Assembly (NCBI GenBank): GCA_015179125.1 | Contig: WHVA01000017.1 | Span: 1 to 64,000 of the forward strand | DNA length: 64,000 nucleotides | DNA from: Gautieria morchelliformis | Lineage: Eukaryota; Basidiomycota; Agaricomycetes; Gomphales; Gomphaceae | Reading direction: 5' to 3' | Shown here: positions 1 to 64,000 of the stretch, one piece after another | Numbering within the stretch: the first letter of the stretch is position 1 | How the letters are laid out: the number at the start of each line of letters is the position of its first letter | The notes under the pieces: generated by a model | What the model saw: the letters and a program-made list of their open reading frames with translations, nothing else | What the model was told of the DNA's origin: nothing | The model's database searches: none | Program-made: the position numbers and the translations under genes

Positions 1-345
1 GGGTTCCACAAGGGGGGGTTCTATCGTTGAGGAAGACAGGGTCGCCGACATAGTACGTGTTCTCCCGTCTGTGTTGGGGTCTGAGGATGCGAATGCAGGG
101 CGAGTGGGCGTCTGACTCTTTGCTGGTGTGAGGTCCTCAGAGCTGACGGACCACTTTGAAGACCATGCGATGTCGAGATCATGGCAGTCAAGCATCCTTT
201 GTAGCTTGGCTTCACTGGCTGCTCTGGATGACGAGAAGCCGGAGAAGTGCAGGAGGGTGGGATCGACACGTGACATGTTTGGCAGGTCAGAGAGGTTTTG
301 GGTGAAGCTGGGGAGGGCAACAAGCTCAATGGCAGGCGAGGACAT
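1..345 (-). CDS. Partial ORF running off the left edge, unrecognised
   Basis: An open minus-strand frame begins at an ATG at 345 and stays open for 115 codons to the window edge. The start reads MSSPAIELVALPSF, and the rest is rich in serine, proline and acidic residues. A TATA-like box lies about 60 bases upstream (404-412). It follows the chromodomain end of the family 1 gypsy on the same strand, so it may be an accessory ORF between pol and the 3' LTR, or the start of a neighbouring host gene. I recognise no domain. No other long frame in this stretch looks more protein-like, but the open length alone is weak evidence. Confidence 0.35.
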   Translation of the reverse strand, partial: MSSPAIELVALPSFTQNLSDLPNMSRVDPTLLHFSGFSSSRAASEAKLQRMLDCHDLDIAWSSKWSVSSEDLTPAKSQTPTRPAFASSDPNTDGRTRTMSATLSSSTIEPPLVEP

Positions 346-403
346 GGTTGATGGATGTGGTGGGATCGATGCAGTGGAAGCGAGCGGTCACAGGTGGAGA
401 GGG

Positions 404-412
404 GATATATAG
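404..412 (-). promoter_or_regulatory. TATA-like box before the left-edge ORF
   Basis: On the minus strand the sequence reads CTATATATCC about 60 bases before the ATG at 345. Spacing and sequence fit a fungal TATA box. Inference only. Confidence 0.3.
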
Positions 413-634
413 CTTATCGGAATGAATTGGTTAGGCGGAGGCCGATATCGCTTATCTTTGGGGTTCTGGACCCTTGACATTATGAGTAGAAGCCCTGCCT
501 GCTGTCCAGTCGAAGAGAGTTTGCCTGGAAGGTTCTGTGAAGTTCTGAAATCTCTGGAAGGGGAGGGACGTGTATGTGGCTGCTGAGATATGCTGAGGTG
601 CCTCTGGGCTTTGCCGGTGAAATTCCTTAATGAG

Positions 635-3600
635 TCACTTTGCCCCAGAGACATCTTTCGCTGGTAGCCAGAGATCATCAGCAGCTCCATAGCCCTTCCA
701 GCGCACGAGATACTCCAACCTTCCATGGAACATCCTGCTGTCTAGAATCCTTTCAACTTCATATTCTTCGGCTCCATCCCGTATGACAGGGGGTGGTGGT
801 GGAGGGGCATGACGTTCAAGAATTGGGTCATCTTCATATGGCCGAAGCAGGACGACAGAGAACACTGGATGTGTGCGACCAACGGATGCAGGAAGATTTA
901 GACCATAGGCATTTCATGAGACCACCTTATTAACAGTGTAGGGGCCTAGCCACTTGTGGTCTAGCTTCTTCATTGGGCAAGTGGCTGTGATGTTTTGTGC
1001 ATTGAGCCAGACCTTGTCACCAAGCTTATAAACTGGGGCTGCTTTATGGTGCACGTCATAGAAGTGTGCCATGTCCTCTGCTGCCTTGGACAGGGGTGAA
1101 CGAGCTTCTCTTGTGGCCGCTTCCATCCGCGTTGTGAACTCATCCAGGGCCTTGAGTCGAGTTTCCCAGACTGGTTCTAGTCCCAGCCGTGGATGTTGGC
1201 CACTGTCCAACATGAAGGGTGTAGTCTGGGTTGAGGCATGGATTCGGTTGTTATAGGCAAACTCGGCCAGGGATATCCATTCGAACCAATCATCCTGACA
1301 CTGGTTGATGAATAGTCGAAGGTATTGCTCAATCTCCTGATTAACCCTTTCAGTCTGTCCATCAGTTTGGGGGTGATAAGCAGTAGAGGCAGTGACTTTG
1401 ACACCAAGAAGTTTGTTCAGTTCACGCATCAACTGGGAGATGAACTGTGTGCCTCGATCACTGATGATTTCTTCAGGGAGCCCATGAAGTTTCCAAACAT
1501 GATCACGGAAGAGTCGGGCAACTCCCACTGAAGTTACATCTGAAGTGGTGGGAATGACATGTGCACACTTTGAGAGGCGATCGACGACGACAAGGAGAGC
1601 ATCATAGCCATGACTGGTAGGCAGTTCTACGATCAAGTCAACAGACATAACCTGCCATCTACGGTCTGGGATACGGTTTGGTAGAAGCTTGCCAATGGGA
1701 GAAGCAGGGAAGGCTTTTGTCCAGTTGCACAGGTCACAGGCCTTCACGTATTTTGCAATGTAACGTCCCATCCCAGGCCACCAGTAACTCTGAGCAACTA
1801 GTTCAGTGGTTCTCCAATGACCAGGGTGACCGGTGAGAGGCATGTCATGGTGCGCTTTCACTATGTCATGTCGTAGTTTTGCATCAAGCGGCATGTACAC
1901 TTTGTTGTGATAGAGGACAAGCCCATCCTGTTCAGACCACTCTTCTCCTCATAAATTTCCAGAGGAGCCCAGTTCTTTGAGAGCCTTGACAACCTTTTCA
2001 TCCCGGTCTACACAGTTCCTTACTCGATTGAGGAAAGCATCACCTTCACCTGGGACTAACTGTGCGCCAGTCTCTGGGGGATTCGCCTTGAACAAGTCAG
2101 GGGTAAGTAAGACTTGATTTTGGTTGTCTTCCTCCCCCCGCTTATGATCCACACGTTGTGAGAGTGCATCAGGCTTGGCTGAATGACGACCAGGACGATG
2201 GATCAGCTCAAAATCAAAGCGAGAGAGGTAGAGTGACCAGCGTGCTTGACGACGGTTCAGGTTTTGTGCAGTGTGGAAGTAGGTGAGATTATGATGGTCA
2301 TTGAGAATCTCAATCTTGTGCTTCGTTCCCTCTAAGATGTGGCGCCATTCCTCTAATCCCCGAATCACAGAAAGAAGCTCCTTGTCGACAAACCCCACAG
2401 GTCGCCATTTGCCATCATCACATAGCTGGGACAGTACTGCTCCTGTGGCATAGGCTGAGGCATCTGTTTCAAGATCGGAAATGTTTGTCTTGATCAGGGA
2501 GGACAAGGATTGGTGTTGAGGTGATGAGGAGTTTGAGCTTGTTGAAGGACGCTTGCTCTGGACCATTTGTATCCCAAGACCATTGGGCATCCTGTTTTGT
2601 CAACTGGTTGAGGGGCTTTGCAATGTGTGAGAAGTCGTCCACAAATCTATGGTAGAAGTTGATGAAACCAAGGAATGATTTGACTTCAGTGATGTTACGT
2701 GGTATTGGCCAGTCCTGCACCCCTGCAACCTTGACTGGGTCCATGGCAACCTGTCCTTGAGAGAGGATGAGGCCGAGATACTCCACCTCTAGTTGCTCAA
2801 ATAGGCATTTTTCAGGTTTGAGGTACAGGTTGTTGGCCCGGAGGATTTCAAGGACACGTCGTACAATCCTACGATGTTCTTCAAGCGACTCTGTGAAGAT
2901 GAGAATGTCGTCCATGAACACCACCACAACCCCTTCATCAATGAGACTCTTGAAGATGTCATTCATCATCGTCTGGAAGGTTGCTGGGCTGTTCGTGAGT
3001 CCAAAGAACATGACTAGAGGTTCATACAGGCCCCTATTTGTCCGAAAGGCTGCCTTCCACTCATCTCCCTCTTTTATGCGTACATTATTATATCCCCAGC
3101 AAATGTCAAGCTTTGTGAAGTATTTAGCCCTTCCAGCAGCAATCTTATTCATGATGTCTGGAACAAGGGGCAAAGGATAGGCATTCTTGATTGTCCGTCC
3201 TTTTTCTTCACAAAGAAGACTGGAGATGCCATAGGTGACTTGGAAGGACGGATACGATGGCTCTTCAGGTTCTCCTCAAGGAAGTTATCCAGTTCCCTTT
3301 GCTCAACTGGTGACATTGGGTAAACCTTTGTGCTGAAGGGTTGTGCACCTGGAGTGAGCTCAATTGCATGGTCCCAGGGCTTTCGAGGAGGCAGTTGGTC
3401 AAATGACTCCTTAGAAAACACATCCTTGAACTCCTGGTATGGTTTGGGGACAAGGTCCTCGAAGGATCTGACTGGTGCAGACTTGCTGGCCCATTTAGCA
3501 AGCTGTTGGGAGACAGTCCAGCCTGCGCCAATCATTTCAGGACTCTCATTCACAAAGATGACAAAGGTCCTGTCTCCTTCCTCAAGTAGGGAGCGGGTGT

Positions 3601-4324
3601 GCTGTATGGGAACCTCCTCTTGATCTACACTCTCTTCTGGAACAGTTTCGACTGTGGGCCCTCTGACAACAGGTCTGCCCCCACATGACTTGGGACAGCG
3701 TGTCATCTTCACATCTCCTGTACGCCAGTCAACTTCTGGGTTGTGTTCAACAAGCCATGTGTGACCAAGAATGATGGCAAGTCGTCCAAGGCTTGTGACA
3801 GAGAATGTGGCACGTTCCGTATGATCCCCAAAGGTGCAAATAAGGTCGACTTCTTCCTTGATTGAGCCAGCCTCATTTGGGGTACCATCAATATTGTAGA
3901 CAGGGATGGCACGGGGTAGGGGACGGGTCCAAAGTCTGTGTTCCCTTACAAACTCCACATCGATGAACATCCCTGTAGCACCACTGTCAAGGAGGGAGTC
4001 AATTGCAAGTGGATGCCCTGTGTCAATGGAGTGGACCTTGAGAGGTACTTTGGTGCATCGGCGGAGGTCAGCAGTACGGACATATAGAGGGACTGGAAGG
4101 TTTGCATTAGCAACTGGAGCGATGGGTTGGGTTTTTGGCATGGCTGGTTTGGTTTCAGTTCGATCAGGGGTAGGAGAAGGATGCATCATATTGCCTGTGA
4201 TCTCTATTGTACATGTTTCGAGAACTGAAAACCGATTCGTCGAGCGGGGCATGTCTTTCACTGCTGACCGGCCTAAAAACCCTTTCCTTCCTCTTGGACA
4301 GGGGCTTCCACCTTCTGTTCGCAT
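635..4324 (-). pseudogene. pol: Family 1 gypsy pol region (PR-RT-RH-IN-chromodomain)
   Basis: The minus strand encodes, in order, an aspartic protease (LLDSGATGMFIDVEF near 4000), reverse transcriptase with the FMDDILIF form of the active-site box near 2930, RNase H (TDASAYATGAVLSQL near 2440), integrase with the HHCC zinc segment (about 1740-1850), an SDRGTQF core (about 1455) and a GQTERVNQE segment (about 1330). A chromodomain (EYEVERILDSRMFHGRLEYL) lies at about 690-770. It belongs to the same clade as the whole element at 53975-60179. It is a broken fossil copy. Confidence 0.9.
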
Positions 4325-5379
4325 TCCTCCATTGCCGCTGCTACAGATTTAGAGACAATTGCTGCAATGTCTGCCTCTGTGAGGTTTGCACGGATTCGTG
4401 GCTTGCGAGGTTCAGGACAGTCTGGTGAAATGTGACCAGGTCTCTTACAGTTGTAGCAGGCCCATGTTTCGGTGCGGCGGCGGGATGAGTCAATGTCCAT
4501 AGGTGTCGCATTACTGGGTGGTGCTGTGACAACAGGAGCCGTAGCAGGAGTGTGGAGTGGTCGGGCAGGAGGAGGGCGATTAGGGACATGAGGTGTCTGT
4601 GCCTTCCTGACCTCTAACAGACGGCGATGATTGCGGTCAGTCTGACAGGCTGCTTCCTTCCAGGCTTTGAGGTTGGATGGAAGAAAGGGCTGGGCGTGGA
4701 TCTTGTCAAGGATACCTGCTGGAAGGCCACGAGCATAGGCATCCTCGAGTGCCTCATCATTAAAGCCTGTCCTGCCTGCCAGGATCTCAAATTGAGCCGT
4801 GTATTCATCTGCCAACATTCCTGACACCATCCTAAGGTCATGCAGCTTAGTGCGAGCTGTTCTGGCACGATCTGGGTCCCCAAAGGCCTCCTCCACACGT
4901 TTAATGAACCCCTCCAGAGTGGATATAGAGGAGGTGCCATCAATGACAGCCTGTGTCTTGTTGTGTGCCCATATCTCCACAGAGCCTCCCGTCATGAAGG
5001 AAAGAGCATATAGGATCTTTGTGCGCTCATCTGGGAAGGATGCTGGCTGGACAGCGATGGACAACTTGATAGACCTGATAAACCCTTCAGTTTCTGCACG
5101 GTCTCCATTGAACTTCTCCAGTTCTGCTGCTTTGATAGAGCGAGTAGATGGAGGGACACTGTGAGGTACTGAGGGCGCAAGGGCTTGAGCAGCAGCAACA
5201 GCAGCGTTGGTGGCAGCATTGGCTAAGTGGTCGTGAACGTTAACAATCTGATTGTGCAGTTCCTGATTCTGCAGTTGAAGTTGCTGCAGCTGCTGTGCTT
5301 GGCTGGAAAGGAGGCCTCGAAGAAATGGCCCATGTTCACCCAGGGAGTCCCAGTATGCGTCTGGGAGTTGGTTTGCCAT
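4273..5379 (-). CDS. gag: Family 1 gypsy Gag
   Basis: A 368-residue open frame that begins MANQLPDAYWDSLGEHG. It has an N-terminal glutamine/asparagine-rich coiled segment (about residues 20-60), the usual Ty3-type Gag core (FNGDRAETEGFIRSIK onward), and a CCHC zinc knuckle, CYNCKRPGHISPDC, near residue 310, which would bind the element's RNA. The ATG at 5379 lies about 60 bases inside the 5' LTR end, as expected for a first ORF. Its 3' end overlaps the protease region. Gag forms the particle shell of such elements; here it is part of a fossil copy. Confidence 0.85.
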   Translation of the reverse strand: MANQLPDAYWDSLGEHGPFLRGLLSSQAQQLQQLQLQNQELHNQIVNVHDHLANAATNAAVAAAQALAPSVPHSVPPSTRSIKAAELEKFNGDRAETEGFIRSIKLSIAVQPASFPDERTKILYALSFMTGGSVEIWAHNKTQAVIDGTSSISTLEGFIKRVEEAFGDPDRARTARTKLHDLRMVSGMLADEYTAQFEILAGRTGFNDEALEDAYARGLPAGILDKIHAQPFLPSNLKAWKEAACQTDRNHRRLLEVRKAQTPHVPNRPPPARPLHTPATAPVVTAPPSNATPMDIDSSRRRTETWACYNCKRPGHISPDCPEPRKPRIRANLTEADIAAIVSKSVAAAMEECEQKVEAPVQEEGKGF

Positions 5380-5427
5380 AGGCTGAGATGAAGGCTGGTT
5401 AAGAAAAGTGTGTGGGGTCGTCCTATG

Positions 5428-5437
5428 AGCTTGATCT
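5428..5437 (-). other. Self-priming primer-binding site of family 1
   Basis: On the minus strand the ten bases AGATCAAGCT begin three bases after the 5' LTR end. They are exactly complementary to AGCTTGATCT inside the LTR (5599-5608), which lies about 27 bases after a TATAAG box, i.e. where transcription should start. This is the geometry of Tf1/sushi self-priming, where the RNA 5' end folds back as primer. No tRNA-type TGG site is seen at this place. Confidence 0.7.
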
Positions 5438-5439
5438 TC

Positions 5440-7138
5440 TGTGAGGGCAACACTAATGACGAAGCCACAACCAAAAGATACTCAAGGAGATAAGAGCCAA
5501 TACTAGGACAATGACCAACTGTGTAGTGGGTATCCTCAGTTTATAACTCTACCAACGATAGATACATGGGGACTTGCCTGTGTAGTGGGTATCCTTAGAG
5601 ATCAAGCTGAGGAAATGCCACCACATGGGCTACATGTCAAGATTGGTTTTCAGGCGTTAATATCGTGTATTAGTGAACACAACGAATGCCCGAATAACTT
5701 GTGCGAATAAGTATGCCGTTCGGCGAATAAGTGAACCGATGAGTGTTCACGAAACAAAGGGGTTGCCCGAACGGGGCTCACCCTATCTACAGTCGTAGCG
5801 AAATAGCTCGCAGCACTCGACGATGTAACATGCAAGATACTGCGGAAGGGCTGTCTAAGTTTCGACGGTCCCTTCGCTGGCAAAGGTGCTCCTTAGGAGC
5901 CCTTTGCCAACAGCACAGAAAGTAGTTTGAAGGCTAAGGTAATGAAGACGAAGTATGAGAACTCACCAGTGATGCCTAAGTCCTTGGCTGGTCGAAGATA
6001 GAAATCTTCAAGGAGAGGCTCAAGACGATGATCACAGCGAGGTCAAGTTTGCACAAGATGGACGACATATGATAATTGAACTGGGGAATATACATGCGAA
6101 TGTAAACTACTTATATTGAATGCTCGTAAGGTAACAGCGAATAGGAAAGAGACTGTCACAAGTTGGGGTTGGATAGGGGTGCGCAGCCATGATACAACAT
6201 AGATGAAATAAACATACAATAGAAAGCGAGAAGAGGGAAAATATGAAACGACGGAGAGTAAAGGTGGCGAAGGCACTTATGGACAAAACCATGTCTTGGG
6301 ACCCACATACATGCTACCCTGCACGGACTCTTGGTCTACTGGGTTGATTCCGCACGGCCTATGGAGGGTGTGTCCTGCGAACATGCTTTGACCATACGAA
6401 CGCCCAATGGGGTTGGATTAAGAAGACGACGGGATTAATGATGAACCATCATGCTGGGTGAACAGTATCGATCGTGTTTTTGATGGTGTGCCTGCTGGTG
6501 AATGATGCGAGCAGCGAATATCCGTTCGGTGAAATGCAAGGAAGGGCAAAAAGGGGTGACATAGGGGAGGAGAGGTCGAGGTGGAGGGAGAAACCGAGCG
6601 AACACTGAGGAGGAGTAGCGAAAGGGAAAATGGGGGTACCAAGGTGCAGGAAATGCACAGGTCATGGCAACCCAACTATTCGAACACCATCGGAAGAGGG
6701 TCGAGCAGAGGAGGTGGTAGGCCCAGTGATGACTGCCGAATCAGTCCCAGGACGTCGATCGTGCATTTGGCGGCGTGGCTATGGTAGTTGGCGCAAACAG
6801 CGAGAGTTGGTTACCGAACATAACAATGGTGATCGGAACGAACACGAAGGTGGGGTGAGAAAATAGGAAAATTGAGCTTCTGAGTATGAGAGAAAAACGC
6901 GTCATGACACTACAGTCTTATAGCGCTGGCAAGGCTTATATAATAGGGAAGACGGAAACTTGTAGAAGGTTATGGAAGGTGACGGAAAGTGATGGAAGGT
7001 TGTGGAATGTGATGGAATGTGACAGAAGGTGACGGAAGGTGATAGAATGTGATGGAAGGTTATGGAAACTGACGGAAGGTGATGGAAACTCATGGAAGGA
7101 AATAGAAACTTGTGGAAGGAAACACGTGAACCCTGACA
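5440..7138 (-). repeat. 5' LTR of family 1 gypsy, split by a family A LTR
   Basis: Minus-strand reading starts TGTCAGGGTTCACG and ends GTTGCCCTCACA. Without the family A insert and its 5-bp duplication it is about 419 bp; the related LTR at 61442-61830 is 389 bp. The difference lies in the number of short units of the type ACCTTCCATC in the upstream half (6955-7115). A TATAAG box lies at 6917-6923. Confidence 0.9.
5635..6909 (+). repeat. Family A solo LTR in the family 1 LTR
   Basis: A 1275-bp TG...CA segment, TGTCAAGATTGG to GTCATGACA, flanked by the 5-bp duplication ctaca (5630-5634 and 6910-6914). Other copies of the same LTR are at 10217, 16551, 19095 and 49680. No internal region of this family occurs in the window. 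TATAAG-type boxes are found on the reverse strand, so the transcribed sense may be the opposite one (TGTCATGAC...CAATCTTGACA). Confidence 0.9.
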
Positions 7139-7833
7139 GTGAGGTATGAAAACTCACCAGTGATGCTTAAGTCTCCCTCTGGTCGAAGATAGAAGTCTAC
7201 AGGAGAGGCTCAAGATGATAGTCACAGCGAGGTCAAGTTTTTCACAAGATGGATGTATGATAATTGAACTGGGGAATATACATATTGAATGCTCGTATGA
7301 TATTAGCGAATAGGAAAGAGGCTGTCTGGAGTCAGGGTTGGATAGGGGTGCGCAGTCACGATACAAATAGACGAAACACAGATACAATAGAATGAGAGAG
7401 GAGTGTGAACATGAAATGACAGGAAGGAAAGGGGACGAAGGTATTTATGTACGAAAACACACCTTGGGACCTGCATATACGCCACCCTGCACCAATTCTT
7501 CGTCTGCTGGGTTGATCCCACACGACCTACAGGTAGGATGTCCTGCGAATGCATTCCGGCCATACAAACACCTAAAGGGGTTGGATTGGGAAGATGATGG
7601 GGCCAGTGATGAACCATCACGCCGGTAGAGGATGTTGATCATGTTTGATGGCATACCTGCTGACGAATGATGTGAGTAGTGAATGGTCATTCGGCGAATG
7701 GGGCAAAGTGCGAATGGAGCGAACATAGAGGAGGAGTGGTTGAAGGGTAGGGGGAACTCAGGCGAAGATGCAGGAAGAGTGATGAGGGGGAACATAGGGA
7801 CAGCGAGGTAAGGGAAATAGACGGGTCATGACA
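7139..7833 (+). repeat. Right half of a family A LTR
   Basis: Starts gtgaggtatgaaaactcacc directly after the family 1 LTR and ends GTCATGACA. It aligns to family A from the point where the fragment 61831-62150 stops, so the two are the exact flanks of one insertion with target duplication gtgag. Confidence 0.85.
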
Positions 7834-7844
7834 GTGAATAATGT

Positions 7845-8531
7845 TGTTACAGCCAAACTCTGCCACTTCTGCACCACCTCCAACTCTATTCTGCAACATG
7901 CTTGACACTTGACCCTCTCCTTCCTTTGTTCTTTCTACATCCATTTACAACTCTATTCATTGGCCCTCCATACTCAACCCTTAGCATAGAAAGACACTAA
8001 GTCCAGAACATCAGAAGTCCCGTTTGTTCTGATGTCTATTAGACTTGCATTCCCCTTGTTCTTTTGCCTATTGTTCTTGATTCCACCCTGCACCCCCTTG
8101 TAGTTCTCTTGTTCCACATTAGTTACTTACTCCGTTTATCATAGTTACTTCCACTCATACCGGAATGGCTCACTCCTGCCTCTTACTTGTTGTTTCAACT
8201 CTTTGTATAAAACCCAGTCATGTATGCTCTCTGTTTTCACAGTCAGATAATTGACTTCAATACTTGACTCCACCGCATCATCTCCTGTTCTTAGCACAGC
8301 GAGTACTTGCAAGATCTCTGTCTCTCTCCTTCTGACCTCTGACCTCTGACTTCTGACTTGATTTCTGACATCCGACTTAGATTGATTCTTGAACCCTTCC
8401 CTACCTCACCTCTTCTGACTTCTGGCTTGCATTCTGAAATACTTAGGACAATAGTTCTTTGGGGGTGCAACATATATGTTGAAGCTGCTGTCCTTTTCAG
8501 ATCCAAACTCTGGGATTCTTGACATGTAACA
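7845..8531 (+). repeat. Family C solo LTR
   Basis: Runs from TGTTACAGCC to GACATGTAACA, 687 bp, with the imperfect flanks aatgt/gatgt. It has a TATAAAA box (about 8206) followed by a CAGTCAGATAAT start-site region, as in the LTRs of the family C gypsy at 21566. It is more diverged and poorer in CpG than those LTRs, hence older. Confidence 0.8.
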
Positions 8532-8944
8532 GATGTGAATGGTAAATGGTTACTTGGAGAATCGATTGGTCAGCAAATGAAGCAAATGGAACATTAAGGA
8601 GTGAGAGGGTGGGTGACAATAGTTTCTGCCAAAATAGACAAGTTATGACACAGATGTGTGGGAGTATGAGAGGAAGGGCTCCTTACCCTGGTAGATGAAC
8701 AAATGGTTGCTTCACTGCAAGGACTTATTTTAATAGTGACAGCTGAAGATAGACTGTTGTTTGGTTTCTCAGATGCTGGACTGGAAATTCCACCAATGTT
8801 TGAGATAGGTTGAGGCAGGACGGGTGAGTGTGTAGCAGGAGGTGGAACAAATTTGCTAGCTGATGAGCTATGTCAACTATGTAATAAGTTTTATTGACCA
8901 AGCATTTGGGTATCACACTCACCTGCCACATGGTGCCGTTTGCA
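8532..8944. other. Stretch without a recognisable gene
   Basis: AT-rich, mixed-composition DNA between a family C LTR and a reversed family B relative. No ORF with a recognisable domain and no clear repeat ends are seen. Confidence 0.5.
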
Positions 8945-9190
8945 TGGTGGAAGCAGAGGGAAACCCAAAGAGAAAAGTCTAAGGATTCCCTGCTGCCAGT
9001 GAGCCCATAATATACACCTACTTGACTGCAGCCAGGGCCATCACTCAGTACTCACCAGTGATGCTGCCCTCCCCTGGCCTCCCTGAAACCCCCCTGACCC
9101 AGTATGCTGCCTGCTAAGTGGGCTGCTTCACTTCCAACACTGTCCTGAAAGTGGAGGTGCATATGTGGAGCAGAAGTGATGAAGAAAAGG
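8945..9190 (-). repeat. Old family B LTR fragment, reversed
   Basis: The reverse strand shows the family B order: a CCTTAGACTTTTCTC start-site motif, a segment near ATATTATGGGCTCAC, and a CCCTGGCTGCAG...GGCAGGG segment. Ends are lost and CpG sites are depleted, so it is an old copy. Confidence 0.6.
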
Positions 9191-9296
9191 TTGCTTTTGT
9201 GCAGTCTGTTGAAGACTATATGGAGATGCTCCTTGTGATCTTTGATTTCAATGTGAGAAGATGAAGAAATGGGTCACATACGGCTGCTGTGCATTT

Positions 9297-10155
9297 GGCA
9301 ACCCTTTCCACTTATGGGAGAACTTCCCCTAGTCTTTCTTGCTTCACCAATTCCGCCTTGTTTTCCAACTTGCAATTTCAGAACAACATCAGAAGTGAAG
9401 CAACTCAGGTAGTATGTGTCAGGGGACACCCTGTTTTCCATTTCCAGTTCCGACTCCATTTCCGAAGACGCTTCCGATTCCGATTCCATCTCCGCCTCCG
9501 CTCTCGGAAATGATTCCGCTTCTGGGAGAACTTCCACCAGTTCTGTTCGCCTTCCCAGTTCCACTCCAATTTCCGAGTTCCACCCTCGGAACAGTGTCGG
9601 AAATCAAGCGACTCGCGTAATAGGTGACATCAAGGGTCGATCAAGGGTCAGGGAGGTGCAGGGTTGATGGCGGGTGCCAAGTGTTGTCCCTGGCTGCGCA
9701 GCGTAGTATAATACGGGCTCGCTGACATTGGGGGTCCTTAGACTTTTCTCTTTGGATTTCCCCTTGTCAGGTGAGAATCCCCTCTCTTGTATGTTCTGTT
9801 CATTTATACAGACTTTGGATTTCCCCTTGTCAGTTGTGTGGTAGTGTGATCTCCACAACTAGCCAGGGTTGCCCTTACAGTATGTGGCATCAAGGGTTGA
9901 TCAAAGGTCAAGGGGTCATGGGGAGGGCAGGGTCAACGGTGAATGCCAGGTGATGGCCCTGGCTGTGGCCTAGCATAGTATAATACAGGCTTGCTGGCAG
10001 TGGGGATTCTTAGACTTTTCTCTTTGGATTTCCCCTCTGTCAGGTGAGAATCCCTTTTCTCATATATTCGGCTCATTTATGTATATTTTTTGGATTTCCC
10101 CTTGGTCAGCTGTGTGGTAGTGTGATCTCCACAGCCAGCCAGGGTTGCCCTTACA
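9297..10155 (+). repeat. Older family B-like LTR holding a younger B LTR
   Basis: The outer LTR is recognisable from GGGAGAACTTCC (about 9318) to AGGGTTGCCCTTACA (10155). It is split by the younger family B LTR at 9417-9879. Its 5' end is not clear. Confidence 0.65.
9417..9879 (+). repeat. Family B solo LTR
   Basis: 463 bp, TGTCAGGGGACACC to GGGTTGCCCTTACA, with perfect 5-bp duplication gtatg (9412-9416, 9880-9884). It closely matches the LTRs of the whole element at 53975-60179 and still carries many TTCCG units. Confidence 0.9.
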
Positions 10156-10157
10156 GA

Positions 10158-11628
10158 TGTCCCCTTCTCCAGTTCTGACACTACTCTGAGTTCTGCTTGC
10201 TCTGCTCCCAACTCTGTGTCAAGATTGGTTTTCAGGCGTTAATATCATGTATTAGTGAAGATAGTGAATGCCCGAATAGCTTGTGCAAAGAAGTGTGCCG
10301 TTCAGCGAATAAGGTGAACCAATAAATGTTCAGAAGATAAGAAGGCTGCCTTAATGGAGCTCACCCTATCTACAGTCATAGCGAAGTAGCCCGTGACACT
10401 TGACGATGTAACGTGCAAGGTGTCATGGAAAGGTTGTTTAAGTAGCAACAATCCTTTCACTGGCGAAGGCGCTCCTTCGGAGCCCTTCACTGACAACGTA
10501 GATAGTAATATGAAGAGTAAGGTAACGAAGGTAAAGTACGAAAACTCACCAGTGGTGCTTAAGTCCTCCTCTGGTTGAAGATAGAAATCTCTAGGAGGGG
10601 GCTCAAGATGATGGTCACAGCAAGGTCAAGTTTTGCACAAGATAGACATATGATAATTGAACTGGGGAATATACATGCGAATGTAAACTACTTATATCAA
10701 ATGCTCGTATGATATCAGTGAATAGGAAAGAGGCCGTCTGGAGTCAGGGTTGGATAGGGGTGCGCAGTCATGATACAAATAGATGAAACAAATATACAGG
10801 GAATGAAAGAGGAGTGTGAACATGAAATGACAGGGAGGAAGGAGGGTACTTATGTACAAAAACACGCCTTGAGACCTGCATGCACGTTACCCTGCACAGA
10901 CTCTTCGTCTGCTGGGTTGATCCCACATGATCTATGGGTAGAACATCCCGGGAATGCATTCTGGCCATAGGAACACCCAAAGTGGGTTGGGTCGAGAAGA
11001 TGATGGGACTAGTGATGAACCATCAAGCCAGGTAAAGGATGTTGATTGTGTTTGATGGCGTGCCTACTGGTGAATGATGCGAGTAGTGAATGGTCGTTCA
11101 GTGAATGCGGCGAAGGGCAAATGGAGTGAACATAGAGGAGGTGTGGGAGAAGGGAAGGGCAACAACGAGCGAACATGGAGGAGGAGTGGTGAAAGGGAAA
11201 ATAGTGATAGCTGGGTACAAGAAATAAACTGGTCATGACACTCTGCTCCCGCTTTGGGAAGCATTTCTGCCAGCTCTGCTTGCTTCACTGCCTCCACTCT
11301 GCTTCTGCACTCCTGCTTTCAGAACAACATCAGAAGTGAAGCAGCTCATGTAATACATGTCATCCAGGGTCAGTCAATGGTTGGGAATGTCAGTGGAGGG
11401 CAGGGTCACTGGTGAGTACCAAGCAATAGCCCTGGCTGTGGTGAAGTATAGTAAAATATGGACTCGCTGGCAGTAGTGGTTCTTAGACTTTTCCCTTTGG
11501 ATTTCCCCTCCTCCAGGTGAGATTACCTCTTGTTGTACATTTCCTTATTCATGTATACACTTTGTATTTCCCCTCTGTAAGCTCCTGTAACTGTGTGATC
11601 TCTGCAACATGTGAGGGTTGCCCTTACA
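10158..11628 (+). repeat. Old family B-like LTR split by a family A LTR
   Basis: Begins near TGTCCCCTTCTCC and ends GTTGCCCTTACA (11628). The sequence left (10158-10216) and right (11241-11628) of the inserted family A LTR joins into one family B pattern, including the CTTAGACTTTTCCC start-site motif. CpG-poor, old. Confidence 0.65.
10217..11240 (+). repeat. Family A solo LTR
   Basis: 1024 bp, TGTCAAGATTGG to GGTCATGACA, with duplication ctctg (10212-10216, 11241-11245). Inserted in an old family B relative. Confidence 0.9.
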
Positions 11629-12126
11629 GAAGAGGACTTATTTTTAGATTAAAATATTGAGTAGTGCCTTTAGCAAACAAATTCTATTGCTTAGTGGTTG
11701 GGACCGCTATATTTGTCCCTCTCCTGTGTGCTGACTAAGCCTCTCGAGGCGTGTCCGGCACTGATGCATGGAAGTCACGTGACCCTGTCGACAAGAAAGT
11801 GGTGTTGATCTAAAGAACAACTAAGTCAAAAGGCTTCGCTTTTGAGGTAGTCTACAGTAAGCAGTAATAGTGAACTCTCAACGAAGAATTGGAGTAAACT
11901 ATCAAGATCTAAGTTCTGTAGATATCAAACAAGACTACAGCAACTTCAGGGGGTGAAACAGTTGATTCTGGATGATTTTTTTCATACATTCGTAGTAGCT
12001 ATTTATACTATATTAGTGGTAACTACTGGTGTTTGAGATAGTGAGTCGATGGGTCGAAAAACTACTTGTAACTAGAGGGGTGACTAATTATAGTCATAAA
12101 ATCATGGGAGTGATGGGGATAGTGTC

Positions 12127-12165
12127 CAAAAATACGGCGATGTGGGGAAAATGGCCATGGCCGTT
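12127..12165 (+). repeat. Left terminal inverted repeat of the hAT-like element
   Basis: Begins CAAAAATACGGCGATG and ends in GGCCATGGCCGTT; pairs with 14180-14218. Confidence 0.65.
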
Positions 12166-12781
12166 CGATTAGTAATATGATCACGTGACCTACGGGCCAA
12201 ATAGTTACTGAGAACCAACAATGTACACCTTATGTACCATGAGACTAAAACATTACATCACGTGCCAGTCACAGTACACGTCCACAACACGTCCACAACC
12301 ACATCGAAGCTCCTGTAGGGCTCGGTGCTGTACCTGTATGGGTGGTATATACTGTTGAAAGTTAGAATTACCGGAAGATGATGCGGCTCGATACTAAGGC
12401 AGGAAATGGTGGACGGAGGGCTGTTGATACAAGGGATAATGAGCAGTGAAAGGGTAAAGACAATGGCTCTTTACTGACAATGGGATCATGGTATAATTAG
12501 GATGAGCTCTCATGTATTTAAGACAGCGACCTTCGGTTGCTGCTGACTATCAAAACTACTACTTCACCTCCATATATTACTTCAACCTACATATACGTTT
12601 TATAAGATCACATGAGAGAAGGTTTAGAATTATCTTACCATTGAGTCATAGTTGCTGCCCAAATTGACAAGCGGTTATTGAGTGCAAGCATGATGATAAT
12701 AGTAGATCTAATTATTGTCACGCACAGAGTTCAAGTCCATACAGTGCATATTTCACTTGGGATGATCCACACAATACCATT

Positions 12782-13920
12782 TCAGCTTGCATAATAAAAT
12801 ACAATGAAGATATAGATTGTAGCAATAGCTGCCCAGCCACTGGCACCTGGAGACCTCCCAACATCAGTTGGCAAGGGTTTCACAAGGAATATGTATACCC
12901 CTATATACCACATCGACACCGCCGAACCTATGGAGCATATGAGCAATGCATGGCCTCTACCCATATGGTCAACAAGCTACACCAGGAAAATCACGCTGAT
13001 AACCAGTTTCACAACTGCATAAATGCGAGTCGAACAGCACGGCATCTGGAGCAGCAACACCGAGCCTTCAGAAGATCATGGGTGAGTAGCAATTTATTGC
13101 ATTTATCCCAGAAAGGTTTTGAAAAATCATCATGCTGACGCCTAGTTTGACTCAGGTGCTATGGCCACGCTGAGAGTTCTTTGAGTTGCCAATATGATGC
13201 TCCGCCGCCGGCTCTGTCTTCGCGTTCTAGCTGCGAGCGCATGTCTTGCATCTCCGCTAATATGCATAGGTGTTCCCTTGGCAGTTTTAGAACCCGAGAG
13301 AGTGTGGATAGCCATCTGTCAAAACACCCATGCTGAGTGAGCCATCGAGAATTCTCCTATACCTGCACCCCGTGAGTGAAGCACATGGCGGCAGAAAAAA
13401 AGTCATACAAGAAACATAGATACGAAAAGACCCAGGAATAATTTCACAACGATTGTGATTTGTCATTGTGCGGTGGAGCTATTCGGAATGTGCAATACAG
13501 TGCCGTAGTTGATCCAAAACCTGACTTTACCTGTCAGTGCAGAGAATATAAACCAATAAGTTCCACTTACCCCACCAGGGCTCCAATGATACATAATCTC
13601 ATAAATGCCTATGACACCTCCTCCGACTACGGGAGGTGAGAACTCGGCTATGAATACGGGTATGATACTGGTTGCACTGCCAACGCCCAAGCCATTGAGT
13701 GTTCGGCCAGCATACATCACATTCAAACTTCCGTTTGAACAAGTCCGCAAAAAGCTGTCGATGCTGAAAATGATGCTGGAAATAATAAGGGATAGGCACA
13801 GGCCATCGCGGTTGGATATAGGAAAGAAGCGCACCGAAAAAGCAGTCACCCTGAAACACGCTCACGGTGTTAGATGATATATTGTTCGCTGCTGCAGTGG
13901 ACAAGTTGTTCATTCTGAAG
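12782..13920 (-). pseudogene. MFS sugar/quinate transporter pseudogene
   Basis: The minus strand shows, in order, pieces of a fungal sugar porter spread over several frames: NTVSVFQGDCFFGALLSY (about 13880-13830), PISNR then YAGRTLNGLGVGSATSII (about 13700, the conserved GR-GLGVG loop), PVFIAEFSPPVV and GIYEIMY, FWINYGTVLHIPNSSTAQ (about 13520-13465), ENSRWL, SRVLKLP and QLERE (about 13350-13220), KLVIS-like and LVD, then GRGHALLICSIGSAVSMWYIGVYI (about 12960-12890) and ASGWAAIATIYIFIVFYY (about 12830-12785). The protein would be a 12-segment plasma-membrane importer of sugars or quinate. At least four frame changes and several stops separate the pieces, so it is dead. A GTAAGT...AG stretch near 13575-13530 looks like a decayed short intron. 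The gene lies wholly inside the inverted-repeat element 12127-14218, so it was probably carried as cargo. The N-terminus and the last helices are missing. Confidence 0.85.
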
Positions 13921-14179
13921 GAGAACCTGAATGCTCGACGTGGGGATCAGATGGAGTAGGCAGAATGTTATATCCAAGATGGTTGTGGAGGTAGTGAGCA
14001 TGGAGTCATCAAAGGAGCTTCAGGAGGTGGCGCAAAGTACGATATAAAGTACTATATTGTCATGGGGAATGTCTAGCAGCTCTGAGAATACACGACGCGA
14101 GTCATAGATGTGTGCTAGAGACATCTAGGATGGACGCTATGTTTGGGAGCATTAGCTAATAGAGGCCATAAGGACCTAC

Positions 14180-14218
14180 AATGGCCATGGCCGTTTTCCC
14201 CGCAGCTGGGTATTCCTC
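14180..14218 (-). repeat. Right terminal inverted repeat of the hAT-like element
   Basis: Reverse strand begins GAGGAATACCCAGCTG and ends in GGCCATGGCCATT; pairs with 12127-12165. Confidence 0.65.
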
Positions 14219-14903
14219 ATAGTGTCAGGGTTGTTTAAACTTTGGAATAGAGTCTTGTACCTAGTATACAAAGCCCCTGTCCACATGGTGTCAAGATAAT
14301 AATCAGCTGGTTGTGTCATGGAGTCCAATAGAGAATAGAAATTAAATCTGTCCTGCCTAGCATAAATGCTAGGCTTGGTGATAGGGCCGCTGTCTCTGTG
14401 CCTCTTCTATGGGGCAACTAATTGAATACACGTATTATGGATGACATTCTGAAGTTACTCCACAATATCTGGTGCTCCTGCGCAGTCTGCAATCCTCTGT
14501 GGCGTTTGGTGTCCACACCTCCTCGGTGCCTGTGGCCTGGCGCCTGTCAACGTCATGGCCGATGCCATCAGTCGATAGGTGTGCTGTCTCTGATCGGCTG
14601 CACGTGGTCGACGCCTGTATCCCTGTATCTTATCTAATATGTAGATAAGATAGCTATTCGTGATGTCATGTATCTGTCGTCTGTGTCAACATCTGTCGTA
14701 AGTGTCGTTCCTATTCCTTTTTAGTAGTTTTTCTTTCTTTTCTTTTATTAGCTTCTTTGTACATAGATGACTTGGAATAAAATAATTGCGTCTATCATAA
14801 CACTTATTGCCTTGTCTCAATGGTTGTCAAAGTCTGACCCCTTGATAAGAGTGCACCCACAGTATGTACCATGCAGTATATATATTAACTATACTGAGAC
14901 GGC

Positions 14904-15330
14904 AAAATTCACCTTTGGGATGTCCTAACGGACAAATACAAGTCTCCATTCATAGAGTACCATGACTGCATTTCCAGCCTGGCATTCACACATGATAGCA
15001 ATGGCCTCATCATCAGGAGCTCGACCGGGAGCCTGGAGTATTGGCATTTGCTTAGGCTGCCAAGCAGTATGCATAAGCCTGTGATCATGTTTACAGGCCA
15101 TACGGTGAATGGCCACCTGAGTTTTCCTTTTGCTTCCTTTGCTTGCTCATGGGCTCGTCAATCTTGACTCTTTGCAAACCATGTTACTCATTAGTGTGGA
15201 TGTAGAGTACCATGAGCTCCATTGCCATGTTGCCCAACAACGAGTGGCTTGTATCTGGTTCACGTGATGGGAGCATGCAGGTCTTGTCCCTGCTCCCAGG
15301 GGAAATGCACTTCATTTCCTCTAAGTCATG
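14904..15330 (+). pseudogene. WD40-repeat protein fragment
   Basis: The plus strand encodes WD40-type blades: KIHLWDVLTDKYKSPF, then CISSLAFTHDSNGLIIRSS and GSLEYWHL (14904-15060), and in another frame SSIAMLPNNEWLVSGSRDG followed by SMQVLSL (15212-15290). Each block has the shape of a blade (hydrophobic strand, SGS-DG turn, W/L-x-L end). A possible intron of 90 bases with GTGAAT and CATTAG ends (15105-15194) lies between the frames, but a stop follows it. WD40 proteins form propeller scaffolds; in fungi they often belong to NACHT/STAND proteins, which cannot be decided here. It is most likely a gene relic. Confidence 0.5.
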
Positions 15331-16550
15331 CCTTCCACAATGTGAATCAGCTCAGCTTCTACAAAGACACCCTGTCAGACATCCTGCATGCATTCTCTAT
15401 ACCTACTTCTCCAGCGGCATGCAGAGGAACATGAATATTGGGCACTGGCTGGCCCAGCATGCCGAGACCACATAAGCAGAATGAAGCACACACACATCAC
15501 ACATGTACAGAACAGCCATAGTGGTGTGTGGTTCCATCCTCCATCATATGTCATAGTTGATCATTCATGTACCATACACCAGGTCCCACCTCATTCCTTG
15601 TAATTGTCCATGTCACTGGATACCCATACCTTGATTTTCTCAGTTTTTGTCAAGGACATCATGATGATGGCTACAATGAGTGGAAACACAATGGAGTGGT
15701 GGGGCCAGAGCATATTAACAGGACCAGTCCCACACACTGCCATTCCTGTTAGGATACTTATTTTTACAAACACCTTGAATGTGTCATCCAGCCCTCACAG
15801 TGCTCTGCAGTAATGGTGGTTCATAAAGTGGGTGGAGTTGGTGGAAGTGCTTCCAAAGTGGAAGCAGAAGCAGAAATGGAAGTGGAGTGAGCAGGCATCA
15901 GAGCAGGGTCAGATCTGGAAAGGTCAGAACTGCAAAAGGGGGTGTCCTGACAGATGCAGCGATGACACTCAGATTTATTGGCCACCCAATTGTGGAGAAC
16001 ATGGAAGGAAACAAATGGCCAGGTACCCTGGAGCACCATTAAAATGTTATACACTGGTCTATCATGTCAGCCCACTCACAAAGCGATGCTGTTAAGAACA
16101 TATGCCATACTTAGACTCAACCTGAGATGAGGGCAAAGCCAAGGATCAGGACAGAGGGCTTGGCTTCAACTTTGTAGGTTATGCCTGCTTCAGTGTTCCA
16201 CCCTAATTTAATTTTTAAATTGGGTTTGGCTTGAAGCTGAGGTTCAGGAATAGATATCAGACAGAGTAGACTGAGGTATGAGGATCTAAGTTTGATATCA
16301 GAACTGAGGAATTAGCATACATGATGGGGTTTATGTACGAAGGAATAGAAAGAGGGCATCAATGCCCAGATTGAGCAATAAGAAAGATAAGGGGATGGAA
16401 CAGGGCTAGCTAAGAAGGGAAGTCAGGGGTAAAAGGAAGAACCGAGGAAACCCAAGTTAAGCTGAAGGTTCCTGATCAAGTGCTGAGGCTGATTCACCTG
16501 TCCAGTAGTCACACATGTCACATACATTAGATCACCCTATCTTAGACCAC
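15331..16550. other. Intergenic stretch with an old reversed family B LTR piece
   Basis: No recognisable gene. At 15830-15951 the reverse strand begins CTGTCAGGACACCCCCTT and continues with CpG-poor TTCTG/TTCCA units, which is the start of an old family B LTR. The rest (15952-16550) is unassigned, moderately AT-rich DNA. Confidence 0.5.
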
Positions 16551-17601
16551 TGTCATGACATGTTTATTTCCCATACTCCAATGCCCTGTTCTCCCATTTC
16601 TCACTCCACCTCCGTGTTCGTTCCGATCGCCCTCGCCGTGTTCGGCAACTGATCTTCGCTGTTCGCGCCATTTACCATAGCCATGCTGTCAAAGCACGAT
16701 CGACGTCTTTGGACCGACTTGGCAGTCATCGCTGAGCATATCACCAGCAGGCACGCCATCAAATATGATCGACACCATTTACCCGGCATGATGGTTCATC
16801 ACTAACCCCATCATCAATCCAACCCCTTTGGGTGTTCGTATGGCCAAAGTGTGTTTGCAGGACGTCCCTTCCATAGGGCATGCGGGATCAACCCAGTATA
16901 CGAAGAGTCCCTGCAGGGTAGCATGTATGTGGGTCCCAAGACATGGTTTTGGACATAAGTGCCTTCGCCCTCTTTCCTCTCCGTTGTTTCATGTTCGCAC
17001 TCTTCCCTCACTCTATTGTATGTTTATTCCATCTACTTAGTATCATGACTGCACACCCCTATCCAACCCTGACTCCCAACGGCCTCTTTCCTATTCGCTG
17101 ATGCCTTACGAGCATTCGATATAAGTAGTTTACATTCGCATGTATATTCTCCAGTTCAATTATCATACGTCGTCCATCTTATGCAAACTTGACCTTGCTG
17201 TGATCATCGTCTTGAGCCTTCTCCTGGAGATTTCTATCTTCAACCAGAAGAGGACTTAGGCATCACTGGTGAGTTCTCATACTTCATCTTCGTTACCTTA
17301 GCCTTTGAACTATTTTCTGTGCTGACGGCAAAGGGCTCTGAAGGAGCACCTTCGCCGGCGAAGGGATTGTCACTACTTAGACAACCCTTCTGTGACACCT
17401 TGCACGTTACATCGTCAAGTGTCACGGGCTATTTCGCTATGACTGTAGATAGGGCGAGCTCCGCTCGGGCAGCCCTCTTATCTTGTGAACATTTATTGGT
17501 TCACCTATTCACCGAACGGCATACCTATTCGCACAAATCATTCGGGCATTCGCTGCATTCACTAATACACGATATTAACGCCTAAAAAACCAATCTTGAC
17601 A
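16551..17601 (-). repeat. Family A solo LTR, opposite orientation
   Basis: Reads TGTCATGACA...CAATCTTGACA on the plus strand, 1051 bp, with duplication accac (16546-16550, 17602-17606). In this orientation a CGATATAAGTAG box (about 17118) could be its promoter. Confidence 0.9.
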
Positions 17602-17645
17602 ACCACCACATACACATACATATTTATGAGGCTCTGCCTCTCCAG

Positions 17646-17864
17646 GTGGTGACACGGAGACTATTCATGTCCTACTACAGTGACATATACTACCCAGACG
17701 AGGGATACACAGAGGACTACAAATTTTCTCACATGCCTGAACTGGACTTTTACAGCATGACTGTGACCTTGGATTACCCCCAGACAGTCCCATACTACAG
17801 CAATGAGATGGAGAATCGGGTATACTCTACTTTCTATGGAGTCTTTACGGCCTCAGACCTCTGA
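17646..17864 (+). CDS. Small ORF, unrecognised
   Basis: A 72-codon plus-strand frame rich in tyrosine and acidic residues (MSYYSDIYYPDEGYTEDY near its start). A TCTCCAG acceptor-like site lies just before it, so it may be an exon rather than a whole gene. It is the first of a row of exon-like pieces on this strand up to 21150. No domain is recognised. Confidence 0.25.
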   Translation: MVTRRLFMSYYSDIYYPDEGYTEDYKFSHMPELDFYSMTVTLDYPQTVPYYSNEMENRVYSTFYGVFTASDL

Positions 17865-18609
17865 GTCCAAAGTTTCGTCAAACAGATTTTGAGCTTCTTT
17901 CCAGCCCTAGCACAATAGACTGACTCAGGTGATACCAGGGTGCATGGTAAACCTCATTGCCCATGTGTGGAATCAGTCCGGGTGTCTGCTCATACAGCTA
18001 TCACACTGTTAATGTTCCTTCACACTTCTTTTACAAGCATATTCCACAGGCAACTAAATACTCCGAGCTTTCCACTGCAAATCATGGGCTTCCCTAGTAT
18101 CAGGACACCAAGCTACCTGTAAACAGGCATCCATGATCAATCCTGTCGTACGTATGTATGCATAGAATATATCCATGATACTGGCATTTTAAGTAACACC
18201 GGTGATGGCGAGATTGCAAACATCTTGAACCCAACAAACTCGAAAGGCAAGATACCTGATATGCTCCAACATTCAGGGACTCCTTAGAGAATTCATTTGT
18301 ATATACATGCTTTAATCGAGTTGGAGTATTGATCATCCCAATGACCTTCACTTGTGATTGACTAATGAGGGGGACAACGTACAGTCAAGAAGCACGCACA
18401 TGAGACTTGCTGACTTCCTGGAATTCTCCAACCCAGGAACAATCTGTGTATGGAACAAAGTAGTCACTACCGGAAAAGTGTCCTTCAACAATTCCTCATT
18501 GGAGGAGGACCAGGTGCTGAATCCAGGATGATGTAGTTGAAACTGTGAAGAACCGCACACATCTGCTGCATGAGATGCATAAGTCAATAACTTGTTTATT
18601 TAGCTAAGT

Positions 18610-21150
18610 ATTCTAGCAACCCACTGTAGATGCTACTGTACAGTTTGGTCACCTTGGAATTGATCACCTGGTCCTCCATCAATTCCTGAAGCAACAATTC
18701 GAACAGATTAATCAATGCTTCAACCAGATTGATAAATGCTTTGCCCAGATGAATGGAAGGTTCAATGACCTTGCAACAGCAACTGAACCAACAGCAAGCT
18801 ATGATGCAGAACATCTGCATAGTGGCTCAAAATCAAAGGTATCTTGATTCCCCACTTTTGCCATTATAAAAATATGTATGTTTGTTTCTCATGTGCCATT
18901 CATACCTCACACACTCTTTGGTCAGACACCGGGAGATGGAAATGCATTGGCAGTGGTGGTTGGCGGTACTCCAGCTTTAGTGCAAGCTGCTAAACTGTTC
19001 CAACCCTATGGTGACATCAGCACTGTCATCCCAGACATCAACCCACAAATCAATGCTTACAGACATGTTGACATTCTTCATCTGGTCATCTTTTTGTCAA
19101 GATTGGATTTTGGGCGTTAATATTGCATGTTAGTGGCGAATACCCGAATAGCGTGTGCGATCTAGCGAATCGCCCAGCGAACAGTACCGAAGAGGTAAGG
19201 GTTAAGAAGTAAGAGGGTTACTCAAAAGGAATTCGCCCTGATCTACAGTCATAGCGAAATAGCCCGTGGCACTTGACGATGTAACGTGCAAGGTGTCATG
19301 GAAAGGTTGTCTAAGTAGCGACAATCCTTTCACCTGTGAAGGCACTCCTTCGGAGCCCTTCGCTGACAGCACAGAAAATAACTTGAAGGCTAGGGTAACA
19401 AAGATGAAGTATGAGAACTCACCAGTGATGCCTAAGTCCTCTTCTGGTCGAAGATAGAAATCTACAGGAGAAGGCTCAAGACGATGGTCACAGCGAGGTC
19501 AAGTTTGCACAAGATGGACGTATGATAATTAAACTGGAGAATATACATGCGAATGTAGACTACTTATACCGAATGCTCATATGGTGCTAGCGAATAGGAA
19601 AGAGGCCATCTGGAGTCAGGGTTGGATAGGGGTGTGCGGTCAGGATACATAATAGATGAAATAGACATACAATAGAGTGGAAGAGGGGTGCGAACATGAA
19701 ACAACAGAGAGGAAAGAGGGCGAAGGCCCCTATGTACGAAAACACGCCTTGGGACCTGCATATACACCACCCTGCACAGACTCTTCGTCTGTTGGGTTGA
19801 TCCCACATGACCTACGGGTAGGATGCCCTGCAAATGCATTCTGGCCATAGGAACACCCAAAGGGGGTTGAGTTGAGAAGATGATGGGACCAGTGATGAAC
19901 CATCAATCCGGGTAAAGGATGTCGATCGTGTTTGATGGCGTGCCTGCTGGCGAATGATATGAGTAGCGAATGGTCATATGGCAAATGTGGCGAATAGCGA
20001 ATGGAGTGAGGAGTGAATGGAGCGAAGACGAGCAAACATGGAAGAGTAGTGAAAGGGAACACAGGGATAGCTGGGTACAAGAAATAAACGAGTCATGACA
20101 GCCTGCACCTCCTTGCAATTCATGATAGGACCAGTGATGAACCATCAATCCAGGTAAAGGATGTCGATCGTGTTTGATGGCATGGCTACTGGCGAATGAT
20201 GCGAGTAGCGAATGGTCATTTGGCGAATGTGGCGAATAGTGAATGGAGCAAGGATTGAATGGAGCGAAGCCGAGCGAACATGGAAGAGTGGTGGTGAAAG
20301 GGAAAACAGGGGTAGCTGGATACAAGAAATGAATGGGTCATGACAACTGTGTAGTGAAAACTTCAGCGAAGCTAATTCGTCCTGCCCTGCAGTGGTATGA
20401 GTCCCATTGAGTCCAACCTGCACGGAGGCTGCAACTGATACTATCCGAATGCATCCTGAGCATGTGGGTCTGTCATGGAGTGGGAGTTTAACAGATGATG
20501 GGTTCTATGCTGGATGAGGGCCCCAACACCTGGCGTCCTTGCAGGAATGATGCGAATAGCGAATGTGAAAGCAGTATGGCGACGGATAGTTTGGCAAGAT
20601 ATTCGCTGGTTCGGGAAGCCGTTTGCTGGTTCAGGAGGTCATTCGCTGTGTGCTGTGAAATGATTCGCAGAATAAACGAATCATGACACTTTTACAATGA
20701 CAACTTTGCTATTGTTTTTGATGATCAGCTTCCTCAGAGGAAGCACAAGATTAGAACTTGGTAAAATTTGGTTTGATGGCAAATACATAGGTACCCAGAT
20801 GAAGGAAAAGCCAGCATATATGATAGTTTCATGGAGGTTTGCAGAATCCACACTGAATATGCAATATATTGTTGCAAAGGCTAAGGTGTATATAGGAGCA
20901 CTGAGGAAAGTTTGAAAGGCAGGTTCAGGTGCTCAAATCCAGGCTATTTGGCTGAGATTACTCAGGTTTGTTATTATCTATATATTAGAATGTCTTTTTC
21001 ATATAATTTCTTTTTAGTGTTTCTGTTTCAGAACTAGCTCATCTGGATATAACAAGTTTGTTTTGAAGATGACAGAACAACTTCAAGAGGTCCTTGATAA
21101 CAAGAACAAAGATACTGATGTTGTCCTTCCATTAGGGGGATATTTATAAC
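18610..21150 (+). pseudogene. Unrecognised multi-exon host gene, interrupted by a family A LTR
   Basis: Several protein-like pieces follow each other on the plus strand. They are a coiled-coil piece (FEQINQCFNQIDKCFAQMN, about 18690-18745), then after an intron-like GTATCT...TTTGGTCAG a piece TPGDGNALAVVVGGTPALVQ (about 18922-19094), and past the LTR YNDNFAIVFDDQLPQRKHK (20694-20750), YDSFMEVCRIHTEYAIY (about 20815-20870), RFRCSNPGYLAEITQ (about 20925-20965), and after an intron-like GTTTGT...TTTCAG (about 20966-21030) TSSSGYNKFVLKMTEQLQ with DNKNKDTDVVLPLG. The frame of the second piece continues directly across the family A insertion when one copy of the ctttt duplication is counted. At least one stop remains, and one intron phase does not fit. 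The family is unknown to me. The gene ends at the H repeat (21135). Confidence 0.45.
19095..20688 (+). repeat. Family A LTR with duplicated 3' part, inserted in a gene
   Basis: Starts TGTCAAGATTGG; the outer flanks are ctttt (19090-19094 and 20689-20693). The typical GTCATGACA end occurs three times (20100, about 20343, 20688). The segment from CCAGTGATGAACCATCAAT to the end is repeated at about 19890-20100 and 20129-20343. The 5-bp flanks enclose the whole 1594 bp, so the duplication is internal. Confidence 0.8.
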
Positions 21151-21565
21151 CATCATATATATGTATATATAGCTGAGCTAATCTATATTTCATAAAATAT
21201 ATCACAATTGAGATAGTCGCCAGCACCTGTAAGGCATGCTTAATCCTAGCCCTAAAGTTCTTTCTTGCAGTCTGCAGCTCCCCCTGGAAGGGTGTATACC
21301 CTATTGTCTAAACATCAATAGTTATTATATATTTGTACTATACATGCATATTATTTTAAACATACCTTCTAATCAGATCTATCAACCATATATAATAATA
21401 CAGTAGAGTTATTGTCTATACTTGCTTTTACATTCTGTCATCAAACATCTAACAAGCTTTATATATACTTCTAACATGTACTCATATAGTCCATACTTGC
21501 CTCTACATTCTATCATTGTATATCTAAAAATTTTGCTATATATGTTTAACATAAAGTCATCCAAA

Positions 21566-22225
21566 TGTTACGACTGTTCATTTCCGACTTCCGACCTTCA
21601 GTTCCGCAACACTTTCCGCCCCTCTGATATTTCCGACATTCCGCCCATTGTTCTATTCCCTTGTTCTTTTGACTCTATTACTCGGACCCACCGGACCCGC
21701 TTCATCATTCATCAAGATCATATATCCGGTCACCCTTGTAGTTCGTCGTCAGACATGTTTTCCCGACCCCTTGTCCTTTCCCATTGTTTTACCTTACCCT
21801 GAACCCCCCTTGTAGTCCCATTGTTCCCAATTAGTTAGTTCCCACACATTGTCTACTCGACTTCCACTTCCCCCAGAATTTGCTTAGTACTACCCCATTA
21901 CCTGTTGTCTCAGCTCTTTGTATAAAAACCTGTCATGTATGCCTGTTATTCTGCAATCAGATAATCACCTTCAATACTTGTTTCCTTTGCTCCATCTCCT
22001 GTTCTTAGCACAGCGAGTCTAGCAAGACCTTAGTCTCTTTGCCTTCTGTCTTCCGCCTTCCGCCTCTGTTCCGACTCAAGTTCCGACCAACCTTCAGTTC
22101 AGTACATTCCGACTTCCGAGCCATTTCCGAAATACCTAGGACGATAGTTCATTTCGGGCGCAACCTACAAGTTGAAGCCGCTGTCCTTTCCAGTTCCGAC
22201 TTAGCAGAAATCACGATACGTAACA
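21566..22225 (+). repeat. 5' LTR of family C gypsy
   Basis: TGTTACGACTG to GATACGTAACA. A TATAAAA box is at 21921-21927, and the presumed transcript start segment ATCAGATAAT at 21956-21965. Confidence 0.92.
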
Positions 22226-22227
22226 GT

Positions 22228-22237
22228 ATTATCTGAT
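22228..22237 (+). other. Self-priming primer-binding site of family C
   Basis: ATTATCTGAT begins three bases after the 5' LTR and is exactly complementary to ATCAGATAAT at 21956-21965, which lies 28 bases after the TATAAAA box. Same geometry as in families 1 and B. Confidence 0.7.
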
Positions 22238-22261
22238 TCCCACCCGATAACTATCACTATG

Positions 22262-23674
22262 CCTCCTCGTACCACAGCTACTTCAGCTCGAGCAGGAACT
22301 GTTGAAGCTCTCTTATTTTGGCAGTCTTAGATCCGCAGCACCAAGGCACGCGGAACCCTCTGGCAGCTCTCGTGCCAACGATGAGCTCTCCGATACTATT
22401 CCGCAACGATTCGAAGAAGTTCCCGACGCTAATCCCGACGACAATCCCGACTATGACGGAAACTCGACGAGTAGCAGCGGCGAACAAACAGCAGCGTCAT
22501 TCCGACGCCCAGCTCCACCACCACCACCTCCACCAGGACCACCTACAGGCGGCCCTCATGGCGGCCCACCCGTGGTCCCCCAGGCGGTCCTCCACCTCCA
22601 ATTCCACCTCAGATTCCCGCCAACCCAGTTCCGCCCGTGCCAGTTCCGGATCTTGCACAAGCCATCGCCATGCTAGCCGGACAACTTCAGCGCCCGGCCC
22701 AAGCACCACCACGCCCCAAGACAAAGGTCCACGAACAAGATCAATTTGACGGTTCCGACCCCAAGAAGCTCCAGCCATTTCTGGTCCAGCTTCAACTCAA
22801 CTTCCGTGATCGTCCCGACGCCTTTCCCGACGACGAACAAAAGGTCAATTATGCCCTTTCCTATCTCTGAGGCACGGCTCTCAACTATTTTGAACCCGCC
22901 CTCATGGATCCGTTCGCTCTCGTGGACTGGTCCGACGATTACCACAACTTCGTTTCCGAACTCCGCAGCAACTTCGGACCATTTGACATGGAAGCCGATG
23001 CGGAAAATGAACTTGATAAGCTTCGTATGAAAGACACTCATAAGATAGCTAAATATATCGTCACATTCCAGCAGCTCGCTCCTCGAGTCCAATGGGGAGA
23101 AGCCGCACTCCGACGCCAGTTTTACATGGGCTTGCCATCCCGGATCAAGGATGAAATTGACCGCATCGGAAAACCCGCCACCCTTACCGACCTTCGCAAT
23201 TTAGCCCAATCCATCGACTCACGCTACTGGGAAAGACATTCCGAGATCGCTCGCGAAACTTCCACCCAGAGCAAGAACGACAAGTCTTCCGACAAGAAGT
23301 CTGACAAAGACAAGAAGAAGACTAGTTCCAGAAACAACAACTCCAGAAACAACAGCAACAACAACAGTTCCGGCTCCAACTCCGGCAACCGGAACAACAA
23401 CTCCACCCCTCGCAATAACCAGGCCTCTGGTTCCAACACCAACGCCCGGAAGAGTACTCCGGACCTTTCCGACAAACTTGGGAAGGACGGAAAACTAACC
23501 CCCGTAGAACGCCAGCGTCGCATGGACAACAACCTTTGCCTCTTCTGCGGCAAAGGAGGTCATGTTGCTCGCGATTGCACCCAAGCTTCCGCTTCCGCTG
23601 CTAAGGCCAAGGGCCGTGCGGCAAAGACGGAAGAGAAATCCGAAGCGGCTCCCGCTACGGATGCAAAAAAATAG
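22262..23674 (+). pseudogene. gag: Family C gypsy gag region
   Basis: The region encodes a proline-rich N-terminal part, a Ty3-type Gag core (QFDGSDPKKLQPFLVQLQL near 22740, then YMGLPSRIKDEI near 23130), a long asparagine/serine-rich linker (about 23330-23450) and a CCHC knuckle CLFCGKGGHVARDC (about 23537-23578). The asparagine tract is unusual and could be a flexible or aggregation-prone linker. It is part of a broken fossil copy. Confidence 0.85.
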
Positions 23675-23699
23675 TCAGCAGTCCTCCGGCCTCCGCACG

Positions 23700-26600
23700 A
23701 GCTGAGGGCTGTGTTGACCCCATTCGTGCGACAAACGAGGTTAAACTCAACGCATCCGCTCTTTCGTCCTCCGACTCCCTCTCTGTTCCGCTCACTTCCG
23801 ACACCATTTCCACACCCCCGTTCACAGCATTGGTCGACTCCGGTTCGACTCATTGTTTCCTCAATTCCGACTTTGTTTTGAAACATAAACTTCCGACCCG
23901 CAACATTCCGACAATTCCGCTCCGCCTTTTCGATGGGTTGTCTAACACGGCAATTTCCCAAGTCGTGGACCTGTCTATCCGTTTCGCTACTGGGGACAAC
24001 CATGAAGTTACGTTTTACGTTACTCCGCTAGATGCTAGCTGTTCCGTTGTACTAGGACACAATTGGCTCACCTGATATAATCCGTCGATTAACTGGGCAT
24101 TGGGTCAAATACAGTTCCGTACCCCGGATCAACTTCCGTCTATTCCGACGTCATCCGCAAAGATGGCTCAGGCCTCTTCTGCAACTCCGCTTGTGGATTC
24201 AGTTCCACACTCCGGTCCCGCTTTAGCACCTCGGTCCCTCGAAGCTCCTCGAATTGCGCTCGTTTCCGCCACCGCTTTCCACGTATTGCAGCGGCAAGAA
24301 GATACGACCGTTTTCCAGCTTCACCTTTCCGACTCGGCTTCAGTCAAGGCTCGTTCCGCCTCAACTTCCACTCTGGTCGACATGAGCTCAGTTCCGGAAG
24401 AATATCGTGACTTCCCGGACGTGTTCAATAAGGCCAAAGCCAACAAACCTGCCGAACATCGACCTTACGATCTGAAGATAGATTTGGAAGAAGGAGCATC
24501 TCCGCCCCTTGGACGGATCTACTCCCTTTCGCAAAGTGAACTCCAGACTCTCCGAGAGTTCGTCGATGAACACCTCAACATGGGCTTCATCCGCCCTTCG
24601 CTGTCTCCGCACGGCGCTCCGGTCCTTTTCGTCAAGAAGAAAGATGGATCTCTCTGCCTCTGCGTCGATTTCCGCGGACTCAATGCCCTTACTAAGAAGG
24701 ACAAATATCCGCTTCCACGCATTTCCGATCTACTCGACACTCCCTGCAGGGCGAAGATCTACACCAAAATCAACCTCCGGCACGCTATCACCTTGTCCGC
24801 ATCCGGGAAGGTGACGAGTGGAAAACCACTTTCCGCACCCGCTACGGTGCTTTTGAGTGGGTTGTCATGCCTTTCGGTCTAACCAATGCTCCCACCGCTT
24901 TTCAGTGATTCATGAACGACGTATTTTCCGACCTTCTCGACGTATGCGTCCTAGTCTACATTGACGACATCTTCAACTATTACGACACACTGGAAAAACA
25001 TCGGGAACATGTGCACGAAGTACTCCACCATCTACGCAAACACCATCTCTACGCAAAAGCAGAGAAATGCGAATGGCATCGCGACACGGTCGAATACCTC
25101 GGCTACATCCTCTCTCCAACAGGCCTTACCATGGCAGAGGACAAAGTCAAGGCAATTCAAGAATGGCCGGAACCCCGACGTGTTCAGGATGTGCAGTCTT
25201 TCCTTGGCTTCGCCAATTTTTACCAACGTTTCATTTATAACCTTTCCGACATTACTGTTCCGCTCACGCATCTCACCAGGAAAGGTGCCCCATGGAATTT
25301 CACTCCGGAATGCCGTTCCGCATTTGAAGCTCTCAAACCGGCCTTTACTACGGCTCCTATACTCCGTTTCTGGATTCCAGATGCCCAACTTGTACTCGAA
25401 ACCAACGCTTCCGACTATGCGCTAGCCGCCATTCTTTCCATCATTTCCCCCGACGACGGAGAAATTCATCCGATCGCCTTTCATTCCCGCACTTTTTCTG
25501 CCCCGGAACTCAACTACGACGTCCACGATAAGGAACTACTTGCGATTTTCGAAGCCTTCAAAATCTGGAGACACTACCTCGAAGGTCCAACTTATCTGAT
25601 CGACATCGTAACGGATCATAAGAACCTTGAGTATTTTGCAACTACTAAGGTTTTGACTCGCCGTCAAGTCCGCTGGTCTGAATATCTCTCACAGTTCAAC
25701 ATGGTGATCCGCTTCCGCCCTGGAAAGCTCGGAGCAAAACCCAACGCACTCACTAGACGTTGGGATGTCTACCCAAAAGAGGGAAGTAGCGACTATGCCA
25801 GCGTTAATCCACACAACTTCTGCCCAGTATTTTCCACTGAGCAACTGGCATCGTCCCTGCGTGCCACAGCATTGCAGTTTCCGCTACTCCGCGCCTCAAT
25901 TATTATGGACACCGAGTCTCTCCATTCCGACATCCATTCCGCACTCCGTTCCGACCCCATCTCTGCAACCCACCTCGATGACCCCACCAGTCCTGGATGG
26001 TCCCTTGATTCCGACGGATTTCTCCGGTACAAGTCCCGGATTTACGTTCCGGATACCAACAATCTACGACTTCGCGTACTCCAGCAAAGCCACGATCATC
26101 CGCTCTCAGGACACCAAGGCCAGAACAAAACCCTCGACATAATCCGACGTACCTATACTTGGCCTCTCCTCCGCATGATGGTCCAAGACTACTGCAAGTC
26201 ATGCACCACCTGTATGCAAGCCAAGCCTCAACGTCACAAACCCTACGGCCTACTGAAGCAACTTCCGATCCTGGAACAACCGTGGAATTCGATATCCATG
26301 GATTTCATTGAGAAACTTCCTAAGTCATCTGGCTATGATACCATTCTAGTGATCGTTGACCGCCTTACAAAGCAGTCCATCTTTATTCCGACCTACGACA
26401 CCATCACTTCTGCCCAACTCGCACAACTCTCCGTGCTCCACGTCTTTTCCAAGCACGGAATCCCTTCCCATGTCACTTCCGACCGTGGATCCAAATTCGT
26501 GTCATCCTTTTTCCGCACACTCGGCAAGGCTCTCGACATGAAGCTCCACTTCATGTCCGGTTATCACCCCGAAGGAGATGGACAGACGGAACGTACTAAT

Positions 26601-28843
26601 CAGACCCTTGAGCAGTATCTCCGCGTCTATTGCAACTACCAACACAGCAATTGGTCCGACCTCCTTCCGCTCGCGGAATTTGCCTACGACAATGCGCCTT
26701 CCGCTACCACCGGAATTTCACCCTTTTACGCCAACAAGGGCTACCACCCGAATCTCGCCATCCACCCTGAACGCAACCTCGCCTCTGCAAGAGCCCGAGA
26801 TTTCGTTGTGGAACTCGACGACCTTCACCAGCACTGTGTAGGAACCAGCTTTCTAGTTTAAAAATATCGAAAAAAGCATTAAAAAGTCTGTAAAAACCTT
26901 TTTCCCATCTTAACATCAGCCAATACACGCAGCTTTGATGGGGAACTGTTTTTAGAATATTCCTTGAATTTTCTTGCATTTTTTTCGCCAATTTTCCTGA
27001 CCTCCTTGGCTCAAAACTGCTTTATTGTGTTTGACAAAGGCTATGAACCCATGAGAGTCCATAACTTTGTCATCGGCGCTCAATTTCGAACTCCGACCGG
27101 AGCGATCCTTGAACGCGCTTATTCAGAGCCGCACGTCCTCAAACACCCACAACTCCGACACTTTGGCTCTTTCAATCTCAGCTGGTGAGATTGGGAATAT
27201 CCGGTGCAGCTTACACAAGCCTGTACACTTAAATATAGTTCAAACCCAGCAGACACATGACTTGCCTCATATCAACCATGGCTGTGTAAGGCTGTGTGCA
27301 AGACTGCCCAATGATATGCAGAGCCAAAACTAGGGTGCATAATCAAGCAATCTTATTGGATGCTGAGCCTCCAAGCTTAGTGCCACAACCCCTGAAATAG
27401 GACCCTTGACATCATAGGGCTGTGCAGGGCTATGCAGGGCTATGCAAGGCTATGCAGGGCTGTGTAAGGCTATGCTGGGCAGTGCAAATCAGAGAAGGTG
27501 ATTGGCTATCTATCCTTAATTTCCTTGCACAAACACACCACTATAGTTACGAGGGTGTGTTTTAGCTGCGCAAATATTTACTTATGACATCACTCGCCTA
27601 ATAGATAGAAGCTCCCCATTTTACATAATCCTGTGTAATTTACAATATAAAAGGAGGCCATTCTGACCCCCTAGGAGAATCATCCAATCTAGCAATCTAC
27701 TGCTTCTATCCTACATGTGACTCGTGTGACTTGCATCTTACTAAGCTGCTAACCCCAGCTAGGGTTATTCACTTACTTTAGTGTCTAATTCCTTGTTAAG
27801 TAGATACTTTTCTGCTTAGCCACCTAGACTAATCCTCCGGGTGTAATTCTACAGAGTGAGTCTGTCAATTGATAGTCTTGCCATTCGCACTCCAATACCC
27901 GAGAGAGTTGATCAGTTGATTTTCCTGGTTAATATCTTTCACAAGTCAATTCCTGTTACTTGTAAAAGCCGCTTTAGATTCTATTCTTTGCCTCTCGTTT
28001 TATTGCTGTGCGCTGGTAGATTATCAGGGCAGTCCATTTATAAACTCGCCTGCTAAGTACATTCCTTTATATTTTGGAATACGCTTGGACCCCGATAGTG
28101 TCCTTGAACCTACATTCTTTTAGTTTATTGTTCAGTGCTGCTAAGAAACACATTGCCTTCCATCCGTATCAACTTGGACTAGTTTTTACACGGATTGCAA
28201 CCAAGGTACAAATATTAAATTATTTCCGGAGTTGTGCTGCAGCATTGTTTAATATTCTTTGAGTCTCGTAAACGACACGTTCTGATAGATTGAAGGGTTC
28301 CAAAACAAGCACCTCCGAGAGAACATTTCTGCCGCCCAGAAGAGATACCAGACTTCCGCCGATTGGAAACGACTTCCGCAACCGGCATTCGAGATAGGCG
28401 ACAAAGTCTTTGTCAAAGCTGAAAACTTCCGCACCACTCGCCCCTCGAAGAAGGTCTCTGAAAAATACCTTGGACCTTACGAGATCATCACTAAGGCCGG
28501 CAGTCGTTCTTTAACCCTCAGACTTCCTGACAATATGCGCGCAGTACACCCGGTATTCCATGTCTCCATGCTTGAGCCAGCAGTTCCGAATCGAGATCAA
28601 CCTCCGCCTCCGCCGGCAATCATTGACGGAGAACCAGAATATGAAATCTCGGAAATTCTCAACTCAAAGCTCAACAGACAATACCGCTGCCAACTCCAGT
28701 ACCTAGTCAAGTGGGCAGGCTATGAAAACACGGACGAAGAGACCTCGTGGATTTCTGCCATGGAACTAGACCACGCCTCTGACCTCGTCTCTGATTTCCA
28801 CAAGTCTTATCCTGATAAGCCTGGCCCCATTTCCGCGCCCTAG
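23700..28843 (+). pseudogene. pol: Family C gypsy pol region
   Basis: In order: protease (ALVDSGSTHCFLNSDF, about 23825), reverse transcriptase (VLVYIDDIFNY box near 24950), RNase H (ETNASDYALAAILS, about 25400, and TDHKNLEYF, about 25615), integrase with its zinc segment (HPLSGHQGQNKTLDII, about 26100), the SDRGSKFVSSF core (about 26480) and GQTERTNQTLEQYLR (about 26585). After the inserted solo LTR follow the C-terminal beta-rich segment and a chromodomain (EYEISEILNSKLNRQYRCQL, about 28640-28760). Broken copy; not expected to work. Confidence 0.9.
26835..28307 (+). repeat. Solo LTR of an unassigned family (I)
   Basis: 1473 bp, TGTGTAGGAACC to GGTTCCAAAACA, with duplication agcac (26830-26834, 28308-28312). 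It contains a run of ten-base units of the type GGCTATGCAG (about 27418-27482) and a TATAAAAGG box (about 27647). It has no other copy in the window. Confidence 0.8.
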
Positions 28844-29373
28844 TCATTTCCGACCTCAATTCCGATACCCATTATTTTCTTACAGTTCTCAAGTTACATG
28901 TCAAATCCGATTAATTCCCGATTACGCTATTTTCCGACCCTTCAAGAAATTATAGTTACAAGACACTTCGATACCCTACTCCTCCCTCATCGTTTCCGCC
29001 TCACCCTTGTTCTCCACTTCCAGACCCTCTTCCGCATGCCCCTCTTCTGCATGCCCCATCTCCATGTTCACCAGCTCGGTCTCCACCCTCGTTTCCACCC
29101 CATTCTCCTGCTCTCACATTCGCAACCCCATTTGGTCCCGGAACAAGTCGTTCCGCCACCGGAACTCCCGCTTCAGCTGTTCCAAAACCGTCGACATGAC
29201 AGTCATCTGATTTTGGAACGACAACACCTGATGTCGTTGGACTTCCGCCATTTCCAGCAGAATGTTCTGGATCCCGCGTTGTGTTTTCCAGATACCCCTC
29301 AACGACTCGGCGATATCAAGAAAAGGCGACGCCATGGTGAAGCGATTGAGCACCGCTGTTTCCGACTGCCCAG

Positions 29374-30244
29374 TTACCGGAAAGCCTTCTGTGGCCTTTT
29401 TCCTGCTCGGTCCCGGTTTCGACTTTGGGGTTTCAGGCCCCTCGGTCTCGACCTTTCACCTTTTTCGCTCCACCCTCGCGGAACAGCCGTCCACAACGCA
29501 CCGCCTTTTCTTGTCGCGGCACCATTCGCAGGCCGTTTCCCGCAGATTTTCCGACCACACGCATTCCAAGCCCTTGACCTCGCACGTGTCGCAAGGGGCT
29601 TTCTCCTCTTCATCGTCCCTCGTTTTCCGTTTCCGCGTTGCGGGATTCTCCGGTCCCAGTTCCCGCAAATCCACCATGGGGGCCAGCTTGTTCTTCCTGG
29701 CCTGCTGAAATTCATCCGCCCTCTGTTTCCACTCCGCCACAAGGTTCAGCATAGGGACAACGTCCTTTTGCTTCCCCTTCCTGGGTGGGGATGGTGTGCT
29801 CCCCGCGGTATCCTCCGATTCCACCTCGGATTCGGATTCAACAATTTTCTGGTAGCCTGTCAGCCTCGGAATTACGCACACAATATTTCCGACTCACCCA
29901 TTGCTTTCCCACCTTTTCCGCCGCGGCCTTGTCTTCCGCAGCTTTTTTCGCCACGTCCCGTTTCTGCTGCTCCTCGCGGAGGCGCGACTCTTCCTCGCGG
30001 CGTTTACGGTCCTTTTCTTCCCTCTCCTTCCGCTCGTGTTCCCGACGCTCCTGTTCCTTGCACTCCTTCTCCTTGCGCTCCTCCTCCAGACGCTCCCTCT
30101 CTTTCCGCGCGGCTTCCTCAGCCTCGTGTTTTTCGGCCAGTGTTCCTTTTGCGCGAGCATGTCAGCGAAATGCTGTTTCATCTCAGCACTTGTCATTTTG
30201 GAGAAATCGAGTGGAGCACTCATGTTGGATTGGGAAGAAGACAC
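29374..30244 (-). pseudogene. Antisense accessory ORF of the family C gypsy
   Basis: Between pol and the 3' LTR the minus strand carries a protein-like region. It starts at 30244 with MSSSQSNMSAPLDFSKMTSA, continues with a long arginine/lysine/glutamate-rich helix, and then a domain with CDTCEVKGLECVW and, after about ten residues, CEWCRDKKRRC (about 29620-29530). The paired C-x2-C clusters suggest a small zinc-binding, perhaps nucleic-acid-binding, module. Antisense ORFs at this place are known from some gypsy elements of plants and fungi; the role is unknown. The region is broken. Confidence 0.6.
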
Positions 30245-30343
30245 GTTTGTTCCTCAGCCTATTTTTGAACCCCGACGCGTTTGTTCACAGGTCACGTGAT
30301 CCGACCTGTGGTCTCGCGGGGCTCGACCTTAGAAGGGAGATAC

Positions 30344-30997
30344 TGTTACGACCGTTCATTTCCGACTTCCGACCTTCAGTTCCGCAACACTTTCCGCCCC
30401 TCCGATATTTCCGACATTCCGCCCATTGTTCTATTCCCTTGTTCTTTCGACTCTATTACTCGGACCCACCGGACCCGCTTCATCATTCATCAAGATCATA
30501 TATCCGGTCACCCTTGTAGTTCGTTGTCAGACATGTTTTCCCGACCCCTTGTCCTTTCCCATTGTTTTACCTTACCCTGAACCCCCCTTGTAGTCCCATT
30601 GTTCCCAATTAGTTAGTTCCCACACATTGTCTACTCGACTTCCACTTCCCCCAGAATTTGCTTAGTACTACCCCATTACCTGTTGTCTCAGCTCTTTGTA
30701 TAAAAACCTGTCATGTATGCCTGTTATTCTGCAATCAGATAATCACCTTCGATACTTGATTTCCTTTGCTCCATCTCCTGTTCTTAGCACAGCGAGTCTA
30801 GCAAGACCTCAGTCTCTCCGCCTTCCGCCTTCCGCCTCTGTTCCGACTCAAGTTCCGACCAACCTTCAGTTCAGTACATTACGACTTCCGAGCCATTTCC
30901 GAAATACCTAGGACGATAGTTCATTGGGGGCGCAACCTACAAGTTGAAGCCGCTGTCCTTTCCAGTTCCAACTTAGCGGAAATCACGATACGTAACA
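30344..30997 (+). repeat. 3' LTR of family C gypsy
   Basis: TGTTACGACCG to GATACGTAACA, preceded by the purine tract AGAAGGGAGATAC. It closely matches the 5' LTR. Confidence 0.92.
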
Positions 30998-31211
30998 CCA
31001 AATCATATCTGAAATTGCTCTGTTATCTCATGCTTTAGCACATACAAACATATTTTTAAAATATCAGAACATTCAAAATTTTTTAGGATATCCACAATAT
31101 ACAAGTTGCTCAAAATGATGGACTATAAATTCGGTTAGGGTTGATATTTTAAAGTATATCTAATATATCCTAGAATAATGTACATTATTGTCAATATGAA
31201 CATCCTCCTTA

Positions 31212-31570
31212 CAGGGGCAATCCAAAGAAAAAAGTCAAAGGATTCCCTGCTGCCTGTAAGCCCATAATATACTACACTCAACTGCAGCCAGGGCCATCAC
31301 TCATTACTCACCACTGACCCTTCCCTCCCCTGGCCTTCCTGAAACCTCCCTGACCCTGGATGCCATGTAGTAAGTGGGCTGCTTTGCTTCCAGAATTGAC
31401 CTGAAAGCAGAAGCACTGAAGTGGAGCAGAAGTGGTGAGGTGATTGGAACCAACAGAAATGCTTCTGGGAGTGGAAGCAGAATTAAGAGTGTAGTAAGTG
31501 GAACTGGAGGCATACTTCTGCTTCCATTCCTGGAAGCATTTCTATCAGTTATGAACAGGGGTGCACAAAG
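31212..31570 (-). repeat. Old family B-like LTR, reversed, next to MITE H
   Basis: The reverse strand has the CCTTTGACTTTTTTC start-site motif, the TATTATGGGCTTAC segment and the CTGGAAGC upstream part. CpG-poor; ends lost. Confidence 0.55.
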
Positions 31571-31779
31571 GATACCCATCTCCCTGAGCAATCAGAACTT
31601 ATCATATTCCGATTAATCTAATCAAATTCACAAGAGATTCAAGTGCTCATCGATGAATGCTCAGAGTGTGGCAAGCTCCAAGGTAGAGAGCGAGTATCAT
31701 GGAGGTTGAGGTGTTGCGCCATCCTTGAGCACGATCTTGAGATCATACGGTCAGTGGGGAGCCATGTTCTTCAGTACCC

Positions 31780-32358
31780 CTGGTCGACCCTATTCATTGG
31801 CCTCTGTACTCGACCCTTAGCACAGCAAGATACCATTTCCGGATTTCCGTTTGTTCCAATGTCCATTAGACTTACGCACCCTTTGTTCTTTTGCCATTGT
31901 TCTTACTTTACCCTGCACCCCCTTGTTGTCCCCTTGTTCCGCATTAGTTACTTACCCCATATATCTATCCAATTTCCACTCCCTCCGGAATTTGCTTAGT
32001 ACTACCCTATTACCTGTTGTCTCAGCTCTTTGTATAAAACCCCACATGTATGTCTCCATTTCTGCAATCATATAATCGACTTCAATACGTGAACTCCCTC
32101 GCACTATCTCCTGTTCTTAGCACAGCAAGTCTTGCAAGCTTTGTTTCTCTCTCTGCCTTTGACACTCTGTCCTCCACCTTTTCCAACATCTGTTCTCCGA
32201 CCTCTGACCCTCGACACCCTCCTCTTGACTTCTGCCTCCTCCAACCTCTGGAACTCAAATCCGAAATACCTAGGATGATAGTTCATCAGGGGCGCAACAC
32301 ATAAATTGAAGCCACTGTCCTTTCCAGTTCCAATCTCTTGGATTTCTGATACGTAACA
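31780..32358 (+). repeat. Old family C LTR, 5' truncated
   Basis: From about CCCTATTCATTGG to GATACGTAACA. A TATAAAA box and the GCAATCATATAATC start-site region are visible. Confidence 0.7.
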
Positions 32359-32364
32359 GCTTAC

Positions 32365-32955
32365 AATACCATTGGTCACCACACTCCCAGGTTTCCATTT
32401 CTGAGAGATTATGACTTACCCAATAGACCTCTTTCATTATTCCAGATGCAATCACTATGTGTCCAAGGGTGATATCAACCTGAGTAGGGGCTGTACTGAT
32501 AGTGGTGATCCCATCTGATGTAAGCACCCACACAGAGCATAAGGCTTGGGGTGTTTGGTAATGTACTAGCTGTATGGTGTAGCTGCATTTGGGAATTCAC
32601 TGCTCTCAATGCAAGAAACTAAATATATGTCAGTGAGAAAATGAAAAGATCATGACATTTAACCTTTTTGAGATTTAAGGGGTGGCATGTTGTCCTCAAG
32701 GCCCGAGAGACTGTCATTGCCCAGTTGTGCTTGGGTGCGCTTATTAATGGTCTCATGGTTAATATGTAGGACCAGGTGCTGCTCTTCAGTAAGAGTGACA
32801 AAGCCGTGGCAGTGAAGGGAGACCTTATTCATCTCTTGCATGGTGAGATAGAGTCCTCTCTGCACCGGCTCACACAAATGAGTCCAGAGCATTTCTACTG
32901 TGCCATCAATGGCACTATCCAAGAACTGGATGCCACGCTTGCCACCTAAGGACCT
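32365..32955 (-). pseudogene. Gene fragment, unrecognised
   Basis: Two protein-like minus-strand pieces. The first begins after an acceptor-like CAAATTGGCAG (about 32957) with LGGKRGIQFLDSAIDGTVEM and runs 95 residues to a stop at 32659. The second (about 32540-32370) reads SVWVLTSDGITTISTAPTQV and VSHNLSEMETWECGDQWYC. They may be exons of one gene cut off at the family C LTR (32358). No domain is recognised. Confidence 0.35.
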
Positions 32956-33204
32956 GCCAATTTGAATTTGGGAGCTATATAATTAGTAATTAGTGCCCAG
33001 TGGAACCAATAAAATGTCTATGTACTTTTCCATGGTGAGTCCTCTGCAGTCAAGCATGACTTTGCATATGGTCACAGCAAAGAATGCTAGAAGGTAAATG
33101 ATGTTTTTCTACAACAACATGATATTCTCTTACCCCTGGGCACATGCAATTCAATCCATATTTTTTGAAGACCCTCCGGGGTCTCCTTCTACTCTTCAAA
33201 CCTC

Positions 33205-33544
33205 AAGTGTTCACATGAGAATGTGTTTCATCTGTGGCACCCAGGTTAGAAACTTGGCTAATGGCTAAAGGGTGTATGAGAGTTCAATATTCAGACTGAG
33301 GAATAAAAGTCCATACAGGTGTGCTTATATATGGGTGAGGGTAAGGGTCAGGGGCGAGCATATGTGGGGATAGGGGCGAGGTAAATATAACTAAGTGATG
33401 TGTGGTATAACAGAATAGACAGATAATGAAACAGACCATATGCTCAAGCTCAGGCATATGCTTGGGCTTGGGCTAGACTATCACCCAGAACGTCAGTTAA
33501 GTGGTATACCTGGTAAGTAGCTGGCTAGAAGCCAGGTCCTTACA
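33205..33544 (-). repeat. Old family G LTR, reversed
   Basis: The reverse strand begins TGTAAGGACCTGGC and follows the order of the LTR at 45543-46079 (TTACTTACC, TACCTCGCCC, CATATATAAGC, CTCAGTCTGAA). The far end is uncertain. Confidence 0.6.
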
Positions 33545-33783
33545 CTCTCAATCCAGAAGAGTGGCAAAGCCAGACAGGAAACTGAAACCCCCACAGAAGA
33601 CTGAATCTTCACCAGTTGCAACCTCCACTGTATGTTGCTTATGATCAAGGTGTGCTAGGCCACCCACATTCCAACTGGTTGCCCTCCAGGTAGCCATTGG
33701 AGGTCAACACTGTTATTAATGGTGAGGATGATTTTAGAGCGAAATCTGAAGCTGCGCTTCGGGTCCCTGACCAAGATGTGAGC

Positions 33784-33807
33784 ACCGGCACATGATAATG
33801 TGCCGGT
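33784..33807. other. Perfect hairpin
   Basis: ACCGGCACAT, loop GATA, ATGTGCCGGT: a 10-bp perfect stem. Context is unassigned DNA. Confidence 0.5.
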
Positions 33808-33844
33808 GGCACCTGATTGTCCCACGACCCTTCTACATACCCTC

Positions 33845-34429
33845 ACAGCGCTATTCCATTAGTTAAGTAGCTAGTCGTGTATGTAGCAAACCTGAGGCAG
33901 TTTATTATCCAGTTTGTGCTCTTGTTGCTGGCTTGCTGAAGCCACAGTTCCTGGTATTTTGACTAGATGTTGTTGACAGTCAGGTGTTAGCTGTAGTTGT
34001 CACTGCACACAGTGTTAGTGCATACAACTGTCGTGGATTCCCCTCTCTATTCTCTCTATATCTCTTTACAAACCTCATGATCCCAACAGCAACCCTGCCA
34101 GCAAGGCTTTCTACAACCACTCTATGTACAGGGCCAACTAGTACCATAATATGCAGTTCAACATTGATCCACGACAGCCTAATATCTCATTCAGATATTA
34201 GCCCCGACAGAAGCCAGGCCAGAACAATCCACCACCTCCCATATTTGCTGCTGTCTCTGCTTCATACAGCAGATTCTGACAGCTACTCTGGCAGAGCTTA
34301 TCCAGTAACTGGAATGTCTGACTTCTTGCACTGTAGCAGTGATATGAAGTGCCTTTCCCACAGGCTTTGCAAAACAGATGCTACCCATCACAGCATTGTG
34401 CACCATGCTCCATTGCTAAACACATGTGA
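33845..34429. other. Unassigned stretch
   Basis: No recognisable gene. A long open frame covers 33984-34763, but only its last third resembles a known protein. Confidence 0.4.
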
Positions 34430-34763
34430 AAGTGGCACCTCAAGTTTAACTTCGCCTTTGCTTTCCCATGTCTCTTTTGTTGCATTTGTTGACTGCAGGT
34501 CTTCTGATTGTTTTATTGAATCCAATTTTGTCCAGAAACATTCTAGGCGTGCTTATCCTGTCTATCCTATACCCCTGAAACTATTTGACGGTGGTACTAA
34601 CACTACTATTACCCAAACTTGTATATCACATCAACCCACTCACAAAGTGATGCTTCGCATGTGTATGAGTTTGCTTCCACAGAATAGCCAAGTTGCCATC
34701 AATAAGGAATCCATGACTATATCTCCCATGTCATTCAAGGAATGCAAACCTGGTAACAACTAG
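34430..34763 (+). pseudogene. Old gypsy protease fragment
   Basis: The plus strand reads FVAFVDCRSSDCFIESNFV and PIPLKLFDGGTNTTITQT. This is the same protease layout as in the family C element (about 23825-23960) but clearly diverged. It is a small relic of an older gypsy copy. Confidence 0.6.
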
Positions 34764-34787
34764 TACATCCCTGCCACCTCAAAGACA

Positions 34788-35347
34788 GATGTTTGTAGTT
34801 ATCATATATATGTATATATACTAATCTATCTATATTTCATAAAACATACCACAATTGACACAGTTGCTAGAACCTGTAAGGCATGCTTAATCCCGACCCT
34901 AAAGTTCTGTTTCATAGTCTGCAGCTCCCCCAGGAAAGGGTGTATACCCTATTGTCTAAAAATCAATAGTTATATATCTTTGTACTATACATGCATATTA
35001 TTTTAAACATACCTTCTAATCAGACCTATTGACCATATATAATAATATAGTACAGTTATTGTCCATATTTGCTTCTACATTCTGTCATCATACATCTAAC
35101 AAGCTTCATATATACTTCAAACATATACTCATATGGTCCATACTTGCCTCTACATCTCAATGCACACCATGCTTCAGCACATACAAACATATTTTTAAAA
35201 TATTAGAATATTCAAAAAATTTTAGGATATCTACAATATACAAATTGCTCAAAATGATGGACTATGAATTCAGTTATTGTTGATATTTCAAAAGATAGCT
35301 AATATATCCTAGAAGAATGTACATTATTGTCAACCTGAACATCCTCC
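34788..35347. mobile_element. MITE H, second copy
   Basis: About 560 bp, alignable from GTTATCATATATATG to AACATCCTCC with the split copy at 21135-31208. It lacks the gypsy insertion and is shortened around the insertion point. Left end degenerate. Confidence 0.6.
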
Positions 35348-36156
35348 AAATGCAAACCTATCTGGAGTCCAACCCCAAACCATTGTCTGGTGTGCCATCA
35401 TTTTAGTCTATTGTGTTTCCCCAAATACCCAAGCTGCCAGAGCCGCCAGAACACCCAGGCTTGTTCTTATCATACCCTTTTGTTGGGTGTAGATGTGTGA
35501 ATCCACCATCAAGTGGCTTCTTTTGAAGAATGTGTCAGGCCATTCGTCTTCTTATGCTTGGCCTATCACAGAGTTTGTAACCAGAAAGACACATGGGTTT
35601 TGAGAATTTGTTTCCCGTTCATTTGCTATCTGTATTACTGGCATGTAGACTTGGGTTGAAAGCCTCGCAGGTAGTCTCAGAATAAAGAATAAATAAGCTG
35701 GAATACTAGTTACTCAGAGTTTGAGGTCATCAGCAGCATTGTTTTGGTGCTAACAAAATGAACACTTTCAGAGTGGGTGATTGAGTCCTGTTGTGATCCC
35801 TGAAATTATGGCCTACCAAATATCCAACCTGATGAAAGAAATGTTTCATCCCAAACCTCCACAACCTCCACAAATATACTCCCTCCCAGTCATTACAGAA
35901 TTGTGTGTTATTCTCAAAGTCAGGTCCTCCCCCATTTTCCAATTCCAGTTCCATCACTACTGTTGCTTCCGTATGCCCCACTAGGCTTCCACTCCACTTA
36001 CACACTTCCACCCTCAGAGCAATTCCAGAAGTGAAGCAGCCTGCTTAGTACATGGTATCCAGGGTCAACGAGGTCTTTGGAAGGTAAGGGGAGGGCAGGG
36101 TCACTGGTGATTTTTTTTTTTCCTTTTTTTTTTGTCATCGTTTTACTCAACCTCAG
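35348..36156. other. Unassigned stretch with old family B LTR traces
   Basis: 35348-35930 holds nothing I recognise. 35930-36110 has the CpG-poor TTCCA units and the GTACATGGTATCCAGGGTC segment typical of an old family B LTR, followed by a T-rich run at 36111-36134. Confidence 0.4.
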
Positions 36157-36481
36157 TGTCAGTGGACATCCCTTCACTTCCAGAAACACTTCTGCCAGTT
36201 CCACTTCCTATTCCAATCCTACTCCACTTCCACACTTCCACTTTCAGAAAAATGTCAGAAGTGAAGTGGCTCACTTAGTACGTGACATACAGGGTTGGTC
36301 AAGGGTCGGGGAGGCCAGGGGTGGGCAGGGTCGCTGGGGAGTACTGAGCAATGGCCCTGGCTATGGTCAAGGGTGGTATAATACAGGCTCACTGGCAGCA
36401 GGGATCCTCAGAGTTTTCTCTTTGAATTTCCCCTCTGTCAGCTTGGTGTGATCTCCACAACTAGTGAGGGTTGCCCTTACA
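36157..36481 (+). repeat. Old family B-like LTR
   Basis: TGTCAGTGGACATCCC to GGGTTGCCCTTACA, 325 bp, shorter than the young 462-bp form. It has the GTATAATACAGG box and the TCAGAGTTTTCTC start-site motif. Confidence 0.75.
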
Positions 36482-36611
36482 GTCACCTTGACCACCAACA
36501 TCTGTCTTCATAGTGGTTGTTGACAGACTACTTCACCCACTTAGTATTGTTTCTATGAAACTATCAGGCAAGGTCTGAGTAATACAACTCTACCTATGGA
36601 TATATCTTTAC

Positions 36612-37140
36612 AGTCTGCCAGGTGAGAATATCCTGTTAGATGACACTGTCACTCTTGTTGTTGGCCACATCTTTGCCCCACCTTCCTCTAAAATTTTAAT
36701 GGATGTCATCTCCCTCACAGCTTATCCTGGTGATCCCACCTCCAAGGAGTATGAAGAGAATATCCCTGAAGATACATCCATGCAATTTGGGCGTTGGCAC
36801 TGTTCTCAACAATGCCAAGTATAGGGTGGATTTGATGACATGATTAATCTGGCTGTTTTGGACTACATATGTGATGTACAACATGAGGGGAATCTCACAT
36901 AGCAGAGATGGATTTACTTGATAAAGGCATAATGAATGAGATGGACAAAGGGATGAGGACCTGACTGAGTATTTTCACTGACATAGGCTAGATGACAATG
37001 GATGCCGTAAGTATGTCCTGCAAATAAAAATTGATCACATTGAGTGACTCCAGGTTTACCTTCAGGTCTCAATCCTGATTTATGAAGAATACCACCCTTC
37101 CATCTGGACCAAAGTTCAATCCTGAAGGTATTTAATATTT
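36612..37140 (+). pseudogene. Gene fragment, unrecognised
   Basis: After an acceptor-like TTTACAG (about 36612) the plus strand is open for about 74 codons: LPGENILLDDTVTLVVGHIF, then SLTAYPGDPTSKEYEENIPE and MQFGRWHCSQQC. A stop follows, and the same frame continues with FDDMINLAVLDYICDVQ. A further piece with IYEEYHPSIWTKV lies at about 37070-37130 before a GTATTT donor-like site. Clearly protein-like, but interrupted; the family is unknown. Confidence 0.4.
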
Positions 37141-37529
37141 TGTTCTATAGCTATATAATTCTGAATATGCTATGGAACCTCCACTGCAATTACCATCTCC
37201 ACCACACAAGATTGCAAAGCTACTATCTCAAAGCCTTATGTCAAGTTGGGCTATGACTGATGAGGAAGCTTATTGCAAGCCCATCACACCACATGCATTT
37301 TATCATTCACTTTTTAAGACAACTAAATGAACAGTATAATACTGGCATAGTAAGATCTATTCATATAGTAATTATAAACACTTACTCATTCTCTTTCTGT
37401 ATAGCAAAATGGACTAGCACAACAACTGCACCACCGTGTATGTTATATATATGGTGTAATTTTGATGGTATAATCCTCACTTTATAACAGGTACAAGTTT
37501 ACCTGGATGAGGGAAAAGCAACCCTAGAT

Positions 37530-37910
37530 CGCTGCGGGACACGCAGCAGCTGATGCTGGGTGAGGCTTATGTGAGCAGCCCCCAGCCAGTTTTTTTCTGC
37601 TGCCTGCAGCACCAACCGTGACGACCGCAGCGACCGCGCTGGCGAAGGGGACGCCGGCCCACCACCTGGGGGTCACTCTCACCACTGAAGGAACTCCTTC
37701 AGCAGCACAATGGACACATTTCACATGCTGGCTCGGTGAGGCCGCACGCTTCCCTATAGCCGCCCTGCGCTGCATTATTAGCGCATGTCCCACAATCGCC
37801 TTCAAGGTTTAGCACATTATGGGACATGCCAGGCAGCCCCTGTGCTGTCAGTGGGGGCCATGTCCCATAAAAAAGTCAATTCTGGTCGCTCTGCGGGACA
37901 TGGCTGAGGT
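37530..37910. repeat. Cluster of alternating GGGACATG boxes
   Basis: The motif GGGACA(T/C)G occurs about five times in alternating orientation at about 37535, 37778, 37815, 37857 and 37892. The first (TCGCTGCGGGACA) recurs inverted at about 44399 (TGTCCCGCAGCGA). No gene is recognised here. Confidence 0.35.
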
Positions 37911-37949
37911 AATACGATTCTTTATTTTTTTCTAAGGCATCTGATTACC

Positions 37950-38540
37950 TCCCTTGTCACCCACTCACCCTCCCCTTGCACCCGCAAGGCTACCACCACA
38001 GCACACGACAGCTACGCCTCCACTGTCACCTCTGCGCGCACTACCTGCCCACACACACCACGGCCACGGCCACCTCCAGGCTCCACCTCGCTCCACCTCC
38101 CCATGCACTGCACACCACACACCCCATTCCATGCACACGCAACAATGACACTGCCATCACCTCCCCACGCACCACCTCCGCGCCCACTACCTGCCCGCAC
38201 ACGCAATGGTGATGCCGCCATAACCTCCGCATGCACCACCTCCGCATGCACTACCTGCCCACACATGCGACGATGCCGCCGTCACCTCCGCACACACCAC
38301 CTGCCCGCGCACGGTGCGCACCGCACACCATGGCCACAGCCACCTCCAGGCTCCACCTCATACCACCTTCCCGTGCACTGCCTGCCTGCGCACAATGCGC
38401 ACCACACGCCACGCACCCCCGTGCACATGCGACGACGCCACCTCCAGTGTCACCTCCCTCCATGCGCACCACCTCTACATGCCCTCTGTGTGCGCACACG
38501 ATGACGACCCACGCACTGCCTGCTCATGCACGACAAGCTA
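37950..38540. repeat. C-rich low-complexity DNA (CACCTCC/CACAC units)
   Basis: Irregular short units such as CACCACCTCCGC and CTGCCCGCACAC. Frames on both strands are open only because of the composition. About 105 bases (38405-38510) recur inverted at 39395-39505. Confidence 0.6.
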
Positions 38541-38559
38541 ACTGAACTACAAGGGTGAG

Positions 38560-39044
38560 ACTGAAATACCTTTTTTCCTTCACAACCATCTGCGATTGGC
38601 CCACATTTTTTGGTGATGAATGATCGCACATCAAAGGGAGATTGGGAATTGACCTCAGGGGTCCAATTGGGGTTCGCCTCCAGCATAAACTTGACAAAAG
38701 CACGAACAATACTTAAGTCAATGGTGAGTTATATCATTTACACTCTGCAGGAGCCTGTCAATTCACCGAAGATGTCCAGCCCGAGTTTTGTCAGTAATAT
38801 TATGCCTGGCTATTGCATCTGCAACATCTTCAAGCTTTGATTTTTCTTCAGGAAAGTCCTCAAGGGCGGCTTGGACCAGGTCATCTATATTGTTAGCATC
38901 AGATGCCTAGGTCGCTTGCTCCAGTTCTAGCCAGGTTTGCTCCTCTAGGATCTAGGAAATGAGATTGGTCAGATACATATCATGGGAGTAGAATGTGAGC
39001 ACTTGCCTTTTGTTCAATTTCATCTGGAGGCTGGCAGACGACAT
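38560..39044 (-). pseudogene. 5' exons of an unrecognised gene (recombinase-like?)
   Basis: A multi-exon start on the minus strand. Exon 1 begins with ATG at 39044 (MSSASLQMKLNKRQ, to 39003). An intron of 51 bases (GTGCTC...TTCCTAG) follows. Exon 2 (38951 to about 38762) reads EEQTWLELEQAT, with one in-frame TAG, then NNIDDLVQAALEDFPEEKSK and ITDKTRAGHLR. A second intron of 55 bases (GTGAAT...CTTAAG) leads to exon 3, VRAFVKFMLEANPNW and FDVRSFITKKCGPIADGCEG, ending at a GTATTT donor near 38568. The pattern of an all-helical N-terminal part with a KCGP motif reminds me of N-terminal parts of Crypton-like tyrosine recombinases in basidiomycetes, but I am not sure. The 3' part is lost in low-complexity DNA. 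Confidence 0.4.
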
Positions 39045-39324
39045 GGTGGTGGATGCGCACGTACAATTGATTGATCGCAGGTGGAGTTTGAAAACCGCCA
39101 CGCACGGTGGCCGTTTGCGCCGTTGTGTTTTCCCCTTGTGCAATCTATTGTATTAGTTCTTGTATTATCCCTCTATGTTGACAGAGTTTTTTTATGTATA
39201 GCTAAGGTTGCCACAAGGTTGGTTAAGACTCAATTTTCATATTTATTTATTTTCCATTAAAAATTGAAAATATAAGAATATGTTACATGGTATATAAGAA
39301 ATATCTTCAAGTAACGGCAGGATT

Positions 39325-39510
39325 GCGTGTGCATGCACGGGGGTGGTCAGTGGAGGTTGAGGCGGCAGCAGCATCATGGTGGAGGACATGGTGATGTCAT
39401 CGTCACGTGTGCATGCAGAGGGCGCGTAGAGGTGGTGCACATGGAGGGAGGTGACGCTGGAGGTGGGTGGCGTCGTCGCATGTGCACGGGGGTGCGTGGC
39501 ATGCAAAACT
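39325..39510. repeat. Inverted counterpart of the C-rich repeat
   Basis: The reverse strand reads CCACGCACCCCCGTGCACAT and onward as in 38405-38510. The two arms are about 0.9 kb apart and flank the gene remnant at 38560-39044. Confidence 0.6.
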
Positions 39511-39814
39511 TGACCACACTGTGACTATTGTCTTAAGCCCTCTTCTATAGACTACTATCTTAGACCAGAGGACTTGAGCACCACTGGTGAGTTTCCATAC
39601 TTCACCTTCACTACTTTAGTCTTCAAACCATTGTCGGTGCTGTTGGCGAAGGGCTCCGAAGGAGCACCTTCACCAGCAAAAGGATTGTTACTACTAAACA
39701 ACCTTTCCATGAGACCTTGTACGTTACATTGTCAAGTATCTCATTGCACAAGCCGTTTGGGCATTCGCTGTGTTCACTAATACATGATATTAATGCCTAA
39801 AATCCAATCTTGAC
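39511..39814 (-). repeat. Family A LTR, truncated
   Basis: Ends CCAATCTTGACA at 39814 on the plus strand. Only about 300 bp of the LTR are left, joined at the left to the C-rich inverted repeat. Confidence 0.75.
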
Positions 39815-39887
39815 ACATAGCATCTAACAGTAGGTGTAATTAACTTGTCTAATTAGTTTGTCTAGTTCCATTCCCTAGCTTTGGGCT

Positions 39888-41040
39888 CTAGTTCATAATA
39901 AATGTCCCACTTGTGTTTTGACCCCCACCTCTCCAGCCACTTCTCCTTGGAAAACACACCTTCCTCATCCCTGTAGTGTTCCTGCTGCTGCTCTTGTTTT
40001 CCAGACGCTTGGTGTGATTGGGGATGTCCTTGGTGACCAGGAGACGCATTGACCGTGTCTTAACTTCAACCTTCCGCCGCATGCGGAAGGTTGAAGTTAA
40101 GACACGGTGTAGGTGAAGAAGCCAAGGAATCTCTCCATGTCACCTTGAAACTCACTCTCAAACTCCTGAGCAAGCTGCTCCCGATGAGAGATCTGTTGAC
40201 AGAGTGTGGCCCAGAGTGGATCAGCCTTCTTGTCCCTCCCTGGCCCATACCTGTCACCCAAGCATTGAACCAGACCACTCTGCACCTGCTCTAGCACCTC
40301 ACGCAAGTCCTCTGTGCGTGCCATCACCTCAATATCTTTATCACATGCAGTGAGCTCAGCCAGCTGGGATGATGAAGAGGCAAACGAAGTAGGAATGGGG
40401 ATGGGTAAAGGGTGCAATGATGACGACATGGCCAAGGGCCATGTTGGAGCTGAAGGAGAGGGTAGGATGGGGTGTGGGATGGCAGGGAACATGTCGTTGA
40501 GCCTCTCCAAAGACTCCAGGTCATTGTCGGCGGCTGCACTGGTTAGTACTCAGAGCTGGTCACAATTGGATGGGTTGTGAAAGGTGAGGGGCAGTGGCCT
40601 GCCAGGAAGAAGCTTTTAGAGCCAAGGTAAGCTTTGAACGTTAACCCTCCAATGTCAGCACAGATGGAAAAATAAAATTAAAAAGGTCACACACATTCAG
40701 ACTGTGGCCACAGCTTGAAGCTCACACCAGCGGCCTCAGCTTCAGCCATTCCTGGGCCAGTGTGCGTGGCCAGGCCCACTGCTCCTTGCCAATAGCCTTG
40801 TCCACAGTGAGGGGGCCTGCAACGGGAGGGTCAGAGGTGGTCTGGGTGAGGTCAATCCCAAGAAAATGCGCAATTTTGCACCTTCACGCATGCACAGTCC
40901 CTTGCTTGGTCAGAAGTTTCCTTTTTGGCCAGCCTGAGCAGAAGAAAGAGTGTTCAGCTGGCTGATCCAGTGATCAAGCTCTGCGCCCTTGGCCCTGTTG
41001 ATGGCTGAGGCCGTGGGAGGCACAAAGGGATGGGGCCACA
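39888..41040 (-). pseudogene. Multi-exon gene remnant with a SAP-like N-terminal part
   Basis: Minus-strand pieces in order: VPPTASAINRAKGAELDHWI with LNTLSSAQAGQKGNF (about 41020-40910), LGIDLTQTTSDPPVAGPLTV and GKEQWAWPRTLAQEWLKL (about 40865-40740), then after a TACTAAC branch-site motif and acceptor GTGCAG (about 40545) a 137-residue open piece (40510-40097) with RLNDMFPAIPHPILPS, LAELTACDKDIEVMARTEDL and QISHREQLAQEFESEFQGDM. The first part resembles a SAP-like helix-turn-helix stretch by shape only. Frame changes and a 26-bp foldback (40052-40108) near the 3' end show it is decayed. Confidence 0.4.
40052..40108. repeat. Perfect 26-bp inverted repeat with 5-base spacer
   Basis: Left arm 40052-40077 begins ACCGTGTCTTAACTTC; right arm 40083-40108 is its exact reverse complement; spacer CGCAT. 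Confidence 0.9.
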
Positions 41041-41113
41041 TGAAGGGGAGGTGGATGGTGGCCGCAGGTCAAGGCACGATCACGCGATGTAAAGGAGGTC
41101 GATCTTAGGACCT

Positions 41114-41282
41114 TGTATCACAAGGGCACTGCAGAACTTGACCAATGAGTGGTATTCTGAATGCTACGTAGTGACAGGTAAGAGTAAGATGCGATCAAGC
41201 TGGGGAACCGCCGGCGGTTCCCACGCACTACTATACAGTGGGGTCTTGTGGACCCCCCCCCCTCTGAATCCACTTCTTTACA
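41114..41282 (-). repeat. 3' LTR of element F
   Basis: 169 bp. Contains the perfect 20-base palindrome GGGAACCGCCGGCGGTTCCC and a C9 run. Confidence 0.7.
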
Positions 41283-41426
41283 CCCTCCCCTTCTAGAAGG
41301 AACCCACTGGGTGAGCCAAAAGAAGCACCCCTTTGACCTTGAGAAAGGGATGGGTGTGTGGACCAGGTCATTCTGATGTACCTCAGAATAACCGCAGATC
41401 TGATGCCTCAGGTCTGACATGAATGG

Positions 41427-41923
41427 CATGATGCCATGACATGGCATCATGGCAGATGTGTTGGCATAGTGCCAACACATCTGTTCTGGTGTTCATCATT
41501 CTGAACACCAGTGGTTGTGCCGGCTTCGCCGGCACTCCCCGGTTGTAGTGGGTGGTTGGTTGGTTTGGGGGCATGGTTCTTCCCCCTCTGAACAGAAACC
41601 CACGGTTGAGAACAACTTGAATGCTCTCAAACCCACAGACAGGTGATGTCTGTGGGGAACTGAACAGCCAATGATCTAGGCATCATTGGTGCCTAACTGC
41701 GAAGGATAGCAGTTATGCAGCCATAGGACCTGGCAGGGCCCTATGCAAGGAATAACCAAGCGGTCAATAATTGACTGCTTTGTGACATGATGTCACCCGT
41801 AGGACTCGGAGGAGCCCTACGCAATGAAATTACCGAAGTGGTCAATACTTGACCACTTCATGGCCAAACAGGCCAGCAGCTGCATACAGCCGCTGGGCAT
41901 TGTGTCCATGGACCTGGACACAA
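41427..41923. other. Array of about a dozen perfect hairpins
   Basis: Consecutive, mutually unrelated stem-loops. Arms: 41427-41437/41441-41451 (11 bp), 41454-41465/41471-41482 (12), 41486-41494/41503-41511 (9), 41517-41524/41528-41535 (8), 41632-41641/41647-41656 (10), 41668-41675/41682-41689 (8), 41694-41700/41709-41715 (7), about 41722/41743 (6), 41759-41767/41771-41779 (9, one wobble), 41782-41788/41790-41796 (7), 41798-41803/41816-41821 (6), 41835-41845/41849-41859 (11), 41900-41907/41916-41923 (8). Loops are mostly 1-12 bases. It lies between the F ORF and the 3' LTR. Confidence 0.85.
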
Positions 41924-42239
41924 CAGATGTGCATTTGTGTGCACGCCAGGCATGTGATGCAGGCAGAGGCACACTTTCTGACGATCTGTTGGATCATCTT
42001 GCAGCTGTCCGTGGGGGCAGCCGGTTGCTCTTGGGGTTCATTTCTGAACCTCACGTCCTGTTTGACCGGGACGGCTGGCGGCGGCATTCGCTGCTTGTCC
42101 TGCTCCTTTCGTCACGGGTCTTCCACGTCGTGACCGCATTCGTTAGCTGCGGACTCGGACTGTCACGCACTAATGGCGGTGGCTCCGCAGGGGGCCGGCA
42201 ATGCGGCGGTTGCGACATATGCCGCAACCAGGAGCTTCT

Positions 42240-43080
42240 GGGGACCTTTGGTGGGTCCCCAGATACAGATGCACGCCCCTTGGGGCGTGCCGCACCCTCC
42301 CTCCTTGACAGGAGAGAGCCTGGCGGCCGGGACCGCCTCTGGGCCCGCGTGCAAACATGGACGCGGCAGTGGGCCGGCCCTGGCACACGGCAGGGAGCCC
42401 CAGCAGCCTGGGTGTCTGCTGGGACCCGGTGCACGGTGTGGCACCCGCCGCTGACGGGGGCGACCCTGCATGCGGCCGTGAGCGAGGGCGGGTGGAGCGG
42501 CGCTGCGGGCGCGGCTTTCGCGGCACCCGGTGGCCTCTGGGGGCCCCTCGAGGGCTCCCAGCGGTGGGTGCACGTCCTTTGGGACGTGCAGCACCGTTCC
42601 TGCTCGCTGGGAACGAGCGGGGCAGCCGGGGCGCACTCTGGGGCGCGTGGATGTCGTTGCATGCCGGGCGTGGCGTGCGCGACATCTGGGCAGCTCTGGG
42701 GACCTCTGGAGGGTCCCCAGAGGTGGATGCACGCTCTACAGAGCGTGCACCACCGTTCCCGCTCACTGGGAGCGAGCAGGGCAGCCGGGACTGTTCCTGG
42801 GGCGCACGGATGTCATTGCGCGCTGGGCGCGGCGTGCGCAACCTCTGGCCGGCTCTGGGGACCTCTGGACGGTCCCCAGGGGTGGATGTACGCTCTACAG
42901 AGCGTGCACCACCGTTCCCACTCACTGGGAGCGAGCAGGGCGGCCGTGGGTGCACGGATGACGCTGCGCCACGAGGGCAGCTTACGCGGGTCCTCTGCGG
43001 TCCTGGAGACCTCCTGGGGGCTCCCCAGGGTGGATGCACACACCGTTGGGCATGTGTCATCGTCCGTGCGAGCCTGGGGA
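42240..43080. repeat. Diverged 159-bp tandem repeats with inner palindromes
   Basis: Units start at about 42539, 42698 and 42857 (spacing exactly 159), with more diverged relatives at about 42240 and 43015. Each holds a GGGGACC...GGTCCCC stem, then a GCACGCTCT/AGAGCGTGC-type stem whose sequence differs between units (GCACGCCCC/GGGGCGTGC; GCACGTCC/GGACGTGC), then a GCTC...GAGC stem. 159 is a multiple of three, so several frames stay open. Confidence 0.75.
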
Positions 43081-43421
43081 GGCCTGGAGTGCAGATGCAC
43101 GGCGTGGGCGGTGGAGGCGGCATCGACGAGCGTGGCGTCACGTCGCGCGTCATGCACAGCATGGCCGATCTGTCTGGCCGGCTGCTGGAAGGCCTGATGG
43201 TTCTGGGGGTGCCATGGCGCATGGATGGGTCCCAGAGGGACGCCATCGAGTTCGTCCATGGCCCTACAGAGGCTTTGCCAACGCTCCTCGCTGGCCTCTG
43301 CCCAGAACCACGCCTCGCTGGGCGTCATCTCGCACGCCTTCACCCAGCGAGCGAGTCGTCCCTTCCTCCTCTCCATCATCGAGTCCAACTCAGACTCGGA
43401 ATATTCCCACGATGAAAACAT
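42813..43421 (-). CDS. Element F internal ORF, unrecognised
   Basis: A 202-codon frame that starts MFSSWEYSESELDSMMERRK. The first 80 residues look like a folded, charged, helical protein (RLARWVKACEMTPSEAWFWA, SEERWQSLCRAMDEL). The rest is arginine/proline/serine-rich and runs into the 159-bp repeats. No gag, protease or transposase motif. It is the most plausible of several overlapping open frames in this GC-rich stretch because of its N-terminal composition and its place just after the 5' LTR and primer site. Shadow frames of similar length make the call uncertain. Confidence 0.4.
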   Translation of the reverse strand: MFSSWEYSESELDSMMERRKGRLARWVKACEMTPSEAWFWAEASEERWQSLCRAMDELDGVPLGPIHAPWHPQNHQAFQQPARQIGHAVHDARRDATLVDAASTAHAVHLHSRPPQARTDDDTCPTVCASTLGSPQEVSRTAEDPRKLPSWRSVIRAPTAALLAPSEWERWCTLCRAYIHPWGPSRGPQSRPEVAHAAPSAQ

Positions 43422-43510
43422 CGCGGCGACAGCGTGCTCAACAGTGAACCGCCGTCTGCACTGCAGTCTTTTTTAAAAGACTGCAGAAGGTTCAAGAGTG
43501 GCTTGATACC

Positions 43511-44173
43511 TGTTTATCACAAGGACACGCTGAATTCAACCAGTTTGTGGTAATTCAGATGCTACGTATGTTGGGTGCATTTATGCTCCTGCACCAAAAT
43601 CAAGCATAATATGTTCGATTTACTGTATGGTGTTCCAATTCTTTCTCACATTGTTCTTGTACCATGCATTCATTTCTCTGATTATTTTCGAAATTTTTGG
43701 GTCACTCCCTATCTCTCCATTTCATTCTGTTATTCCTATTTTCACAGGCGGCTGCACCCAGCGGAGTTTGAAATGACTTTGACGCGCGAGCCCTTGGGCG
43801 CTAAAGGGCCGGGTGCATGTATATGCCTTCTGAGACAGGATTGTACTCCTCTCTCAGTGACAATAAATTCACTGAGAGAGGCGAGTAGTATTCTTTGTAT
43901 TTTCATAGCATGTTGACTGAAAATCATGTAGTACATTTGATTCTAGGTATTGTATTAATATATCAGTGACAATAAATTCACTGAGAGAGTACATTTGATT
44001 CTAGCTTTCTAAGAACTCTACCGAACCTTCCCTGCCATAGCCCCTGAGTTGCTAACAACGTAGTGACGGTGACAGATAAAGATTAAGCTGGGGAACCGCC
44101 GGCAGTTCCCACGCACTACTATACAGTGGGGTCTTGTGGACCCCCCCCCCCCCTCTGAATCCACTTCTTTACA
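43511..44173 (-). repeat. 5' LTR of element F, split by a family D LTR
   Basis: The F LTR parts are 43511-43568 and 44063-44173. Carries the same palindrome as the 3' LTR with one change. Confidence 0.7.
43569..44057 (+). repeat. Family D solo LTR
   Basis: 489 bp, TGTTGGGTGC to GTTGCTAACA, with duplication acgta (43564-43568, 44058-44062). Carries the hairpin CCTCTCTCAGTGA-8-TCACTGAGAGAGG (43848-43881) and a nested fold with outer arms TGCACCC (43753-43759)/GGGTGCA (43811-43817). The second copy is at 60689-61176. Confidence 0.9.
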
Positions 44174-44715
44174 CGTGAGCGCCCACAATTCTTTTGAGCG
44201 CCCGAACCAGATCCCGTGAGCACCCACGATTTTTTGAGCACCCGATTGTTTTTGGGTAACCAGCCTCTTTTGATTAGGGTCAGCGGTCACGTTTGGCTTT
44301 TGGTTCCGTGCCGCCGGTGGGCAAGGTCCACACTCCCAGGGTTGGAACCCTGCTTGTCCAGGACATGGCTTATGTAACGTGCACGTGCCAGTGCTCCATG
44401 TCCCGCAGCGACAAAGCCAGCATACATGATATTTACCTCTTGGCTTACATCATGGGTAGCGGCCACTGCCAATGATTAGCCTCCATCCCCACCCCAGTGT
44501 TGAACAGTCAGACTGCCCTGCAGGCTGTCACTAACATGCATGACACTTCCATCTTCTTTGCCCCACTGTTTTCAGCACTATTGCCAGGTGCAGACTCTGG
44601 CAGGTCAGCCTCTCCATCAGCATAATGTTCCACCATGCCCACCTTTGTCGCTCAGCTACATCCCTATACCTGCACCTGTGCCAGTGGTCTCCATCAGTAT
44701 ACGCAATTCACCCAG
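44174..44715. other. Unassigned stretch left of the B/C/G nest
   Basis: Begins with GAGCGCCC/GAGCACCC units (44177-44250). On the reverse strand near 44400-44330 a TGGAGCACTGG and, about 40 bases on, GGTTCCAACCC resemble pol III A and B boxes, perhaps a SINE head. The right part (about 44600-44715) is continuous with 46392 onward once the nested LTRs are taken out. Confidence 0.35.
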
Positions 44716-44877
44716 TGTCAGGGGACACCCTGTTTTCCATTTCCAGTTCCGACACCACACCCAGTTCTGACTCCATTTCTGACTCTGCTTCCGGTTCCGA
44801 TTCTATCTCCGACTCTGCTGTCGGAAATGATTCCGCTTCTGGGAGAACTTCCACCAGTTCTGTTCGCTTTGCCAATT

Positions 44878-46112
44878 TGTTACGACCATGCCACTCAACC
44901 ATCTCTGCCACCTCCAGAACACCTCCGCAGCACCTCTGACTCTATTCCACAACCTCCACAACCCACGACCTTGACCCCTTGTTCTTCAATACCACTGACC
45001 AACTCTACTCACCGGCCTCCATACTTGACCCTGAGCACAGCAAGATACCATTTCTGTATTTCTGTTTGTTCCGATGCCCATTGTACTTATGCACCTTTGT
45101 TCTTTGCCATTGTTCTTACTCTATCCTCACCCCCTTGTCATCCCCTTGTTCCGCATTAGTTGCTTACCCCGTATGTCTATCCGATTCCCGCTCCCTCCGG
45201 AATTTGCTTAGTACTACACTATTACCTGTTGCCTCAGCTCTTGTATAAAACCCCCACATGTATGTCTCCCTTCCTGCAATCAGATAACCGACTTCGATAC
45301 GTGAATCCCTTCACACTATCTCCTGTTCTTAGCACAGTGAGTCTTGCAAGCTCTGTCTCTCTCTCTGCCTTCAATCCTCTGTCCTCCGCCTCTTCTGACC
45401 TCTGTCCTCCAACCCCCGACCCTCAGCACTCCCTTCCCAACTTTCGCCTCCTCCAACATCCGGAAGTCAAATCCAAAATACTTAGGACCATAGTTCATCA
45501 GGGGTGCTACACATAAGTTGAAGCCATTGTCCTTTCTAGTTCTGTAAGGACCCGGCCTTTGGCCGGTTACTTACCGGTAAAACCTTCTTCCAAGCCCGAG
45601 CCTTGTGATATTCATGCCCGAGTACATATGATCCTTATCCGCTCCCGAGCCCAAGCCCGAGCTTGAGTTCATATCCGACCTTGATCCCATGCCCATATCC
45701 CCTTAGTTACTGATTCTGCTCCATCACGCATCATTCGTATATTACCTCGCCCTGACCTCCACTAAAATGTTCGCCCCTGGCTCGCACCCTCGCTCGTATA
45801 TAACCCCCCTTGTATGCATTCCTACTCCTTAGTCTGAAAATCAACTATCATATCCCTTTGATCCTTAGCTAGTTTCTAAGCCTCGCCTCTTAAGCCAAAC
45901 CTCGCCTCTTATTCGTTTACCTCCGAAGTTGGGACTCGTGCGTAGGGTCAGCACAGCACATAAGCTGAAGCCAAGTCCCTCTCCGACTTCCCCATCCAAA
46001 CCTCGCCCCGTAACCTCGGACCTTGCCTCGGGTTTCGTCCCCGACCTCAGTCAACCTTACGACGGATCGTATCGTAACAAGTTCTGACCTCCGGTATTTA
46101 CGATACGTAACA
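44878..46112 (+). repeat. Family C solo LTR nested in B
   Basis: TGTTACGACCATG to GATACGTAACA, duplication caatt (44873-44877, 46113-46117). Split by the family G LTR. Confidence 0.9.
45543..46079 (+). repeat. Family G solo LTR nested in C
   Basis: 537 bp, TGTAAGGACCCGGCC to CGTATCGTAACA, duplication agttc (45538-45542, 46080-46084). TATATAA box near 45789. Rich in CCCGAG units. Confidence 0.9.
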
Positions 46113-46479
46113 CAATTCCACTCCAATTTCTGACTTCCACTCTCGGAACAGTGTTGGAAGTCAAGCGACTCACGTAACAGGTGGAATCAAGGGTCGATCA
46201 AGGGTCAGGGAGGTCAGGGGTATGCAGGGCTGATGGCGAGTGCCAAGTGTTGCCCCTGGCTGCGGAGCATAGTATAATACGGGCTCGCTGACATTGGGGG
46301 TCCTTAGACTTTTCTCTTTGGATTTCCCCTTGTCAGTCAGCTGTGTGGTAGTGTGATCTCCACAGCCAGCTAGGGTTGCCCTTACACCCAGAGTTGTTGT
46401 ACTACAGCTGGAGTAGCACCAGGATCAGTGGCTTCCAAATTCTCATCCATGGTATTGGACTGTGGCTTGGCTAGCAGGC

Positions 46480-47060
46480 TGTGTGACCCTTCAGACGGAG
46501 GCTGAATAGCAGGACAACTTCTAGCAGAATTGTCGGCGCACAGCGTCGACAACCCCCGGCTGCACCAGGTGCTAGCCACAGCCCAGGCCCAGTACATAGG
46601 GCCTCATGTCGTGCTACCGCCGCCAGGGGCAGGAGTTATACAACACTACCCAGTGGAAGGGGAGCTGTTGAGACATGGAGATCCACCGATCTCCGTGATG
46701 GGCCACTTGCCACAGCCCCTAGGCAGATCAGTCCCTCGGGTTGCTGAGTGGTACCATGTCTGCCCCATAACCGAGCAGAGGTTTCAAGACCTCCTCGCGC
46801 TCGCCAAGGACACCCCGGTTGACCAGCGCACACTGGAAATGAATACTGCATTCTGGCACCTCTGACCTGATCTGGTCATGGACACAACCTTCATCCAGGA
46901 GATGGGGATCAACCCATCTCTTGAAATGGGTCCGTATCAGCCCTGAGCCAGACCTGGCCCATCCACATCCACTCACGCAGATGCAATGCATGTGGCTCCC
47001 TGGCCCCTGCCAGCTCCATATGAGGACATCCCAATGGACAACTCTCCATGTTTTTGATGT
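46480..47060 (+). pseudogene. Gene fragment, unrecognised
   Basis: One plus-strand frame reads IAGQLLAELSAHSVDNPRLH, VLATAQAQYIGPHVVLPPPG, VAEWYHVCPITEQRFQDLLA and VDQRTLEMNTAFWHL (stop at 46863-46865), and continues past two stops with DLVMDTTFIQEMGINPSLEM and PWPLPAPYEDIPMDNS. It is protein-like and proline/glutamine-rich. Sequence upstream continues at the other side of the B/C/G nest. Possibly an accessory ORF of an old element. Confidence 0.35.
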
Positions 47061-47412
47061 GTTCTAGTTCATCCACCAATATGTTCTCTATGACTGATGG
47101 GGGGAGGTGTTTTCTGCATTTCCGTTGGGAAACGCGTTCAGCCTGGTCTCAGTCATAATCATCCCAGACCAACATGTCAGACAGCCATCCATCTGGGATG
47201 ATGGGCCGGCCACAGGCTGAGCCTTTGGCCGTGGCAGGGCAGGGCATGTTCACCGGGCTCCTTCAAGTTGTTGTTTCAACTCGTGGATCTTGTCATCCCG
47301 ATGTGAGACATGCTCACATTTGGACACCAGGTCCCCTTGAGGTGCAGGATCTCTGCCTGAGCGCCCTCAACTGCCATTCGCCTGGCCCCTTCGGTGATCC
47401 AGGGCCAGGCGT

Positions 47413-47769
47413 CTAGGCGATGTCATCGTCTACAATCCTTATCTTACCGGAGTTCAACGACTCTGCTAAGTGTGTTGCGTATGATTCGCAACATTCACAT
47501 TTATCCAAATGGATAATGGTGAGCCCCTTGTTCCACAACGCTATTTCCCAATTCTCAGGAGCCAGCTTCTTTGAGAAGATTGCGGCGGCTCCCTTTTTTG
47601 GAGCCGCTGGCCATGGCATGGACGTTGATGGCTCAACGTCCATGGGTTCTTTGATGCCATCCATCTTCGTTAGAAGATGGTGGTGGTTGCTTCTTAAGGA
47701 GAGAAGTGCCTTCAGAGAGATCCGAGGCGAAAATTTATAGCGCCATGGCTGGTGTGTCATGTGATACAT
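47413..47769 (-). CDS. 118-residue ORF, unrecognised
   Basis: Minus-strand frame from ATG at 47769; an inner ATG at about 47664 (MDGIKEPMDVEPSTSMPWPA) may be the real start. It continues with LAPENWEIALWNKGLTIIHL and the cysteine pair KCECCESYATHLAESL, then ends IRIVDDDIA. Beyond the stop the DNA still shows helix-like pieces (KIHELKQQLEGAR near 47270), so it may be the N-terminal part of a longer, broken coiled-coil protein. No family is recognised. Confidence 0.35.
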   Translation of the reverse strand: MYHMTHQPWRYKFSPRISLKALLSLRSNHHHLLTKMDGIKEPMDVEPSTSMPWPAAPKKGAAAIFSKKLAPENWEIALWNKGLTIIHLDKCECCESYATHLAESLNSGKIRIVDDDIA

Positions 47770-47783
47770 GTGACCGATGCAAC

Positions 47784-48150
47784 CTAATGCTGTTTAGGCA
47801 AGTCACAAGGCTTGGCCACGCCTCGAAGTTCCAGATAGGTATCTAGGGCCTCCAGGTCCTTACATGATGACATGGGCTCCCATGTAATGTCTCCTAGAGT
47901 CCACCTGATTTGGAACTCTAGGTCTTTCAAGTTTATCCATCGGTGGGATAAGATCTCATTGACGAGCCACTCCTCCTCGTCGTTCACTCCAAAGTCATAA
48001 AATGACTTTGCTTCCCAGCGAGGGAATAGGTCGTCATTATTCACTTCTTACCGTCATATGAGGTTGGTATGGAACGTCGGCGCAATGCGTCGGTTTTTCA
48101 ATTCCTCCGGTAATTCGAGGGTTACCATTGAGGCGTCATTGTGTGTGCTT
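47784..48150 (-). pseudogene. Gypsy Pol C-terminal piece with chromodomain
   Basis: Minus strand reads VTLELPEELKNRRIAPTFHT near 48110-48060, then DEEEWLVNEILSHRWINLKD, FQIRWTLGDITWEPMS and LEALDTYLELRGV. This is the usual end of a chromovirus polyprotein: the C-terminal integrase strand and then a chromodomain. It is directly joined to a copia piece at about 48150-48160. Confidence 0.75.
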
Positions 48151-48159
48151 CCTTTACCC

Positions 48160-49560
48160 AATATGGCCCAATATCTCCATACCTCAAGCCATGCCAGACC
48201 TAGCCATTTTGATGATGGAAGCGTAGTTGAGGTGTCCGAGGCATTTGTGTCAAGTCTCAAGGTCAGGAGCGGCACGAGCAATATTTGCTTTGTCAGGAGT
48301 GGGTGACGGGTTGCTGGATATGTAATAGAGATCGGAGCCGAGTTTAGTGCCCTGAGCCATAACTTTACTGGATGAGCTCTTAATGGAGCAACGACCATCA
48401 TGGAAAGTGATGTCAGAGCCCGCATCATCAAGACAACCAATTGAGATGAGATGGAGGGAAGCATCCAGGACATAGAGAGCATTTTTCAGGGTAAGGCGAC
48501 GACCTTTTCTGCAGTGCAGATGGATTGTACCGACACCAGCCGCAGGGAGATATTGGCCCCCAATGTGTTTGATCCTCCGAGTGGTAGGGGAGAGATCGGA
48601 GATGTCAGAGCGGATGGGCAAAACATGGGTTCAACAGCCAGGTGGGCACGGTCACAGGAGACATCTAAGACATCATGATAAATGGCAGCACAGGAGTAGT
48701 ACCCATCATTCAGGCAGGATTCAGCACTGAGTGACGTCTCAATGGCCACATTGGCAGTATTGGAATCACTGCTAGAGTCAGCCACGGCATTAGCAGCATT
48801 AGTTTTCTCCGCCCTGTCCGTCTTCTTCTGCTTCTCGTCAGACCGCCTCTTCTGAGCTTCCTTGAACCAGTCAGGCACCTTTTCTTCAGCGCCACCCTTT
48901 CTTCCAGCAATGCTCAAAAGGGTGGTGGCGGCTGCAGTTAGTGCAGTTGATGGCAGAGTGCTGGTCAGATCTCGTGGCGTTAGCCCTATCAGGCATGGAG
49001 TGGATTTTCTTGCAAGCAGCAAGGTGTATAGTTTCTATGATGTCATTCTTAGATGGTACAGACTTAGACTTGCCGTTCAAGAATACCGCAAGCAGGTGCT
49101 TGCGAACCCAGTCAAGGCCGGTCCCCTTGAGCACATTCATCAGGACAAGTATAGTGTATTCGTCCTGCGTAGGCGCCCTGCCCTCATCATAGATATTGGA
49201 GACAGCATCCTTGATGTCAGCGACAGTGTGAGCAGTCCTGGACAAGTCAGCGAACTTAGCACTGATAGTGAAGGTAAGCGCATCGATCTTGGAAATCATG
49301 CAACCATGATGAGTGTGGAGCTTAAGGAAGTCCCAGGCATCTTTCGTGGACATGGTAGGTAGTAAGAGATGACAGAGTGTACCATTAACATGTTTGCCAA
49401 GAGTGCCGATGATGCGCGAATTGATGAGTCGCCATTCAGCAGATTTCTTCTTCAATGGAGCCATCGACATAGCCCATGAGGCCAGCTTTGAGGAAGGAGA
49501 ACTCCATCTCCCGAGACCACTTCAGCCAAGAGCCTTTGGTAAGCTTCTCTTAAGTCCTTC
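48160..49560 (-). pseudogene. Copia gag to pre-integrase piece
   Basis: Minus strand encodes a copia-type Gag (LINSRIIGTLGKHVNGTLCH; DAWDFLKLHTHH; ILVLMNVLKG; about 49430-49090) with a zinc knuckle CTNCSRHHPFEHCWKKG (about 48940). Then comes the protease/pre-integrase region (GVGTIHLHCRKGRRLTLKNA, LYVLDASLHLISIGCLDDAG, about 48545-48420; CLGHLNYASIIKMARSGM, about 48230-48175). Broken copy. The start of Gag lies near 49590. It may be of the same family as the copia at 51519-60688, which lacks just this part, but this was not shown. Confidence 0.75.
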
Positions 49561-49679
49561 ACCCAGACGTGATAATCGAGTACCATTGTAGAGATGCTGT
49601 ATAGGGAGTAGCTGTGATAATGGTTCCGAAGATCTGCACATAGTTGTGATACTTAAAGCGTGGACGGTAGGCCTATAAC

Positions 49680-51518
49680 TGTCAATATTGTTTTTTTAGG
49701 CGTTAATATCATGTATTAGTAAACACAGCGAATGCCCAAATAACTTGTGCGAAGAGGTATGGCTTTCAGTGAATAAGGTGAACGAATAAATGTTCAGAAG
49801 GTAAGAGGGCTGCCCGATCGGGGCTCACCCTATCTACAGTCATTGCAAAATAGCCCGTGGCACTCGACGGTATAACATGCGAGGTGTCACGAAAAGGTTG
49901 TCTAAGTAACAACAATCCTTTCGCCGGTGAAGGCACTCCTTCGGAGTCCTTCGCCGACAGCACAGATGATAGTTCGTTTTAGGAATAATATATCAGATAT
50001 ATCAGAACAGATATATTTGATGACTCAGGGAGTTGGGACTCTTCGTGCACCCCTGTGCACAGTATATGCACGAGCTGACTAAGCTCTGTGGAGCGAGTCG
50101 TCACTGATTGATGTAGGTCACGTGACCGAGTCGAGGAAGAAACAGGTGAGAACAGAGGAACAAGGGGTCCGAAGCTTTCGCTTTTGGAACAGTATAGTGT
50201 AGCCAGTTATAGTAGACTCTCAACAAAGATTTGGAATAAACTATCAAGATCTGAGCTCTGTAGCTATCAAACAAGACTACAGCAATTTCAGGAGGCAGAA
50301 TAATCGATTCTGGATGATATTCTGGATATTTGGTTCGTACATTTATGGTAGCTACTTATACTAAAATAGTAGTGAGTACCAGTGTTCAAGATAGTGAGTG
50401 AATGGGTCAGGATAATGTGGAAATGCTCCACAGGCTGCATACAGCTGTGGAGCAGGAACAGTGATGGGGATACTTGTCCTACTGACAAGTATCTAAGCTG
50501 GGACCTTGGGGCAATGTACAAAGCCCCTTTCAACATGTAATACAGCTCGTAATCAGTGGAGCTGGTCAGGGGAATAGAATAGAAAAGAAATCATGTGTGT
50601 CCTGTGCTGTGTGCCGACAGCAGCCTTGGCAAGGCATTTGCCATCTCTGTACCTCTCTCCTGAGGTAGCTATTCAGTACGTCCATAGATAGGACAGTGTA
50701 CTGCAATCTCCATCGTGTCCAATGTCCCTGTATGGGTCTATTAGTCCCATAGCAATATTTATTCTGACCAGGGCCCAGGTGCCTGCTTTCCAGGGCAGGC
50801 ACTGCTACTGGTGCATGGATTATTTCTCCAGATGTTAGCTCAGTTAGACGATTGTGTAGACCTTAGAATACTCTGTGAGATAGCTATCTCATTTATTCTA
50901 ACAGTTCGAAGGCTAAAGTAACGAAGGTGAAGTACAAAAACTCACCAGTGGTGCTTAAGTCTTCCTCTGATCGAAGATAGGAATCTACAGGAGAGGGCTC
51001 AAGACGGTGATCACAGTGAGGTCAAGTTTGCACAAGATGGACATATGATAATTGAACTGAGGAATATACATGCGAATGTAAACTACTTATATTGAATGCT
51101 CGTATGGTAACAGCGAATAGGAAAGAGGCCATTGTGCGTCAGGGTTGGATAGGGGTGTGCAGTCATGATACAAATAGATGAAATAAACATACAATAGAAT
51201 GGAAGAGGAGTGCGAACATGAAACGATGGAGAGGAAGGGGGCAAAGGCACCTATGTACAAAAACACGCCTTGGGACCTGCATATACACCACCCTGCACGG
51301 ACTCTTTGTCTGCTGGGTTGATCCCACATGACCTATGAGTCGGAGGTCCCGCGAACGCATCCTGCTCATTGAACACCTAAAGGGGTTGTATCGAGAAGCT
51401 GATGGAGCCAGTGATGGACCATCACGCCGGGTAGAGGATGTCGATCGTGTTTGATGACATGCCTGCTGGCAAATGATGCGAGCAGTGAATGGTCGTTTGG
51501 TGAATGCGGCGAAGGGCG
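49680..51518 (+). repeat. Family A LTR, split by repeat T and cut by copia
   Basis: Starts TGTCAATATTG; parts 49680-49976 and 50904-51518. It stops at GAAGGGCG, where the copia LTR begins; its right end is not in the window. Confidence 0.8.
49977..50903 (+). repeat. Family T repeat, probable solo LTR
   Basis: 927 bp, TTTTAGGAATAAT to ATTATTCTAACA-type end, with duplication gttcg (49972-49976, 50904-50908). The ends are imperfect inverted repeats (TTAGGAATAA/TTAGAATAAA). It shows the state without the hAT-like element found in the copy at 11642. Confidence 0.75.
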
Positions 51519-52081
51519 TGTAAGAATATATGAACTATACGATAACACTCAGTAGATGCTTCGATGCAAAGTACTAATAATATTTTACCTATATGATAAC
51601 ACTACAAGCGTATAGGTGAGCTAAAGTGAATGTGAGACCAATAATGTGTTTCTTACCTCAGTAGATGCTTCGATGCAAAGTACTAATAATATTTTACCTA
51701 TATGATAACACTACAAGCGTATAGGTGAGCTAAAGTGAATGTGAGACCAATAATGTGTTTCTTACCTCAGTAGATGCTTCGATGCAAAGTACTAATAATA
51801 TTTTACCTATATGATAACACTACAAGCGTATAGGTGAGCTAAAGTGAATGTGAGACCAATAATGTGTTTCTTACCTCAGTAGATGCTTCGATGCAAAGTA
51901 CTGAGGCAGAGTACAGAAGATACTAGCTACTTATAGTTCTTGGAGGACAATGAGAATTATACTACAATAGGGACATCAGGACAAAAGAAAATATAGAACA
52001 ATGAAGCTGCGCATGCTTTGTCACAATGGGGTGACACGGGGTGACGCGGTTTGCTATTGTGCTTACACGTTCACTCCTACA
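51519..52081 (-). repeat. 3' LTR of the copia element
   Basis: 563 bp; plus strand TGTAAGAATATATG to CACTCCTACA. TATAAG box on the minus strand near 51930. Holds the 109-bp tandem repeats. Confidence 0.85.
51548..51900 (-). repeat. 109-bp tandem repeat, three full units
   Basis: Units start at 51548, 51657 and 51766, plus a partial one at 51875 (CTCAGTAGATGCTTCG). By eye the three are identical. On the minus strand each unit has the shape of a 26-base exon (TACTTTGCATCG...CTGAG) followed by GTAAGA...ATTATTAG (83 bases). Confidence 0.9.
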
Positions 52082-52105
52082 CTCCCCCTCAAACCATAGT
52101 CAGCC

Positions 52106-53974
52106 CTAGTTGAAAAGTTGTTCAGTTAGTGACTGGAGCCATAAGGCCTCTTTCGCGGCGTGAGCAGCAGCTACGTATTCACTTTCCGTCGTGGACAGGG
52201 ACACAATCGACTGACGCTTTGCACTCCAGGATACGGCTCCGCCGTTTATGATGAACGCGTATCCTGAGATTGCATGTCTGTCTTCGGCCATACTGCCATC
52301 AGCATCGGCGTATCCGATCAATTCATTCTTTGTATGTCCATAAGTCAACCATAGGTTCATAGAGCCTTTTAGGTACTAAAAGATTCGTTTAACAGCACTC
52401 CAGTGACCAGGGGCGAACTTGGTCGAATACCTGGACACGGCTTGTACAGCGAAGGCGATGTCAGGGTGGGTTCCTAGGGCGGCATACATGAGCGATCCAA
52501 CAGCTTCCCTATAAGGTATGTCTTGCATTTTAGCCCATTTGGCCATGGTTTTAGGCGTTGGTGACATGGAGAGGAGTAGGCCATGGTCCATCGGCATAGA
52601 TACAGGTTTGAGATCTTCGAAATTATACCTTCATATAATTGACTCTATGTAGGACCGCTGTGAAAGATGTATGGTTCGTCTCTCTCTGTCCCGTTTGATT
52701 TCGATGCCTAATAGCCAATGCAGCTCGCCGAGGTCAGTGATTTCAACATGCTTCGAAATTCCAACTTTGAATTGCTTTACCGCCATCTCTGACGTTGCAG
52801 CAATAGTGCAATCGTCGACATGTACCAGGACGATGGTGAGCGCATTGTTTGTGCGTTGAAAGAAAACGGCCTGATCTACGTCACAGCAGGAGAAGAGTAA
52901 CTTGGTGAGCATAATGTCAACAAGTTTTTGGTACCAACGACGACCCGACTGCTTTAACCCATTCAACGTCTTTTGCAGGAGACAGACCTTTCCTGAGGAG
53001 CTTGGCGCAGGGTACCCTGGTGGTTGAGACATGTAAATAGTTTCTTTGTCGGTGAGTTCTCCGTTTAGGTACGCGCCCTTAATATCGATCTGATGGAGCT
53101 CCATGTCGTTCGCAGTGGCCAGTGCTAGCACGGTGCATATTGATGCCAACTTTGCAACTGGAGCAAAGGTGTCGAAGTAATCGACGCCAGGAACTTGTGA
53201 GAAACCTTGCGCGACGAGTCGTGCTTTGTATCACACAACGTTCCCAGCAGCGTCCTTCTTAGCTCGAAACACCCATTTGGATCCGACAATGTTCACGCTG
53301 CTTGGAGCATCAGTGAGTCTCCAGGTACCAGCCTCACGGAGCACAGCTAACTCCTCATGTATGGCGGACTCCCATAGGTGCCAGTTGGGCCGACATTTTG
53401 CTTCGGCCAAGGTTCGAGGTTCGATAGCCTCGACCTCGCTGGTTTCAGCTACGAGTAGGTACCCATCGACTTCATCGGCTACCATCATCCAGTTGGCTGT
53501 CCCTTCTCCTTCCAGCATCTCCGGCGCTTTTTCGATGATGGAAGGCATCTGTACTCCTGTCGGGATGACAGGATCAGATGATCGGTGAGAGGATGCTCCA
53601 TGTCCATCGAGGATATCTCGAACGCGCTGACTGGGCTTTCGCAGACGTTTGGCAGGTGCCTCAGCATAGGATTCGGACTGTGGTTCACTGGTGTGGGACA
53701 CAGACGGCGCAGTAGGTATGGGTGCGTCGGAGGAGAGGGCTTTGGTTACTGGTGCGTTAGTTTCCGTCTCGATTATTTGCCAATTCTCCCCCTCGAGGTG
53801 AGAAACTGATGTGGTACTGTTGTCGAAGTGGACATTGCGTTCCACTGTGACGGTTTTCTTTTCTGGCCAGTAAATGCGGACACCCTTACTTCGTTCATCG
53901 ATACCCATCCAGCGCCCTTCCTTTACTCTTCCACCGAGCTTGTCACCACCTTCCGTGTGTACCCAGACCTTTTC
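52106..53974 (-). pseudogene. pol: Copia reverse transcriptase and RNase H region
   Basis: Minus strand shows SKWVFRAKKDAAGNVV (about 53280), ELHQIDIKGAYLNGEL (about 53100), VHVDDCTIAA, the active-site box (about 52825), LGIEIKRDRERRTIHLSQ (about 52710), YRDLVGSLMY-type and DIAFAVQAVSRYS (about 52450), and RNase H with GYADADGSMAEDRHAISGY (about 52310) and STTESEYVAAAHAAKEALWL (about 52190). Typical Ty1/copia order. Part of a broken copy. Confidence 0.88.
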
Positions 53975-54436
53975 TGTCAGGGGACACCCTGTTTTCCATT
54001 TCCAGTTCCGACTCCATTTCCGACTCCGCTTCCGGTTCCAATTCCATCTCCGCATCCGCTCCCGGGAACGATTCCGCTTCTGGGAGAACTTCCACCAGTT
54101 CCATTCGCCTTGCCAGTTCCACTCCAATTTCCGACTTCCGCCCCGGAACAGTGTCGGAAATCAAGCGACTCGCATAATAGGTGGCATCAAGGGTCGATCA
54201 AGGGTCAGGGGGATGCAGGGTTGATGGCGGGTGCCAAGTGTTGTCCCTGGCTGCGCAGCGTAGTATAATACGGGCTCGCTGACATTGGGGGTCCTTAGAC
54301 TTTTCTCTTTGGATTTCCCCTTGTCAGGTGAGAATCCCCTCTCTTGTATGCTCTGTTCATTTATACATACTTTGGATTTCCCCTTGTCAGTTGTGTGGTA
54401 GTGTGATCTCCACAACTAGCCAGGGTTGCCCTTACA
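53975..54436 (+). repeat. 5' LTR of family B gypsy
   Basis: 462 bp, TGTCAGGGGACACC to GGGTTGCCCTTACA. The first 130 bases are TTCCG-type units. A TATAATA box is at 54264-54270 and the presumed start segment AGACTTTTCT at 54297-54306. A 28-base stretch around TTTGGATTTCCCC occurs twice (about 54309 and 54371). Confidence 0.95.
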
Positions 54437-54438
54437 GT

Positions 54439-54448
54439 AGAAAAGTCT
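54439..54448 (+). other. Self-priming primer-binding site of family B
   Basis: AGAAAAGTCT begins three bases after the LTR and is exactly complementary to AGACTTTTCT (54297-54306), 27 bases after the TATAATA box. Confidence 0.75.
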
Positions 54449-54623
54449 CTCCCATAGAGGACCGGCGGTCGTACTGCGTGTCGCAGCCGCCATAGGTGCG
54501 TTCGGAATCGGAGACAGCGACTCGGAGATCGCAACCTCTTCCGCACACACAGCGTACGACAGCCCTTCTTCTTACGTCGAGCTCCCAACCCTGGAAATCC
54601 CGTCCCACATTTCTCCTTCCGAC

Positions 54624-55799
54624 ATGGATCCGGACGATCGTCTTCGGAATATGGAGGAGGAATTGACGCGGAACCGGATGAAGACCGACGCGATTGAAAC
54701 AGCCTTACAAGCGATTTTGGCTAAGTTAGATATTCCCCAAGGTGGTGGAAATGAAATGTTGGATGATCCGGATTTCGGAAAAGCGGAACTAGCGGAGGAG
54801 AGAAAGTCCGCGAAGTTAGCAAAGGTCAAACCCGCAACTCCGGCGGACTTTGACGGAGATCGGGAGAAGGGACGCGCATTCTTCAACACATGCAGCATCT
54901 ACTTCGCAATTGTCGGAGACCTCTTTCCGAACGACCAGGCTCGGATTCACTGGGCATTGTCCTTTTTCAAGTCGGACCGCGCATCCCGTTTTGCAAACAA
55001 GGTGATCCGACATGAAGCAAAGGGCAAGGGGAACTACTTCCGAGACTGGGACGCCTTCGAGAAAACATTTTCCGACCAGTTCTGCCCAAAAAATGAGCAG
55101 CTCGCAGCCCTTACGAAGCTTGAGGGGACCAGCTGGTACCAGGCCGAGGATCCGGTCGATGACTATATCGATCGCTTCCAGGAGCTCATCGACCTTGCGG
55201 AGTATGATGACGACAAGACGATCGTCATCAAATTCCGACGAGGACTCGATCCGACACTCCAGAACCAAGTTGCGCTGCTTGGGGATGGAGCTCCGGACTT
55301 TGATGACCCGGAAGGGTGGTACCAAGCTGCACAGAGGGTGTCCCGGAACAGGGAAGCAAATGAGGCCTTCGTGGAGACGAGCCGGAATATGACGCGCAGT
55401 TCCACTCGTCCTACTCCACCTGTGCCAAAATCCAGAAGCGCATTCATTCCCATGCGGAAAGTATTTCCGACGCTTTCTCCGCCCACTCCTATTAGGAACC
55501 ATAGCCCTCCTCCCTCGAAGAGTGGCCCTGCCCCGATGGATGTTGACCGCATGCGCGGAAAAGGCCGCGGAACTATCACCTGCTTCCGATGTCAACAACC
55601 AGGCCACTATGCCCGCGAGTGCCCCCAAGCATTTGACATCCGGCTTATGACCACAGAGGAGAAACTCGAGCTCCTTCCAGAGTTCCTCGCACTTGCGGAC
55701 ATAAGCAGAGTGCCTACTGCGGAAGGAGTTTCCGAAAATGCGGAACATGGCTCATCGGAAGCGGAAGATGCGTCGGATTTTGTGACGCGCAGCGGGTGA
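54624..55799 (+). CDS. gag: Family B gypsy Gag
   Basis: 391 residues, starting MDPDDRLRNMEEELTRNRMK. An N-terminal coiled coil (residues 1-35) is followed by the Ty3-type Gag core (PADFDGDREKGRAFFNTCSI, residues 73-92; FSDQFCPKNEQ, about 149; YIDRFQELIDLAEY, about 180), a linker, and one CCHC knuckle CFRCQQPGHYAREC near residue 320. Gag forms the particle and packs the RNA. The ATG at 54624 is about 190 bases after the 5' LTR. Its stop overlaps the start of pol, which is in another frame; chromoviruses commonly use frameshifting there. Confidence 0.93.
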   Translation: MDPDDRLRNMEEELTRNRMKTDAIETALQAILAKLDIPQGGGNEMLDDPDFGKAELAEERKSAKLAKVKPATPADFDGDREKGRAFFNTCSIYFAIVGDLFPNDQARIHWALSFFKSDRASRFANKVIRHEAKGKGNYFRDWDAFEKTFSDQFCPKNEQLAALTKLEGTSWYQAEDPVDDYIDRFQELIDLAEYDDDKTIVIKFRRGLDPTLQNQVALLGDGAPDFDDPEGWYQAAQRVSRNREANEAFVETSRNMTRSSTRPTPPVPKSRSAFIPMRKVFPTLSPPTPIRNHSPPPSKSGPAPMDVDRMRGKGRGTITCFRCQQPGHYARECPQAFDIRLMTTEEKLELLPEFLALADISRVPTAEGVSENAEHGSSEAEDASDFVTRSG

Positions 55800-58700
55800 G
55801 ATGTGTGCCCCTGCTGCCTGTACATAACCGGTTTGCCTGTCTTGAAGTAGAGAATGAAAAGCCCCGACTCCCCTCACTTCATACAGACCCACCGGATAAA
55901 GTCACACAAAAGCCAAATCCGACACCTCGTCTATCCCGCATCCGCCCTTGGGAGAGACGCCTTCCGAAGCGCTATGTCGTTGCTGCCACCCCTGGCCCCA
56001 AGTCACTAGTCATTAAGGTAGAGATCCAGACGACAGATACGGCGGAAGTCAAATCCGGACCCGCCCTTGTCGATTGCGGGGCCACTGGTCAGTTTATGGA
56101 CCGGGACTATGTGGAACGGAACCGACTGACGACGCGGAAGTTGCAACGTGCAATCCCGGTGTTCAATGTGGATGGAAGCCCCAATGAGGCAGGGTCCATC
56201 ACGGAGATAGTGGACACAATTCTCCGCTACGATGGACACTCGGAACGCACTTCCTTCGCTGTCACCAGCCTGGGGAAGCAAGACATCATCCTTGGGTTTA
56301 CCTGGCTTCAAGAGCACAACCCGGAGATCAATTGGCAGACTCGGAAGGTACTGATGAGTCGATGTCCAGCCAAGTGTCACATGTGCCGGTCGGAAGCGCG
56401 GAAGGAGCACCAGGAGCAGCGGAAGACCGAACGGCTCATACAGACATGTCGTTCCGGCCCCCATCCACTGCTTGCAGAAGAAGACTCGGAAGCGGAATTT
56501 GAACCGGATCCCACTTCCAATTCCGATTCCGATTCCGATTCCGACGTCATCCGACTCGGCCTGGAAGACGCTCTGACGGAAGGGGAGCGCTTGCTGTACG
56601 TAAACCTTCCGCCGGAGGCGGAACACATCCGCGCCACCGGAAATATTTCGCAACGCCTTGCTGAAGCCTCTAAGAGGTATGATAGAGTGGAGGCGGAAAT
56701 TCCGGAGTACCTGCGGGAGTTTGAGGACGTCTTCTCCAAAGAGTCGTTTGATGCCCTGCCTCCGCGGAAACTGTGGGACCATGCCGTCGAGTTGGAGCCT
56801 GGGTCGAAGCCCACCAACTGCAAGGTCTACCCGCTGTCACCCAAGGAGCAGGTAGAGCTCGATGCATTCCTTGCGGAAAATCTCCGTACAGGGAGGATCC
56901 GCCCCTCCAAGTCACCCATGGCATCTCCGGTGTTCTTCATCAAGAAGAAGGACGGCTCGCTCAGACTTGTGCAGGATTACCGGGCCTTGAATGCGATCAC
57001 GATCAAGAACCGGTACCCCATTCCGCTCATTTCCGAATTGATCACACAACTCCGCGGGGCGAAGTACTTCACCAAGCTGGATGTCCGCTGGGGCTTCAAT
57101 AATGTCCGGATCCGGGAGGGAGATGAGTGGAAGGCCGCATTCCGCACCAACCGAGGACTCTTTGAGCCACAGGTCATGTTCTTTGGCCTCACCAACAGTC
57201 CTGCCACGTTCCAGACAATGATGAATGACATTTTCCGTGACATGATAGCAGAAGGGGTTGTCTGCGTCTACCTCGATGACATCCTCATCTTCACAAAAAC
57301 AATGTCCGAACATCGGGAAGTCGTGCGGAGAGTGCTGGAACGACTCCGGGAGTACAACCTGTGTCTCAAGCCGGAAAAGTGCGAATTTGAGCGGACGCGG
57401 ATAGAGTATCTTGGGGTGATCGTGTCGGAAGGAAAGGTGGAAATGGACCCCGTCAAGGTTTCCGGTGTGTCGGATTGGCCGGTGCCGCGGAACAAGAAGG
57501 AAGTCCAGTCCTTCATTGGGTTTGTCAATTTCTACCGGCGGTTCATCAAGGACTTCTCCTGCCACGCCCGTGCCCTCTTCGACCTCACCAAGAAGGAGGT
57601 TGAATGGCGGTGGGGAGAGCCGGAACGGGCCTCCTTTGACAAACTCAAAGAGCTGATCACTTCCACCCCGGTCCTGATCTTTCCCGACGACTCTCGCCCT
57701 TACCGAGTGGAGGCGGATTCTTCCGACGCAGCTACCGGAGCGGTCTTGTCGCAACAGTCATCGGAAGAAGGTGGGGGGTGGCATCCGATTGCCTTCTTCT
57801 CTAAGAGTCTCAGTCCGGTCGAGCGGAACTACGAGATCCATGACAAGGAGATGCTGGCAATCATCCGAGCGCTGGAAGAGTGGCGACACTTCCTCGAGGG
57901 TGCTCTATGCCCTTTTGAGATCTGGACAGACCACAAGAACCTCGAGTATTTCCGCACGTCTAAGAAGCTGAACCGACGACAAGCACGGTGGTCCCTACAC
58001 CTGTCCCGGTTTGACTTCATGCTCCACCACCGCCCCGGCCGCACCATGGGCAAGCCCGATGCCCTATCCCGCCGCGCGGATCACGGAAGCGGAAGTGGAG
58101 ACAACGCGGATATGACACTGCTCCGCCCAAGTCTCTTTGCAATCCGTGCCCTAGAAGGAGTAACTGCAGTTGGGGCGGAAGCGGAAATGCTCCGGGATAT
58201 CCGGAGGCAGTACCGGAATGGAGAGAAGGAGGAGTCGGTGGTGAAGGCAGTGGAGGAACTCCGGAAAGGGCACTCACGGTCTGTACGGGCAGCGGAATGG
58301 TCGGAACGTGATGGACTGCTCCACTTCAGAGGCAAGGTCTATGTTCCGGGTGGGGCGGACCTCCGCCGTCGCATCGTGTCCCAGCACCATGACACACGGG
58401 TCGCTGGGCATGCTGGCAGGTGGAAGACGCTGGAGTTAGTGGCTCGGAATTACTGGTGGCCTCAGATGTCCCGCTACATCGGACAGTACGTGAAGACGTG
58501 TGACCTTTGTCTCCGAACCAAAGCGCAACGACGTCCGCCCGTCGGAGAACTTGTTCCGCTCCCGATTCCCGAATCCCGCTGGGACACCATCAGTGTCGAC
58601 TTCATCGTTGAACTCCCAGAGTCTCATGGCTACGACGCGATCATGAACGTCGTGGATTCGGTGAGCAAGGTGTCCCACTTCATTCCGACGCACACGACGA

Positions 58701-59920
58701 TCACAGCCCTCGGAGCGGCCCGCCTGTTCCTTGCACATGTCTGGAAGTTGCATGGGCTCCCGAAGCAAGTCGTTTCCGACCGAGGTCCGCAGTTTGTCGC
58801 GGAACTGACTCGGGAGCTCTACCGCCTGCTCGGCATAAGGCTGGCTACCACCACAGCGTACCATCCGCAGGGTGACGGACAGACGGAACGGGTCAATCAG
58901 GAGTTGGAGCAATATCTCCGCCTCTTTGTCAACGAGAGGCAGGATGACTGGGATGAGTTACTTCCGCTGGCGGAATTCCAATACAACAACCATGTCCATT
59001 CCGCCACGCAACAGACTCCCTTCATGCTTGACTCCGGACGACACCCGCGGATGGGCTTCGAACCACGCCAGGCTGACTCCCGACTCGAGACAGTCAATGA
59101 GTTCCGAGACCGCATGGACTCCACCCTTTCGGAAGCCAAGTCGGCCCTTGCGAAGGCCAAGGATGACATGGCAAGGTACTACAACCGACGCCGGGTTCCT
59201 GCCCCAGAGTACCAAGTTGGAGACAAGGTGTACCTAGATGCAAGTGACATCCGCACCACACGCCCTTCGCAGAAGCTTGCCCACCGCTACCTTGGGCCCT
59301 TCACAGTGACGCGGAGGGTTGGACGGAATGCATACCGCCTCCGACTTCCGATGTCCATGTCCCGCCTCCACCCCGTCTTCAACGTGGTGAAGTTACTCCC
59401 TATGCTTGAGGACCCGATTCCACGTCGGAAGGCTCATCCGCCACCTCCACCAGAAATTGTAGATGGGGAAGAGCACTACGTGGTGGAACGGATCCTGGAC
59501 AGCCGGTTTGTGCGAGGACGACTCCAATTCCTCGTGAAATGGGAAGGGTATGGGTACGAGGAGAATTCGTGGGTCCCGGAGCAAGATGTTTCCGCTCCTG
59601 ACAAACTCCGGGAGTTCTATAGGACACATCCAGGTGCCCCTCGCCGAATCCGCTCGCTGGCATTTCAATCCCTTGTGTCCCGTGCCTCGAGGACGCAGCA
59701 CGCTAGAGGGGGGGTGATGTCAGGGGACACCCTGTTTTCCATTTCCAGTTCCGACTCCATTTCCGACTCCGCTTCCGGTTCCGATTCCATCTCCGCATCC
59801 GCTCCCGGGAACGATTCCGCTTCTGGGAGAACTTCCACCAGTTCCATTCGCCTTGCCAGTTCCACTCCAATTTCCGACTTCCGCCCCGGAACAGTGTCGG
59901 AAATCAAGCGACTCGCATAA
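55796..59920 (+). CDS. pol: Family B gypsy Pol polyprotein
   Basis: About 1374 codons in the frame -1 to gag. Domains by rough residue: protease ALVDCGATGQF (about 90), reverse transcriptase LVQDYRALNAITIKNRYPIP (about 390) with the VYLDDILIF active-site box (about 491), RNase H EADSSDAATGAVLSQ (637) and TDHKNLEYF (711), integrase zinc segment HHDTRVAGHAGRWKT (863), core start VDFIVELPESHGYDAIMN (931), SDRGPQFV (993), GQTERVNQELEQYLR (1026), and chromodomain HYVVERILDSRFVRGRLQFL (1226). The frame does not stop before the 3' LTR. It reads through the purine tract and about 200 bases of the LTR, giving a serine/aspartate-rich tail (SGDTLFSISSSDSISDSASG onward). No ATG is needed if it is made as a Gag-Pol fusion; the first codon in the overlap is GTG. 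It is the best-preserved gene of the window. Confidence 0.93.
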   Translation: MRCVPLLPVHNRFACLEVENEKPRLPSLHTDPPDKVTQKPNPTPRLSRIRPWERRLPKRYVVAATPGPKSLVIKVEIQTTDTAEVKSGPALVDCGATGQFMDRDYVERNRLTTRKLQRAIPVFNVDGSPNEAGSITEIVDTILRYDGHSERTSFAVTSLGKQDIILGFTWLQEHNPEINWQTRKVLMSRCPAKCHMCRSEARKEHQEQRKTERLIQTCRSGPHPLLAEEDSEAEFEPDPTSNSDSDSDSDVIRLGLEDALTEGERLLYVNLPPEAEHIRATGNISQRLAEASKRYDRVEAEIPEYLREFEDVFSKESFDALPPRKLWDHAVELEPGSKPTNCKVYPLSPKEQVELDAFLAENLRTGRIRPSKSPMASPVFFIKKKDGSLRLVQDYRALNAITIKNRYPIPLISELITQLRGAKYFTKLDVRWGFNNVRIREGDEWKAAFRTNRGLFEPQVMFFGLTNSPATFQTMMNDIFRDMIAEGVVCVYLDDILIFTKTMSEHREVVRRVLERLREYNLCLKPEKCEFERTRIEYLGVIVSEGKVEMDPVKVSGVSDWPVPRNKKEVQSFIGFVNFYRRFIKDFSCHARALFDLTKKEVEWRWGEPERASFDKLKELITSTPVLIFPDDSRPYRVEADSSDAATGAVLSQQSSEEGGGWHPIAFFSKSLSPVERNYEIHDKEMLAIIRALEEWRHFLEGALCPFEIWTDHKNLEYFRTSKKLNRRQARWSLHLSRFDFMLHHRPGRTMGKPDALSRRADHGSGSGDNADMTLLRPSLFAIRALEGVTAVGAEAEMLRDIRRQYRNGEKEESVVKAVEELRKGHSRSVRAAEWSERDGLLHFRGKVYVPGGADLRRRIVSQHHDTRVAGHAGRWKTLELVARNYWWPQMSRYIGQYVKTCDLCLRTKAQRRPPVGELVPLPIPESRWDTISVDFIVELPESHGYDAIMNVVDSVSKVSHFIPTHTTITALGAARLFLAHVWKLHGLPKQVVSDRGPQFVAELTRELYRLLGIRLATTTAYHPQGDGQTERVNQELEQYLRLFVNERQDDWDELLPLAEFQYNNHVHSATQQTPFMLDSGRHPRMGFEPRQADSRLETVNEFRDRMDSTLSEAKSALAKAKDDMARYYNRRRVPAPEYQVGDKVYLDASDIRTTRPSQKLAHRYLGPFTVTRRVGRNAYRLRLPMSMSRLHPVFNVVKLLPMLEDPIPRRKAHPPPPPEIVDGEEHYVVERILDSRFVRGRLQFLVKWEGYGYEENSWVPEQDVSAPDKLREFYRTHPGAPRRIRSLAFQSLVSRASRTQHARGGVMSGDTLFSISSSDSISDSASGSDSISASAPGNDSASGRTSTSSIRLASSTPISDFRPGTVSEIKRLA
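59704..59717 (+). other. Polypurine tract of family B gypsy
   Basis: TAGAGGGGGGGTGA directly before the 3' LTR; the plus-strand primer site. The family 1 element has GAGAGGGGGTGA at the same place (before 61442). Confidence 0.8.
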
Positions 59921-60179
59921 TAGGTGGCATCAAGGGTCGATCAAGGGTCAGGGGGATGCAGGGTTGATGGCGGGTGCCAAGTGTTGTCCCTGGCTGCGCA
60001 GCGTAGTATAATACGGGCTCGCTGACATTGGGGGTCCTTAGACTTTTCTCTTTGGATTTCCCCTTGTCAGGTGAGAATCCCCTCTCTTGTATGCTCTGTT
60101 CATTTATACATACTTTGGATTTCCCCTTGTCAGTTGTGTGGTAGTGTGATCTCCACAACTAGCCAGGGTTGCCCTTACA
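59718..60179 (+). repeat. 3' LTR of family B gypsy
   Basis: 462 bp, almost identical to the 5' LTR. The last 67 codons of pol lie inside it. Confidence 0.95.
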
Positions 60180-60184
60180 TTTTC

Positions 60185-60688
60185 ACCCCACTCGCGTACA
60201 TGCTTAAGGTCAGGTTTCTCTCCAAAAGCAGCTTCATGTGGAGTTTTATCGCTGACCGCCTTTGTTGAGGTTCTATTCATCAACCATACGACATGCCGAG
60301 CAGCTTCTCCCCACAGGAGCCTGGGGAGTCCACTGGCATGCAGTAGGGCTCGGACTCGCTTGACAATCGTACGATTGCGACGCTCAGTGACACCATTCTG
60401 TTGTGGAGTATCATGCACCGTGTGTTTTTGTGCCATTCCTTTGGATTTTAAATAACCAGCAAATCCTTGTCCTAGGTATTCGCCTCCTCGGTCTGAGTGG
60501 AGCTTCTTGATAGAAGTGCCGAGTTGGGTGGCAACGCAAGAGTCATACTCTTTATATGCTTCTAGCACCTCGTCCTTGGTGCGTAGAAGGTATAGGTGGG
60601 TTAATCACGACATGTCATCAGTGAAGGTAATGTAATATCTTTTTCTGGCTTTTGTTGCGACTGGTGCTGGTCCCCATAGGTCACTATG
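60185..60688 (-). pseudogene. Copia integrase region
   Basis: Minus strand reads HSDLWGPAPVATKARKRYY at the left of the D LTR (60688 down), then YKEYDSCVATQLGTSIKKLH, SDRGGEYLGQGF, HDTPQQNGVTERRNRTIV and LWGEAARHVVWLMNRT (to about 60245). This is the catalytic core of a Ty1/copia integrase with its D, D and E surroundings. The zinc-binding start of the domain is missing. Confidence 0.85.
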
Positions 60689-61176
60689 TGTTAGCAACTT
60701 GGGGTTATGGCAGGGAAGGTTTGGTAGAGTTCTTAGAATGCTAGAATCAAATACACTCTCTCAGTGAATTTATTGTCACTGGTATATTAATACAATACCT
60801 AGAATCAAATACACTACATGATTTTCAATCAACATGCTTTGTAAATATGAAAGATACTACTCGCCTCTCTCAGTGAATTTATTGTCACTGGGAGAGGAGT
60901 ATTATTCTGTCTCAGAATGCATATACGTGCACCCGGCCCTTTAGCGCCCAAGAGCTCGGGCGTCGAAGTCATTTCAAACTCCGCTGGGTGCAGCCGCCTG
61001 TGAAAATAGAGATAACAAAATGAAATGGAGAGATAGGGAGTGACTGGAAAATTTCGAAAATAATCAGAGAAGTGAGTGCATGGTACAAGAACAATGTGAG
61101 AAGAGATTGAAACACCACACAATAAATCGAACATATTATGCTTGATTTTGGTGCAGGAGCATAAATGCACCCAACA
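60689..61176 (-). repeat. Family D LTR with unmatched flanks
   Basis: 488 bp, on the plus strand TGTTAGCAAC to GCACCCAACA, closely like the copy at 43569-44057. Left flank is ctatg (60684-60688, copia), right flank acccc (61177-61181, family 1 gypsy): no duplication, unlike the other D copy. It marks a recombination junction. Confidence 0.85.
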
Positions 61177-61441
61177 ACCCCCTACACTTTCGAAGGCTGG
61201 GTGAGGCGGCGTTTCCGTAACATGGCAGGAGAGCGAATACGTCGAGCAAGGTTCCGAGGGCCGCACTTGCCCATGGACCCCAATCCTCCTGAGCTCATCA
61301 TTGACCTGCACTACCAGGAAGGGAAGGGCCAGGAGAGATGGTGGTCCCACCTGTGGCATACTTGGAAACGATGTCTTGGTAGATGTTGGGGGCTAGGTGG
61401 CAGCTGTGCTTGTCGGGATGACAAGCATTGAGAGGGGGTGA
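61177..61441 (+). other. 3' terminal internal piece of a family 1 gypsy
   Basis: Ends with the purine tract GAGAGGGGGTGA before the LTR. A short arginine-rich frame (FEGWVRRRFRNMAGERIRRA) is open in the plus strand to 61431; it could be the end of an accessory ORF. No chromodomain is included. Confidence 0.6.
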
Positions 61442-61830
61442 TGTCAGGGTTCACGTGTTTCCTTCCACAAGTTTCTATTTCCTTCCATGAGTTTCCATCA
61501 CCTTCCGTCAGTTTCCATAACCTTCCATCACATTCTATCACCTTCCATCACCTTCTGTCACATTCCGTCACCTTCCATAACCTTCTACAAGTTTCCGTCT
61601 TCCCTATTATGTAAGCCTTGCCAGCACTATAAGACTGTAGCCCATGTGGTGGCGTTTCCTCAGCTTGATCTCTAAGGATACCCACTACACAGGCAAGTCC
61701 CCATGTATCTATCGTTGGTAGAGTTATAAACTGAGGATACCCACTACACAGTTGGTCATTGTCCTAGTATCGGCTCTTATCTCCTTGAGTATCTTTTGGT
61801 TGTGGCTTCGTCATTAGTGTTGCCCTCACA
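61442..61830 (+). repeat. 3' LTR of a family 1 gypsy
   Basis: 389 bp, TGTCAGGGTTCACG to GTTGCCCTCACA, with CCTTCCATCA-type short repeats in the first half and a TATAAG box near 61630. Followed by ctcac, the reverse of the gtgag that follows the family 1 LTR at 7138. Confidence 0.9.
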
Positions 61831-62150
61831 CTCACCTTCGTTACCTTAGCTTTCAAACTATTATCTGTGCTGTTGGCGAAGGGCTCCAAAGGAGCACCTT
61901 TGCCGGTGAAAGGATTGTTGCTACTTAAACAACCTTTCCATGTCACCTTGCACGTTACATCATCAAGTGCCACGGGCTATTTCGCTACGACTGTAGATAG
62001 GGCGAGCCCTGATCAGGCAGCCCTCTTATCTTCTGAACATTTATTGGTTCACCCTATTCGCCGAACGGCACACTTATTCGCACAAGTTATTTGGGTATTC
62101 GCTGTGTTCACTAATACACGATATTAATGCCTAAAAACCAATCTTGACAT
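61831..62150 (-). repeat. Left half of a family A LTR
   Basis: The reverse strand starts TGTCAAGATTGG (62150) and stops at GGTAACGAAGGTGAG (61831), exactly where the fragment 7139-7833 begins. Confidence 0.85.
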
Positions 62151-62171
62151 CCACCTCCTGTAAGGGGATGT

Positions 62172-62263
62172 TGTCAGGGAACACCCTGTTTTCCAGTTCT
62201 GACACCATCCCGACCAGTCCTGACACTGCCCCAAGTTCTGCTTCCATTTCTGCTTCTGATTCT
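62172..62263 (+). repeat. Old family B LTR start
   Basis: TGTCAGGGAACACCCTG followed by CpG-poor TTCTG units; truncated. A T16 run follows at about 62297-62313. Confidence 0.65.
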
Positions 62264-62339
62264 GGAAAGTGCCAAGTTGGAGGTAGGGTGTAGTGTTTTT
62301 TTTTTTTTTTTAATCCAATTTTTGCTTTTTCGGGGCAAG

Positions 62340-64000
62340 GCGCTATGTAAGACAATACATGCAGGTGTGCTATCTACTCATGTGAATTAATGCTTGTCCG
62401 ATGTGTCTCGACCTCTAACATGCGCGTAGGTAGTGTTTGTGCGATGCGATGCGATTCGAGGCGTTATCGGCGTCGTTCGCGTCTGGGCGTGGGTGGGGCC
62501 GGTGCTCGCATGGGGTACTTACTTATATGAGACCGTAAGCACTGCGCGCGTGCCCTGCGAAGTCATGTTGGAGATGGTGGTGCAGAGGTAAGGTGGAATG
62601 CGCCATCGCCGGATGCGGAGGACGTGCGGTTGGACGCGTGTCGGTGTCGGACGCGGAGCGCGGAAGAGCGCGGAGGAGCTGCAGAGTGCGGGATGGAGGT
62701 GCAGGTGCAGAGGCAGGGTGGAGCGGGCCGTTGCCTGATGCGGGCTGCTGGTTGTACGGTGCGGTTCAACGCGTATCGGGGGCGTTCGTGTCTGGACACG
62801 GTGCCAATGCTGTATGTACTTACCTGGCACGGGAAGCACTGGGTTATGTGCGTGTGCGCTGCATGTGTGCACGCCCTGGCGTCGTGTTTCGTGTGCTCGG
62901 GCGGCGTGCGGCTGTGCCAGGCTGGGCGCAGCCTGAGGCGCGTTGGGCGGGGCGGTGCACAATACGCGTGGCCCCCGCATGTGCGCATCTCGGGCGGGAT
63001 CTGCACGGTCAGCACCACGGCACACAGCACACAGCCCCGGCAGCAGCACCCAGCACCGAGCACCACAACACGCGTCACAACACAGCCCGAGCACCCACCG
63101 GGAGCACACAACACACGCCACCCCCATCACACGAGCGCGCCCGCTTGTCGAAAATCGCGTGGCCGCCACAACACGCGGATTAGAGACGGCAGCCCTGGGG
63201 GAAGGAGGAACAGACGATGAAACGCGTTCGGAGACGCGCAGCCACGCCCGCGAAGGGAAGGGAAGGAAGGGAAGCGCAGGCCGGCCCCGTCTTGGCGCAA
63301 TGGATCTTCGGTCGCGCCGCACGAGCGGAGAGAAGCACGCAGGCCCGCGGCGGCGGCGCGCGCAGACGCACGAGAAGGCAGCGCGCCCGGGAACCTGCGT
63401 CCTTAGCCGCGCCCTTGTGGGCTGGACGTGCATTGATGGTGATCCGTGCCGCGCGGGGCCGGGGGCATGTGCATGTGCGTATGTTGTATGTCCGTGTATG
63501 CACACGTATATGCAGATATACGCTACCCTTGATGCCCCGCATCGCGTGCGGAAATCAGGGCCGTGCATCCTGGGCGCGGACGCACGTGACCTGTCAGGCG
63601 GTGATCCGCATCGTGCGGAGCGGCCAGCGTCGCGGGCAGCGCACAAGATCGCAGAGATCCAAGAGAGCACGGGCATGACGCCGAGAAGAGGACAAGGGAT
63701 AGATATGGACCCCATCTCCGCCCGTCTCTTGTCAGTCCGCGCGGCGGTGATCCGCGTCGTCAGACAACACACAACGCACGCAACGCTGATTACACTGATT
63801 CAAGCGTTAAGTACGGTATCTGGTGCCCATGGCTGTACGAATGGTGTGCGCAAGAAGACGCCGGGTGCGCCGGGAACAAGATGATGGGGGTGTAGGAGGA
63901 GATATGTACCGAGTCTGAAGAGGGCATAGATATGTACCAGTCTCGTATGCATGCCAGCCTGTCACGGCGCGCCGGTGACCTGATCCGCCATCGGACCGAC
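62340..64000. other. GC-rich stretch without recognisable gene
   Basis: High GC, with long open frames in several overlapping frames on both strands, none with a known domain. A diverged unit containing CGCGT-TCGG-GTCG/GCGTTCG-GTCTGG recurs at about 62450, 62618 and 62762, and GGTGCAGAGG at about 62578 and 62703, so it is partly an old tandem repeat. I see no splice pattern or start that favours one frame. Confidence 0.5.

Follow-up and report, generated by a model that had tools for sequence, protein, structure and literature searches.

An LTR with exchanged flanks marks a putative inversion or an assembly error in a nest of retrotransposons of Gautieria morchelliformis

A single long terminal repeat (LTR) of a copia-type family, here family C, carries one flank from each of two C insertions, and the nested insertions on its two sides were each once contiguous with sequence that now lies elsewhere in the assembly. 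In the order that these insertions preserve, the two C elements, C1 and C2, are in opposite orientation. The present arrangement was probably produced by an inversion through homologous recombination between the inverted C LTRs, and we infer both that the contig order is the chromosome order and that recombination is its cause.

Results

The window (the whole stretch analysed, 64,000 nucleotides) opens contig C193, which is 497,040 bp long, in a 122 Mb assembly of 1113 contigs. It is a nest of LTR elements, the features of which are collected in Table 1; a tRNA scan found none. The assembly looks like one made from long reads, a read type suggested by the absence of any N in the 258,156 bases fetched from it and by the overlapping ends of two other contigs, C408 and C764, where 11 of the 13 differences are single-base indels. 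Homologs of the family 1 gypsy LTR and of the A LTR were sought in the assembly, with 40 matches scored out of 840 and 4306 first-look candidates respectively; both families are abundant in the genome.

Table 1. Features of the window that bear on the older order of the locus
Feature	Position	Strand	Basis and flanks
Gypsy internal region, 5' part (gag, RNase H, integrase)	1..5439	-	Pfam; ends where 3' part begins, by alignment to copy C285
Gypsy 5' LTR, 419 bp, interrupted by solo A LTR	5440..7138	-	98.71% to 61442-61830, insertion left out
Solo A LTR (long form), in gypsy 5' LTR	5635..6909	+	CTACA both sides; 1275 bp
Gypsy target duplication GTGAG, copy 1	7139..7143	+	Sequence
A LTR right half (host of gypsy)	7144..7833	+	Alignment to 29 A copies; outer flank GTGAA at 7834-7838
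Intact solo C LTR, comparison copy	43569..44057	+	ACGTA both sides
A LTR left part, cut by copia D	49680..51518	+	Flank ATAAC; about 940 inner bases without match to A
Copia D 3' LTR, with 3 x 109 bp tandem	51519..52081	-	5' LTR partner on C764
Copia D internal region, downstream piece	52082..53974	-	52112-53969 93.9% to C176; SH3-like polyprotein domain (Pfam)
Complete chromodomain gypsy element, inserted in D	53975..60179	+	LTRs 99.78% over 462 bases; TTTTC both sides
Copia D integrase piece, cut at C2 insertion	60180..60688	-	Flank CTATG (reverse complement CATAG); six copies at 94-96%
C-family LTR with unmatched flanks, putative rearrangement junction	60689..61176	-	GGGGT before, CATAG after, on minus strand
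Gypsy internal region, 3' part, ACCCC to purine tract	61177..61441	+	Alignment to C285
Gypsy 3' LTR, 389 bp	61442..61830	+	LTR alignment
Gypsy target duplication GTGAG, copy 2	61831..61835	-	Sequence
A LTR left half (host of gypsy)	61836..62149	-	Alignment to A copies; outer flank GTGGA (reverse complement of 62150-62154)

One gypsy insertion in two halves

A family 1 gypsy element lies in two halves, 54 kb apart and back to back, the 5' half (1-7138) on the minus strand and the 3' half (61177-61830) on the plus strand. Gag, RNase H before integrase, LTRs of the form TG..CA and a 5-bp duplication identify family 1 as Ty3/gypsy. The gag, RNase H and integrase domains run leftward from 5481 to 917 (Pfam, with a protease match just below the cut-off) and a purine tract stands before 61442; the LTR at 5440-7138 is therefore the 5' LTR and that at 61442-61830 the 3' LTR, as the initial annotation had assigned them. 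The two are in opposite orientation and are 98.71% identical (384 of 389 aligned positions) apart from one 30-bp length difference; seven other family 1 LTR copies, among 40 other matches listed, reach 95.4-97.2% to either of them.

The initial annotation had described the first LTR as followed by GTGAG and the right half of an A LTR, and the second as followed, on the other strand, by the same GTGAG and the left half. Both descriptions held, with GTGAG at 7139-7143 and, reversed, at 61831-61835. The gypsy is antisense in this host LTR, whose halves abut: in the alignment to other A copies that had been proposed at the outset, the right half is picked up from its base 1, 2 or 6 in 28 of 29 copies, in register with where the left half stops, and from base 31 in the exception, L013. 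The earlier statement that the halves meet without a missing base is thereby borne out. The outer flanks, GTGGA and GTGAA, are equal at four of five bases, as for an old duplication. The view that this is one insertion cut in two is thus supported by the fully matching GTGAG (5/5), the LTR identity and the abutting A halves.

It is extremely improbable, despite the abundance of both families, that two separate gypsy insertions struck two A copies at an identical site and that each then lost a different half. Such a pair would need, by chance, equal GTGAG, complementary A halves, outer flanks alike at four of five bases and a shared break at ACCC, and LTRs closer to each other than to any of the seven others compared. 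The A/GTGAG/LTR junction is matched exactly at a single place in the assembly, the window itself on C193, and with 2-3 mismatches at 25 others. The only one of these 25 that also shows GTGAG, on contig C136, was rejected, as it has sequence other than A beside it. A second copy of either gypsy/A junction, which the initial annotation had held to speak for two insertions, was not found in the assembly.

A C-family LTR with flanks from two insertions

The gypsy 3' half was correctly said to have an edge at 61,176, and this edge is where an LTR of another family ends. The C LTR at 60689-61176 is 488 bp long and reads TGTTAG..CCCAACA on the plus strand; neither of its edges (60688/60689 and 61176/61177) recurs elsewhere in the assembly when up to 3 mismatches are allowed. 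The flanks GGGGT and CATAG do not match, which rules out a simple nested C insertion at this position. A break in the gypsy as such was also ruled out, as the edge is the exact end of an LTR and the two sides have four gypsy bases in common. To the right of the LTR the gypsy starts ACCCCCTACAC, the other half ends at window position 1 with GTGGAACCC, and an unbroken gypsy copy on contig C285 reads GTGGAACTCCCTACAC. Compared with this unbroken copy, ACCC is present in both halves, which shows that they stop at one C insertion site, that of C1. The flank ACCCC on the right of the junction LTR belongs to the C1 insertion, the other side of which is window position 1; if the duplication has the usual length of five bases, C193 begins one base short of the C1 element. 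The left flank, CATAG, belongs to the C2 insertion in copia D.

Family C is a high-copy family: a query that included 265 gypsy and 39 copia bases besides the LTR gave 2758 first-look candidates, of which 40 were scored. The 29 other C loci that were fetched, which are the best matches to the window and not a random sample, comprise 23 solo LTRs and 6 ends of full-length elements, one of them (L067) called a 3' LTR by eye. Flanks of the solo LTRs are equal at all five bases in 17, at four in 3 and at only two in the remaining 3. When the junction LTR was compared with 31 copies, leaving out L055 and ignoring gaps, the closest was the C2 5' LTR on C408 (98.1%, the next being 97.4%). The same LTR on C764 scored 96.5%, a difference from C408 that is due to indels, as the locus is the same. 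Tracing the parentage of the junction LTR along its length revealed no change or gradient, which counts against the inversion.

The partner of the left flank

Copia D is cut at the C2 site: the six D copies at 94-96% all match to base 60688, exactly where the C LTR begins. The continuation of D was sought with sequence of copy C176 as the query (40 matches scored of 85 candidates), and nine D copies with at least 90% identity continue across the C2 site. On C408 and C764 the continuation stops two bases past CATAG, as predicted for a C LTR that starts with TG, and both read CATAG and then TGTTGGG, which is the C LTR in the expected orientation; in C408 a copia gag follows. Alignments of distant D copies (72-79%) also end near this base, and the break on C408 and C764 is read from the sequence itself. 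The ends of these contigs overlap for 5.95 kb at 99.8%, and the two are one locus. Separate open pieces of the C element on C408 carry Retrotran_gag_2, rve and RVT_2 in turn (Pfam), the order of copia gag, integrase and reverse transcriptase, which makes family C a Ty1/copia type, although the C408 element is itself switched and may combine parts of two C copies.

Further agreement across the break is found in the elements that surround C2. The D 5' LTR on C764 is 98.4% identical over 316 bases to the D 3' LTR of the window (88% over 347 bases for C176), and the D flanks CACCC and CGCCC are equal at four of five bases. The A LTR that hosts D has ATAAC before 49680, and its remainder on C764 ends with ATAAC after it. 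This end was chosen from three possible A ends on C764, and two window A copies align there by their last base; a third, shorter A copy aligns its end elsewhere. Because CATAG, the D LTRs and ATAAC all match across the break, position 60688, C2 and C764 were once continuous.

An older order and its inversion

The orientation of C1 is fixed by the gypsy 3' part and that of C2 by both D halves, and the two are mutually inverted. Read from these alignments, the older order was the reverse complement of 61177 onward, C1, 1-60688, C2 and C764, in place of the present contig order of 1-60688, a C LTR and 61177 onward. Each chain consists of three nested insertions, the duplications of which match across the break at 4 or 5 bases (four at the C1 site, the place where the contig ends). 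The chance of a random 5-base match is 1/1024, and of at least four of five about 1.6%; with three nested duplications matching in each chain, chance is not a serious candidate.

The gypsy inserted in the A LTR and was itself later struck by C1. C2, which carried its internal region, sat at a distance of about 60.7 kb in copia D and was inverted relative to C1. In the proposed sequence of events, homologous recombination between a C1 LTR and the C2 3' LTR would then have inverted window 1-60688. One product would be the lone LTR at 60689-61176, flanked on each side by sequence of a different insertion, and the reciprocal product, at the far end of the segment, a chimeric C element of full length. 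An inversion of more than 54 kb with one breakpoint inside the gypsy had been put forward from the first reading of the DNA; the inversion survives as the formal explanation, but the breakpoints move to the C LTR copies and the segment becomes about 60.7 kb (1-60688).

Of the two expected junctions, the one with the 488-bp LTR is assembled, and the one with the full-length C would fall at the start of C193 and near the end of C764, a pattern that favours a real inversion. The start of the contig at window position 1 would be explained by the assembly not having crossed the predicted full-length chimeric element. With up to 3 mismatches allowed, the assembly does not contain the reciprocal junction (the gypsy 5' part beside either end of a C LTR), which weighs against the inversion; as the contig ends where this junction is expected, an assembly gap there is possible.

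Discussion

The initial annotation had rightly named a wrong assembly join as the main alternative, and the C LTR at the junction is high-copy. The chromosome would then keep the older order, and the assembler would have crossed from C2 to C1 within a C LTR, so that the right-hand 436 kb became attached to the 60.7-kb piece at the wrong end. This is the less probable explanation but one of real weight, as the contig starts within 1 bp of a repeat boundary, the join falls in an LTR with thousands of first-look candidates, and C408 has another switch in the same C2 element. Nor was a second allele found: a search of the assembly for an allele of the right flank matched the window alone. Against this, the joined repeat is only 488 bp and differs by 2-8% from the 31 copies compared, which is short for an apparent long-read assembly, and six other window insertions whose two ends are defined have flanks that still match (CTACA, CTCTG, ACCAC, CCAAA, ACGTA and TTTTC).

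The switch on C408 also bears on a complex exchange among at least three C elements, for example an inversion followed by a translocation. C408 runs from C2 into a C LTR with 90% identity to the C2 5' LTR over 315 bases and 95% over 93 bases; because the flank of this next LTR is GACAA and not CATAG, C408 was also switched, by a second event or by misassembly. Sequence beside the GACAA-flanked LTR looks LINE-like to the eye; two pieces of this region gave no Pfam match, and a LINE-type endonuclease was identified further on. An exchange that involved C1, C2 and this third element (C3) would join the C2 5' LTR (CATAG) to another C LTR, as on C408, and would fit the unmatched flanks in 3 of the 23 solo C LTRs. 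It is nevertheless improbable, as the switch is seen in one contig only, and the 5.95 kb over which this contig overlaps C764 have the look of an unresolved branch.

Inversion by recombination between the C1 and C2 LTRs would be a rearrangement of an already known kind. Solo LTRs with unmatched flanks can remain from recombination between elements. The junction LTR resembles these in being a single LTR with two different 5-bp flanks, and is unlike them in that both missing partners were identified.

In primates, inversions mediated by recombination between retrotransposons (L1 and Alu, human and chimpanzee) are described as having inverted copies of one element at both breakpoints, chimeric breakpoint elements and duplications that no longer match, and it is the matching duplications that reveal the older order (PMC2603318). 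The present locus is similar in that elements of one family stood at the breakpoints, inverted in the older order, and in that the breakpoint LTR has exchanged duplications, GGGGT and CATAG. It differs from the primate cases in that the recombining repeat is an LTR, flanked by 5-bp duplications, in that nested insertions within one genome revealed the older order, and in that only one of the two rearranged junctions is in the assembly.

A further reading, tentative and rather doubtful, takes the inversion to be a genuine, recent event that may still be segregating, and one case of a widespread shuffling of the genome by C LTRs, 3 of the 23 solo copies of which have unmatched flanks. The locus does mark the precise site of either an LTR-driven inversion or an assembly error, and it shows that an older chromosome order can be recovered across contigs from nested target duplications alone, without a second genome. 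If the unmatched flanks of C LTRs are real exchanges, LTR recombination would be a notable source of rearrangement in this genome.

LTR variants of the copia elements

LTRs of the high-copy copia family C occur in two lengths, because approximately 110 bp that the copy in the window retains is absent from the 5' LTR of C2, a C element inserted in copia element D; the missing stretch adjoins a short direct repeat. The 5' LTR of copia D on contig C764 carries two 109-bp units fewer than the tandem of its 3' LTR in the window. On contig C408, the GACAA-flanked C LTR is followed by sequence that, read by eye, resembles a LINE reverse transcriptase on the opposite strand, and a LINE-type endonuclease domain lies farther along. 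Three solo C LTRs outside the window (L047, L064 and L065) have unmatched flanks, with 2 of 5 bases equal, which may represent further exchanges.

Features of the copia and gypsy elements
Feature	Location	Context
Perfect tandem, 3 x 109 bp	window 51548-51902	within copia D 3' LTR
C2 5' LTR	C408:5320-5696 (L072)	
C LTR with flank GACAA and adjoining sequence	C408:9928-12661 (L075)	joined to C2 5' half
Family 1 gypsy, 10-base stretch	window 5428-5437	complementary to own LTR, 61442-61830
Chromodomain gypsy, 10-base stretch	window 54439-54448	complementary to own LTR, 53975-54436

Possible primer sites of the gypsy elements

In both gypsy families, the 10-base stretch complementary to the element's own LTR starts 2 bases past the 5' LTR; in a reversed control for family 1, the longest match was 7 bases. 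This arrangement resembles that of Tf1-type self-priming elements, and a primer site in both families may pair with the element's own transcript.
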